Shown: in pieces, positions 1-64,000 of the stretch
How positions within the stretch are numbered: the stretch's first letter is position 1
How the letters are laid out: every line of letters begins with the position of its first letter
Source: Acanthornis magna
Taxonomy: Eukaryota > Chordata > Aves > Passeriformes > Acanthizidae
Length of the DNA: 64,000 nt
Assembly: GCA_036785705.1 (NCBI GenBank)
Contig: JAWUZG010000014.1
Span: 434,001-498,000 of the forward strand
Reading direction: 5' to 3'
Position numbers and translations under genes: made by a program
The notes under the pieces: model-generated
The model's database searches: none
What the model saw: the letters and a program-made list of their open reading frames with translations, nothing else
What the model was told of the DNA's origin: nothing

Positions 1-303
1 GCCCTGAAACTCCTCCCAGCCCCACGGCCAATCCTGGACCTCTCAAACCACCACACAGCTTCCCCTAGGATGCCTCAAATTCAGTCTGTGAGACATAAAT
101 GGCCCCAAGAGACACCGAAAGCCCTTTCCCATCTCCCCCAAGACCCACCCAATATCTCTCCAAGCCAAACAGCCCAGCCTGGACCCCAAAACTCCATCAC
201 AGCCCTAACCAAGCCCCGTCCCAGCACTACAAATGTCCCCAAGAACCACAAAACCTCCTCCCTATCCCCACTGAATCCCCCAAATGCCCCTCCCAGCCCC
301 CCA

Positions 304-512
304 TGACACTGACCAGGAGAGGTTGGTGGACAGGAACATGCACAGCTGGGAAGAGCTCAGGCACTTGAGTAGTGATTTGGGCACTTTGGGGGGCACATCC
401 CAAATGGGGAGACCCAGGCCAGCGACTGGGACAGACAACCGGAATTCCTGGAGAACAGATGGGCTCAGGTGGACACATTTTGCCAGCACAACTATGAGAT
501 CATGGCCCATTC
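304..512 (+). pseudogene. MHC class II beta exon 2 relic (unit 1)
   Basis: One frame reads like the second half of a class II beta-1 domain up to the segment LSSDLG. A neighbouring frame then carries the exon end, with WDRQPEFLEN-like and CxHNYE-like residues. The frame switch lies near 400-412, where the run AAATGGGGAGACC is one base short of keeping the frame. The first part of the exon and a usable 3' splice donor are not visible. In the family this exon makes the peptide-binding beta-1 domain of an antigen-presenting cell-surface heterodimer; this copy cannot. It lies tail-to-tail with the zinc-finger gene at 973-2,047, about 460 bases away. Confidence 0.75.
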
Positions 513-972
513 TGCCTGGCCTGTGCATCCCCAGAACACCCAAATCCCTCCATATATTACCCTGAACCCCAAATTCACCACTAAATCCCAGAAAAAAGGT
601 GCAGCTTTAGATCTCTTTGTTAAATTTCTTGATTTTTACCCCAATTTTGGTTGTTTTGAAAGGATGAAGAAGGAAATTATTTAGCTTGGAGAAGAACTCC
701 AAGATCATCCAGCATCGCTTGATGCCACCAGAAGAAATAATTGGACACAGCAGGTGAGATTTTTTAGGGTGTAACGTTAATAAATCAGCTCTACCAAATA
801 AATTTCTGATGTCAATCTGAGGACGTGGAAGCCACCAGCCAGGTGTCCTCCCAATGTTTGTCACAGGGAGTGTGGGTCACGAGGGCTCTGACCAATGTGG
901 GTCGTCCGAGGGGTGGCAAAGTTGGAGCAGCGCACAAAGCTCTTCCCACACTCAGCACTCGCAGGGCTTCCC
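513..972. other. Spacer between IIB relic and zinc-finger gene, with extra finger remnant
   Basis: No gene is seen. Bases 895-970, read on the minus strand, continue past the zinc-finger stop codon with a decayed finger (CGKSFVRCSNF, then no paired histidines). The rest is AT-rich sequence shared with 16,200-16,700 and 45,260-45,760. Confidence 0.55.
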
Positions 973-2047
973 TTACCGGTGGCTCCACTGGTGTTGGGTC
1001 AAGTGAGAGCTACTGGAGAAGCTCTTCCCACACTCGAGACACTCACAGGGCCTCTCCCCGGTGTGGATGCGCCGGTGCCTGATGAGGTGGGAGTTGTGCT
1101 TGAAGCCCTTCCTGCAGTTGAGGCAGCGGAAGGGCCTCTCCTCTGTGTGAATCCACTGGTGCATGAAGAGTTTTGAGCTGGTTGGAAACCTCTTCCCACA
1201 CTCAGAACACTCATAGGGCCTCTCCCCTGTGTGGATCCTCTGGTGGACCATCAGGCCGGAGCTCTGGCTGAAGCTCTTCCCACATTCCCCACACTCGTAA
1301 GGTGTCTCGCCAGTGTGGATGCGCTGGTGCCTGATGAGGGTGGAGTTGTGTTTGAAGCCCTTCCTGCACTCAGGGCAGCGGAAGGGCCTCTCCTCCATGT
1401 GAATCCGCTCATGCATGAGGAGGTTGGAGGTGGTCTGAAACCTCTTCCCACACACAGAACACTTGTAGGGCCTCTCCCCAGTATGGATCCTCTGGTGGCG
1501 GATCAGGTGGGATCTCTTGCGGAAGCCCTTCCCACATTCCCCACACTCGTAGGGCTTCTCCCCATCATGGAGCTGCTCAGGGACCACCAGGGCCAAGCTC
1601 TGGCTGAAGCTCCGGACGCCTTCCCGGCACAGGGTGGGTCTCTCCTCCTCAGAGCACCCTGGGCTGGGTTGGCAGCCCCTCCTTGTGCGGCATCTCTGGG
1701 GCTTTTCCTCCCTGTTGAATTCCTGTGTCATGGAGCCTCTCAAAACGGCCTCTTCCACCAGGTTCTGCCCCAAGGCTTTGTCCTCCCTGGTCTCCGTCTG
1801 CAGCTCATTGCCTGGGGAGGAAGGACAAGGAGAGGATGGGATTTGCCTCTGTGCCACAGGGAAGGGGAAGGACATTCCCCCAATCTGTCCCTGCAGGACA
1901 GCGTTGGCAGCGGGGTTGTCCTGCAGCCAGGGGCAATGCTCAGCTGGGACATGGAGCAGAAGACAGGGGGAAAGGGGCACTGACTTCCTCCTCACCTGCC
2001 TGCGTGTCCTGGGGCATCTTCCTCTTCCTCACGGCCTCCTTCTCCAT
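973..2047 (-). CDS. C2H2 zinc-finger protein, 7 fingers (unit 1)
   Basis: Two coding exons are inferred: 2047-1996 (ATG, 17 codons plus one base, starting [13 protein letters not shown]) and 1811-973, joined over a 184-base GT-AG intron that keeps frame (total 296 residues). A charged leader of about 75 residues ([16 protein letters not shown]...) carries no KRAB, SCAN or BTB domain. A degenerate finger ([13 protein letters not shown]) precedes seven complete C2H2 fingers. Linkers alternate between TGERPY and MEERPF/TEERPF. Such proteins are nuclear, sequence-specific DNA binders; targets are unknown. The TAA stop overlaps a GTAAGG donor-like sequence, and a decayed extra finger lies beyond it. 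The start is the ATG shared by units 2 and 4. An upstream non-coding exon is likely, because an AG acceptor (AAACCAG) lies 26 bases before the ATG. Confidence 0.85.
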
Positions 2048-3520
2048 CTGGCAAGGTTGGGGAATGGGAAGTCCTGGTTTGGGTAAAAAAGAGGTGTGAG
2101 TGCCTTGGGTTTGGGGTTCCTCATGCCCAGCTCCAGCTCTAGAAGTCACTGGGTGTTCTGTTTCTATAAAATCCTCCAAAAATCAAGAGTGACTCCAAAA
2201 AAAGCCTCCCAGGAGTTCCCCTTTCCCAGTCTCCTGTCTCTGGGGTGCTGGGGTTCCCCCTTCTCAAAGCTGCTGGGGCTCCCGTGGGTCCTGGGGATCC
2301 CCCTTCTCCAGGCTCCTGCTCAGGGATGCCATGCAGTTTCGGTGGTCCCAAGGGTCCCTTCTTCCCTGATGCTGCTTTGGCTCCCAGGGCTCCCAGGGTC
2401 CCCCTCTTCAGGCTCCCCCCACTCCAGGCACTCGGGGCTTCCCCCTCTCTCCGCCGCCCCTTTCAGCGTCACAGTGTCCCGGCCCTGCCTCATCTCCAGG
2501 CCCCCCCACCCCTCCAGGCTGCCGGGGGTCCCCCAGCTCCGCTATTGCCCCTCTCTGCTCTCTCCACTCCGGGAGGCCTGCGTTCCACTCCCCGGCTCTC
2601 CTGGGGATCCCCAAAACCAATGTCCTGTCCCACTAATACCAGGCAATTCCCACATGGACCCCCCCCCAATATTCCCTAAAGATTTAGAGTCCTGCAAGAT
2701 CCAAATTTTCCCTCCGATAAACAAAATATTTACCAGGGACATGCAATGATATCTGGGGCTCAATTCCAGAATCGGTGAGTTCCAAACACTCCTCCAGAAA
2801 AAAACAACCCTACTGAAGACACCCAGATAGATTAGGGGTGAGTTCCCCCACCCTGGTCACCTGTGGAATGCGGGGTGGGCAAAGATTCCAGAGCTGGGGG
2901 TGCTGCAGACACTGTAGTTGGTAAAACCTCATGGTTCCCCTGCTCCTCCTTTTCCTCCTCTTCCTCCTCTCTCCCTTCTCATCCTCCTGCTCCTCCTCTG
3001 CTCTCACCCCAGACCCTCCCTTCCCACCCTCCTCTGCCCCACGGCTGCTGCAGCAGAGGCTGCTGGGATTGGGGAACCCCCCAGTCAGCCCCAGGGATGG
3101 ACAGGGGGCTTGGGGACCCCCCAGTGCAGATCCACCTCCCCCAGAGCCCCAGGGAATTGCTCCGGGGATCAAGTGCTGGGGGACAGGGCTGGACCCCCAA
3201 GGAACCGCCCTTCTTCCGTCCCAACCCCACCTTTCCCTCCTCTCTCCTCCCCTTTCCCATCCTTCTCCCAATCCACACACCCCTCCCAACTCAATTTCCG
3301 TGTCCCATCCCCCTCCCACTCTCTTTGGGGGTCCCAGACCCCTCTTCTTCCCTACTGTTCTGCCCTTTCACCATCGTCCACTCAATCCCCAAGCCTCCTC
3401 TCCCATGATTGGTTTTGGGGCTTCCAGGCCCCTCCTGACCACTTTGGGGGTCCCAATCCCCATTTCGCTCAATTTGCGGTCCCAGCCCCCGCCCCCCTTC
3501 TCACCGCGCCCCCCGCTCAC
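2048..3520 (-). other. Conserved spacer between IIB exon 1 and zinc-finger gene (unit 1)
   Basis: No protein gene is supported. The stretch is shared with 13,704-15,200, 33,606-34,984, 42,641-44,097 and 61,143-62,657. It holds a purine/pyrimidine-rich tract (2,940-3,005), a short AG...GT-bounded segment just before it, and a block at 2,170-2,640 that stays recognisable in every unit. Long plus-strand reading frames here are low-complexity proline/serine translations. Confidence 0.5.
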
Positions 3521-3591
3521 CCCGCGGCCGGGGGCACTCCCAGCACCACCAGTGCCACCAGCACGGCCCCAGCTGCCCCCACACGGCCCAT
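3521..3591 (-). CDS. MHC class II beta exon 1 (signal peptide exon), orphan copy, unit 1
   Basis: ATG at 3591 opens 23 codons plus two bases (MGRVGAAGAVLV..., ending PPAAG) and stops at a GTGAGC splice donor. The hydrophobic core and small residues at the end fit a cleavable ER signal peptide, as encoded by exon 1 of class II beta genes. No beta-1, beta-2 or transmembrane exon follows on this strand; the next coding sequence downstream is the zinc-finger gene. The exon lies in a CpG-rich segment (3,485-3,900). The reading frame is intact, but without the other exons this is a gene fragment. Confidence 0.75.
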
Positions 3592-4489
3592 GCCCAGCGC
3601 CGGGCAGGTGCCCACAGCCCCAAAGCAGCCGCGCTCTGCCCTGGGGGGGTCCCCAAAGCGGCCCCGCCCCGCGCGGCACTGCGAGCACCAGGCCGGAGCA
3701 GTGCGGAGCGCGGGCGGGCGGCATCAGCCGTGCCCGGGCAGGGCCGGGCCCCGCGGGACAGCTCCCCCCGCACTCGGCCCCAACGGGACAGCGCCCAGCG
3801 GGGGGGCCCGGCCTGCCCGCCCCACACCTCCCCCTCCCCAAATTCCGCTCCCGGCGCCGCTGGGGCCCAGGGGAGCGCAGCTGGGCTCCAGAGCTGCCGG
3901 AGACACGTGTCCCCCGCTGCCAGTGCCACCCCCAAAGGATTAGGGGGTACCCCAAAACTCCCCCAGAGGTGGCCGATACCCCGCAAGCCCCTCACGAGTG
4001 GGGTCCCCCCGCCTTCATCACCCCCAACCTTCGGCTGCCTCATCCCAGGCCCCAGCCCACACATCCCCCTCCCCCACACTTCAGCCCACACCTCAATCCA
4101 CATCCCACCCTGCCCGGGCCCCAGCCCACCCCATCCCACTTCTCCCGCCAGCCGCCACTGAGACCCCCCCCAAAAACCCGCGTGCCGGGGACTCCCCAAT
4201 ATCCCCCCAGGGCCATTTGCGACTCACGTTAGGAGTCCTGCAAGATCCAAATATCCGCCCCCTCCCCCCCCCCGCAAAAAAATCAAACAAAGCCTCCCAG
4301 GATCAACCAAAGATATCTGGGGCTCGGTTCTGGAGTCCTACAAGGTCCAAAAATCCCTCCCTCCCAAAAAGAACCCCACGCACCGCACAAGATCTTTGGG
4401 GCGAGCTGCCCCTGCCCGGTCACCTGCGGGATGCGGGGGGCGATGCTCCCGGGGCCGAGGGCTGCGGACACACAGAGCGATGGACTCAC

Positions 4490-4640
4490 GTGGCAGCTCC
4501 TTTTGCTGCTTCTCTTTCTGCTCCACCCCCTTGATCCCTCCTCTTCCTCCCGCTTCCCTCCTCCATCTCTCCTCCCCACTTGGGCTTCCTCTTCCTCTGT
4601 CCTTTCTCCTCCTCTCCTGCTCCTCCTCCTCCTGTTCCTT
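4490..4640 (-). repeat. GA/CT-rich low-complexity tract
   Basis: Pyrimidine-rich on the plus strand, with long runs of CTCCT and TCCTC. Equivalent tracts lie at 12,590-12,720, 26,200-26,340 and 41,690-41,830, each next to a short AG/GT-bounded segment. Reading frames through it are glutamate/arginine or serine/leucine repeats, not proteins. Confidence 0.7.
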
Positions 4641-4859
4641 GGCATTCCCATCCCGGCTGTGTCTGACATCACCCCTGGGGCCGTCCTTTGCTGTGGAAAG
4701 CAGCAGGGCTGCAGGGGCAGCCGGGAATTTTGTTTTCTTAGTCTCTGGGCTGAAAGGAAGCGCTTTGAAATCCGCCATGGACAAGAAAGGAGAAATGGCA
4801 AGTGGTGGAAATGGACACCACTGTGGACTCCGTTTATCCCTCTGGATTGCAAAAGCTGA

Positions 4860-5666
<807 letters not shown>

Positions 5667-5699
5667 GGGAAGCCCTGCGAGTGCCCCAACTGGGAAGAG

Positions 5700-8104
5700 C
5701 TCCGTCCTTTGCTCCAACTTCATCACCCATCGGAGGAGCCACGTTGGGAAGACACCTGGCTGGTGGTCCTTTTATTTTGGCATGAGTTTTTTTTGATTCA
5801 TCTTCATGCCTTCAAAACACACAAAACTGGGATAAAAATTAACAAATTGATCAAAGACATCTAAAGCCTCCCTCTTTACTAGTGTTTGGGGGGAATCTGG
5901 GATTCAGATAAATATTTGGGAGTATTTGGGGGCTTTGGGGGTATTTGGTGTAGTTTTCTCCATTGCTTTGCACTCCTAAATACAAGAGGGATCAATCTGT
6001 TACTTCAAAACCACTCAGTGCCACTGAAACCTACTCAATGCCAGCCCAAAATTCCTGGATTCCACAGCCCCTGAGGGTGGAATGGGGTTGAAAGGGAATA
6101 TGGTGAAGTGGGATGCAGATCAGGAGGGGTGAGATGGGCATGGGGTGGGGCAGGATGGTTGGGATGGTACTATGAATGAATTCACAAGCTGAAATTTTAG
6201 CAACATCATATTGAACATTTATTTATAGAGCAAAGGCAAAAACAGCTGGACATTTAGCAGTTTTGCCAGAGGCACAATCCATTCATTTTACTGTGAACTT
6301 AAGTACTTTCTTTAATTGTTACATATTCATTAAGCCTAGAAGGAAATTTACACTTCACCCAACTCCCCCCCTCCGATCCTTGCCCCCTTCTGCTAGCACG
6401 GCGCCTGTCTTGGAGTCTCGGACCCTCTGGATTGCCTCAGAACTGAAGGCAGAAATCCTCCCATGGATGTTTCCTGAGTTCCAACTTAATTTGTAGGTGG
6501 CAGTTCCTTTGGGAGGTGTGAGTCAAGGTAACAGACTTCCTGGGATGCCTGTGGTTATCTTCTTTGTTTCTTTAACATGTCTTGATCCCTGGCTCTGTGG
6601 TTTATCAACTTAAAAGACATTTATTACCATGTATTTATTACTACATTTTCTAACATATTACAACTATTTTGAAGTTACAATTCACCCCAACCTTGTTTCT
6701 ACTTAATTATATTTTATCTTAACACTATTTTTTACACAGTACATTATCATTTGTGAATTTTAAATTCATATATGCGCAAGCCAGCGTTTATCATTCACTC
6801 ATTTATCACAAGGGGGTTTGGGAGGGGTGGAATGGGGGAAATAGGGTTTGGGAAGGGGTCCTTGAAGTCCAAGAGGGGTGGGATGGGTTGGGGTGTGGAC
6901 TGGGAGAGTGGGCCAGGGTCTGGAATAAGACAGCTGAAGGCGGGCGATGATGGAGGGAGGGGGAACTTGTTCCTGAGTGAGTTTTTGGGTATTCCACATT
7001 CCTGAAGGGGTTTTGGGGCAGCCCACATTTTGGAGGTGGTTTTGGGGTACTCCCCAGTTCTTGGGGGTTCATGAGAGCAGCTCCATGGAGCTCCATTGCT
7101 GGGGTGGTTGCCCTGGGCACGAGCTCTGAGCTGTACCCAGAGTCTGTTGCCTTGGTGCTGGAGAGCAGAGAAATGATGGATGGCCCCAAACGTCTGGAGT
7201 GTGTGTTTGGGGGGACAGGGCAAGTTCTGCGTAGGTGGGGCAGTCACTGCCCCACCCTCAGCCACTGCAGCCTCTGGTCCAGCCCCAAAGTGGCTGCCAA
7301 GCCCCTGGCACCCCAAAAACCCCACCTGTGAGAGGGACCAGAGCAGGTAAAGGCTGTGACACAGGTGTGACACTGACACGTCCCACGGCCCTGGAGCTCA
7401 CAGCAGCTGAGATGGCGCTGGATCCAAGACTGGGACTGTGGCTCCTTCCATGTTGCTTTAAATTTTGCCAAGTACCTCATCCTCTAATTTCAAATCTAAA
7501 GTTTTGAAAGGAGCTATACAAAGAATTTGGTATTTTGCTGAATTTTGTAGTTCTGTTTAAACTCTGTAACTTCATAGCTATAAGTTTAATTTTTTTTGCT
7601 CAGTTGCCTTCCTGTTAGTCTGTAACAGGAAACTGCTTGAGGGCAAAGAGAACCAGGGACTGGGAAGATCAGTGAAAACTGCACACCTGTGGTCCAGTTA
7701 CAAGGACCTGCACTCCCCGGAACACTAAATCAAGGAAATAAGAGGAAGTTAGGACAGTGCCTAACTAAAGAGGAATGCCAGGGCCTCACAGCAATAAGAT
7801 AAGAGAGCCTTAAGTCAGCACGTGTGACCTGGGCACGCGTCAAGAGCCACAACATGGAACTGACCCCCAAAAGGGGCTGTGGCTCTGGACAATGGACAGT
7901 GCATGTGGATGAGGTACGGAGTGGGCAGGACTTTGGGGGGGAATTCAGGAAGTCTCGTAGTGTAAAGGATCCAGAAACGTGTGAGAAAACTGCCGAGATG
8001 GTTGTGTGCAAGGCGGGTCCCCCTGGGATAAAGGAATGCTTTCTTAATAGTGTCACACTGTTCAGTCGATCTGTGTGAATCAGAACGATATTTTATAGAC
8101 CAGC
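5700..8104. other. Left-arm stretch without a recognised gene
   Basis: Bases 5,890-6,770 are AT-rich with nothing recognised. Bases 6,810-7,055 (plus) are a diverged copy of the G-rich sequence that lies upstream of IIB exon 1 in the cassettes (compare 13,060-13,285). Bases 7,060-8,100 hold open frames that recur in the other arm but match no family I know. The paired copy is 22,811-25,000. Confidence 0.5.
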
Positions 8105-9171
8105 TGTGTTGGTTTTGCTTAGCCCAGTCTTACTAATGAATGGGTGGGTGGGCACAAAGATGGCTCCTGTGTGTTCTGTGTGAATATTCTGAAAGTTTTT
8201 ACCATGTCCAGCTTAGCTGATCTCTGGTGGTTCTGAAGATGATGGACATGCTGCTGGCCATGTCTGGGCCAATTAGAGATGTTAGTTATGCCTCTGTGGA
8301 AACATATTTAAGAAGAAATCAAAACAATGTGAACACGTGCTTCTTTTTAGCCAGAGAAGGAGGAGGAGGTGAGAATATGTGAGAGAAAACAACATGGAGA
8401 CACCAAGGTCAGTGGAGAAGGTGGGGGAGGAGGTGCTCCAGGCGCCAGAGCTGAAAACCCTCTGCCAGCCATGGTGAAGACCATGGTGAAGCAGATTGTT
8501 GTCCCCCTGCAGCCCATAGAGTCCACGAGGGGCACAGAGATCCACCCACAGCCCATGGGGAGTTGCCCACACCAGAGCAGGTGGATGCCTGGAGGAAAGT
8601 GTGATCCAGTGGGAGTCCCAGAAGAAAGAAAGGCCTTGCTCCTGGGGTGGAACAGCCTGGCCTCAGAGGTCTGCAGCCTGTGGATGAGGGACTCATGTTG
8701 CAGCAGATTCGGGCAGGCTGCTGCTCCTGAGATTTGGACGCACACCAAAGAAGTTCACAGAGGAATGTCTCCCGTGGAGGGACCCCATGGAAACATAGAG
8801 GACTCCTCTCCCTGAGCAGCCGAAGAAAACCTCTGTCATGGACTGACCAAGCCCCCATACCCTGTCCCCCTGTGCTGCTGGTGGGCAGGAGGGAAAGGGA
8901 GTGAGTGGAAAAACAGTGCCTTAAGGAGTTACTTTTACTTCTCATTTGCCACCTCTGACTCTGTTAAGTTAGTAATAAATCACTTTGCAACTTTTAAGTT
9001 TCAATGTACTTTTCCCTCAGTACATCCTCCCCCAGTTACTTAACTCATAAGCCCTTTGTGTCTGTGTGCTAACTTTTATTTGTCTCTCCCCTGCACAGCT
9101 GTGGCAGGAGAGAGCAGAGAGCGCAGAGGTCATAGGTGCCTGGCATTTGGCTAGGGTCAAACCACGGCACA
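8105..9171 (+). mobile_element. Solo LTR of an ERVL-like bird family (left arm)
   Basis: About 1.07 kb, starting TGTGTTGGTTTTGC and ending CCACGGCACA, so the ends form the TG...CA inverted termini of an LTR. It has a TATA-like ATATTTAAG near 8,303 and an AATAAA signal at 8,974-8,979. The middle carries short diverged repeats around 'GGTGGATGCCTGGAGGA' and 'CCCGTGGAGGGACCCCA', a pattern I associate with abundant avian LTRs; the family name is not certain. No internal retroviral genes adjoin it. No target-site duplication is obvious. Confidence 0.6.
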
Positions 9172-10430
9172 GAGTCAGGCATCCTGAGCCCATGGCATTG
9201 GTGCCATCGTGAGAGAGAGACTCTGATGGGACACGAGCCCTGGGCTGCAGCTGCTGTCCCTCTCCTCCATGCAGGCACCTTCAAGACGACTCGTGCACGA
9301 GCTTTGAAATGAAATCCTGGACTTGCTTGGAACAAAGGAAGAAGCAGCAGGTGTTGAAGCAAAGCAGGCAGTTGTGGCGCAGGTTCAGGGCTGGAGGGAA
9401 GCACTTTGGTGTCTGCTGAGAAGATGGCCTGGTTCACAGGCACAGGCTTTGCTGCTAGAGGATCCTGCTTTGCTCTTGCTGGAGGTGATTCCCTAGCAGC
9501 AGTGCATGGCCCTGCATTTTTCCTGCATCAAGTCTTGTGGACCTGTGGCAACAAGTCTGTCCTGTGTCCCTGTGACAGCAGAAAAGGGCGGGACACTTCT
9601 GCTTCCAGCACTTCCCTGGGCTGCTCCTTCAGGATGCTGGCACCATCATCAGAGACACAGAACAGCTTCTCCTCCCAGAGTTATCCCTCCCCCCTGCACT
9701 TCCCCAGGTGATTCCCTCAATGTTCACTGGGGAACCTCCCTGTTTGTGGCTCATTGCTGTGCTCAGCAGGCACCCAGTTGTGTTTGGACAGGAGCTGCCA
9801 CAGCCACACACACAGCAACTGGAGCACTGAATACCAGAGGCTGGGCAGATTCTTTTTATTCCTAAGTGCAAGAAAGACAGTCAGGAAGGCCCAAGGAAAC
9901 TTGACAGTGTCTCTGTGGAATCTCTCTGTCCTGTGAAACTCAGCAGCTGATGGTGTTCTTGTGCTCCTGCTAATCTCTTCCATGAAAAAGAATCATTCCA
10001 GGAAGGTGCAACATCATCTGGCAGATCCCAAGCATTGCCACCAGTTGCTGCAGGTGCTCCTGCCAACAGCCACCTGCAGGAAGGAGCACAGACACCAATG
10101 CACCAATGTTGGCTTTGGCTGCCCTGTGGCAGAGAAGCACCCCCGGGGGCACAGGTCTCTGGGCCAAGAGATGGCACCGGCACTGCCAGGGCTCGGGGGT
10201 GGCAGGTCTGCTTCGGCAGGGACTGTGCCACACCTGCTGATTTCAGTGCTCCCCGGGCCCCAGGGGTCAGAGCAGCATTGGTGCCCTGGCCCACACGTTC
10301 CCTGTCTGTGTCACACCTGTCATGTTCCACTCATAAGCGGATGTGTGATGGTTCATTTCAGCTATTATCTTGGTGTGCAAAAAAAAAAAGAATGTAAAGG
10401 AAAAAATAATTCAACAAGTCACGGGAGTTA
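9172..10430. other. Left-arm stretch of unknown origin
   Basis: Several open frames of 80-156 residues on both strands recur in the right arm (20,490-21,740). None has a motif I recognise, and the paired frames keep similar peptides only because the DNA itself is conserved. Confidence 0.4.
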
Positions 10431-11575
10431 AATTTAAATCTAAACAGGAACTTTATTAATTTTGCCCATAAAGTGGCTTGCGATAGAAAGAGAGGGAATA
10501 AAGGAAAAGATAGGGAGGAAAGGGAGGAAAAGGGGGTTTATAGCTACCACCATGGGCGCACAGATGTCCAGCATCTCTGGAGGGTCCTGGTCCAGAAGGT
10601 GTTCCTCTGCCTCTGTCTTCGATCAATGTGATTTTGTGGGAATTGCAGATACGAGTCCCGAACCAAGTGCTACATCGTTAGTAATTTTTCAGCTATTTCG
10701 TCCTCCTTTTTTGGAGCTGCCTCCTACGATTTTGACAAAAGCAGCAGTCTGCATATCTCTATCTCACTGCTTTCTTCTACCACTTTTTAAGGCATCCTGC
10801 ACCACCCTCCAGGCATTCGTCAAAGACTTGGCAGATCCACAGTCTCGGGAAGCAGAGTTAAAGATAAGTTGTTCCGCTCGCTCCCAGATCGTCGCAGCAA
10901 AGGCATTTCTAGAGGCAATCTCTAAGCTCAGGCTCCTGTGCCACAGCAGCAGGGCCCTCAACAAGGCCCTCCATGCAAACAGCACAGTCTTTTCCTGGTT
11001 TAGACTAATGATACCCATTTTTCTTGGCTGTTCCCCAGCGGCTCACCTGTCTTCCAGGTTTCCAAATGTCCGGTCTGGACCTGAGCGATATCCTTCGCTC
11101 TTATGCTTCGCTGGGGCTCCGTCTCCAGCCGCGCACACTGCTCTCGGCAATTTGCTTCTCTGCCGTATCTCAGCGATTCGCCGATCGCTACCCGAAGCTG
11201 TTGCTGTATCACATCGGAGTCAGCAGCTGTCACTGTCGAGACGGTCATGACAAGTAAAAAGTTCACCACAACAGCTTCTTAGTCAGAGAAAAGGAACAAG
11301 TAAGTCTTTATTTTCCAAAGCCTTTTTATATTATTTCTAACATTCATGTCACACATCCATTGGCTCTCAGTTCATCACCCACAATGTCATTGGCTACCTA
11401 CAGTTAGAACAACATCTTGCAATAACACCACCTGCGAGTCTCTTATTATCATTGTTTATGGATTCCTGCTTGTTTTGAGCTAGAGAGGAATAGTGCGAAC
11501 TGGACAAACAGGCCTCTCCCATGGGAAAGAAGTTCTTACGAGATGCCTGCAGTTCCCACAGTGTGTGACATCACA
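10431..11575 (-). mobile_element. Degenerate ERV: LTR plus gag-like piece (left arm)
   Basis: Read on the minus strand, a likely LTR starts near 11,575 (TGTGGGAACTGC), has a TATA-like ATATAAAAAGG and an AATAAA, and runs to about 11,260. Downstream, an 84-residue frame at 10,764-11,018 resembles a retroviral matrix region: Trp-rich, amphipathic, with WERAEQLIF and a terminal WRVVQDALKSG. The element ends near 10,440 with a second AATAAA. No pol or env is seen. The reversed twin is at 19,345-20,490. Confidence 0.5.
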
Positions 11576-11579
11576 GAGC

Positions 11580-11720
11580 AGGTTGTGATGTCACAGAGCA
11601 GGCTGTGAGGAAAACGGGACATAAAGCAGGTTCTGTCACCCTCAGATGTCACAAAGCAGGCTCTGTGAAGTCCCAGATTTGGCTGTGACATCACAGGGGC
11701 TGTGTGAGGTCACTGGGGAG
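11580..11720. repeat. TGATGTCA/TGACATCA-rich minisatellite (short copy)
   Basis: Tandem copies of about 20-30 bases contain TGTGATGTCACAGAGCAGG. The core is a near-palindromic CRE-like octamer. Related arrays lie at 19,200-19,345, 40,380-40,720 and 48,262-48,790, always at the outer side of the shared inverted flank. Confidence 0.65.
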
Positions 11721-12404
11721 GTCACTCTGCCCCAGCTCCCCCTCACAGCTCCCCCAGAGAAATCCAACGCTGTTCATGCACAGCAGGGTCCCCTGTCCCC
11801 CCGGGTCCCCCCCTGCCCCACGGCGCCACAGCCTCCCCCAGAGGATGTTCCACGAGATCGAGTCCCAGAGCCTGACACGGGGACGGGGGGGACGGGGCTG
11901 TGGGGGTGGGACAGGGACCCCCCGGCAATGTCCCTGTGTCCCCCAGGGTGAGAGCCTGGGCCAGGGCTCCTTCACCCTCTTACAAATGAGGGTTTGAGAG
12001 CGCTTAAAAAATCCCCAGCAAGGGATCAGCAAAAACCAGATTTAATATTAAGCAACAGCACAACAAAGTTCCTTGGCAAGAGTCACTCTGCTCCTGACTG
12101 GACAGTTCAGGCACACCAAAGAAACAAAGCAACAACAAAACCAACCAAATCCAGTCAGTCAAACTAGAAATGAACTGAGACCTGGACCTCTTTGTGTGCG
12201 TCTGTGTGTGTTTAGGTGTGTGTGACAAAAGGACAGTGAGGGCAAGGATAAAAGGAATACGGCCTAAAAGGATAACAGGCCTCAAATTTAAGAGTACTGA
12301 ACTTATATTTTAACCATAACATACCTTAAACTTAACAATTTAGCAAAATAGCAGAACTTAAGAGTATTTAATCTAACTCACTATATACATATGTGTAAAA
12401 CAAT

Positions 12405-12495
12405 ATATAAATATAAATGTAAACATAAACATAAATATAAATATAAATATAAATATAAATATAAATATAAATATAAATATAAATATAAATATAAT
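12405..12495. repeat. (TAAATA)n microsatellite
   Basis: A 6-base repeat, mostly ATAAAT units, at the junction between the left arm and unit 2. The equivalent position before unit 4 (41,450-41,587) holds a TA-rich microsatellite instead. Confidence 0.9.
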
Positions 12496-12757
12496 CCTTC
12501 CCTAAGGAGCAGAGAGTGCTGACAGAGCACAGGATGCTCTGCTGAGCACGGGATGGCCCCAGGGCTGATATCAGAAAACGCCGGAGTTGGAGTTCCAAAG
12601 GAGAGGAAGAGGAGGGGCAGAGGAGCATGAAGAGGCGGGTGGGGAGGAGAGATGGAGGTGGGGAAGCGGGAGGAAGAGAAGGGATCAAGGGGGTGGAGCA
12701 GAAAGAGAAGCAGGAAAAGGAGCTGCCAGGTGCGTCCATCGCTCTGTGTGTCCGCAG

Positions 12758-12795
12758 CCCTCGGCCCCGGGAGCATCGCCCCCCGCATCCCGCAG
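12758..12795 (+). other. Short segment with canonical AG/GT borders (possible microexon)
   Basis: TGTCCGCAG precedes and GTGACC follows a 38-base segment beginning CCCTCGGCCCCGGG. A similar 41-base segment at 14,333-14,373 has the same borders (TCTGCAG before, GTGACC after). Equivalents occur in every unit, in the right arm and in unit 1. They may be a IIB tail exon or a non-coding exon; no frame is favoured. Confidence 0.35.
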
Positions 12796-13632
12796 GTGAC
12801 CGGGCAGGGGCAGCTCGCCCCAAAGATCTTGTGAGGTGCGTGGGGTTCTTTTTGGGAGGGGGGGGATTTTTGGACCTTGTAGGACTCCAGAACCGAGCCC
12901 CAAATATCTTTGGTTGGTCCTGGGAAGGTTTTGGGGTTTTGTTTTGGGCAGAGAGGTGGCATATGTTTGGATGTTGCAGGACTCCAAATGTGAGTCGCAA
13001 ATGCCCCTGGGAGGATACTGGGGAGTTCCCGGCACGCGGGTTTTTGGGGGCTCCCTGTGGCGGCTGGCGGGAGAAGTGGGATGGGGTGGGATGGGGCGGG
13101 ATGGGGCCCGGGCAGGGTGGGATGTGGGTTGGGGTGTGGGATGAAGTGTGGGGGAGGGGGATGGGTGGGATGGGGCCTGGGATGAGGCAGCCGAAGGTTG
13201 GGGGTGATGAAGGCGGGGGGACCGCACTCCTTCGGGGCTTGCGGAATATCCACCACCTGTGAGGGAGTTTTGGCGTACCCCTAATCCTTCGGGGGTGGCA
13301 CTGGCAGCGGGGGACACGTGTCTCCGGCAGCTCTGGAGCCCAGCTGCGCCCCCCTGGGCCCCAGCGCCCCCCGGGAGCAGAATTTGGGGAGGGGGAGGTG
13401 TGGGGCGGGCAGGCCGGGCTCCCCCGCTGGGCGCTGTCCCGTTGGGGCCGAGTGCGGGGGGAGCTGTCCCGCGGGGCCCGGCCCTGCCCGGGCACGGCTG
13501 ATGCCGCCCGCCCGCGCTCCGCACTGCTCCAGCCTGGTGCTCGCAGTGCCGCGCGGGGCGGGGCCGCTTTGGGGACCCCCCAGGGCAGAGCGCGGCTGCT
13601 TTGGGGCTGTGGGCACCTGCCCGGCGCTGGGC

Positions 13633-13703
13633 ATGGGCCGTGTGGGGGCAGCTGGGGCCGTCCTGGTGGCACTGGTGGTGCTGGGAGTGCCCCCGGCCGC
13701 GGG
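13633..13703 (+). CDS. MHC class II beta exon 1 (signal peptide exon), orphan copy, unit 2
   Basis: ATG plus 23 codons and two bases, ending at a GTGAGC donor. The peptide (MGRVGAAGAVLV..., PPAAG at the end) matches units 1 and 3. CpG-rich sequence precedes it from about 13,320. The next coding exon on this strand is the zinc-finger leader at 15,201. Joining to the acceptor at about 15,173 would put the zinc-finger ATG out of frame, so any fused transcript would use this exon as an upstream ORF or leader. The normal product directs class II beta chains into the ER. Confidence 0.75.
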
Positions 13704-14209
13704 GTGAGCGGGGGGTGTGGTGAGAAGGGGGGCGGGGGCTGGGACCCCAAAGTGAGCGAAATGGGGATTGGGACCCCCAAAGTGGTCAGGAGGGGCCTGG
13801 AAGCCCCAAAACCAATCATGGGAGACGGGCGTTGGGGATTGAGGGGACGTTGGGGAAAGGGAGAGAAGAGCAGGGGAAAAGGGGGGTCTGGGACCCCCAA
13901 AGAGAGCGGGAGGGGGATGGGACACGGAAATTGAGTTGGGAGGGGTGTGTGGATTGGGAGAAGGATGGGAAAGGGGAGGAGAGGGGAGGGAAAGGTGGGG
14001 TTGGGATGGAAGAGGGGTGGTTCCATAGGGGTCCAGCCCTGTCCCCCAGCACTTGATCCCCAGAGCAATTCCCTGGGGCTCTGGGGGAGGTGGATCCGCA
14101 CTGGGGGGGTCCCCAAGCCCCCTGTCCATCCCTGGGGCTGATCGGGGGTTCCCCCATTCCAGCAGCCTGTGCTTCAGCAGCTGTGGGTTGGAGAAGGGTG
14201 GGGATGGGG

Positions 14210-14295
14210 GGTCTGGGGTGAGAGCAGAGGAGGAGCAGGAGGAAGAGGAGAGAGAGAGGAGGAGGAGGAGGAGGAGGAGGAAAAGGAGGAGCAGG
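14210..14295 (+). repeat. GGA-rich microsatellite
   Basis: Runs of GGAGGA and GAGAGA units directly before the 41-base AG/GT segment. Counterparts are at 34,125-34,195, 43,165-43,220 and, reversed, 2,940-3,005 and 62,065-62,130. Copy number varies between units. Confidence 0.75.
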
Positions 14296-15200
14296 AGAAA
14301 CCATGAGGTTTCACCACTCACTGTGTCTGCAGCACCCCCGGCTCCAGGATCATTGCCCCCCCACATTCCACAGGTGACCAGGGAGGGGGAACTCACCCCA
14401 AATCTATCAGAGGGGTCTTCCTGAGGGTTGTTTTCTGGAGGAGTGTTTGGAACTCACAGATTCTGGAATTGAGCCCCAGATATCACTGCATGTCCCTGGC
14501 GAGGATTTTCTTTATCGGAGGGAAAATTTGGATCTTGCAGGACTCCAAAACTGATCCATAAATGCATTTTGGGGAATATTGGGTGGGGTGCATGTGTGAA
14601 TTTCTCTGTATTGGTAGGACAGGACATTGGTTTTGGGTATCCCCAGGAGAGCTGTGGGGGTGGAACGCAGGACTCCCGGAGTTGAGAGAGCAGAGAGGGG
14701 TGATAGCAGAGCTGGGGGACCCCCGGCAGCCTGGAGGGGTGGGGGAGCCTGTAGATGAGGCAGGGCCGGGACACTGTGACGCTGAAAGGGGCGGCGGAGA
14801 GAGGGGGAAGCCCTGAGTGCCTGGAGTGGGGGGAGCCTGAAGAGGGGGACCCTGGGAGCCCTGGAAGCAAAGCAGCATCAGGGAATAAGGGACTCCTGGG
14901 ACCACCGAAACCCCACGGCATCCCTAAGCAGGAGCCCGGAGAAGGGAGATCTCCAGGACCCACGGGAGCCCCAGCAGCTTTGAGAAGGGGGAACCCCAGC
15001 ACCCCAAAGACAGGGGCCTGGAAAGGGGGAACTCCTGGGAGGCTTTTTTTGGAGTCACTCTTGATTTTTGGAGGGTTTTGTAGACAAAAAACACTCGGTG
15101 ACTTCTAGAGATAGACTTGGGCAGGAGGAACCCCCAGCCCAAGGCACTCAGACCTTTTTTTCCCCCAAACCAGGATTTCCCATTCCCAAAGCTTGGCCAG

Positions 15201-16192
15201 ATGGAGAAGGAGGCTGTGAAGAAGAGGAAGATGCCCCAGGACCCGCAGGCAGGTGAGGAGGAAGTCAGTGCCCCTTTCCCCCTCTCTTCTGTTCCATGTC
15301 CCAGCTAAGCATTACCCCCGGCTACAGGACAACCCCGCTGCCAATGCTGTCCTGCAGGGACAGATTGGGGCATGTCCTTCCGCTTCCCTGTGGCATGGAG
15401 GCAAATCCCAAAGCTTCTCCTTGTCCTTCCTCCCCAGACAAGGAGCTGCAGACAGAGTCCAGGGAGGGCAAAGCCTTGGGGCAGAACCTGGTGGAAGAGG
15501 CCGTTTTGAGCAGCTCCATGACACAGGAGTTCAAGAGGGAGGAAAAGCCCCAGAGATGCCACACAAGGAGGGGCTGCAAACCCAGCCCAGGGCACTGTGA
15601 GGAGGAAAGACCCACCCTGTGCCCGGAGGGCATCTGGAGCTTCAGCCAGAGCTCAGCCCTGGTGGTCCATGAGCAGCTCCATGGTGGGGAGAAGCCCTAC
15701 AAGTGTGGGGAATGTGGAAAGAGCTTCAGCAAGAGATCCCTCCTGATGATCCACCAGAGGATCCACACTGGGGAGAGGCCCTACAAGTGTACCAAATGTG
15801 GGAAAAGGTTTCGGACCAGCTCCGAGTGCCTCGTGCATCAGCGAATTCACACAGAGGAGAGGCCCTTCCGCTGCCCTGAGTGCAGGAAGGGCTTCAAACG
15901 CAACTCCACCCTCATCATCCACCGGCGCATCCACACTGGGGAGAGGCCCTATGAGTGTTCCGTGTGTGGGAAGAGGTTTCAGACCAGCTCAGATCTTCTC
16001 AAGCATCTGCAGATTCACACAGAGGAGAGGCCCTTCTGCTGCCCTGACTGCAGGAAGGGCTTCAAGCACAACTCCAACCTCATCACTCACCGGCGCATCC
16101 ACACAGGGGAGAGGCCTTATGAGTGTCCCGAGTGTGGGAAGAACTTCTCCAGGAGCTCTCACTTGACCCGACACCAGCAGAGGCACTGGTAA
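15201..16192 (+). CDS. C2H2 zinc-finger protein, 6 fingers (unit 2)
   Basis: Exons 15,201-15,252 ([13 protein letters not shown]..., 17 codons plus one base) and 15,438-16,192 join in frame over a 185-base GT-AG intron, giving 268 residues. The leader [16 protein letters not shown]... has no known domain, and a degenerate finger ([13 protein letters not shown]) precedes six complete C2H2 fingers. One finger has cysteine in place of the conserved helix leucine (SSECLVH), which may weaken it. The last finger ends HQQRHW then TAA. A decayed finger follows the stop, to about 16,290. The protein is expected to be nuclear and DNA-binding. Start chosen as the ATG shared with units 1 and 4. This is the shortest array of the four full genes. 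Confidence 0.85.
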
Positions 16193-16704
16193 GGGAAGCC
16201 CTGCGAGTGCCCTGACTGTGGGAAGAGCTTTGTGCGCTGCTCCGACTTCATCACCCCTCGGACGACCTACATTGGGCAGAGCCCTGGTGACCCACACTCC
16301 CTGTGAGCAGCACTGGGAGGACACCTGGCTGGTGGCTTCCACCTCCTCAGATTCCCTGTAGCCACCTGGGCAAATGCAGGGGCAGGAACATCCATTGGGA
16401 CTCAGATTGACATTGGAAATTCATTGGGAAGAGCTGATTTATTAACTTTACACCGAAAAAAATCTCACCCGCTCTTTCCAGTTGTTTCTTCAGGTGGCAT
16501 CAAGCAATGCTGGAGGATTGTGGAGGTCTTTTCCAACCTAAATAATTTCCTTCATCCTGTCAAAACTACCAAAATTGATGTCAAAATTAAGAAATGAAAC
16601 AAAGAGATTGAAATCTGCACCATTTTCCCGGGATTTGAGGGTGAATTTGGGGTTCATGGAGGGTTTGGGTGTTCTGGGGCTGCCCAGGCCAAGGGACAGT
16701 GCCA

Positions 16705-16915
16705 CTATCTCATAGTTGTGGCAGCAAAACGTGTCCACCTGAGCCCATCTGTTCTCCAGGAATTCCGGTTGTCTGTCCCAGTCCCTGGCCTGGGTCTCCC
16801 CATTTGGGGTGTGCCCCTCAAAGTGCCCAAATCGCTGCTGAAGTGCCCAAACTGTTCCCGGCTGTGGATGTTCCTGTCCAGTAACCTCTCCTGGTCAGTG
16901 CCATGGGGGGCTGGG
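16705..16915 (-). pseudogene. MHC class II beta exon 2 relic (unit 2)
   Basis: The minus strand reads ERLLDRNIHSREQ...HFSSDLG, typical of the beta-1 domain middle, then switches frame at AAATGGGGAGACC to the exon end (CCHNYEI). The first third of the exon is absent. It is convergent with the zinc-finger gene, which ends about 510 bases away. The same one-base lesion as in the other units marks it as a duplicate of an already dead exon. Confidence 0.8.
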
Positions 16916-17403
16916 AGGGGCATTTGGGGATCCTGTGCAGATAGGGAGGATGTTTTGTTGTTCCTGGGGGCATTTGTGATGCTGGGACGGGGCTTGGTGG
17001 GGTTTGTGAGGGTGTTTTGGTATCCAGGCTGGGCTGTTTGGCTTGGAAAGGTACGGAGTGGGTCTTGGGGGAGATGGGAAAGGGCTTTCAGTGGCTCTTG
17101 GGGCCATTTCTTTGTCACGGACTGAATTTGAGGCATCCTAGGGGGAGCTGTGAGGTGGTTTGAAGGGTCCGGCATTGGCTGTGGGGCTGGGAAGGGGTTT
17201 CAGAGCCATTGTGACCTGCCAGACTCCCAAAGTTGCCACCAGACTCTGTCCCCAAAATGCTGCCAGGGTTTGGGGATTCCATGTTGGGGTTCCTCCTCCT
17301 GGTGCTGCGGGAGAAGGTGAGGGGCGGTCCCCAGGGGTTGTGTGTGCCCCCCAGAGCGTGTATGCCCCCCCATGCCAGTGTCACCCCTTTTCCCTCCCCA
17401 CAG

Positions 17404-17569
17404 GGTTCCTGACCCAGCTCCTGCTGCCCCCAGGAGGGAATTTGGGGAGGGGGCAGAGGGGGTGCACAGCCCCCGCCGGGGGATGACCCCGAGCCAGCGC
17501 CCTTTGTTTAGCTCCAAGCTGGGCTTGGGGCCGCAGCAGGAAGAGGCCGATGGGAAGCAGCTCCTGCAG
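17404..17569 (+). other. Conserved exon-like block (unit 2)
   Basis: Bounded by a pyrimidine tract plus CCCCACAG and by CTGCAG|GTGGGA, 166 bases. One frame is open throughout (includes GMTPSQRPLFSSKLGLG). The matching block at 46,466-46,631 has the same length, borders and open frame, and there begins with an extra in-frame ATG (MEFGEGAEG). I do not recognise the peptide. It could be an exon of an unknown gene, or simply young duplicate DNA. Confidence 0.35.
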
Positions 17570-18539
17570 GTGGGACAGCGCTTGGGCTCAGGGCAAGGTC
17601 CTGCCCTGCACACCTGGCTCAGGTGTGACACTGCCCCGCAAAGGGAGCGCGACATTGCCATCCCCACGGCTCAGGGCTGTGAGCAGCACTTGGAGCACGG
17701 ACATGGAAATCCTGGGAGCAACTGGGAGCACCCTGAGGCCGTGAATTATCCCCCAGCACCGCCTTTCCAGGCCAGCCCTCCATGTGAGAAATGCTCCTTA
17801 GGCCTGGGCCTTGAGCAACAGCCCCTGGGCTCAGCTCCTGTGCAGCTGAGCACAAACACTGTCTGCTCCCAGGCACTGCTGCTGTCCAACGAGCTGCTTG
17901 CTTTAGGAGCAGCCTTGGCAACTGTTTTTCTTCCCTCAATGGCACAGCATCGCTGTTGTCACAGTGTCAAAGCAAGCTGTTGATGCCAAGTGCGGCCAGG
18001 ATGAGCCATTGCTGTGCCTAAAGCCCATCTCTTGGGGCCCTAGAAACAGCGGTGCCAAATGAGCCCCTTGGAGCTGTCCTGGAGCAGCAACCTCCCTCTG
18101 AGTGGGGCCTCTCGGAGCCGGGAACTCTCCCGTTTGCTGCACTCGGGGCATCCCCGAACAACGAGGGAGCCTGGGCCGATCCCCCACTCCTCGAGGCTCA
18201 ACCCTTCACCTGCTGGGGAGATGCAAAAGCATCGGGAGTGAGCATTTCCCTGCCCTCGAGGGGAATTTCTGACAGGTCCCTGGCACTGACTCTTTGTGTC
18301 TGTGTGCACACACGTGTGCCTGTGCTTTGGCAAATGGGGGAGAAATGCTGCTCTCGGAGGTGTTGAAGTCCCTTGGACATCTGAGTAGGTTAGAGCTGTA
18401 AGTAAGGTTCAGTCCTAAGGTATAAGCTATGTTAAATGCTGCTAAGTGTTGTTTTTTTGCTAAGTTTTTAATTTTAATGTAAGTTATAAAATAAGTTTAA
18501 CACTGTTAAGTGTTATTCCTCTGGTAAATTGTTACGTCA
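17570..18539. other. Spacer between unit 2 and right arm
   Basis: No gene recognised. Shared with 46,632-47,490. From 18,400 onward there is a run of loosely repeated TTAAG/TAAGTT-type segments that mirrors 12,280-12,400. Confidence 0.45.
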
Positions 18540-19344
18540 TTGCTTATAAGTTAGGGTAAATACTGTCAAGTGCTGTTATTTTGCTAAAGTATTAAGTTTG
18601 GGGTATAAGTTATGGTTAAGGTATAGGTTAAGTGCTGTTAATTTTGAGGGCTATTAAGTTTTTAGACTGTATTCCCTTTATCCTTGCCCTCACTGTCCTT
18701 TTGTCACACAATGACACACAGGGTTCATTTGTAGTTTGATTGACTGCATTTGGTTGGTTTTGTTGCTTTGTTTCCTTGGTGTGCCTGAACTGTCCAGTCA
18801 GGAGCAGAGTGACTATTGCCAAGGAACTTTGTTCTGCTGTTGCTTAATATTAAATCTGGTTTTTGCTGATCCCTTGCTGGGAATTTTTTAAGCGCTCTCA
18901 ACCCCTCGTTCGTAAGAGGGTGAAGGAGCTCTGGCCCAGGCTCTCACCCTGGGGGACAAAGGGACACTGCTGGGGGGTCCCTGTCCCCCTGTCCCACCCC
19001 CCACAGTCCCATCCCTGCCCCCGCTGTCCCCATGTCAGGCTCTGGGGGTCGATCTTGTGGAACATCCTCTGGGGGAGGTTGCGGCTCCGGGGGGCAGGGG
19101 GGGACCCGGGGGGACAGGGGACCCTGCTGTGCACGAGCAGGGTTGGACTTCTCTGGGGGAGCTGTGAGGGGGAGCTGGGGCAGAGTGACCTCCCCAGTGA
19201 CCTCACACAGCCCCTGTGATGTCACAGCCAAATCTGGGACTTCACAGAGCCTGCTTTATGACATCCGAGGATGACAGAACCTGCTTTATGTCCCGTTTTC
19301 CTCACAGCCTGCTCTGTGACATCACAACCTGCTCTGTGATGTCA

Positions 19345-20490
19345 CACACTGTGGGAACTGCAGGCATCTCGTACGAACTTCTTTCCCATGGGAGAGGCCT
19401 GTTTGTCCAGTTCGCACTATTCCTCTCTAGCTCAAAACAAGCAGGAATCCATAAACAATGATAACAAGAGACTCGCAGGTGGTGTTATTGCAAGATGTTG
19501 TTCTAACTGTAGGTAGCCAATGACATTGTGGGTGATGAACTGAGAGCCAATGGATGTGTGACATGAATGTTAGAAATAATATAAAAAGGCTTTGGAAAAT
19601 AAAGACTTACTTGTTCCTTTTCTCTGACTAAGAAGCTGTTGTGGTGAACTTTTTACTTGTTGTGACCGTCTTGACAGTGACAGCTGCTGACTCCGATGTG
19701 ATACAGCAACAGCTTCGGGTAGCGATCGGCGAATCGCTGAGATACGGCAGAGAAGCAAATTGCCGAGAGCAGTGTGCGCGGCTGGAGACGGAGGCCCAGC
19801 GAAGCATAAGAACGAAGGATATCGCTCAGGTCCAGACCGGACTTTTTGGACACCTGGAACGCAGGTGAGCCGCTGGGGAACAGCCAAGAAAAATGGGTAT
19901 CATTTGTCTAAACCAGGAAAAGACTGTGCTGTTTGCATGGAGGGCCTTGTTGAGGGCCCTGCTGTTGTGGCACAGGAGCCTGAGCGTAGAGATTGCCTCT
20001 AGAAATGCCTTTGCTGCAACGATCTGGGAGCGAGCGGAACAACTTATCTTTAACTCTGCTTCCTGAGGCTGTGGATCTGCCAAGTCTTTGATGAGTGCCT
20101 GGAGGGCAGTGCAGGATGCCTTAAAAAGCGGTAGAAAAAAGCAGTGAGATAGAGATATGCAGACTGCTGCTTTTGTCAAAATCGTAGGAGGCAGCTCCAA
20201 AAAAGGAGGACGAAATAGCTGAAAAATTACTAACGATGTAGCACTTGGTTCGGGACTCGTATCTGCAATTCCCACAAAATCACATTGATCGAAGACAGAG
20301 GCAGAGGAACACCTTCTGGACCAGGACCCTCCAGAGATGCTGGACATCTGTGCACCCATGGTGGTAGCTATAAACCGCCTTTTCCTCCCTTTCCTCCCTA
20401 TCTTCCTTTATTCCCTCTCTTTCTATCGCAAGCCACTTTATGGGCACAATTAATAAAGTTCCTGTTTACATTGAAATTTAACTCCCTTGA
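19345..20490 (+). mobile_element. Degenerate ERV: LTR plus gag-like piece (right arm)
   Basis: A likely LTR starts at TGTGGGAACTGC (19,345), with TATA-like ATATAAAAAGG near 19,580 and AATAAA near 19,601. The gag-like stretch (about 19,910-20,160) carries the matrix-like peptide of the left arm but is interrupted by stops after NSAS. A second AATAAA is at about 20,452. No pol or env. Confidence 0.5.
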
Positions 20491-21740
20491 CATGTTGAAT
20501 TATTTTTTGCTTTACTTTCTTTTTTTTTTTGCACTCCAAGATCATAGCTGAAATGAACCATCATGGATCCGCTTATGAGTGGACCATGACAGGTGTAACA
20601 CAGACAGGGAACGTGTGGGCCAGGGCACCAATGCCGCTCTGACACCCGGGGCCTGGGGAGCACTGAAATCAGCAGGTGCGGCAGAGTTCCCACCGAAGCA
20701 GACCTGCCACCCCCGAGCCCTGGCAGTGCCAGTGCCATCTCCTGACCCAGAGACCTGTGCCCACGGGGGTGCTTCTCTGCCACAGGGCAGCCAAAGCCAA
20801 CATTGGTGCATTGGTGTCTGTGCTCCTTCCTGCAGGTGGCTGTTGGCAGGAGCACCTGCAGCAACTGGTGGCAACAGTTGGGATCTGCCAGAGGATGTTG
20901 CACCTTCCTGGAGTGATTCTTTTTCATGGAAGGGATTAGCAGGAGCACAAGAACACCATCAGCTGCTGAGTTTCACAGGACAGAGAGATTCCACAGAGAC
21001 ACTGTCAAGTTTCCTTGGGCTTTCCTGACTGTCTTTCTTGCACTCAGGCAAAAAAAGAATCGGCCCAGCCTCTGCCATTCAGTGCTCCAGTTGCTGTGTG
21101 TGTGGCTGTGGCAGCTCCTGTCTAAACACAACTGGGTGCCTGCTGAGCATGGCAATGGACGGCCACAAACAGGGAGGTTCCCCAGTGTACGTCAAGGGAG
21201 TCACCTGGGGAAGTGCAGGGGGGAGGGATAACTCTGGGAGGTGAAGCTGTTCTGTGTCTCTGATGATGGTGCCAGCATCCTGAAGGAGCAGCCCAGGGAA
21301 GTGCTGGAAGCAGAAGTGTCCCGCCCTTTTCTGCTGTCACAGGGACACGGGACAGGCCTGTTGCCACAGGTCCACAAGACTTGATGCAGGAAAAATGCAG
21401 GGCCATGCACTGCTGCTAGGGAATGGCCTCCAGCAAGAGCAAAGCAGGATCCTCTAGCAGCAAAGCCTGTGCCTGTGAACCAGGCCATCTTCTCAGCAGA
21501 CACCAAAGTGCTTCCCTCCAGCCCCGAACCTGTGCCACAACTGCCTGCTTTGCTTCAGCACCTGCTGCTTCTTCCTTTGTTCCAAGCAAGTCCAGGATTT
21601 CATTTCAAAGTTCGTGCACGAGTCGTCTTGAAGGTGCCTGCATGGAGGAGAGGGACAGCAGCTGCAGCCCAGGGCTCGTGTCCCATCAGAGTCTCTCTCT
21701 CACGATGGCACCAATGCCATGGGCTCAGGATGCCTGACTC

Positions 21741-22810
21741 TGTGCCGTGGTTTGACCCTGGCCAAATGCCAGGCACCTATGACATCTGCGCTCTCCGCTG
21801 TCTCCTGCCACAGATGTGCAGAGGAGAGAGAAAAAAAGTTGACACACAGACACAAAGGGCTTATGAGTTGAGATAAGGAACTGGGGGAGAATGTACTGAG
21901 GGAAAAGTACGTGGAAACTTAAAAGTTGCAAAGTGATTTATTGCTAACTTAACAGAGTCAGAGACAGCAAATGAGAAGTAAAAATAACTCCTTAAGACAC
22001 TGTTTTTCCACTCACTCCCTTCCCTCCTTCCCCCCAACAGCACAGGGCGACAAGGTATGGGGGTTTGGTCAGTCCATGACAGAGGTTTTCTTTGGGTGCT
22101 CAGGGAGAGGAGTCCTCTATATTGCCATGGGGTCCCTCCACGGGAGACATTCCTCTGTGAACTTCTTTAGTGTGCGTCCAAATCTCAGGAGCAGCAGCCT
22201 GCCTGAATCTGCTGCAACATGAGTCCCTCGTCCACAGGCTGCAGACCTCTGAGGCCAGGCTGTTCCACCCCAGGAGCAAGGCCTTTCTTTCTTCTGGGAC
22301 TCCCACTGGATCACACTTTCCTCCAGGCATCCACCCGCTCTGGTGTGGGCAACTCCCCATGGGCTGTGGGTGGATCTCTGTGCCCCTCGTGGACTCTATG
22401 GGCTGCAGGGGGACAACAGTCTGCTTCACCATGGTCTTCACCATGGCTAGCAGAGGGTTTTCAGCTCTGGCGCCTGAAGCACCTCCTCCCCCACCTTCTC
22501 CACTGACCTTGGTGTCTCCATGTTGTTTTCTCTCACATATTCTCACCTCCTCCTCCTTCTCTGGCTAAAAAGAAGCACGTGCTCACATTGTTTTGATTTC
22601 TTCTTAAATATGTTTTCACAGAGGCGTAACTAACATCTCTAATTGGCCCAGACTTGGCCAGCAGCATGTCCATCATCTTCAGAGCCACCAGAGATCGGCT
22701 AAGCTGGACATGGTAAAAACTTTCAGAATATTAACACAGAACACACAGGAGCCATTTTGGTGCCCACCCACCCACCCATTAGTGAAACTGGGCTAAGCAA
22801 AACCAACACA
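21741..22810 (-). mobile_element. Solo LTR of an ERVL-like bird family (right arm)
   Basis: Reversed partner of the LTR at 8,105-9,171. It has TG...CA ends (TGTGTTGGTT at 22,810; CCACGGCACA at 21,741), similar length (1,070 bases) and a few substitutions. It was part of the duplicated arm, so it does not mark an independent insertion. Confidence 0.6.
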
Positions 22811-25000
22811 GCTGGTCTATAAAATATCGTTCTGATTCACACAGATCAACTGAACAGTGTGACACTATTAAGAAAGCATTCCTTTATCCCAGGGGGACCC
22901 GCCTTGCACACGACCACCTCGGCAGTTTTCTCACGAGTTTCTGGATCCTTTACACTACGAGACTTCCTGAATTCCCCCCCAAAGTCCTGCCCACTCCGTA
23001 CCTCATCCACATGCACTGTCCATTGTCCAGAACCACAGCCCCTTTTGGGGGTCAGTTCCATGTTGTGGCTCTTGATGCGTGCCCAGGTCACACGTGCTGA
23101 CTTAAGGCTCTCTTATCTTATTGCTGTGAGGCCCTGGCATTCCTCTTTAGTTAGGCACTGTCCTAACTTCCTCTTATTTCCTTCATTTAGTGTTCCAGGG
23201 AGTGCAGGTCCTTGTAACTGGACCACAGGTGTGCAGTTTTCACTGATCTTCCCAGTCCCTGGTTCTCTTTGCCCTCAAGCAGTTTCCTGTTGCAGACTAA
23301 CAGGTAAACAACTGAGCAAAAAGTTAAACTTATAGCTATGAAGTTACAGAGTTTAAACAGAACTACAAAATCCAGCAAAATACCAAATTCTTTGTATAGC
23401 TCCTTTCAAAACTTTAGATTTGAAATTAGAGGATGAGGTACTTGGCAAAATTTAAAGCAACATGGAAGGATCCACAGTCCCAGCCTTGGATCCAGCACCA
23501 TCTCAGCTGCTGTGAGCTCCAGGGCCGTGGGACGTGTCAGTGTCACACCTGTGTCACAGCCTTTACCTGCTCTGGTCCCTCTCACAGGTGGGATTTTCAG
23601 GGTGCCAGGGGCTTGGCAGCCACTTTGGGGCTGGACCAGAGGCTGCAGTGGCTGAGGGTGGGGCAGTGACTGCCCCACCTACGCAGAACTTGCCCTGTCC
23701 CCCCAAACACACTCTCCAGATGTTTGGGGCCATCCATCATTTCTCTGCTCTCCAGCACCGAGGCAACAGACTCTGGGTTCAGCTCAGAGCTCGTGTCCAG
23801 GGCAACCACCCCAGCAATGGAGCTCCATGGAGCTGCTCTCATGAACCCCCAAGAACTGGGGAGTACCCCAAAACCGCCTCCAAAATGTGGGTTTCCCCAA
23901 AACCCCTTCAGGAATGTGGAACACCCAAAAACTCACTCAGGAACAAGTTCCCCCTCCCTCCATCATCGCCAGCCTTCGGCTGTCTCATTCCAGACCCTGC
24001 CCCACTCTCCCAATCCACATCCCAACCCATCCCACCCCTCTTGGACTTCAAGGACCCCTTCCCAAACCCTATTTCCCCCATTCCACCCCTCCCAAACCCC
24101 CTTGTGATAAATGAGTGAATGATAAACGCTGGCTTGCGCATATATGAATTTAACATTTACAAGTGATAATGTACTGTGTAAAAAATAGTGTTAAGATAAA
24201 ATATAATTAAGTAGAAACAAGGTTGGGGTGAATTGTAACTTCAAAATAGTTGTAATATGTTAGAAAATGTAGTAATAAATACATGGTAATAAATGTCTTT
24301 TAAGTTGATAAAACACAGGGCCAGGGATCAAGACATGTTAAAGAAACAAAGAAGATAACCACAGGCATCCCAGGAAGTCTGTTACCTTGACTCACACCTC
24401 CCAAAGGAACTGCCATCTACAAATTAAGTTGCAACTGAGGAAACATAGATGGGAGGATTTCTGCCTTCAGTTCTGAGGCAATCCAGAGGGTCTGAGACTC
24501 CAAGACAGGCGCCGCGCTAGCAGAAGGGGGCAAGGATTGGAGGGGGGGAGTTGGGTGAAGTGTAAATTTCCATCTAGGCTTAATGAATATGTAACAACTA
24601 AAGAAAGTACTTAAGTTCACAGTAAAATGAATGGATTGTGCCTCTGGCAAAACTGCTAAATGTCCAGCTGGTTTTGCCTTTGCTCTACAAATAAATGTTC
24701 AATATGATGTTGCTAAAATTTCAGCTTGTGAATTCATTCATAGTACCATCCTAACCATCCTGCCCCACCCCATGCCCATCTCACCCCTCCTGATCTGCAT
24801 CCCACTTCACCACATCCCCTTCCAACCCCATTCCACCCTCAGGGGCTGTGAAATCCAGTAATTTTGGGCTGGGTTTGAGTAGGTTTCTGTGGCACTGAGT
24901 GGTTTTGAGGTGACAGATTGATCCCCCTTGTATTTAGGAGTGCAAAGCAATGGAGAAAACTACACCAAATACCCCCAAAGCCCCCAAATACTCCCAAATA
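22811..25000. other. Right-arm stretch without a recognised gene
   Basis: Partner of 5,900-8,104. Bases 23,870-24,110 (minus) are the diverged IIB-upstream G-rich piece. Open frames at 23,433-24,118 recur in the other arm, but no domain is visible. Confidence 0.45.
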
Positions 25001-25048
25001 TTTCTCCGAATCCCAGATTCCCCCCAAACACTAGTAAAGAGGGAGGCT

Positions 25049-25525
25049 TTAGATGTCTTTGATCAATTTGTTAATTTTTATCCCAGTTTTGTGTGTTTTG
25101 AAGGCATGAAGATGAATCAAAAGAAAATTCATGCCAAAATAAAAGGACCACCAGACAGGTGTCCTCCCAAAGTGAGTCCTCCGATGGGTGATGAAGTTGG
25201 AGCAGAGGATGAAGCTCTTCCCACACTCGGGACACTCGTAGGGCCTCTCCCCGGTGTGGATGCTCTGGTGGCAGATCAGGCTGGAGCTGTGGCTGAAGCT
25301 CATCCCACATTGCCCACACTCGCAGGGCCTCTCCCCGCTCTGAGCCCTCAGGCACCGCGGCGGTTCCGGGGCTTGTTCCCAACAGCTCCGCTCAGCCCTC
25401 ACGCACCGCGCTGGGGCCGCCAAGCACTTTTCAGCCCCGGCCGCCCCCACGGGCCGGGCCCCGAGGGTCCCGCTGCCGCCGCCGCGGCCCCACAGAGCCC
25501 AGAAACCCCGGAAAATCGCTCCCAT
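25049..25525 (-). pseudogene. Two-finger C2H2 fragment (right arm)
   Basis: A 158-residue frame. After a GC-rich 5' part come two C2H2 fingers ([14 protein letters not shown]...HQSIH and [23 protein letters not shown]). Both keep all zinc ligands. The second finger corresponds to the decayed finger that lies beyond the stop codon in the full-length genes. A deletion has therefore removed the usual last finger and its stop, and the frame runs into AT-rich sequence (GKTPVWW-like tail). It is likely a gene fragment, but less damaged than its left-arm partner. Confidence 0.6.
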
Positions 25526-26159
25526 GCACTAAAATACCTTTTCGTGTGCAGCGAGGGGCGCGGGGGAGCCTTCTGAACTCCCCTGCCCTCAGCCCCTCCC
25601 GGGCACGGCCGGGCATTAGCTCGGCTCCCGGGGCTGTGGCCCGGCACCGGCTGCTGCCACAGGGCACGGGGCTGCCGCACTCGGCCATTAAACCCAACAG
25701 ATTTGGGGACGAGGGACAGCCCCAGAAAGCCTCGGGGAGTCCTCGGCAGCTTGGAGCTGCACGAGGCCAAGAAAGGATGCCCTGGACACAGTGATGGCCC
25801 CAGCAGCGGCTCTGCCCCCAGCACGGGGCTGTGTCCCACACCCCACGCTCCAGCCCGAGCTTTGGGCCGCGGGAGCGGAGCTGCTGCACGGAGCTTCCAG
25901 CCCCACCAGCCGCACCTCTGATCCCTTGGGACCTGACGGCGGGGACGGGTGTCCGCCGGCGCTCGGGGTCTGTCAGCTTTTGCAATCCAGAGGCATAAAC
26001 GGAGTCCAAAGTGGTGTCCATTTCCATCACTTGCCATTTCTCCTTTCTTGTCCATGGCGGATTTCACAGCGCTTCCTTTCAGCCCAGAGACTAAGAAAAC
26101 AAAATTCCCGGCTGCCCCTGCAGCCCTGCTGCTTTCCACAGCAAAGGACGGCCCCAGGG

Positions 26160-26946
26160 GTGATGTCAGACACAGCCGGGATGGGAATGCCAAGGAACAG
26201 GAGGAGGAGGAGCAGGAGAGGAGGAGAAAGGACAGAGGAAGAGGAAGCCCAAGTGGGGAGGAGAGATGGAGGAGGGGAAGCTGGAGGAAGAGGAGGGATC
26301 AAGGGGGTGGAGCAGCAAGAGAAGCAGGAACAGGAGCTGCCACGTGCATTCATCGCTCTCTTTGTTCGCAGCCCTCGGCCCCGGGAGCATCGCCCCCCGC
26401 ATCCCGCAGGTGACCGGGCACGGGGAGGTCGCCCCAAAGATCTTGTGCGGTGCGTGGGGTTCTTTTTTTGGGGGGAGGGGATTTTTGGACCTTGTAGGAC
26501 TCCAGAACCGAGCCCCAAATATCTTTGGTTGTTCCTGGGAGGGTTTTGGGTTTTTTTTTTTTGGGCAGAGAGGTGGCAGATGTTTGGATGTTGCAGGACT
26601 CCAAATGTGAGTCGCAAATGTCCCTGGGGGGATATTGGGGAGTCCCCGGCACGCGGGTTTTTGGGGGGTCTCAGTGGCGGCTGGCGGGAGAAGTGGGATG
26701 GGGTGGGCTGGGGCCCGGGCAGGGTGGGATGTGGATTGGGGTGTGGGGGAGGGGAATGGGTGGGCTGGGGCACCTCTGGAGCCCAGCTGCGCCCCCCTGG
26801 GCCCCAGCGGCGGCGGGAGCGGAATTTGGGGAGGGGGAGGTGTGGGGCGGGCAGGCCGGGCCCCCCCGCTGGGCGCTGTCCCGTTGGGGCCGAGTGCGGG
26901 GGGAGCTGTCCCGCGGGGCCCGGCCCTGCCCGGGCACGGCTGATGC
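26160..26946 (+). repeat. Partial cassette (GA tract to IIB 5' flank), cut by ERV
   Basis: Contains the GA tract, the short AG/GT segment, G-rich repeats and the CpG-rich flank that normally precedes IIB exon 1. It stops at CGGCTGATGC, before the exon. It has the same internal deletion (joining GGGGC to ACCTCTGGAGCCC near 26,770) as unit 4 at about 42,264. Confidence 0.7.
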
Positions 26947-27448
26947 TGATTCGCCCCCAGCAGGCCCAGAGACACTTCAGAGACAAAGTCAGAGAAGTGA
27001 GTATTTGCTTTATTCGGCGCGCCGGGTGTGGGCGATCGCTCCTCCAAACATACACACCCCGGCTCTTCCAGCATACCATGTTATGGGTAACATTCATGAA
27101 TATTCATCACATTCCCTGGGATAGGAGTGGTTATACAAATAATTTCTCAGAAGTCATTAGTATCATTAGCATGTGTGCCATGCATGCGCTGTGTGCCCTG
27201 GTGGTCTTTGGGGATCTTTTCCTGATGAAGTTCTGTAGTCTTCATCGCAATGTACTTTCCACCTTTCTCTCTGGAGCATGTGCAGTCCTTGGTGGGATGA
27301 TTGAGTGGTTTCTGTGATGGCCTCAAACAGATTCTTGTCCCTCTTATCTTGAGAAGATTAAGGGAATTCTGTTTTCCTAGGTTTTAGAATTTACATATTC
27401 TGTCTCTCAATAGTTAACTTGAGTTACCTATGGACTACCCGTTTCTCA
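26947..27448 (-). repeat. 3' LTR of gamma-like ERV
   Basis: TGAGAAAC... start next to a polypurine tract (AAAAAAAGGGGGGAT read on minus), ends GCGAATCA. Carries AATAAA in the part read near 27,030-27,020. It abuts the partial cassette directly. Confidence 0.8.
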
Positions 27449-27802
27449 ATCCCCCCTTTTTTTCTTGGTCATTTGTAATACTTTACAAATCTTGTATGTC
27501 GCGAAAGTTAGTATCTTTCTTTAGCTTACTTCTAAGTTTGTACTTTTGCCATTGAGCATAACCATGGCGATTCCAAGTACATCATATCATACAACAATAA
27601 CTACTAATACAGACAGTAAATAACAATGCAGTAATACAAATGACTATTACAAACAATTGTTTAAGCCTGGATAAGTTGGATAACCGTGCTGTAAGTTTGT
27701 CCTATACCTTTTTAAACTCTTAAGAAATGTCATTTGAGGTGATCTAATGCAATGTTCACTTTGGATAAATAATTTTATGATTATGAGATATTTTATTCTA
27801 GC

Positions 27803-29280
27803 CTATCTATCTGTTCTTACTTGTCCCTTCTCTTCTTGTTTGTAATTTAAATCATTAGTGTTGTATGGTGGGGGTTTCTTACCTATAAGGATACTAGAAG
27901 GGATTAAAGCTAGGGCTTGAATTTGAACCCCACCAGCCACTGCCTTTGCTGTTTTGTCTGCCATAGCATTTCCCAGTTCAGGGATGGTGTTACCCTGGGA
28001 GTGCTTTTTACAGTGCATTATAGCCACTTTTGAAGGTTTTAGCACTGCTTCCAGCAACTGTAAGATTACAGTAGCTTGCTGATTTCTTTCTTCTGTGAGT
28101 TTAATAAACCCCTCTCTTTCCAAATAGCTCCGTGAGCGTGTACAACCCCAAAAACATGCCTTGAATCAGTCCAAATGTTGACAGGCTTTCCTTCGGCTGA
28201 TGCCAGGGCTCGAGTTAGGGCTATTATCTCAGCCTTGTGAGCAGATGTCCCCACAGGTAACGGTTTTGCCTCAATGACAGCATCTGTGGTTGTAATTGCA
28301 TACCCAGCAAGGCGCTTACCATTTTTGACATAACTGCTTCCATCAGTGTACCAGTTTTTCACATTTTCCAGCAGAGAGTCCTTTAGCTGGAGTCAACGCA
28401 GTCATGCTGTACAGGCTCCTCAGTAACTCTGCCCTGGAGGTAAGCTGCTGGATTAAGATGTTGCTTATTTGGATACTCACATCCTCCGATTCTGCTAGGA
28501 CAGCTTGATATTTGAGAAAGCAAGATGGGGCTAACCAGTGATTTCCTTTCTGCATGAGCACTGCTGACACTGTATGAGCACAGCTGCCACTGCACGCAGG
28601 CAGGCAGGCCATCTTCGGCTGACCACATCCAATTGCTTGGAGAAATAAGCCACTGGCCTTTTGTAGGGTCCCAGCTTCTGTGCCAAAAGTCCCAGTGTCA
28701 GTCTTTGCTTCTCATGTGAGAACAACAGAAAAGGTTTAGTGACAAACTGCCTCCTTCTTACTGTCTCCCAAGGCTCTCTCTCTCCCCTGCTAGTTCATAT
28801 CCCAGAAATGGAACTCACTGGAGGCCTAACTGAACTTTTTAGGAGAGACTTTATATTGACTTAGTCCCAGAAAATTTAAAAGACTTACAGTCTTCACGGG
28901 TAGGTCATCAACATACTGCAGAAGTGTACTTTCTTCAAGTGGTGGTGTCCAGTCTTCTAGTTTTTTTAACTCCTTGATCTCTAAACATCATGGGGCTATT
29001 TTTGGATCCTTGTGGCAATACAGTCCATGTAAATTGGCTTTTTCTCCCTGTTTTGGGGTTTTTAAAAATTTCCTGACTGCTTTTAGCTAATGGCAGACAA
29101 AAGAAAGCATCTTTTACGTTTAAAACTTCACTGACACTGGCTGTGCCCCTTCCAGCAGTTTAATAACCACTGGGGAAGCTTGTTTTGATTTCTTTGGAAT
29201 TTTAACATCCTATAAACTTTAAGGGACTTAAAAAGTGGACATTTTTGTTTTCCCTGTGGCCTTAATATTTTGGACATGAT
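27803..29280 (-). pseudogene. Degenerate pol (RT and RNase H) of gamma-like ERV
   Basis: A reverse-transcriptase palm segment with LPQGSKNSP (about 29,020-28,990) precedes the catalytic YVDD at 28,915-28,904. RT connection pieces lie at 28,725-28,343. An RNase H frame follows at 28,362-28,066, with the acidic residues in TDGSS, KAEIIAL and TDSRH, then a frameshift into 28,123-27,803 (GNAMADKTAK). Several frameshifts and stops separate these pieces. Gene order and motifs fit class I (gamma-like) retroviral pol. Not functional. Confidence 0.8.
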
Positions 29281-32268
29281 CATTGTCCTGCCCCGATATA
29301 GTTTTCAGGCTCTTAGGAGCACATACAGCTCTGCTGTTTGAGCTGACTATGTGGGTGGCAACCTCCCCCTTCTTTTTACTTTTTTCTTATTAATGATACT
29401 GTATTTTTCAAATTGTTTTTCTTCTATCACTCTTGAAGACTCACTAACAAACACATTCTATTCCCCCAGGCCAGGTAGTGCCCTGCAAAATCTTCCTTAG
29501 CCTGGCTTTGGAGATCTATCAGCTGAATGCTGTCATGGGTTTCTGCCCAGCCCCCACTCTCCCTGGCCCCTTAAACAGGAGGCTGGGTCAAAACTGCCCT
29601 TATTTCTTAATTCTAAATTCTCTTGTTCTACTAAACCAGATTCATCATACTGTAATAACCGAGCACTGGTTATCCACCTGGACTTTTTTTTTTTTTCCAG
29701 TCAACAAAGCTCCTACTTAGTGTGAAACTTTAACAATTAGATATCTTTTTATCATTAACCCTGGGGCCTCAGTTACTATCAAGGCTGTGGCTGCAGGGCC
29801 ATTGTAGCCATTGCGGACAATGCAGCTAGCCTCTGGCTACATTCTGAGACATCTTGAGACAGTGAGTTGCTTTTGGCTACTGGATCTAGCAACTTAGAAA
29901 AATAAGCAACAGGCTACTGCATTCTCCAAAAGCAACTGCCAAATTCCCCAAAGCATGGGGAAACAACACTTAGCAGGGTACCTTCCCCACACCTTTGGTG
30001 GGATTTCTAGCAGACAGAGCAGAAAGAAGAAAGTATACTGGAATTCATATGAATGGTAACTGCTATCTTAAATTTGAAAGTGTCTTTCTGTTGCAGAGCC
30101 CAAAGCTCAGCAGATTGGTTTATGATTTCTAGTCAGTATCTCCCTTCTGTGGGGCTTAGCATTCCTAAACGCTAGACAAACAAATATGCACATAACAACA
30201 ACAGTTAGAAATGTGACAATCACCAATAGAACTTACTTGGTCTTAGCACTTTGATAGAATAGCCAGCTATCCTTTTGAAACCTTTAATTTTAAAGATAAT
30301 TAATTTTTTTTGTCCGATTTAGCCATTGTTTTATGTGCATGTGTTAAAAGGGTGCCACCTTCCCTCCTTTTTTGCTTACTCACCCTTTTGCATCCAAAGC
30401 CGTACTTGTTACAATCATTACAAGGTTCTGTTAGGATAGCTGAGTGATCTAGGAACAGCACTGTTGGTAATAGTGTTTTGGAAATACAAAAAACCATTTT
30501 TGTGTTAACGGATTAACTGTTTTACAGATCTCAGTTGCAAGGGCAGTCAGTGGTTCTTCTTGCTTCTGTGGCTTGAGTGGTTCCTTGTCTTACATCTGCA
30601 TACACTTGAGCATTGAAAGGTGTTAATGGTATTAAAACTTGCACAATGATAACACAAGCTAGAGTGGGGAGAAGGATGTGTTTTTCCTTCTTTCACCCCC
30701 CCCCCCCTTTTGGAAATTCTTATATTTTCCCTTAGCTAGTTTTATTTTGCAACAGAACCAGTTTTGTCACCCTTCTCTGCAATTAGGCAGAGCTTGATTT
30801 TGAGGGAGGGATATCATTCACACACCTTCCCTTCAGCAGTGTCAATTTGCATTTCTAAGGCAACTTCTCTGCCTGAAATGCCTGAAATGCCTCAGTCAAG
30901 CAAGCACACACAAGAAAGATCCAAAACAATACTCAATCAAACATCTAAAAGTTATGTTTTAACACTTTTGTAGCAAATTACTCTTAGTTTACAGGCGTCC
31001 CCGCATTGATTTTATCTGCCGGCGCTTACACAAACTAACTACACACACGAGGACACACACATTCAAAGAAAAAAAACTCAGAAGCACTTGAACAAACTTT
31101 GCTCAAAAAAAAAACCCATTCCCAGTAACTTAGGCAGGAGACTTTATCTCCAAAATACCTAGCAATTGCATTTTAACCCAAGCAGGAGACTTTAAGTCTA
31201 AGATCACACATCCCAACAGACTTTTCTGGGTTATTTTCTTGCTTTCTGATGATCCCATCCTTTGTCTGTCTGTTCTCTCTCTCTTCTTCAAGGCAAACCT
31301 TTCTGCTCGTCTCCTCCCACTCTTTTCTACAAAGTTACGTTTCTCACTTCTTTCTTACACACAAACTTTCCCGCAGGTCCACAAGGCCACGGCACTCTTT
31401 GCCAGTTTTCTCTTTATTTTCTTGCCCGTCCACAAAGCCACACTACTCTTAACATTATCTACACCTTCATTCTTCACAAGTTCTTTTCTAGTCTGATATC
31501 AAACTCTCTCCTCCAGCAGCTTGGACACCACACACTCCTTCGAGTCACTTCCTCTCACAATTAATACAACCACTCCAAGTTCAAGCCTGACAACTGTTTC
31601 CACACACTAAACACAGGATTTAAAAAGGGAAATCAAATGGAGCTATATTAGAGAGGTGTTGGGGGTCTGGATGTTCTCAATTTAATAGCTAAAACCTTTC
31701 TCCTTCAATAATACAGTCTGCCCCCACCAGATACTCCAAACCAATGGTTTATGTATGTTTTACACTAATTCACGCTTTGCCAATCACTTTGCTTTTCCCT
31801 GGCCGTTTCTGCCGCCAGATAACAGAACTGCAGGTAGAGCTCCGCATTCACTTTGGTTCAGAACACATCTCATTCGTTCTCACTCACACAGTAACAACAT
31901 AAGGACAGACAACACAAAAGTAGCAGTGCAATGGTGCACTACAGCATCTAACCCTGGGGTCCAACCCATTAAAGGTACCTTACCTGACAGTGGGGTCCAA
32001 CCCCTGGGGGATTCAACCCCTGCTCGGGACTAATTTTGGGAGACCCAGTCTCGACCCACCCTCAGGGACTTGTACCCCAGACCTGCAGGTATTTTTTTTT
32101 AAAATCGCAAATACCTTAATTTGGTGCAGATGGTCCTTGGTCTGCCCCCGCCGTGAGCCAAAGGACAGCTGAGCTCCCCCTGAAAATTCAGGGTCGCAAC
32201 TGGGAGGTCTGCTTACCCCTGGATCTGGCAGCTGAGCAGAGTTAGGCTCCCATCTGGAGGTGCCAATT
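29281..32268 (-). other. 5' internal region of gamma-like ERV, unrecognised
   Basis: Expected place of leader, gag and protease. No convincing gag or protease motif was found on the minus strand; it is AT-rich with short frames only. A GGGGTAAGC donor-like site lies about 50 bases after the 5' LTR. Plus-strand frames at 31,239-31,564 are low-complexity shadows. Confidence 0.4.
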
Positions 32269-32771
32269 TGATTCTCCCCAAGCAGGCCCAGAGACACTTC
32301 AGAGACAAAGTCAGAGCAGTGGGTATTTGCTTTATTTGGTGTGCCGCATGTGGGCGATCGCTCCTCCAAACACACACACCCCGGCACTTCCAGCATACCA
32401 TGTTATGGGTAACATTCATGAATGTTCATCACATTCCCTGGGATAGGAGTGGTTATACAAATCATTTCTCGGAAATCATTAATATCATTAGCATGTGTGC
32501 CACGCATGTGCTGTGTGTCCTGGTGATCTTTGGGGGTCTTCTCATGATGAAGATCTGGTGGTCTTCATCACAATGCACTTTCCACCTTTCTCTCTGGAGC
32601 ATGTGCAGTCCTTGGTGGGATGATTGAGTGGTTTCTGTGATGGCCTCAAACAGATTCTTGTCCCTCTTATCTTGAGAAGATTAAGGGAATTCTGTTTTCC
32701 TAGGTTTTAGAATTTACATATTCTGTCCCTCAGTAGTTAACTTGAGTTACCTATTGACTACCCATTTCTCA
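32269..32771 (-). repeat. 5' LTR of gamma-like ERV
   Basis: 503 bases, TGAGAAATGGG...GAATCA, followed in the element by AATTGGCACC. It is closer by eye to the LTR at 63,491-63,993 than to its own 3' LTR, and has the same host flank (CCAAAAA before TGAGAAA). Confidence 0.8.
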
Positions 32772-34984
32772 TTTTTGGACCTTGTAGGGCTCCAGAACCG
32801 AGCCCCAAATATCTTTGCTTGATCCTAGGAGGGCTTGTTTGTTTGAATTTTTTTTAGGGAGGGAGGGGGCGGACTTTTGGATCTTGCAGGACTCCAAATG
32901 TGAGTCGCAAATGCCCCTGGGGGGATATTGGGGAGTCCCCGGCACGCGGGTTTTTGGGGGGTCCCAGTGGCGGCTGGCGGGAGAAGTGGGATGGGGTGGG
33001 CTGGGTCCCGGGCAGGGTGGGATGTGGATTGGGGTGTGGGATGAAGTGTGGGGGAGGGGGATGTGTGGGCTGGGGCCTGGGATGAGGCAGCCGAAGGTTG
33101 GGGGTGAGGAAGGTGGGGGATCCCCACTCCTTTGGGGCTTGCTGGGTTTCCGCCACCTGTGAGGGAGTTTTGGGGTACCCCCTAAACCTTCTGGGGGTGG
33201 CACTGGCAGCGGGGGACACGTGGCTGCGGCACCTCGGGCCCCACCTGCGCCCCCCTCCTCCCCAGCGCCCCCCGGGAGCAGAATTTGGGGAGGGGGAGGT
33301 GTGGGGCGGGCAGGCCGGGCCCCCCCGCTGGGCGCTGTCCCGTTGGGGCCGAGTGCGGGGGGAGCTGTCCCGCGGGGCCCGGCCCTGCCCGGGCACGGCT
33401 GATGCCACCCGCCCGCGCTCCGCACTGCTCCGGCCTGGTGCTCGCAGTGCCGCGCGGGGCGGGGCCGCTTTGGGGACCCCCCCAGGGCAGAGCGCGGCTG
33501 CTTTGGGGCTGTGGGCACCTGCCCGGCGCTGGGCATGGGCCGTGTGGGGGCAGCTGGGGCCGTCCTGGTGGCACTGGTGGTGCTGGGAGTGCCCCCGGCC
33601 GCGGGGTGAGCGGGGGGTGCGGTGAGAAGGGGGGCGGGGGCTGGGACCCCAAAGTGAGCGAAATGGGGATTGGGACCCTCAAAGTGGTCAGGAGGGGCCT
33701 GGAAGCCCCAAAAGCAATCATGGGAGAGGGGGGTTGGGGATTGAGGGGACGATGGTGAAAGGGACAAAAGAGCAGTGGAAGAGGGGTGTGGGACGCCCAA
33801 AGAGAGTGGGAGGGGGATGGGAGACTGAAATTGAGTTGGTAGTGGTCTGTGGATTGGGAGAAGGATGGAAAAGGGGAGGAGAGGGGAGGGAAAGGTGGGG
33901 TTTGGACGGAATAAGGGCGGTTCCATGGGGGTCCAGCCCTGTTCCCCAGCACTCAATCCCTGGGGCAATTCCTTGGGGTTCTGGGGGAGGTGGATCTGCA
34001 CTGGGGGGGTCCCGAAGCCCCCTGTCCATCCCTGGGGCTGATCGGGGGGTTCGCCCCACCCAGCAGCCTGTGCTGTGGCAGCTATGGGGCAGAGGAGGGT
34101 GGGGAAGGGGGGTCTGGGGTGAGAGCAGAGGAGGAGCAGGAGGAAGAGGAGAGAGAGAGGAGAAGCAGCAGAAAAAGGAGGAGCAGGAGAACCATGAGGT
34201 TTCACCACCCACTGTGTCTGCAGCACCCCTGGCTCCAGGATCATTGCCTCCCCACATTCCACAGGTGACCAGGGAGGGGGAGCTCACCCCAAATCTATCA
34301 GGGGGTCTCCGGGAGGGTTTTTTCTTTTGGAGGGGTATTTGGAACTCGCAGTTTCTGGAATTGAACCCCAGATATCTTTGCATGTCCCTGGTGAGGATTT
34401 TCTGGGCCAGAGGGGATGTTTGGATCTTGCAGGACTCCAAAGCTGAGTCTGAAATGGACTTTGGGGGAATACTCGAGGGGATCCATGTGGGAATTGCCCG
34501 GTATTGGTGGGACAGGACATTGGTTTTGGGGATCCCCGGGAGAGCTGGGGTGTAAAACACAGGACTCTCAGAGTGGAGAGAGCAGAGAGGGGCGATAGCG
34601 GAGCTGGGGGACCCCCGGCAGCCTGGAGGGGTGGGGGAGCCTGGAGATGAGGCAGGGCCAGGACACTGATGCTGAAAGGGGCGGCGGAGAGAGGGGGAAG
34701 CCCCAAGTGCCTGGAGTGGGGGGGAGCCTGGAGAGGAGGACCCTGGGAGCCAAAGCACCATCATGGAAGAAGGGACCCCTGGCACCACCGAAACCCCACG
34801 GCATCCCTAAGCAGGACCCTGGAGCAGGGGGATCCCCAGGACCCACAGGAGCCCCCGCAGGTTTGAGAAGGGGAAACCCCAGCACCCCAAAGACAGGAGA
34901 CTGGAAAGGGGGAACTCCTGAGAGGCTTTTTTTGGGATCACTCTTGATTTTTGGAGGATTTTATAGACGCAAAGCACTCGGTGA
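32772..34984 (+). repeat. Cassette unit 3, truncated before its zinc-finger gene
   Basis: Starts at TTTTTGGACCTTGTAGG, inside the cassette, directly after the ERV LTR. It carries IIB exon 1 (33,535-33,605), GA tract and conserved spacer, and is cut at 34,984 (GGTGACT) by another ERV LTR, about 200 bases short of the expected zinc-finger ATG. It is a near-exact reverse copy of 61,278-63,490. Confidence 0.8.
33535..33605 (+). CDS. MHC class II beta exon 1 (signal peptide exon), orphan copy, unit 3
   Basis: 71 bases from ATG to a GTGAGC donor, peptide as in units 1 and 2. The CpG-rich 5' flank is intact back to about 33,220. No zinc-finger gene or other IIB exon follows; an ERV begins 1.4 kb downstream. 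Any transcript from this promoter would run into antisense retroviral sequence. Confidence 0.7.
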
Positions 34985-35346
34985 CTGCCGCATGACGTGT
35001 GGTGGTCGGCAATGGAACAGACGGGACAGATTGCATTGGATGGAAAAAGCTGATTTTATTGATACAGAGCTGCGTATTTATACCTTTTCAGCAGTAGCTA
35101 AAAACAGATTCTTATATAAGCAGTGATCACTATAACAACCTTATCTATGTTTTTCATAACATCGCAGAGCTAGAAGCTAGCACTAACCAGTACAGGTACA
35201 TACCTAACATGCTTTTCTCTTATGCTCTCTATTTTGTGGTAGGCCGCACCGCTTGCCATGGTTTGCGACCTTGCAGTATTTCTGCGTTCACTTCTGACAT
35301 GAGTTTAGCAGTGCTCTCACTTCTGCTTTCTAGCTGGAACTCCACA
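34985..35346 (-). repeat. 3' LTR of alpharetrovirus-like ERV
   Basis: Starts TGTGGAGTTCC right after the polypurine tract; about 360 bases. The 3' edge is set by the point where unit 3 sequence resumes, so it is accurate only to a few bases. Confidence 0.75.
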
Positions 35347-36688
35347 TCTCCCCCTTTCTTTTCCACAAGCAAGATTTTCTTTGCTGACTTGTCAATTAGT
35401 TTCTGAACGCATTGCAAAACACATGGCAAACAAAGCATCATAAGCAACAAAATGGCTAAATTCCTGTTTTAGCTAAGTGCTTGAGCCAGCCAGTCAGTCC
35501 CCATCCTCCAAGCAGGTTTCCAAGGCAGTCGTTGTCACCTACAACTCTCAGTTTGGTGACACTCTCTCGGAGGGCCTGTATGTTAGCATGGATAGACAAA
35601 GAGAGATCAGACAGGTTCATGCAGCATAAGCCTTCAAAATCATCACAACCGTGCCCGTGTGCTAAAAGCAAGAAATCAATTGCAGCTCTATTTTGCAGTG
35701 TAGCATGTCTTACGCTATCAGCATCAGTTAGTAAGCCTGTTAAAGCAGAGCCAGTAGCATTAGTTTGTTTTGCAAGCTAGCAGCCAAGGTTATTCAGTGT
35801 TTTCAGTGCATGTGCCGTTCCAATAGATGAGATGATAGCAGCAAACACTCGGGCTCCTAGGTTCTAAGATTCCACATTGTCATCACAATCCTGACTGTAT
35901 GTGTGAGTGCTGCGTTTTGTGCGCTTGTACAAAGGTGGTAAGCTTCTTTGAAAAGATTGGAAAGAGTGAAACATGGTTAGTTGCTGGAAAGTGCAAGGAC
36001 CTCCTACAGCTTTTCCTGGTATTCCCTTCCAAGCTGTGTTTTCACATATTAAAAAGATATTGTCTAACAACCCAATAGCAATGCTTCTGGGAGTAATTGG
36101 TTGGGGCAAAGTATGATTGCACCAGGCAGAGGCATTGGTGTAAATTCCTGTTCCTGAAATGTCAAGGCCGAATTTTTTGTCAGGATTTCTGGCAGTATAA
36201 TTTAGATAGAAACACGCAAAAGATTGCATGGATCCAAAAATATCTAATTCTTGGGGTGGCATAGAGAGGGGGGGAAAACTAAGAGCCTTCTTTACTCCTA
36301 ATCCTGTGTCGTTAGAGAAGTACCATCTGGCTGGTTCACCAGCTTTTTTGCGCCAAGTTTCTTGGCACCACCAGATTGGCTCAATTCGACCTATAGCAGT
36401 GCACTCTCTCCTGACTGTTAAATTGTACAAAGCATCCCATTCACTTTTCACTAGAGGTATGGCCACCAGACAGGTTTGGAAAGGGTCACCAGGGGAGGTC
36501 ATGGAAAGGCACAGCGTGGATTCGTTTAAAGCTTCAGCCAGCGTAAGCCAAACATTGTGTTCTGGAAGGGGTGGCATCGCAGCCACCTCTCCTTCGTCGA
36601 GAAGGAGTCCTACTAGGAGGACCAGACTGACAAGGCGGATCTGAGTCCCAAAAGTACCAATGTGGGAGCCAGCCATACCCTTGTCCAC
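35229..36688 (-). pseudogene. Alpharetrovirus-like env (surface and transmembrane parts), broken
   Basis: A 274-residue frame (36,688-35,864) has an N-terminal hydrophobic signal, paired cysteines, six or so N-X-S/T sites and a basic furin-type site (KRTKR) near its end. A stop follows 15 residues after that site. Past the stop come a hydrophobic fusion-peptide-like stretch, then (35,671-35,456) a segment with the CX6CC motif (CDDFEGLCC), and a hydrophobic anchor with tail near 35,450-35,340. This layout is that of avian alpharetroviral envelopes: receptor binding and membrane fusion. The surface part is open, but the transmembrane part is split by stops, so no fusogenic product is expected. 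Confidence 0.8.
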
Positions 36689-36906
36689 ACAAAAATTTTA
36701 AAATGATGCAGTTACCATAAGAATAGCACAAAGGATCACACTGTGGGCAATGGGCATGGTGGTGATGTGATATGCAATACCACCGCCTGTGACACTTTTA
36801 ACAGTGACACAAAACCCACACTTGTTGGGAATAATCTTTACATATAAAACAGGGTATAGGGTTATTTTCTAGTTCAATTTTTTCTTTAAAGTGTCTCCAG
36901 TGCTGC

Positions 36907-39572
36907 TCACAAATTGAGACCTGGCTGGAGATTATAGTTTGTACTGTATCTGGAGTGGGTCATCCACTGAAGTTGAAGTGCGTGTAAAGTCTGTAATTCC
37001 TCTGGAGTTAAGTAAAAGTTGGTTAAGATGGTAGTCAGGTGGATATGACTTCTGCTGAGGCCAAGGAGGTGACTTTGGCAGATCTCTGGAACTGAGGCCG
37101 AGGCTGGGACGGCTGGGATTTCCTCTGGTAATGTGCCAGGGTGGTCAGGATTTTCAGGATCCTCAGAGGAGGTATTCAAGGATTCTCTGAAGGGTTTCAC
37201 GTTCTTCACGTTCTAGCTGGGATCCACTTCGGGCCAGTCTCTGCGGAAACACAGGCAAAACCCCTTCCCCATGTGATGGGGGATAGGTCCCATGATCTCA
37301 CCTGTTTCCGGGTCCTTCACAAGGGCTGGGGCTTTCTGTTTGACTTCTAGCTGTCGGTTATTGCCAAAGTGCCTAACAATTGGAGGGTTGGGATCCGTTA
37401 GGGAACAATTTAAGAAATTAAAAACATACAATGCTTTCTGTAATCATTCAGCTGGAGTGGCATTCCCCATTCCCCCTTTTTGTTGTAATAAAAGACGTTT
37501 AAGTGAGCAATGGGCTCTTTCAATGATAGCTTGGCCTGTTGAGGAATGAGGAATTCCAGTTTTGTGTATCACTGCCCAGAGGGCAAGAAAATTTGCAGCT
37601 CTCTGGGAAATATACGCTGGGCCGTTATTAGTTTTGATCTGTGAGGGAATTCCCAAGACTGCAAAGGCACCTGCAAAGTGACGACAAACATCTTTTGCTG
37701 TCTCTCCTGTATGACAGGAGGCAAACAGGGCACCTGAGAAGGTGTCTGTCGAGGAATGTATATATTTAAGTCGACCAAATTTGGGAAAAGGTGTAACATC
37801 TGTTTGCCAAATTTCGAGGCTTTGGAGTCCTCTCGGGTTAACACCTCCAGCTGGAGAGGGAAAGGAGTGCCTTTGGCACTTTGGGCACACAGCCACAATG
37901 CTAGAGGCTTGGCGAGAAGGTAAAGCGAAAGTTCTTGCCAGCGCAGCAGCATTTTGGTTAAAAATGAGTGACTGATTTTTATCTGGGAAAAACGATCAGG
38001 TACCACCTGTGCAGGCAGTGTTAGTAGGTCTGCTTGGCGATTTCCTTCTGCAATAAAACCAGGTAAAGTAGTGTGAGATCTAACATGCATTACAAAATAT
38101 GACTCTTTTCTGTTATCTAAAAGGAAAACAAGTTGCTGTAGCCAATAAAAGAAGTTTGCATTAGGTACATCTTTTAACACAGCAGCTTCAGCTCTTTCTA
38201 CGAGTCCTGCAACATAAGCAGAGTCAGTTATTAGGTTAAAAGGAAAGACCAGCATTCAAAGGGTCATACAATGGCTGCTAATTTAACAATTTGAGGGGAT
38301 CCTGAAACAGTGATGACATCTGAGTCCCGTCCGTTCAGATTTGCATTCCACTACAGTATTATTGACTTGTGGGTGCGACCAGATCCATCTGTAAAAACAG
38401 TTAATGCTTGTAATGGGATTTTGCTTCTCTTGGGTCGTGTTAAGAGATGAAAACTGACTGCCACGAGTTTGTGCTTTGGAGGGTGTGTAGAAAGTTGTCC
38501 AGAGAAGTCGGTGAGAGCCATTTGAAACACTTCAGATTCTTGAAGTAGCCACTGTGAGTAAACAGTAGTAACAGGCAAACAAATCAAACAGAAATCTACA
38601 CCTGCAAGTGTGACAAGCCTTTGTCTAGCTTTTATGATGAGCAAAGCAAACATTTCATGTTGAGTGCTGACCGTTTTGGACATGGTGTGGCAAAAAAATC
38701 CATTCAATAATTACTAAAGGGTCTGGCAAATTAGGGTCCCACTGAAAAATGAAGGCATGGGGCTGCTTGGCTGGATTTAAAATTATTAAAGGAAAAGGCA
38801 ACTCAGGAGCCCATCGGGCTGCTTGTTGGTTTGAAATAGCATCAGCTACTTTTTGTAATGCTTGGCAAGCTTCCAGTGTAAGCTGCTGAGATGATAATAA
38901 ATCTGCTTCCCCTTTTAACAGAGCAAACAGAGGGCTTAAATCTGCATTTGAGTTTCCTAACAAGGAACGAAATCAATTAATTGTTCCTAAAAGTTTTTGA
39001 GCATCATGCAAAGTACAAATGTTGGTTTGAATTTGTAAGGGCTGAGGGGAAATCCTCTGGGTCTTAATTCGCCAGCCAAGGTATTTCCAAGGGGGTTGAT
39101 GCTGACCGTTTTCAGGAGCAGCACAAAGTCCTGCTTGGGTTACAGCATTGCTGACAAGGGCTAGGCCTTTCTCCATAACTTCTTGTTTTTCTGCAGCAAT
39201 TAGAATGTCATCCATGTCATGATATAAAAGAGTGTCAGGCATGTCCCGACGAATGGGGCTGAGAATTTTTGCAACAAACCACTGACAAATAGTGGGGCTG
39301 TTTTTCATGCCTTGGGGCAACACAGCCCAGTGATACCTTTGCAAGGGTGCATACATATTGGTGCTTGGGACAGAAAAGGCAAATTTTGGTGCATCCTCAG
39401 GATGCAAGAGGATATCAAAAAAGCAATCCTTTAAATCAGTGACTGTCAAATGCCAGTCTTGAGGGATCATGGTAGGAGATGGGAGGCCAGGTTGAAGTGC
39501 TCCCATGTTCTCCATAACAGCATTAATTTTACAGAGGTCATGGAGCAAGCGCCACTTGCCGGATTGTTTTAT
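36907..39572 (-). pseudogene. Alpharetrovirus-like pol (RT, RNase H, integrase), broken
   Basis: RT begins abruptly at the LTR junction and includes WRLLHDL, VTDLKDCFF and LPQGMKNSP. The catalytic box reads DMDD where YMDD is usual. RT connection and RNase H follow (TVFTDGSG at about 38,395; TDSAY; HVRSH). The integrase zinc-binding part is frameshifted (CPKCQRH at 37,890). The core shows WQTDVT, then TNNGPAY where the second catalytic aspartate should be, and ERAH with the glutamate. The C-terminal part runs to 36,907. Frameshifts occur near 38,970, 38,680, 38,280, 37,900 and 37,440. Catalysis is lost in both enzymes. Confidence 0.85.
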
Positions 39573-39798
39573 GGTAATCGCTATAACAACCATATCTATG
39601 TTTTTTAATAACATTGCAAAACTAAAAGCCAGAACTGACCAGTACAGATACATACCAAACATGCTTCTCTCTTATGCTCTGTATTTTGTGGTAGGCCGCA
39701 CTGCCTGCCATGGTTTGCAGCCTAACAGCGTTGCTGTGTTCACTTCGGACTTAAGATTAGCAGTGCTCTCACTTCTCCTTTCTAGCTGTAATTCCACA
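39573..39798 (-). repeat. 5' LTR remnant of alpharetrovirus-like ERV
   Basis: Matches 35,346 to about 35,130 of the 3' LTR, then breaks off before the TATA/R/U5 part and joins pol. This is a deletion of LTR end, leader, gag, protease and early RT. Confidence 0.75.
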
Positions 39799-40380
39799 TT
39801 GCCCAGGGCTGGGGCTCACAGCTTGGCCCTTTGGATTCCTGAAACACATCCAGGTTGGCTCAGCATCAGAGACACTTTTCCCTTGCTTGTCCCCACCTGC
39901 CATCACTGCCTGCAGTGCTCTGCTCTAACTGGAACCAGGAGACACTTTCTCAGTCATGTCTCACTGTGGGATTTATTAGAATTGTAAGAAACTTCAGTGT
40001 TTCAATTTAACTTTGAGTTCTTGAGAAGTTATTTGAACACACTTGGAGGGACTGAGTCTGGTGTAAACAGCAGCAAAGCCCCGCGAGGCTCATTCGAGTC
40101 CCTGTGCTGTGGCTGTGCTGCTGAGCTGGGCCGGGCTCCTGGCACAGAGGCAGCTCCTGGCAAGCGGCAGCGCTGCAGAGAGACAGCTCTGCCCAGGAGC
40201 AGCTCCTGTGCACAGCCCAGCAGGGCTGGGCCACTGCCAGGGCAGCTCAGGGACACCAGCAGGGCACAGCCAGAGCTCCCAGGTGCTCAGCATTGGCAGG
40301 GGCTGTGCCACGGCCCAGAGGGGCTGTGTCATAGCCATAGGCACCTCTGGGGCTGTGTCACAGAGCCCCAGAGCAGCTGT
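39799..40380. other. Outer part of left short inverted flank
   Basis: Bases 39,799-40,080 hold nothing recognised. Bases 40,090-40,380 are a GC-rich segment that recurs reversed at 48,790-49,070. Open frames there exist on both strands and match only each other. Confidence 0.45.
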
Positions 40381-40720
40381 GATGTCAGAAAGGAGCTGTG
40401 TGACATCCCAGAGTGGGCTGTGTGAGGTCGCAGACTGGGCTATGACATCACAGAGTTGGTTGTGTGAGGTCAATGAGCAGCTACAGCATCATAGGGGGGA
40501 CTGTGACATCACAGAGCAGGCTCCAAGGTCACAGAGTGATCTGTGTGACATCACTGAGTGACATCACAGAGCAGGCTGTGACATCACAGAGCAAGCTCTG
40601 ATGCCACAGATTTTGTGGTGACATCATAGAGCAGTTTTATGACATCGCAAGGAGGTTTTGTTATCTAATAGAGTTGCCGGTGACATCCCAGAGTGGGCTG
40701 TGACATCACAGGGGCTCTGT
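40380..40720. repeat. TGACATCA-rich minisatellite (unit 4 left flank)
   Basis: Irregular tandem units of about 20-30 bases such as GTGACATCACAGAGCAGGCT. The core octamer TGACATCA / TGATGTCA recurs many times. Confidence 0.75.
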
Positions 40721-40729
40721 GAGGTCACT

Positions 40730-41214
40730 GCGGAGGTCACTCTGCCCCAGCCCCCCCTCACAGTCCCCTCCCGAGAAGTCCAATGCTGCTCGTGCACAGC
40801 AGGGTCCCCTGTCCCCCCGGGTCCCCCCCTGCCCCTGGCATCGCAGCCTCCCCCAGAGGATGTTCCACGAGATCGACCCCCAGAGCCTGACACGGGGATG
40901 GGGGGGGACGATGCTGTGGGGGTGGGACAGGGGGACAGGGACCCCCCGGCAGTGTCCCCGTGTCCCCCGGCATAAGAGCCTGGGCCAGGGCTCCTTCACC
41001 CTCTTACTAATGAAAGGGTAAAAGTGCTTAAAAAATCCCCAGCAAGGGATCAGCAAAAACCAGATTTAATATTCAACAACAGCACAACAAAGTTCTTTGG
41101 GAAGAGTCACTCTGCTCCTGACTGGACAGTTCAGGCACAGCAAGGGAAAAAAGAAACAACAAAACAAATCAAATCCAGTCAATCAAACTAGAAATGAACT
41201 GAAACCTGGACCTC

Positions 41215-41283
<69 letters not shown>

Positions 41284-41450
41284 AGGTGTGTGTGACAGAA
41301 CGAGAGTGAGGGCAAGGATAAAAGGAATACAGCCTAAAAGCTTAACAGCCCTCAAACTTAACAGTACTGAACTTATACTTTAACTATTCCATACCTTAAA
41401 TGTAACAATTTAGCAAAATAACAGGACTTAACAGTATTTACCCTAACGTA
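40730..41450 (+). repeat. Left inverted flank of unit 4
   Basis: Reverse partner of 47,490-48,280 and related to 11,700-12,395 and 18,540-19,220. Shared landmarks: CCCCCAGAGCCTGACACGG, GCAAGGGATCAGCAAAAACC, and a (TG)n tract. It contains no gene. Confidence 0.8.
41215..41281. repeat. (TG)n microsatellite
   Basis: About 33 uninterrupted TG units. The reversed partner flank has a shorter (CA)n at 47,741-47,766, and the left-arm homolog near 12,195-12,225 only a few units. Confidence 0.95.
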
Positions 41451-41554
41451 TTTTATATATATATACAGACATACATATATATACATGAATATGTAAATAA
41501 ATAACTATAACTATAAATGTAAATATAAATATATATATATATGTATATATATAT

Positions 41555-41587
<33 letters not shown>
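41450..41587. repeat. (TA)n-rich microsatellite
   Basis: Imperfect ATATAT with interspersed GTATAT and TACATA, at the junction of the flank and unit 4. Confidence 0.85.
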
Positions 41588-42569
41588 ATCTTCCCTAAGG
41601 AGCAGAGAGTGCTGACAGAGCACAGGATGCTCTGCTGAGCACGGGATGGCCCCGGGGGTGATGTCAGACAAAGCTGGGATGGGAGTGCCAAAGAACAGGA
41701 GGAGGAGGAGCGGGCAGAAGAGGAGGACGAGGGACAGAGAAGGAGAAAAGGCGGGGCGGAGGGATAAAGGGGGAGGAGCGGGAGGAAGAGGAAGGGTGGA
41801 GCAGCGGCAGAAAGAGAAGCAGGAAAAGGAGCTGCCATGTGCGTCCCTCGCTCTGTGTGTCCGCAACCCTCGGCCCCGGGAGCATCGCCCCCCGTATCCC
41901 GCAGGTGACCGGGCAGGGGGAGCTCGCCCCAAAGATCTTGTGAGGTGCGTGGGGTTCTTTTTTGGGGTGGGGGGATTTTTGGACCTTGTAGGACTCCAGA
42001 ACGGAGCCCCAAATATCTTTGTTTGATCCTGGGAGGGTTTGTTTGTTTTTTATTGGGGGGGGAGGGAGCGGATGTTTGAATGTTGCAGGACTCCAAATGT
42101 GAGTCGCAAATGTCCCTTGGGGGATACTGGGGAGTCCCCGGCACGCGGGTTTTTGGGGGTTCCCAGTGGCGGCTGGCGAGAGAAGTGGGCTGGGGCCCGG
42201 GCAGGGTGGGATGTGGATTGGGGTGTGGGATGAAGTGTGGGGGAGGGGAATGGGTGGGCTGGGGCACCTCTGGAGCCCAGCTGCGCCCCCCTGGGCCCCA
42301 GCGGCGCCGGGAGCGGAATTTGGGGAGGGGGAGGTGTGGGGCGGGCAGGCCGGGCCTCCCCGCTGGGCGCTGTCCCGTTGGGGCCGAGTGCGGGGGGAGC
42401 TGTCCCGCAGGGCTCGGCCCTGCCCGGGCACGGCTGATGCCGCCCGCCCGCGCTCCGCACTGCTCCGGCCTGGTGCTCGCAGTGCCGCGCGGGGCGGGGC
42501 TGCTTTGGGGACCCCCCCAGGGCAGAGCGCGGCTGCTTTGGGGCTGTGGGCACCTGCCTGGTGCTGGGC

Positions 42570-42640
42570 ATGGGCCGTGTGGGGGCAGCTGGGGCCATCC
42601 TGTTGGCACTGGTGGTGCTGGGAGTGCCCCTGGCCGTGGG
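42570..42640 (+). CDS. MHC class II beta exon 1 (signal peptide exon), orphan copy, unit 4
   Basis: 71 bases, ATG to GTGAGC donor. The peptide differs from the other copies (AILLALVV core, PLAVG end) but stays a good signal peptide. The 5' flank is CpG-rich but shortened. Downstream on the same strand lies the zinc-finger gene. Splicing to the acceptor before 44,071 would leave the zinc-finger ATG out of frame. Confidence 0.75.
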
Positions 42641-44097
42641 GTGAGCGGGGGGGGCGCGGTGAGAAGGGGGGCGGGGGCTGGGACCCCAAACTGAGCGAAA
42701 TGGAGATTGGGACCCCCAAAGTGGGCAGGAGTGGCCTGGAAGCCCCAAAATGGGCTCTCATGGGAGAGGGGGGTTGGGGATAGAGGGGACAATGTTGAAA
42801 GGGCAGAATAGCAGGGGAAAAGAGGGGTCTGTAACCCCCAAATAGGGCAGGAGGGGGATGGGACACGGAAATTGACTTGGGAGGGGTGTGTGGATTGGGA
42901 GAAGGATTGGAAAGGGGAGGAGAGGGGAGGGAAAGGTGGGGTTGGGATGGAAGAAGGACAGTTCCATGGGGGTCCAGCCCTGTTCCCCAGTACTCGATCC
43001 CCGGAACAATTCCCTGGGGCTCTGGGGGAGGTGAATCTGCACTGTGGGGGTCCCCTAGCCCTCTGTCCATCCCTGGGGCTAAGCTGGGGGTTCCCCCATC
43101 CCAGCAGCCTGTGCTGCGGCAGCTGTGGGTCGGAGAAGGGTGGGGAAGGGGGTCTGGGGTGGGTGCGGAGGAAGAGGAGAGAGAGAGGAGGAGGAGCAGG
43201 AAAACGAGGAGCAGGAGAACCATGAGGTTTCACCACCCACTGTCTGCAGCACCCCCGGCTCCGGGATTATTGCCCCCCCCACATTCCACAGGTGACCAGG
43301 GACGGAGAGCTCGCTCCAAATCTATCAGGGGTCTCCAGGAGGGGGGTTTTTTTTGAGGAGTATTTGGAATTCACAGATTCTGGAGTTGAGCCCCAGATCT
43401 CCCTAGTGGGGATTTTTTGGGCCAGAGGGAATGTCTGGATCTTGTACGACTCCAAACAGAGCCATAAATGCGCCTTGGGGGAATATTGGGGGGGTCAATG
43501 TGGGAATTGCCTGATACTGGAGGGAAAAGGCATTGGTTTTGGGGATCCACAGGAGAGCCGGGGTGTGGAACACAGGACTCCTGGAGTGGAGAGAGCAGAG
43601 AGGAGTGATAGCAGAGCTGGGGGACCCCCGGCAGCCTGGAGGGGTGGGGGAGCCTGGAGATGAGGCAGGGCTGGGACACTGTGACACTGAAAGGGGCGGC
43701 GGAGAGAGGGGGAAGCCCCGAGTGCCTGGAGTGGGGGGGAACCTGAAGAGGGGGACCCTGGGAGCCAAAGCAGCATCAGGGAATAAGGGACCCCTGGGAC
43801 CACCAAAACCCCACGGCATCCCTAAGCAGGAGCCCGGAGAAGGGGGATCCCCAGGACCCATGGGAGCCCCAGCAGCTTTGAGAAGGGAAACCCCAGCAGC
43901 CCAAAGACAGGAGACTGGAAAGGGGGAACTGCTTGGAGGCTTTTTTTGGGGTTACTCTTGATTTTTGGAGGATTTTATGGACCCAAAACACTCAGTGACT
44001 TCTAGAGGTGGACTTGGACAGGAGGAACTCCCAAACCAAGGCACTCACACCTCTTTTTCCCCCAAACCAGGATTTCCCATTCCCAAACTTTGGCCAG

Positions 44098-45256
44098 ATG
44101 GAAAAGGAGGCTGTCAGGAAGAGGAAGATGCCCCAGGACTTGCAGGCAGGTGAGGAGGAAGTCAGTGCCCCTTTCCCCCTCTCTTCTGCTCCATGTCCCA
44201 GCTGAGCATCGCCCCTGGCTGCAGGACAACCCCGCTGCTGACACTGTCCTGCAGGGACAGATTGGGGGCATGTCCTTCCCCTTGCCTGTGACACGGAGGC
44301 AAATCCCATCCTCTCCTTGTCCTTCCTCCCCAGGCAATGAGCTGCAGACGGAGACCAGGGAGGACAAAGCCTTGGGGCAGAACCTCATGGAAGAGGCCGT
44401 TTTGAGCGGTTCCTTGACACAGGAGTTCAAGAGGGGGGAAAAGCCCCAGAGATGCCACACAAGGAGGGGCTGCAAACCCAGGCCAGGGCGCTCTGAGGAG
44501 GAAAGACCCACCCTGTGCCGGGAAGGCGTCCGGAGCTTCAGCCAGAGCTTGGCCCTGGTGGTCCATGAGCAGCTCCATGATGGGGAGAAGCCCTACAATT
44601 GTGGGGAATGTGGGAAGGGCTTCAGCCAGAGATCCGACCTTATGGTCCACCAGAGGATCCACACAGGGGAGAGGCCCTATGAATGTTCTGTGTGTGGGAA
44701 GAGGTTCCGGACCACCTCCCATCTCCTCGTGCATGAGCGGATTCACACAGAGGAGAGGCCCTTCCGCTGCCCTGTGTGCAGGAAGGGCTTCAAGCAGAAC
44801 TCCACCCTCATCATCCACCGGCGCATCCACACAGGGGAGAAGCCCTATGAGTGTGGGGAATGTGGGATGAGCTTCAGCCAGCTCACCAACCTGATCCGCC
44901 ACCAGAGGATCCACACTGGAGAACGGCCCTATGAGTGTGGGCAATGTGGGAAGAGCTTCAGCTGTAGCTCCCACCTGATCCGCCACCAGAGCATCCACTC
45001 AGGGGAGAGGCCCTATGAGTGTTCTGAATGTGGGAAGAGGTTTCCAACTAGCTCAGAACTCCTCGTGCATCAGCGGATTCACACAGAGGAGAGGCCCTTC
45101 CGCTGCCCTGACTGCAGGAAGGGCTTCAAGCACAGCTCCACCCTCATCAGGCACCGGCGCATCCACACTGGGGAGAGGCCCTATGAATGTCCTGAGTGTG
45201 GGAAGAGCTTCTCCAGGAGCTCTCACTTGACCCGACACCAACAGAGCCACCGGTAA
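44098..45256 (+). CDS. C2H2 zinc-finger protein, 8 fingers (unit 4)
   Basis: Exons 44,098-44,149 ([16 protein letters not shown], 17 codons plus one base) and 44,334-45,256 join in frame over a 184-base GT-AG intron, giving 324 residues. The charged leader ([16 protein letters not shown]) and degenerate first finger match the paralogs. Eight complete fingers follow, all with C2H2 ligands. The sixth is reached by an SGERPY linker, while TEERPF linkers always lead into CRKGFK-type fingers. It ends HQQSHR-TAA; the decayed extra finger lies beyond. It is the cleanest member of the set: canonical start, splice sites, no damaged ligands. Expected role: nuclear DNA-binding regulator with unknown targets. 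No effector domain is visible. Confidence 0.87.
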
Positions 45257-45764
45257 GGGAAGCCCTGCAAGTGCTCTGAGTGTGGCAAGAGCTTTGTGCG
45301 CTGCTCCAACTTCATCACCCCTCAGACAACCCACAATGGTCAGAGCTCTGGTGACCCACACTCCTGGTGACCAACACTGGGAGGAGACCTGGCTGGTGGC
45401 TTCCGTGTCCTCAGATTCCCTGTAGTCACCTGGGCAAACGCAGGGGCAGGAAAATCCATTGGGACTCAGATTGACATTGGAAATTCATTGGGAAGAGCTG
45501 ATTTATTAACGTTACACCCAAAACAATCTCACCAGCTCTGTGCAATTGTTTCTTCTGGTGCCATCAAGCAATGGGGGATGATCTTGGAGGTCTTTTCCAA
45601 CCTAATAATTTTCTTTTTCATCCTGTCAGAACTACCAAAATTGGGGTAAAAATAAAGAAATGAAACAAAGAGATTGAAATCTGCACCATTTTCCTGGCAT
45701 TTGAGGGTGAATTTGGGGTTCGTCAAGGATTTGGGTGTTCTGCCCAGGCCAAGGGACTGTGCCC

Positions 45765-45965
45765 CTGTCTCATAGTTGTACCAGCAGAACATGTCCACCT
45801 GAGCCCATCTGTTCTCCAGGAATTCCAGTTGTCTGTCCCAGTCCCTGGCCTGGGTCTCCCAATTTGGGGTGTGCCTCTCCAAGTGCCCAAATCACTACTG
45901 AAGTGCCCGAGCTGCTCCCGACTGTGGATGTTCCTGTCCAGCAACATCTCCTAGTCAGTGCCATG
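45765..45965 (-). pseudogene. MHC class II beta exon 2 relic (unit 4)
   Basis: Minus strand gives RNIHSREQLGHFSSDLG, then, after the shared one-base frame break (AAATTGGGAGACC), the exon end with WDRQLEFLEN and NYE. Start of exon missing; the expected CRHNYE reads CWYNYE. Not functional. Confidence 0.8.
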
Positions 45966-46465
45966 GGGGGCTGGGAGGGGCATTTGGGGATCCTGTGGGG
46001 ATTGGGAGGGCCTTTTGTGGTTCTTGGGGACATCTGTGGTGCTGAGAGGGGTCTTGGTGGGGTCTGTGAGGGAGGTTTGGGGTCCAGGCTGGGATGTGTG
46101 GCTTGGAGAGGTATTGTGTGGGTCTTGGGGGAGATGGGAAAGGACTTTTGGTGTCTCTTGGGGCCATTTATGTGTCACGGACTGAATTTGAGGCATTCTA
46201 GGGGGAGCTGTGAGGTGGTTGGAGGGGTCTGGCATTGGTTGTGGGGCTGGGAAGGGGTTTCAGGGCAGTAGTGACCCCCCAGACCCCCAAAGCTGCCACC
46301 AGACCCTGCCCCCCAAGGTGCTGCCAAGGGTTTGGGGATTCCATGTTGGGGTTCCTCCTCCTGGTGCTGAAGAAGACGGTCGGGGGAGTCCCCAGGGGTC
46401 GTGTGTGTTCCCCAGAGCGTGTATGCCCCCCCATGCCAGTGTCACCCCCTTTTCCCTCCCCACAG

Positions 46466-46631
46466 GGCTCCTGACCCAGCTCCTGCCACCCCCAGGATGG
46501 AATTTGGGGAGGGGGCAGAGGGGGTGCGCAGCCCCCGCCGGGGGATGACCCCGAGCCAGCGCCCTTTGTTTAGCTCCAAGCTGGGCTTGGGGCCGCAGCA
46601 GGAAGAGGCCGATGGGAAGCAGCTCCTGCAG
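46466..46631 (+). other. Conserved exon-like block (unit 4)
   Basis: Counterpart of 17,404-17,569, with the same 166-base length and the same acceptor/donor sequences. The open frame here holds an ATG in a good context (CCCCCAGGATGGAA), giving MEFGEGAEGVRSPRRG onward. Function unknown. Confidence 0.35.
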
Positions 46632-47489
46632 GTGGGACAGTGCTTGGGCTCAGGGCAAGGTCCTGCCCTGCACACCTGGCTCAGGTGTGACACTGCCCCG
46701 CAAAGGGAGCAGGACATTGCCATCCCCACGGCTCAGGGCTGGCAGCAGCACTTGGAGCACGGACATGGAAATCCTGGGAGCAACTGGGAGCACCCTGAGG
46801 CCGTGAATTATCCCCAGCACTGCCTTTCCAGGCCAGCCCTGGATGTGAGAAATGCTCCTTAGGCCTGGGCCTTGAGCAGCAGCCCCTGGGCTCAGCTCCT
46901 GTGCAGCTGAGCACAAACACTGTCTGCTCCCAGGCACTGCTGCTGTCCAATGAGCTCCTGCTTGCTTTAGGAGCAGCCTTGGCAACTGTTTTTCTTCCCT
47001 CAATGGCACAGCATCGCTGTTCTCACACTATCAAAGAAAGCTGTTGATGCCAAGTGCGGCCAGGATGAGCCATTGCTGTGCCTAAAGCCCATCTCTTGGG
47101 GCCCTATCAACAGCAGTGCCAAATGAGCCCTTGGAGCTGTCCTGGAGCAGCGACCTCCCTCTGAGTGGGGCCTCTTGGAGCCGGGAACTCTCCCGTTTGC
47201 TGCACTCGGGGCGTCCCCGAACAACAAGGGAGCCTGGGCCGATCCCCCACTCCTCGAGGCTCAAGCCTTCGCCCTCTGGGGAGATGCAAAAGCATCGGGA
47301 GTGAGCATTTCCCTGCCCTCGAGGGGAATTTCTGACAGGTCCCTGGCACTGACTCTTTGTGTCTGTGTGCACACACATGTGCCTGTGCTCTGGCAAATGG
47401 GGGAGAAATGCTGCTCTTGGAAGTGTTGCAGTCCCTTGGATATCTGGGTCGATTAGAGCTGTAAGATTCAGTCCTAATGTATAAGGTAA

Positions 47490-47739
47490 GTTAAATGCTC
47501 CTAAGGGCTTTTCGTCTGCAAATTTGGTGAGTTTAATACAAGCTATAAACTAAATTAAACACTGTTAAGTCTTATAAATTGTTAATTCATCGGTTATAAA
47601 TTAGGTTAAATACTGTTAGGTGCTGTTCTTTTGCTGAATTGTTACCTTTAAGGTATAATTTATGGTTAAGGTACGAGTTAAGTGCTCTTAAGTTTGAGTG
47701 CTTGTTAAGCTTTTATCCTTGCCCTCACTGTCCTTTTGT

Positions 47740-47770
<31 letters not shown>

Positions 47771-48280
47771 AAGGACAGTTCTCAGTTCATTTCTGGTTTT
47801 CTTGTCTGGATTTCCTTGATTTTGGTATTGGTTTCTTCCCTTGCTGTGCCTGAACTGTCCAGTGAGGAGTAGAGTGACTCTTGCCAAGGAACTTTGTTGT
47901 GCTGTTGCTTAATATTAAATCTGATTTTTGCTGATCCCTTGCTGGGGATTTTTTAAGTGCTCTCAACCCCTTGTTCGTAAGAGGCTGAAGGAGCCCTGGG
48001 CCAGGTTCTCACCCTGGGGGACACGGGGACACTGCCGGGGGGTCCCTGTCCCCCTGTCCCACCCCCCATGGCCCCATCCCCCCGTCCCTGTGTCAGGCTC
48101 TGGGGGTCAATCTCGTGGAACATCCTCTGTGGGAGGCTGCGGCGCCGTGGGGCAGGGGGGGACCCGGGGGGATAGGGGATCCTGCTGTGCATGAGCAGCG
48201 TTGGACTTCTCTGGGGGGAGCTGTGAGGGGGGGCTGGGGCAGAGTGACCTCTGCAGTGACCTCACAGAGCCCCTGTGATG
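47490..48280 (-). repeat. Right inverted flank of unit 4
   Basis: Reverse partner of 40,730-41,450. Contains (CA)n at 47,741-47,766 and the block ending in CTCTGGGGGTCAATCTCGTG. No gene. Confidence 0.8.
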
Positions 48281-48790
48281 TCACAGCCCACTCTGGGGTG
48301 TCACACAGCCATTCTTTGATATCACAGCCTGCTCTGTGTTGTTACCCACAGCTCTGTAATGTCACATCCCTCACTGTGATGTCACAGTCAGCTTTGTGAT
48401 GTCACAACCCACTCAGTGCTGTCACAGGGCACTCTGTGACCTCACAGCCTGCTCTGTGATGTCATACACCCACACCATGATGTCACAATCTGGTTTGTGA
48501 TGTCACAGCCAACTGTGACATCACAGCCAGCTCTAAGATGTGACACAACCAACCAGTCGTGCCACAGCCTACTCAGTGATGTCACAGCCTGCTCTGTGAT
48601 GGCACAACCCACTCAATGATATCACACAGCTCACTCTGTGACCTCGGAGCCTGCTCTGTGATGTCACACAGTCCCCTCTGTGATGCCGAAGCTGATCCAT
48701 GACCTCACACAACCAACTCAGAGATGTCATAGCCCAATCTGTGACCTCACACAACCCACTTTGTGATGTCACACTGCCCCTTTCTGACAT
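48262..48790. repeat. TGATGTCA-rich minisatellite (long copy)
   Basis: The largest of four such arrays. Units of roughly 22-30 bases, e.g. GCTCTGTGATGTCACAGCC, with many variants. Open frames through it are repeat translations. Confidence 0.8.
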
Positions 48791-49148
48791 CACAGCTGCT
48801 CTGGGGCTCTGTGACACAGCCCCAGAGGTGCCTATGGCTATGACACAGCCCCTCTGGGCCATGGCACAGCCCCTGCCAATGCTGAGCACATGTGAGCTCT
48901 GGCTGTGCCCTGCTGGTGTCCCTGAGCTGCCCTGGCAGTGGCCCAGCCCTGCTGGGCTGTGCACAGGAGCTGCTCCTGGGCAGAGCTGTCTCTCTGCAGC
49001 GCTGCCGCTTGCCAGGAGCTGCCTCTGTGCCAGGAGCTCGGCCCAGCTCAGCAGCACAGCCACAGCACAAGGTGCTGGTTCTGCTGTGCCTCCCAAGGGA
49101 GCTGTGCAGGGCCAGGTGACAAGGTCCCGCAGCTGTGTTGGTTCTGCA

Positions 49149-49807
49149 GTGTCACAATGGTCCATTGGTTCCATGAGTTTCCGTACTGTCACCAATGGAG
49201 TCCTTGGTTCCCCTGTGTCACAATGGCCGCTTGGGTCCATGAGGTTCCACAGTGTCACCATGGTCTCCTTGGGGTCATGAGGTTCCACAGTGTCACCATG
49301 GTCTCCTTGGCTCCTCAGGGTCACAATGGACAATTGGTTCCATCAGACCCCATTTTATCACTATGTCTGCTTGATTCCCTGAGCTTCTGCACTGTCGCCA
49401 ATGGTTCCTTGGTTCCAGTGATGCCCTGCTGCGTCCCAATGGATATTTAGTTCCGTGAAGTTCTTCAGTGTCACCAAGGTCTCCTTGCTTCTGCAAGGCC
49501 CTGCAGTGTCACAGTGCCCCATAGGTTCCATGAGCTCCCATACTGTCAGCAATGGTCTCCTGAGTTCCAACGAGGCCCTGCTGTGTCCCCGTGCCCCCTT
49601 CATTCCAGGAGGTTCCGTGGTGTCACAATGGACTCCTGGGTTTCCTGAGGCCCCACTGTGTCACAATGACCCCTTGGTTCCATGAGGCGCCACAGAGTCA
49701 CAATGGTCTCCCTTCATCTCTGAGGCCCTGCAGTGTCACCATGGTCTCCATGGTTCCATGTGGCCCCAAAGTGTCACAATGGTCTCTGGGATTCCATTGG
49801 GAACACA
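49149..49807. repeat. 38-bp minisatellite, about 18 units
   Basis: Units of 36-39 bases built on GTGTCACAATGGTCTCCTTG followed by GTTCCATGAGG-like sequence. Units are diverged from each other. Not shared with the other flanks. Confidence 0.85.
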
Positions 49808-51409
49808 AAAGCTTTGCAGAAACATTGAGCAACACCTGCTTAACACACCTGGGCACATCTGTTTGCATTCAAAAGAGGGGTTAAAGGAGACAATGGCACC
49901 ATCAACTTCCATCTGCAACAGAGATCAAGGGAATGGACAGGGACAGAGAATTCTGCTTCAAGATACAGAGAATTGTGCTTACAGAGATCATTTCTAGTCA
50001 CATTGTCCCTTGGAGGAAGGTGACATCATTTGAGGCAGCCTGTACTGAGCATGTGGCTCTTGAGTGGGGTTTGTTGTTTAGGAAACCTGCTCAGGCTTTG
50101 CCATTCTTCCTCACAAACAGGAAAGCTTCTGCTGGGCCTGTGTGCAGGCAGAGCCCTGAGGAGAGCAGGTGGCACATGGAGCACTGGGCTGGGACACGCA
50201 GCTGCAGAACTCAGGGGACAAGTTTGTGATGCAGGGAACAGCGATGGCAGTGCCAGCTGGGCCATGTCAGCCATGGTGAGGTTGGGGGTGAGGAGCAGCT
50301 TGTCCCAACAGGGTCAGCCTGCAAGAGCCTCATTCTTCTGCATGCCCACACCTCCTAAGGAGACACCTCTTCTCTGAAAATAAAAATAAAAGAAATATTT
50401 CCTTGATTCAAAAGAAAAGCCATGGGATGCACTTTGCAATCTTCCTCCTTAACAGAACTCCAAACTGACTCCAATGAGTTGTACAGACCCTGAACACTTG
50501 AAGACAATTGAAGGAAGAGAAAGAGCTCCTGAGAACTTTCTGTATTTTAATGAGTCCCACAGTGGATTTGGGGCTGAGTCCATGACCCTCAGGGACAGAG
50601 AGAAGGTTGCAGAAGCTGCTCAAGGAGGCAGAAGCAAAACTCCAAGTCCCTTGGGGCATCACTGGGCCCCACTGAGGGCAGGGACTGCCAAAGCCTCCGC
50701 AGGGACTGGTGAGAGCAGATCCTTGGGATGTGCCAGGATTGCAGGGAGCCAAAGGCTGTGAGCAGGGAACTGGGATGCTGAGAGAAGCCGGGCCTGGTTG
50801 GAGGAAGCAGAAAGGCCAAGGGCTGAGCCCAGGCCTGGGACAGCAGGGCCTGTCCCTCACGGGTGGCTCGGCGCTGTTTGTGGGGCAGTGGATGTGAGGG
50901 GGAGGAAGGACAAATGTCCCTGCCAGCCTGCTCAGGGAGGGCCGAGGGAGAACCAAAGTGCAGACCCTCAGAGGAAAGTTCCTTGGCTGGGGCCTCCAGA
51001 GGCAGTGCCAGAGCCCAGGGGACAAAGGCCTGGGTGCCTGTGGCCCTGCCAGCCCTGCCCAGCCCTTGGCCATCTCTCCTGCAGCCTGTGCCACCCTGTC
51101 CGTGCTGCTCCTGTGCCCTGGCCGGCTGCACACGCCCATCTCGCTGTGCCCCCAGCATTTCTCAGCCCAGCATTGCTTTGCCGTCCCTGCTGTCCCTGCA
51201 CCCAACGCTGCCGGTTCCTGGCACACAGAGCCACGGCATCAGCCAGTCTCATGCTGCGAGACCTCGTGCACCAAAATTCTACCCTTGCAGGGACTTTTCT
51301 TTTTCCTCACCTCCACTCTGAACCTTTGGAGCTGCACTTTGGGGAGGTTTCCTTCTTTCAGCTACAGAGAGCAGCTCTGTCTCTTGCTCTTTACAAACAG
51401 AGAAGGGCT
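49808..51409. other. Stretch with no recognised gene
   Basis: Open frames of 80-270 residues occur on both strands between 50,400 and 51,400. None shows a domain, start context or splice pattern that I can support. GC-rich and leucine/proline-biased. Confidence 0.4.
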
Positions 51410-51640
51410 GCTGGGAGATGTGGTGCTCGGAGGCCATTGGGGGCACAGTGACCATGAAATAATTGAGTTTTCAATATTCAGTGAAACAAGGAGAGGCATC
51501 AACAAAACTTCTCCAGTGGACTTCCAGAGGGCAGACTTTGGCCTGTTTTGAATGCTGATTTGGAGAGTACTGCATAAGGAACTGACTTTTCTAAAGGAAA
51601 CAGCCTTTAAAAACAAAGGGGTCCAGGAAGAATGGACATA
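51410..51640 (+). mobile_element. CR1 LINE ORF2 fragment
   Basis: The frame ending at 51,551 carries GHSDHEIIEFSIF and DFQRADFGLF, the end of the CR1 endonuclease domain, with the SDH catalytic motif. The similarity continues after a frameshift (WRVLHKELTFLKETAFKNKG) to about 51,640. It is a short, dead 5'- and 3'-truncated piece. CR1 is the common LINE of birds. Confidence 0.7.
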
Positions 51641-51905
51641 ACTTGCTGTTTTGTGCTTTTTGGTGGTTTTGGGTTTGTTTTTGGTTTTTTTTTGTTGGGT
51701 TTCTTTTGTTTTTTCTTTTGGTGATGTCTTTTGGTTTTTTGTGGATTTTTTGGTGGGTTTTTTTGTTTGTTTGTTTTGTGGGGGGTTTTTTGTTATTTTT
51801 GGTGGGGGTTTTGGTAGTTTTTTAGGTTCTTGCGGGATTTTTTGTGGGTTTTTTTTGTTTGGGCTTTTTTTTTTTTTTTAATTGGTGGCATTATTGTTTG
51901 TTTGT
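51641..51905. repeat. T/G-rich low-complexity tract
   Basis: Plus strand is almost all T and G (TTTTTGG, GGGTTTT blocks). The phenylalanine/glycine frames through it are artefacts of composition. Confidence 0.85.
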
Positions 51906-52057
51906 GGGGTTTTATTGTGGGGTTGCATCCCCAGGCTTCACCTGGAGGTTGATCCCGACATGAATCCCCTCTGATTTCCCCATGAGACTTACAGGAACAA
52001 CCCCCCAGAGCTGCTCCAGGGGCTCCTTCCCAATGATTCCTAAGGATTGGATGGAAG

Positions 52058-52252
52058 GTGGGAAGCAAATCAGGGAGTGCTGAGTGGGTTTTGTCTCTTC
52101 CATGTGATGCTGGTAGAATTCCCGGGACGATCCAGAGACTCCTGGTGGTGGCGGCCACTCTGCTGAGCCAGACAGTGCTGGGAATGCTCCTGGGAATGTG
52201 CCGGGAAAGGCTCTGCCCTCCAGGAATGTCCCCGTGCTCCCGATCCCAATAA
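52058..52252 (+). other. Possible 3' terminal exon with poly(A) signal
   Basis: A 64-residue frame with a hydrophobic stretch (RLLVVAATLLSQTVLGMLLG) followed by a cysteine-containing tail and stop. AATAAA follows at once (about 52,247-52,252, overlapping the stop). This could be the last exon of a membrane protein or 3' end debris. Family not recognised. Confidence 0.25.
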
Positions 52253-52524
52253 AGAGCAGCATTGCTGCCATCTCCTGGGGTCCTCTGTGGGATGGGGAGG
52301 GGACACAGGCAACCTTGGGATGGGAATCCATCCTCCGGGACAGGGCTGGGATTGGGGATGTGGAGCTGCGGCTGCCTGGAAGTGATTCCCAAAGCCCCCA
52401 GCCCTTGGATTTGGGAGGTGCAGGTGGATTCTCCAAAGGTGGTATCCTTGGGAAGGGATCCTAAACAAGGGGTGGCTCCAGTTTCAGGGAATTATGGGTG
52501 TTTTGGGGTTTTAAATTGTTTCCT

Positions 52525-52832
52525 TGTAGCAGGACTCCCCTGGAGGTTCAACCCGGATGGACGACAGGACACCAATATGGTTAAAGTCGAGCTCCACTTA
52601 TTTCCAAAAGTTACATTATTTTATCTACTTTGCTGATGATCATAGGTCTCACCTAACTACGTGATTAGTTACATTATAATGCTCACGTGCCTTAAGCTAT
52701 TGCTAATTGGTTATCTCATGCCAGGCTACCACAAGTTCCTCCCTTGCTTACGGTTTTTCGTGTTCAGGGGGGGGCTTCTCTCTAACTTGTTTACAACTTG
52801 CCTTAGTTTCTTGTTTTTGTCCTTCAAGGACA
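52525..52832 (-). repeat. LTR-like element
   Basis: Read on minus, starts TGTCCTTGAAGGAC and ends CCTGCTACA, about 308 bases, with AT-rich middle. Its start resembles the LTR ending at 58,973. Adjacent to, but different from, the LTR at 52,868-53,228. Confidence 0.45.
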
Positions 52833-52867
52833 TCTCAAGGACTCTTCTCTAAACTTTAGTCATGCTG

Positions 52868-53228
52868 TGTTGCCGACGGTGAGGGAAGCAAGACACGCAA
52901 CCCAGTATGAGTTATAAACAAGCTTCCAGTGTATTTACGTTGTTAACTGCTTATATGCTGTTACAGTTAATTATGCCTACTAGTCATAAGGTCATTGGTC
53001 AGCTACAAAGGGTTACATTTACATATCCCTCCCATACAGGGCCCCTCCTATCACGAATCCTCCTCATTCTTTCAGCCACAAGTTCTTTCTTTGGTGTTTT
53101 TCCCCAGCGTCAAGGACACACTGTCCTTGGCTCTTCTCCTGCCAGCATACTTCCAGTTCTTGCGGCCTAAGGGCTTCTTAGTTTACACCTCACTTTGCTC
53201 GCACAAGGCCTCAAGCCATACTGCAACA
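52868..53228 (-). repeat. 3' LTR of an ERV, with polypurine tract
   Basis: On minus, AAAAAGAAAAAGGGGGAAT (53,247-53,229) is followed by TGTTGCAG, and the LTR ends GGCAACA, a 6-base inverted end (TGTTGC/GCAACA); 361 bases. The tract and LTR define a 3' end on the minus strand. Confidence 0.75.
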
Positions 53229-53640
53229 ATTCCCCCTTTTTCTTTTTGTGCGAGCAAGGCCTGATTGATGTACTTTTCCATCATTCTGTGAATTAGCATA
53301 GAGCAGCATTGAACAACATTCTGAAAGTTATTATTGTCAAAAGCAACAACAACACTGTCTTGCACAAATTCTTGAGCCACTCAGTGATTCTTCAGCTTTG
53401 AGCAACCTTTCTACCTTAACTTGTTACTATGCGGTTACTTAAAATAATTTTGCTAGCAAGTACTACTTTAGTTAATTGAAACTGTGAAAACAATATACAA
53501 CATTGCTCTAAAGTCTCTGTCAAGCTCAAATCTTGATTAAAGAGTCCATGGTTTCTTCTGAACTCTGGTTCTTGATTTTGACCAGATGAGCAGGTAATTG
53601 CTTTAAACTTCTTGGTGATAGAACACATGCATACTCTCTT
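53183..53640 (-). pseudogene. Env C-terminal remnant of ERV
   Basis: Minus-strand frames just before the polypurine tract: one (53,380-53,183) has a short VVQCCSMLIHRMM stretch, then a lysine-rich tail running into the LTR, like the cytoplasmic end of the env gene at 35,229-36,688. The frame at 53,628-53,416 has no clear motif. Broken. Confidence 0.4.
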
Positions 53641-56600
53641 CTCTAGGTTAACAGGTTACTTGAGCTTTGTTATTGCGTGTTATTACACTCTCAGTTGTGG
53701 GTTTTGCATTATGAGTGAAGGTGATCAAGGCAACAGGTGCAACTACTAATATACATAAGAGAAAGAGAACAGTACTTCAAAAATACACAGATTATTAACC
53801 ATTTAACTATTAGCTACTACCCTGAGTCGACAATCACTGGAAAGTCCCATTTTACAGGCGAGACCTGAAGACCTTTCCCGGGCAAAGCTTTCAAGTTTAC
53901 CTGAAAGGGGTTCCAGTTCTTATCAAGCCGAATTGGTGAGCCAAAATGACTCAATTGCATTTTTAGAGCAGAAACATCTGGGATTAAAGATTCAGTACCC
54001 GATCAACTTAGGGCCAGGGCTTGGCCAGAGCCCAGGCCTTAACTGAAAGGGTCTCCCTAAATCATCTTACAAAGAAGCCTCTATTAATATCAATTCTTTA
54101 AAACAATACACTTCTTACAGATAACTACACAGGGTTATGTGAAAATTTCTAAAGCAGCCGGCGTTGTCATTTAGTTATAACTAAGTAATCAATGGTACCA
54201 TAAACAAACTGAACACACATCTAGAATTGTTAATACAGTAACAGTAACTGTTCTGAAAAAGTGAGATTATATTTTTTACACATCTATGCATATATGACAG
54301 TAAAGCAAAATGAAAACAAGAAAGAGAAGCACTAAGCATTTTATAATTAATAATATTCATGACTTGAAATTGGTATTCGTTCTTCTGTGTTACCTATAGA
54401 AGGTAAAGCTGCAAAGGCTGTTATAAACAGTCATCTTGATTGACTAATGTAGAACATTCAGAACCATAAGATTTGTGATGAAATTAAGGATTTGACAAAT
54501 TACGTCTTCACTTACTTGTCTTACCAATTCTTTATCATGAACATTTCAGTTGACTTTATCTTATCTTTATAGCAAAAGAACTGTAAAGAACTCTTTCCCC
54601 TTTTCCTTTTTTTTTTTGTTTTGTTTTATTTTGCATGTTTCGACAGAACTTAAACTTTAACTTCGCTTAAAACTAAGATAAATCTAACAGAGCTTAAAGT
54701 TAATATAATTGAAACTGAAGAGAAATTAATCTTCAGCACTTAAGAAGTAACTTTTATCTCACAGGCATCTCTATGTAGATTTACATGCCGGCAAAATACA
54801 AATTAACACAGGCAATTCACACACACACACAAGGAAACAAACTTTATAGCAGCTGCAAGATTTACTGCAGGTATCAGACTTGCTTTTTCTAAAGGCACCA
54901 GGAGGCTAACTCACTCTTAGGCCACAAAATACTTTACAGAATTGGCCTCAGGATGTCATCCTGCCAGTTCTGCCATTTTTTAACAACAAACCATGCAGAG
55001 AGGGCTGAAACTCCTTGGGGTAACAAGTTTTACCCCTCTGCCAGCTGTCACAAATTCACTGAACACCACCACCACTCACAAACATGGGAACTCTCTTCAC
55101 TCAACCACAAGCCTCCGTTTTGCCTTTTTTTTTTTATCCACTTTTAACATGTGCACTTGCTTTCTCTTTTCTTTCCTTCAGAGGTTACTAAAATTTAACT
55201 TGTTAATAGAACTTAAAATCAACAGACTTCACAAAAATTTTGATCAACTCAAAGTTGACAGGTCTGACCTATAAACTCAAAATACATAAAAGACTCGAAC
55301 AACATTCTTAGTACATTTGCTGCAGCACTTTCACACCTGTATGCACATGCACACAGATACTGGTTAAAGTATACCTGTGGAAAGAAAAAACAAATCTTTT
55401 TAATTTAGAGAAGTAGTCACTCTGGGTGCCTTTGCAAGTGTTTAACTTTAAATCTACTAAACTAGATACAAGGTCAAGGGTATACTTTGAGAGTTTCAGA
55501 TACAGCAGAACTCAACCTATTTTGACCTCTTCCGTATAAGAAACTACTGAAAATTCATCATACAGCAGGTAAACATCAGCGAATAATATCAAGAAAAATA
55601 ACTGAGTTGTAAATGAAATAGCAGCAATGTAGAACTTTAGAGGGTGGAATTTTCATAGGATTAACTGGAAAGATCATAAAGGTGTGGCAGATACATCATG
55701 ATTCTACATAAATCAGTTTGGGGACTGACCTATGGCAACTATAAACATTATTGAAAATGCCTGTTTCACAGTCAGTACTCCTCTGAGATAAGTGCAAGTT
55801 TACTAAGATGTTTTCGAGGTGCAGCTTTACTCACAGGAATGATAGCATCGTACATCTTGGCAAATTGCATCTAAAACCTGCTTAATTCGCAGATGGTAAG
55901 ACAGCTTTCTGTAAATATGATTACAATAGGTTTGAGACGTAAAGAAGACATCAAAGACATAATCATATAATACTGCCATGACTCTGGACACGCATCCTAC
56001 TCAGTGTTGTGGATGTATAGAACTGACACATGTATACAAGCAGCTGTAGTTACGGTTTTAACTGATTGCGAAGGAGTGTACTAGTGTATGTTTGACTGTG
56101 GCCTCTGCCACAAGGGCAAAGAACATCAAGAACTCAGGTACTGAGCAGACAACTGAGCGAGTGCATTTAATGAGGTAAGATCACATTGAGTTACTTTTCT
56201 GGGCAATTAATGTACTTAAACTATTTTGATGTTAAGTTCATGTGCAAGCTATAGGTGACAAGGAAGAACAAGTACTCTTGAATCTGTGAACAGCTGTACT
56301 AGCTGGAAATGCTGTCACATGTGTCTTTATGGCAAAACAGTCACATTTAAATTTTCTTATTAGAGCTGTATAGGCAAACAGGTAAAGCCGGCACTACACT
56401 GTCTTTACAGTAGGGAACCATGAGCTAATTATGGCTGATTCTCAAAAGCTTCTGCAGATAACAAATATGGAGTCAGGCCTAGCATGGGCCTCACACAGTT
56501 AATTGCTCCTAGAAGCTTTGTAAATCATTCAATGTTTTGACATCAGGATTTAAAGTCAATTGCTGTAGCTATACATCTTGTCCAGTTAACATCCATGCTA

Positions 56601-57982
56601 CACATTTCAAATAGGAGTTTGAATGTATGCTGAGTAAGACTAAGACACTAGATCTGTGTATAAACCAAGATATTGGACATATAAGGATAAATGATGCTTT
56701 GAGGAGACAACTTGAAAATTCAACTTTGCTAATTTCGTATGGGATCTTACTGTGCTGTTTAATTATGTTTTATTATTTGGTTTGTCTTAGGCAGCTCAAG
56801 GAATCTCAAGGCCAAACAGCAACAGTTGTTGAAGGGGTGCCAAGTTAGTTTCACAAACCTTGAGGCTAGGTAGAAAAACAAAATAGATTTTACCCTCTGG
56901 GAAAAACAAATTTTACACCATGGTTTTAGCATTAACTCCCAAGTTTTATCAGAGTTGGGTAATATTAGAACTTCAAGTTGCAGATCACAATAAAGCTGAG
57001 GTAATATATAAGTAACTAAGTAGAACATAAAATTATTTGTTCAAATTAAATACGTCAGGTATATCTATTAAAACCTGTCAGCTGAAAACTGACTTCTTAG
57101 CACCCACACAGCAAAGTTTAGAATTCCGAAGTAGTGTGTTTTCCCTTCAGACATCTCACCAAAAGGTACTCTGTCCCAGTAAGATCTAGGAAAAACAGAA
57201 AGCCTGTGAAATTCCTTAAAGGAAACATACACAGTCAGAAAGGGGAGGGGGGGGGGGGAGGTGCTGCTGTGATTTAAGGCAGATTGTCATGATTCACATA
57301 CCAGTTCTGTAGAGCTGAGATAAAATGTGCAGGGAAAGGTCAACTAACTTAACAATTTACAAGACTTTCAGAGCACCAGAGGTACACATAAAACACTTTC
57401 TAAAGTACTCAGCAACAAACCTTTCAGCCCAACCCTCTCATTTAACCAAGCTGTTATCATCATTGCTTTCTCGTTTCAAAAAGCTGGAAACAAATTCAAA
57501 ATACAGCTCAGTTGCACTAATTAAAAGAGCACTTGGAAGATACATTTGCAAATCGAACTGTGCAGGCCAGGAGAGGCCTCCGTGGCACCCACCTTCTCCC
57601 TGCTGCCGGGGCAGGGGGGGCTTGCCAGGTGGGGGAAAGCAAAGGGTGGGGGGGTAGGAAGCAGCAAGCAATTGCTGTTTCTTCTGTGTGGCTTTCTTGC
57701 CTCCCTTGAAGACATCCCGAGATGGCTCTGCCAGGGTCACTGGACACGTCGCACGGTCAGTTGCTCTGCCAGTCGGTCGCAGCTGAGTCAGCTCTCCGGC
57801 CGAGGGATGAGCACCGGCGACAGTGGGACGATGCAGGACTGGGGATCCGGACTGTGAGCCACCGTGCAGCTCCCGGGAGGAGAGGTGTTAATATCAAGGC
57901 TTGCCTCATGTAGAAAGCAGTTACAGAGTTCCGTAAGGAATAATAAAAGGTGATCCGATGTGGAGAATATTTTGCAACACTC
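53641..57982. other. AT-rich stretch between ERV ends, no recognised gene
   Basis: 4.3 kb with only short frames. No RT, integrase or env motif was found on either strand. It includes an A-poor G run at 57,240-57,260. It may be decayed ERV interior or older host sequence. Confidence 0.45.
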
Positions 57983-58950
57983 CTAAACTGCACCAACTTT
58001 TCGGGACAGTTTCAGGGGAAGAGCACGATCTTCAAGTAGGGGGGGAGGGTCGGAGAAGGCGTACGATTTGTTTACGGGTGAAGCAGCTCTAGCAGGTAGA
58101 TTAAGAGGTAACGCTTGCAAGGTTTTTGCAAAATCTTGGATGGCAATTGAAAAATCAGTAGAAGTCAATGGACAAGCCTCAACCTCCCTGTCCACAGTTG
58201 CCCCCACCCCCTAATCGCCTCTGACAGCATCAGGGCCTTGAGAGGGGGATTGGGAATCAGCCTCTATGAGAGGTTGTGTCCTCGGCCTTGGCCGCCTCCG
58301 GTGGTGGGGGTGGCGGGGGCGGAGCTTCAGTTTCCGCCGATTTTGGGGGTGGTGAGGAAGAGGGACGGCGGGACCGGGGCGGGGAGGGATCGGCACTCGC
58401 AAGGGAATGTCCAGCGTAGTGGAAAAAAGTTTGTTGATAGGAAAAGCTTGCAGGGGCTCTCTGATTTCATAGCATGTAAAACATCTCCTGTGGTCTTCCA
58501 TAAAGGAGCGCACTTTGTTGCCTCCTTTGCTTTCCTGCCGCCTGCAGCTACAGTGTCCCAGAGTGCCTTCCCAATCGCCTCCCAGGTGCAGATTTCAAAA
58601 GCTACAGAGGCACCCAATGTCAGTCTGTGCTCCCACGCCCAGCTAAAAAAGCTTTTCAAAGCCAAGGCATCATATTTCTGTGCTCTCTTAGAGAGAATAA
58701 ATTGGAGGAGGTTTCGGACCACGTCCCGTTCATGCTCGTCCTGCCCCATCTCCCCCTATGGCCGCTCACCTCTTCTTGGTGAGATTCCACGTCCTCTTGA
58801 CATATACCGGAGCTCTGTTCCACCACTTCCTGCACGGGACTGCAGGGATACTTTAAGCCATTCATCACTTCATCCTGCTGGGGCTCGCAGGGATATCCGA
58901 CCGCCTTCTCCGCACCTGGAACGCACAAGCAGTTCATTACGAACTAACTG
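57983..58950 (-). pseudogene. Gag remnant of alpharetrovirus-like ERV
   Basis: Starts about 15 bases after the primer site. A frame at 58,749-58,327 looks like retroviral matrix (MGQDEHERDVVRN..., Trp-containing helices, WEAIGKALWD). A proline/arginine-rich frame follows at 58,513-58,211. Frames overlap with shifts, and capsid, nucleocapsid and protease are not seen. Gag normally assembles the virion shell; this piece cannot. Confidence 0.65.
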
Positions 58951-58953
58951 AGG

Positions 58954-58969
58954 CACGTCGGGGTCACCA
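58954..58969 (-). other. Retroviral primer-binding site, tRNA-Trp type
   Basis: Minus strand TGGTGACCCCGACGTG is complementary to the 3' end of tRNA-Trp including CCA. It lies three bases after the LTR end. tRNA-Trp priming is characteristic of avian alpharetroviruses. Confidence 0.75.
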
Positions 58970-58972
58970 CTA

Positions 58973-59286
58973 TGTTGTGGAGGATCTCATGGGTCATCAC
59001 ACACAGACCAATATGATCAGGTGAAGCTGTTTATTACAGATCAGAAGGCTACTTATATACATTTTTTACTTCTCTATATGCAAGCAATACATTGGTTACT
59101 AGCTACTTGTTTACACATCTAAGCAAATCACAGGAGTGATGGTGAGCTGTCATACAAACGCTGCTGCTGCTGCTGCTGCTCTGCCCCGCTAAGATTCTAC
59201 AACCTGCCGTTCACACACTCCGTTGTTTACATTCTTGGAATTGCTAGACTTGGCAGCTAATTCCCCACAGCTGCACTTCAAGGACA
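58973..59286 (-). repeat. 5' LTR of alpharetrovirus-like ERV
   Basis: Ends CCTCCACAACA directly before the primer site. The start is placed at TGTCCTTGAAG (59,286) but could lie further out, up to about 59,345. It contains (CTG)6 at 59,161-59,178. Its sequence differs from the LTR at 52,868-53,228. Confidence 0.6.
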
Positions 59287-59756
59287 TATTTACCTTCTTG
59301 CTTATTTTGCTCAGCTAAGTTAAGGCTGCATTGTGCATGTCTCAGTGCCTAGACTATTAAGAATCCCTCAAAAGAACCCAAACATGGAGCCCCCAAACCC
59401 TGGCAGCATCTTGGGGGCAGGGTCTGGTGGCAGCTTTGGGGGTCTGGGGGGTCACTACTGCCCTGAAACCCCTTCCCAGCCCCAGAGCCAATGCCGGACC
59501 TCTCAAACCACCCAACAGCTTCCCATAGGATCCCCCAAAAAAGTCCGTGACACATAAATTGCCCCAAGAGACACCGAAAGCCCTTTACCATATCCCCCAA
59601 GACCCACCCAATACCTCTCCAAGCCACACACCCGAGCTTGGACCCCAAACCTCCCTCACAGACCCCACCAAGACCTCTCTCAGCACCACAGATGCCCCCA
59701 AGAACCACAAAAGGCCCTCCCAATCCCCACAGGACCCCCAAATGCCCCTCCCAGCC

Positions 59757-59965
59757 CCCCATGGCATTGACCAGGAGAGGCTGGTGGACAGGAATATTCA
59801 CAGCCAGGAGCAGCTCGGGCACTTCAGCAGCGATTTGGGCACTTTGAGGGGCATACCCCAAATGGGGACACCCAGGCCAGGGACTGGGACAGACAACCGG
59901 AATTCCTAGAGAACAGATGGGCTCAGGTGGACACGTTCTGCTGCCACAACTATGAGATCATGGCA
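59757..59965 (+). pseudogene. MHC class II beta exon 2 relic (unit 5), fused to zinc-finger 3' end
   Basis: Plus strand reads DQERLVDRNIHSQEQLGHFSSDLG, breaks frame at AAATGGGGACACC, then the exon end (CCHNYEI). Its end overlaps the stop codon and last codons of the zinc-finger gene on the minus strand. Not functional as MHC. Confidence 0.8.
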
Positions 59966-61142
59966 CTGTCCTTTGGCCTGGGCACTCCCATTTGAGACAC
60001 TCGTAAGACCTCTCCCCTCTGTGGATCCTCTGGTGGCGGATCAGGTTGGAGCTCTGGCTGAAGCTCTTCCCACATTCCCCACACTCATAGGGCCGTTCTC
60101 CAGTGTGGACCCTCTGGTGGGAGATCAGGCTGGAGATGCAGCTGAAGCTCATCCCACATTGCCCACACTCGTAGGGCCTCTCCCCGGTGTGGATGCGCCG
60201 GTGGATGATGAGGTGGGAGTTGTGCTTGAAGCCCTTCCTGCACACAGGGCAGCGGAAGGGCCTCTCCTCTGTGTGAATCTGCTGGTGCATGAGGAGGTTG
60301 GATCTGGTCTGAAACCTCTTCCCACACTCGGGACACTCGTAGGGCCTCTCCCCAGAGTGGATCATCTGGTGGCGGATCAGGAGGGATCTCGTGCTGAAGC
60401 CCTTCCCACATGCCCCACACTTGTAGGGCCTCTCCCCAGTATGGATGTGCCGGTGCCTGATGAGGGTGGAGTTTTGCTTGAAGCCCTTCCTGCACTCAGG
60501 GCAGCGGAAGGGCCTCTCCTCCGTGTGAATCCGCTGATGCATGAGGAGGTTGGATCTGGTCTGAAACCTCTTCCCACACTCGGGACACTCGTAGGGCCTC
60601 TCCCCTGTGTGGATCCTCTGGTGGACCATCAGGCGGGATCTCTTGCTGAAGCCCTTTCCACATTCCCCACACTCGTAGGGCTTCTCCCCATCATGGAGCT
60701 GCTCAGGGACCACCAGGTCCGAGCTCTGGCTGAAGCTCTGGACGCCTTCCCGGCACAGGGTGGGTCTTTCCTCCTCAGAGCGCCCTGGCCTGGGTTTGCA
60801 GCCCCTCCTTGTGCGGCATCTCTGCGGCTTTTCCTCCCTCTTCAACTCCTGTGTCATGGAGCCGCTCAAAACGGCCTCTTCCACCAGGTTCTGCCCCAAG
60901 GGCTTGCCCTCCCTGGTCTCCGTCTGCAGCTCATTGCCTGGGGAGGAAGGACAAGGAGAGGATGGGATTTGCCTCCATGCCACACGGAAGGGGAAGGACA
61001 TCCCCCAATCTGTCCCTGCAGGACAGCATTGGCAGCGGGGCTGTCCTGCAGCCGGGGATGATGCTGGGCTGGGAGATGGAGCGGAAGAGAGGGGGAAAGG
61101 GGCAGTGACTTCCTCCTCACCTGCCTGCAGGTCCTCGTCCAT
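59958..61142 (-). CDS. C2H2 zinc-finger protein, 8 fingers plus chimeric C terminus (unit 5)
   Basis: Exon 2 is 60,937-59,958; exon 1 ends at 61,121 with a GT donor (183-base intron, frame kept). The ATG used by the paralogs is CCG here (61,172-61,170), so the first in-frame ATG is 61,142 (MDEDLQAG), giving 333 residues; an upstream exon could also supply a start. Leader and degenerate finger match the family. Eight complete fingers follow, including two very similar [10 protein letters not shown] fingers. A ninth begins (YECLKW) and then runs into antisense IIB exon 2 sequence (ECPGQRTVP) to the stop. The terminal finger, stop and 3' region of the paralogs are deleted. Eight fingers could still bind DNA. 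Confidence 0.75.
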
Positions 61143-62657
61143 CTTCCTCTTCCTCACAGCCTCCTTCTCCGGCTGCCCAAGGTTTGGGAAAAGGGAAATC
61201 CTGGTTTGGGGGGAAAAAAAGGTGTGAGTGCCTTGGGTTGGGGGTTCCTCATGCCCAGGCTCAGCTCAGGCAGTGACTGGGTGTTCTGTTTCTATAAAAT
61301 CCTCCAAATATGAAGAGTGACCCCAAAAAAAGCCTCCCAGCAGTTCCCCCTTTCCATTCTCCTGTCTTTGGGGTGCTGGGGCTCCCCCTTCTCAAAGCTG
61401 CTGGGGCTCCCGAGGGTTCTGGGGATCCCCCTTCTCCGGGCTCCAGCTTAGGGATGCCGTGGGGTTTTGGTGGTCCTGGGGGTCCCTTCTTCCCTGATGA
61501 TGCTTTGGCTCCCAGGGTCCCCCTCTTCAGGCTCCCCCCACTCCAGGCACTCGGGGCTTCCCCCTCTCTCCGCCGCCCCTTTCAGCATCACAGTGTCCCG
61601 GCCCTGCCTCATCTCCAGGCTCCCCCACCTCTCCAGGCTGCCGGGGGTCCCCCAGCTCCGCTATCGCCCCTCTCTGCTCTCTCCACTCTGGGAGACCTGC
61701 GTTTTACCTCCCGGCTCTCCGGGGGATCGCCTAAACCGATGTCCTCTCTCACCAATACCAGGCAATTCCCACATGGACCCCTCCAGTATTCCCCCAAGGT
61801 CCATTTAAGGCTCTCCTTTGGAATCTTGCAAGATCCAAACATCCCCTCTGGCCCAGAAAATCCTCACCAGGGACATGCAAAGATATCTGGGATTCAATTC
61901 CAGAAACTGCGAGTTCCAAATACCCCTCCAAAAAAACAACCCTCCGGAAGACGCCCTGATAGATATGGGGAAAGCTCACCCTCCCTGGTCACCTGTGGAA
62001 TGTGCGGTGGGCAATGATCCCAGAGCCAGGGGTGCTGCAGACACAGTGGATGGTGAAACCTCATGGTTCTCCTGCTCCTCCTTTTCCTGCTCCTCCTCCT
62101 CCTCTCTCCCTCCTCTTCCTCCCAATCTGCCTCCGCTCTTCCACAAGGCACTCCTTCCCCACCCTCCTCTGCCCCACAGCTGCTGCAGCACAGGCTGCTG
62201 GGATTGGGGAAGCCCCTGATTAGCCCCAGAGATGGACAGGGGGCTTGGGAACCCTCCAGTGCAGATCCACCTTCCCCAGAGTCCCAGGGTATTGCTCTGG
62301 GGATCAAGTGCTGGGGGACAGGGTTGAACCCCCATTCAACTGCCCTTCTCCTTTCCCAACCCCACATTTCCCTCCCCTCTCCTCCCCTTTTCCATCCTTC
62401 TCCCAATCCACAGACCACTACCAACTCAATTTCGGTCTCCCATCCCCAACCCGCTCTCTTTGGGGGTCCCAGACCCCTCTTTTCCACTGCTCTTCTCTCC
62501 CTTTCACCACCGTCCCCTCAATCCCCAGCCCCCCTCTCCCATGATTGCTTTTGGGGCTTCCAGGTCCCTTCCTGCCCACTTTGGGGGTCCCAATCCCCAT
62601 TTCGCTCACTTTGGGGTCCCAGCTCCCACCCCCCTTCTCACCGCACCCCCTGCTCAC
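61143..62657 (-). other. Conserved spacer between IIB exon 1 and zinc-finger gene (unit 5)
   Basis: Non-coding as far as can be seen. Contains the acceptor for a 5' zinc-finger exon at 61,201-61,202, the conserved block 61,280-61,740, a 41-base AG/GT segment near 62,000-62,045 and a pyrimidine-rich tract. Near-exact reverse of 33,606-34,984. Confidence 0.5.
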
Positions 62658-62728
62658 CCCGCGGCCGGGGGCACTGCCAGCACCACCAGTGCCACCAGGA
62701 CGGCCCCAGCTGCCCCCACACGGCCCAT
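62658..62728 (-). CDS. MHC class II beta exon 1 (signal peptide exon), orphan copy, unit 5
   Basis: 71 bases with GTGAGC donor; the peptide has VLAVPPAAG at the end where the others have VLGVPPAAG. CpG-rich flank from 62,729 to about 63,060. This is the only unit where joining this exon to the zinc-finger acceptor (61,200) keeps the zinc-finger frame (71 + 28 bases). Confidence 0.75.
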
Positions 62729-63490
62729 GCCCAGCGCCGGGCAGGTGCCCACAGCCCCAAAGCAGCCGCGCTCTGCCCTGGGGGGGTCCCCAAAGCGGCC
62801 CCGCCCCGCGCGGCACTGCGAGCACCAGGCTGGAGCAGTGCGGAGCGCGGGCGGGCGGCATCAGCCGTGCCCGGGCAGGGCCGGGCCCCGCGGGACAGCT
62901 CCCCCCGCACTCGGCCCCAACGGGACAGTGCCCAGCGGGGGGGCCCGGCCTGCCCGCCCCACACCTCCCCCTCCCCAAATTCCGCTCCCAGCGCCGCTGG
63001 GGCCGAGGGGGGCGCAGCTGGGCTCCAGAGCTGCCGGAGACACGTGTCCCCCGCTGCCAGTGCCACCTCCCGAAGGATTAGGGCTACCCCAAAACTCCCT
63101 CTCAGGTGGCCGATACCCCGCAAGCCCTGAAGGAGTGGGGTCCCCCCGCCTTCATCACCCCCAACCTTCGGCTGCCTCATCCCAGGCCCCAGCCCACACA
63201 TCCCCCTCCCCCACACTTCATCCCACACCCCAATCCACATCCCACCCTGCCCGGGACCCAGCCCACCCCATCCCACTTCTCCCGCCAGCCGCCACTGGGA
63301 CCCCCCAAAAACCCGCGTGCCGGGGACTCCCCAATATCCCCCCAGGGGCATTTGCAACTCACATTTGGAGTCCTGCAAGATCCAAAAGTCCGCCCCCTCC
63401 CTCCCTAAAAAAAATTCAAACAAACAAGCCCTCCTAGGATCAACCAAAGATATTTGGGGCTCGGTTCTGGAGCCCTACAAGGTCCAAAAA

Positions 63491-63993
63491 TGAGAAATGG
63501 GTAGTCAATAGGTAACTCAAGTTAACTACTGAGGGACAGAATATGTAAATTCTAAAACCTAGGAAAACAGAATTCCCTTAATCTTCTCAAGATAAGAGGG
63601 ACAAGAATCTGTTTGAGGCCATCACAGAAACCACTCAATCATCCCACCAAGGACTGCACATGCTCCAGAGAGAAAGGTGGAAAGTACATTGTGATGAAGA
63701 CTACCAGAACTTCATCATGAGAAGACCCCCAAAGATCACCAGGACACACAGCACAGGCGTGGCCCACATGCTAATGATATTAAGGATTTCCGAGAAATGA
63801 TTTGTATAACCTCTCCTATCCCAGGGAATGTGATGAACATTCATGAATGTTACCCATAACATGGTATGCTGGAAGTGCCGGGGTGTGTGTGTTTGGAGGA
63901 GCGATCCCCCACATGCGGCACACCAAATAAAGCAAATACCCACTGCTCTGACTTTGTCTCTGAAGTGTCTCTGGGCCTGCTTGGGGAGAATCA
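63491..63993 (+). repeat. 5' LTR of a second gamma-like ERV copy
   Basis: 503 bases, TGAGAAATGGG...GAATCA, AATAAA near 63,926, followed by AATTGGC as in the provirus at 32,268. The host flank CCAAAAA is the same as at 32,772. The window ends seven bases into the internal region, so a plus-strand provirus should follow. Confidence 0.8.
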
Positions 63994-64000
63994 AATTGGC

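Follow-up and report, generated by a model that had tools for sequence, protein, structure and literature searches.

A high-copy songbird repeat unit in which a C2H2 zinc-finger gene lies among pieces of what is probably one rearranged MHC class IIB gene

In the songbird Acanthornis magna, dead pieces of an MHC class IIB (IIB) gene and a seemingly living, fast-changing C2H2 zinc-finger (ZNF) gene have been copied as a single unit, which is present in at least about a hundred copies. We examined this unit in a window of 64,000 nt (GCA_036785705.1, contig JAWUZG010000014.1, positions 434,001 to 498,000, forward strand). In the reading that we favor, with a probability of about 0.7 as a whole, a hybrid IIB/ZNF locus would have multiplied as a block, its IIB 5' end serving as promoter and as gene conversion hotspot. 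Repeat units were visible by self-BLAST and multiple alignment of the window, so that the repeat reported in a first-pass annotation of this DNA was recovered. IIB exon 1, a ZNF gene with an open frame on the same strand and a frameshifted antisense IIB exon 2 followed each other in units A, B, D and E. The first-pass annotation had found this full order five times, and it failed in C, which has neither the ZNF gene nor exon 2 because it stops at 34,989, short of the latter gene's start in the other units. A count of five was wrong both ways, with four complete units in the window and many more across the genome.

1..4692, minus strand: cassette A, 3' end lost to the window edge
12545..17720, plus strand: cassette B
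26140..26946, plus strand: partial unit F, 5' part only, stopping at an LTR-like repeat short of exon 1
32771..34989, plus strand: cassette C, shortened to exon 1 and the mid region
41638..47460, plus strand: cassette D
59365..63491, minus strand: cassette E, with a deletion between the ZNF gene and exon 2

All six open frames tested in the palindrome arms and at 50 to 58 kb were without a Pfam match.

IIB exon 1 was identified by tblastn in five units (A to E) as an open 24-codon leader with a GT donor, and profile E values ranged from 9.7e-11 to 2.1e-8, as against a best value of 5.8 in one shuffled window. Among genome copies the leader was open in 23 of 24 (it was broken in L024), and Corvus IIB protein models were 85% identical to the cassette leader and 5'UTR over 40 codons, corvids giving the closest match of the proteins compared. 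A CpG island coincides with the exon 1 block, whose divergence among copies was about 3-fold lower than that of most of the unit. Divergence of the CpG element and of the 5'UTR with exon 1 was 3.2 to 3.4% at a CpG o/e of 0.55 to 0.61, compared to 8.4 to 14.6% at a CpG o/e of 0.13 to 0.35 in introns, mid stretches and dead exons. Intermediate divergence was found for znf5copy1 (5.7%), block 3 (5.8%) and the ZNF N terminus (6.7%).

3520..3591, minus strand: A, IIB exon 1 leader and GT donor (tblastn, profile; likewise for the next four)
13633..13704, plus strand: B, IIB exon 1 leader
33535..33606, plus strand: C, IIB exon 1 leader
42570..42641, plus strand: D, IIB exon 1 leader, the most diverged of the five
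62657..62728, minus strand: E, IIB exon 1 leader
13333..13704, plus strand: B, CpG-island block (IIB 5'UTR and exon 1), the least diverged part of the cassette
12690..12890, plus strand: B, CpG-rich stretch 68% alike to the downstream ZNF 5' exon-like stretch (copy 1)
14290..14560, plus strand: B, ZNF 5' exon-like stretch, copy 2, CpG-poor
973..1811, minus strand: A, open C2H2 finger exon, 7 fingers
15201..15252, plus strand: B, first coding exon of the ZNF gene, with a donor whose phase fits the finger exon
15438..16192, plus strand: B, open C2H2 finger exon, 6 fingers
44334..45256, plus strand: D, open C2H2 finger exon, 8 fingers
59958..60937, minus strand: E, open C2H2 finger exon with 8 fingers and a ninth that the deletion disrupts

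The finger exon was open in all four cassettes that carry it (A, B, D and E), as were 23 of 24 zinc-finger frames among the genome copies. In neutral simulations, the probability that all four window ZNFs were free of stops was 0.03 (3% change) to 0.001 (6% change), and it was 6e-6 or less when the ligands of matched fingers were also required to be intact. Conservation of the ligands over 23 copies was dropped as a sign of selection, since the finger search pattern itself forces them. Entropy over 23 ORFs with 173 fingers peaked at helix positions 3 and 6 (1.87 and 1.83 bits in fingers 1 to 3; next, 1.13), so that two DNA-contact positions were the most variable. The acceptor position of the finger exon was identical in 23 of 23 copies, and the donor of the first coding exon was in phase in all seven shown. 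Constraint on the ZNF N terminus was weak, with a pN/pS of 0.70 over 23 copies and 0.70 to 0.87 in the window; the usual ATG of the first coding exon was altered in E, no readable ZNF start motif was present in L011, and L027 was short (193 aa). No KRAB or SCAN domain was among the 25 families listed, of 31 (D) and 35 (E) matched. With its open frames and its variability at DNA-contact residues, the zinc-finger gene appears to be the part of the unit that was kept alive.

The IIB 5' end, which survives upstream of the ZNF gene in the form of a CpG island, may well be the promoter of that gene. The ZNF-proximal 5' exon-like copy was CpG-poor (o/e of 0.19 to 0.36 in the window and 0.24 over 24 copies), and in A, B and D the block is therefore the CpG island that lies closest upstream of the ZNF gene. 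This does not hold for E, where a further 200-bp CpG-rich stretch (61551 to 61750) lies closer to the ZNF gene. An element on C2 that was 74 to 77% alike to the 5' part of the block, found upstream of ZNF sequences with no IIB leader match, also speaks against homogenization alone. The IIB leader would then be an untranslated or bystander exon, and the island, since it belongs to a bird genome, may also act as a gene conversion hotspot that keeps the copies alike. In the available text of PMC10781513, recombination in birds, which lack PRDM9, is concentrated at CpG islands. A competing explanation, which we regard as possible but somewhat improbable, is that the block is conserved only through homogenization at such a hotspot and drives nothing, the ZNF genes using another promoter or being mostly silent and the unit spreading by neutral segmental duplication. 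The hotspots at CpG islands in birds (PMC10781513, as far as available) and the weak constraint on the ZNF N terminus fit this explanation. The block was also about equally preserved in C, which is without a ZNF gene, and this is more easily explained by conversion than by selection for a ZNF promoter. Moreover, CpG-element distances were unrelated to those of seven of eight other parts, which mostly track each other; the one significant correlation was with 14830-15100, and the low correlations are partly due to the small number of variable sites. Leader changes among copies were mostly amino-acid changes, which implies little coding constraint. No canonical class II promoter boxes (S, X or Y) were seen on inspection of the block by eye, and the IIB leader motif was found in none of 173 proteins from two ZNF searches, a check that untranslated exons would escape. 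Splicing of the IIB leader to the finger exon as a secreted protein was rejected because 2 bases remain after the leader (4 of 4 copies checked) and the finger exon requires 1 (23 of 23), which puts the two out of frame.

An antisense IIB exon 2 relic was present in A, B, D and E, with best profile E values of 2.2e-7 to 3.3e-13 (best in a shuffled window, 19). Pfam MHC_II_beta scores in single frames were 20.7 (B), 20.0 (D) and 16.3 bits (E), all under the cutoff of 20.9, and in the genome search B (32.1 bits) and E (30.0 bits) were both above it. An open sense beta-1 domain exon was absent from the cassettes, exon 2 being inverted, frameshifted and matched at profile positions 20 to 87 of 94 only. 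Its two halves lay in different frames, shifted alike, in all 19 assessable copies among 25 examined (6 were not assessable), the exact position of the shift having been aligned in A, B, D and E. The shared frameshift agrees with the earlier proposal that the rearrangement preceded the spread of the unit, and the IIB gene was by then already dead.

308..507, plus strand: A, inverted frameshifted IIB exon 2 relic
16700..16902, minus strand: B, inverted frameshifted IIB exon 2 relic
45763..45962, minus strand: D, inverted IIB exon 2 relic with frameshift and stop
59763..59965, plus strand: E, inverted frameshifted IIB exon 2 relic
17233..17440, plus strand, sense: B, IIB exon 4 (TM), intron 4 donor and start of exon 5
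46280..46500, plus strand, sense: D, IIB exon 4/5 relic (46428-46486 matches the exon 5 region of the C734 gene, E = 3e-11)
59374..59436, minus strand, sense relative to the cassette: E, IIB exon 4 relic, weak alone

Downstream of exon 2, sense-strand IIB exon 4/5 relics were found in B, D and E, with A cut by the window edge. For all seven queries with 3' read-through, the best match lay in B at 17233-17391, with E values of 4e-5 to 0.009 compared to 0.013 for the strongest of 20 shuffled decoys; the TM profile by itself was marginal (E = 0.05 and 0.18). The beta-2 Ig exon (exon 3) gave no match at an E of 0.01 with 78 proteins, and exon 3 of L031, a near-intact IIB gene on C734 in this genome, had no DNA match in the cassettes. 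An exon 3 candidate in A (589-759) was rejected (profile E = 0.27; shuffled window best, 1.6). When the near-intact gene was aligned to the cassette copies, its positions 6303-6679 (5'UTR, exon 1 and early intron 1) were in sense orientation, 6988-7193 (exon 2) were inverted, and 9143-9386 (exon 4, intron 4 and start of exon 5) were again in sense orientation. The outer IIB ends thus keep their normal orientation, which places the ZNF gene and the inverted exon 2 between them, in place of the middle of the IIB gene. The best reading of these alignments is that all three IIB pieces (exon 1, inverted exon 2 and exon 4/5) belong to one IIB gene body, as the first-pass annotation had supposed for exons 1 and 2, whose order it took to be disturbed. 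The cassette is unlikely to have arisen by deletion within an old tandem array in which ZNF and IIB genes alternated, with the three IIB pieces derived from different neighbors. ZNF sequences do occur near IIB genes on C734 and C2, some on the same strand; ZNF 5' exon-like stretches flank the IIB block on both sides in A, B and D; and a barn swallow IIB model (P0226) starts with a match to the ZNF 3' end of the cassette ZNF family, in another frame (E = 3e-5). However, the outer IIB pieces bracket the insert in normal order and orientation, and a single gene is the simpler source.

Across the assembly (1.48 Gb in 1515 contigs), all 20 fetched loci, which had been chosen as exon-2 matches and lay on 14 contigs, showed the ZNF gene followed by inverted exon 2 in cassette order; exon 1 was present in 19 of them and exon 4/5 in 15. 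The truncated relic form accounted for 106 of 149 matched MHC-beta hits, with scoring having covered 150 of 1,129 candidates. Distances between parts correlated over all copies, and 6 of 21 pairs lost significance without near-twins. The joint amplification of MHC and ZNF DNA that had been suggested for the window is thus borne out by the 20 loci and the correlated distances. That haplotypes or misjoins were taken for copies is very improbable despite the number of contigs and the near-twin places (C14:512118 and C222:900706, for instance, are 99% identical to B), since the copies compared differed pairwise by 6.7 to 14.6% on average once the CpG block, znf5copy1 and block 3 were set aside, well above the expected haplotype level, and part order was the same in 20 of 20 loci.

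Under the single-gene reading, the middle of a IIB gene (late intron 1 to intron 3) would have been replaced by a complete C2H2 gene with two coding exons and by the IIB gene's own exon 2 in reverse, and the exon 2 frameshift predates the start of multiplication. The unit then multiplied as a block, probably through recombination between repeats (inverted arms and LTRs) as well as segmental duplication. Primate core duplicons, such as LCR16a/NPIP, are blocks that spread interspersed with a fast-evolving core gene. Many interspersed copies sharing one block were likewise found here within a single genome, in a bird unit that differs in having a 5' end from an MHC gene and immune exons that are dead. 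Should the ZNF genes indeed be driven by the IIB 5' end, an immune promoter would have been captured by a rapidly evolving DNA-binding family. It is a doubtful but conceivable extension that the 5' end of an MHC class II gene was taken over as a promoter by a songbird ZNF family, which then grew, along with dead MHC exons, into a genome-wide and fast-diversifying family of DNA-binding genes. These would be under immune-type (interferon/CIITA-like) regulation and might silence mobile DNA. The CpG island, conserved and seemingly decoupled, offers a natural setting in which to test CpG-island recombination in birds, which are PRDM9-less.

Proximity of ZNF genes and MHC is already known, and we found no published description of an MHC-IIB/ZNF unit in the literature searched. 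In the available text of Balakrishnan et al. (2010; PMC2907588), on songbird MHC class II in zebra finch BACs and a red-winged blackbird cosmid, ZNF-like genes, duplicated IIB genes and pseudogenes, and retroviral genes occur together, as in the cassette region. That text describes proximity and fragmentation, whereas here the unit is fixed, with the ZNF gene inside the IIB gene, an inverted exon 2 and a high copy number. In long-read bird MHC counts (He et al.; PMC7875000, available text), ZNFs are among the commonest neighbors on many-locus passerine MHC contigs, and exons 2, 3 and 4 gave 60, 17 and 62 hits, respectively, in the Hawaiian crow, with 11 full loci. Such an excess of exons 2 and 4 over exon 3 is the pattern that a cassette of this kind would give; in that text the surplus hits are put aside as pseudogenes with their structure not described. 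The chicken MHC-B likewise contains ZNF genes, of which three (Bzfp1-3) are listed in the available part of PMC4988538. The proximity of ZNF genes and MHC class II in songbirds now takes a concrete form, probably one rearranged gene turned high-copy repeat, and exon-2-based IIB counts or PCR typing in such birds can catch dead relics. The ZNF N-terminal region and exon pair were common to passerine relatives (the METREDK family); among the matches listed, all 54 proteins of this family carried the names of birds that we take to be passerines.

Repeat units in the window were delimited by self-BLAST and alignment as follows.

4692-1, minus strand, unit A
12545-17720, plus strand, unit B
32771-34989, plus strand, unit C
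41638-47460, plus strand, unit D
63491-59365, minus strand, unit E
26140-26946, 5' piece of unit F

Exon 1 of the MHC class IIB (IIB) gene was open, with its donor present, in units A to E, and both the C2H2 zinc-finger (ZNF) gene and the antisense exon 2 were found in A, B, D, and E. The five copies of exon 1, ZNF, and inverted exon 2 described in the first-pass annotation thus stand for exon 1, and the third lacks the other two parts because unit C ends ahead of the zinc finger.

Protein matches suggested a songbird as the source. The IIB queries were 78 passerine proteins (248 to 252 residues, from 120 listed), run piecewise against the window. The cassette leader and 5' untranslated region matched Corvus IIB models at 85% over 40 codons. 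The exon 2 relic covers profile positions 20 to 87 of 94, split between two frames, and units A, B, D, and E all have the frame break at one shared site. Among 25 copies checked (5 from the window and 20 fetched from elsewhere in the genome), 6 were not assessable, and the halves were out of frame by the same shift in all 19 in which both were read. Beyond exon 2, the sense strand carries a transmembrane exon, an intron 4 donor, and the start of exon 5. This stretch in unit B was the best match of 7 of 7 IIB models with 3' read-through (E values of 4e-5 to 0.009; best of 20 decoys, 0.013); the transmembrane profile by itself was marginal (0.05 and 0.18).

A search of the 1.48-Gb assembly (1515 contigs), in which the window corresponds to C14:434001-498000, found near-intact IIB genes on contigs C2 and C734. 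The C734 gene, L031, has the following parts.

6335-6446, exon 1 region, DNA match
6942-7211, exon 2, protein match
8265-8546, exon 3, protein match
9150-9257, exon 4, protein match

The matched parts of exons 2, 3, and 4 are free of stops. Cassette copies aligned to L031 in sense at 6303-6679, inverted at 6988-7193, and again in sense at 9143-9386; between these blocks there were only short matches from one or two copies, and exon 3 was matched by none. The 5' and 3' parts of an IIB gene therefore bracket both the ZNF and the reversed exon 2, in line with the first-pass proposal that an inversion or insertion put the ZNF between exons 1 and 2. Deletion within an array, instead of insertion, is also a possible origin of the cassette, because a barn swallow (Hirundo rustica) IIB model, P0226, has an N-terminus that matches the 3' end of a cassette-type ZNF translated in a different frame, with IIB exon 1 coming next, and because ZNF 5' exon-like stretches flank the IIB block on both sides in A, B, and D. 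Divergence of ~8 to 15% between copies outside the conserved stretches is hard to attribute to assembly error.

On C2, IIB exon 2 matches at 176743-509304 repeat every 30 to 31 kb in places, forming a tandem array of near-intact genes. At C2:132001-152000 (L029/L030), exons 2, 3, and 4 of an IIB gene are in sense, no leader was found, and a ZNF N-terminus and fingers lie directly upstream of the intron 1 remnant. This arrangement could represent an intermediate or else a fusion of ZNF and IIB. At C2:228001-238000 (L033), a cassette-like exon 1 block with a ZNF (minus strand) lies head to head with an IIB exon 1 (plus strand).

In an MHC-beta domain search of the genome, 150 of 1,129 candidates were scored and 149 matched, 106 of them starting only at profile position 28 to 37, the relic form. 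This count is a minimum, because only two of the four window relics (B and E) are included. Six of the 106 (on C212, C256, C312, C446, C497, and C528) may belong to another relic family. A second repeated MHC-beta family, distinct from the cassette relic, occurs on these six contigs and others; its matches cover profile positions 8-74, lie in 158-aa frames, and have identical scores. A DNA search with cassette B flagged 2,924 places, of which 31 were scored, giving at least 51 matching pieces. In all 20 relic matches fetched (14 contigs, picked by exon 2), the ZNF N-terminus was followed by the fingers and then by the inverted exon 2, as in the cassette; exon 2, though not the other parts, is present by construction, since the sample was drawn from exon 2 matches. 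The exon 1 block was present in 19 (all except L022) and exon 4/5 in 15 (all except L018, L022, L023, L024, and L028). Between-copy distances were compared for seven parts (intron 1, two mid regions, the second ZNF 5' exon-like copy, the ZNF N-terminus, exon 2, and exon 4/5), and all 21 pairs of parts correlated (r = 0.27 to 0.68; P ≤ 0.005). The shared order and these correlations support the earlier claim that MHC and ZNF DNA were amplified together. When eight near-twins were dropped, r was -0.03 to 0.44 and P exceeded 0.05 in 6 of the 21 pairs, so that recombination among copies was probably at work too.

The ~370-bp block with exon 1 is a CpG island. Of 92 alignment windows of 300 columns along the cassette, the one with the lowest divergence falls in this block (2.2%; median, 11.2%), and over 22 to 24 copies it showed 3.2 to 3.4% divergence and a CpG o/e of 0.55 to 0.61. 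Its 5' part is 74 to 77% alike to elements ahead of ZNF sequences on C2 (L029, L030, L034, and L036), and in locus L035 such an element adjoins an IIB exon 1. Of 24 copies, 23 have an open leader, but changes among copies are mostly replacements, so the leader does not appear to be maintained for its protein product. The block is compatible with promoter function as well as with gene conversion. Distances of the CpG element correlated with only one of eight other parts, for which a shortage of variable sites is partly responsible; retention of the block in unit C, which is without a ZNF, favors conversion. Both explanations are adopted here, with the odds that the block is put to promoter use set at slightly better than even.

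All four ZNF frames in the window are open and 29 fingers fit the pattern; the ninth finger of unit E is broken. In a neutral simulation, the probability of no stop in all four was 0.03 to 0.001 at 3 to 6% change. An open frame of 193 to 417 residues was present in 23 of the 24 window and fetched copies with a ZNF; in the exception, L011, the start motif was not recovered. Variation in fingers 1 to 3 of the 23 open copies was greatest at helix positions 3 and 6, ligand invariance being imposed by the search pattern. The N-terminal pN/pS over 23 copies was 0.70, a weak constraint, and the two ZNF coding exons agree in phase. A 130-bp stretch in the exon 1-ZNF interval (14690-14830 in B, and homologues), with non-CpG divergence of 1.7% in the window and 3.4% over 24 copies, may be a ZNF exon.

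Proximity of ZNF and class II genes is known: ZNF genes adjoining songbird class II genes (PMC2907588, PMC7875000) and chicken Bzfp genes (PMC4988538) have been published. No hybrid ZNF-IIB unit was described in the titles and passages found by literature search. In the Hawaiian crow, He et al. (PMC7875000) obtained 60 hits for exon 2, 17 for exon 3, and 62 for exon 4; this excess of exons 2 and 4 is the pattern this cassette would give, a lead and not a test.

Cassette B lies in the spacer between ~6.8-kb inverted arms (5579-12378 and 18549-25337; 94.6% identical), which contain finger fragments of the same kind (5487-5687 and 25157-25333), and cassette D is likewise flanked by inverted arms (40100-41446 and 47601-49072). 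LTR-like 500-bp repeats, 93 to 94% alike, lie at unit junctions (26947-27448, 32269-32771, and 63491-63993). C and E share one junction and F is interrupted at another point, a pattern suggestive of unit swapping by recombination between retroviral copies. Near these repeats are minus-strand retroviral fragments, comprising RT, RNase H, and avian gp85-like env pieces.
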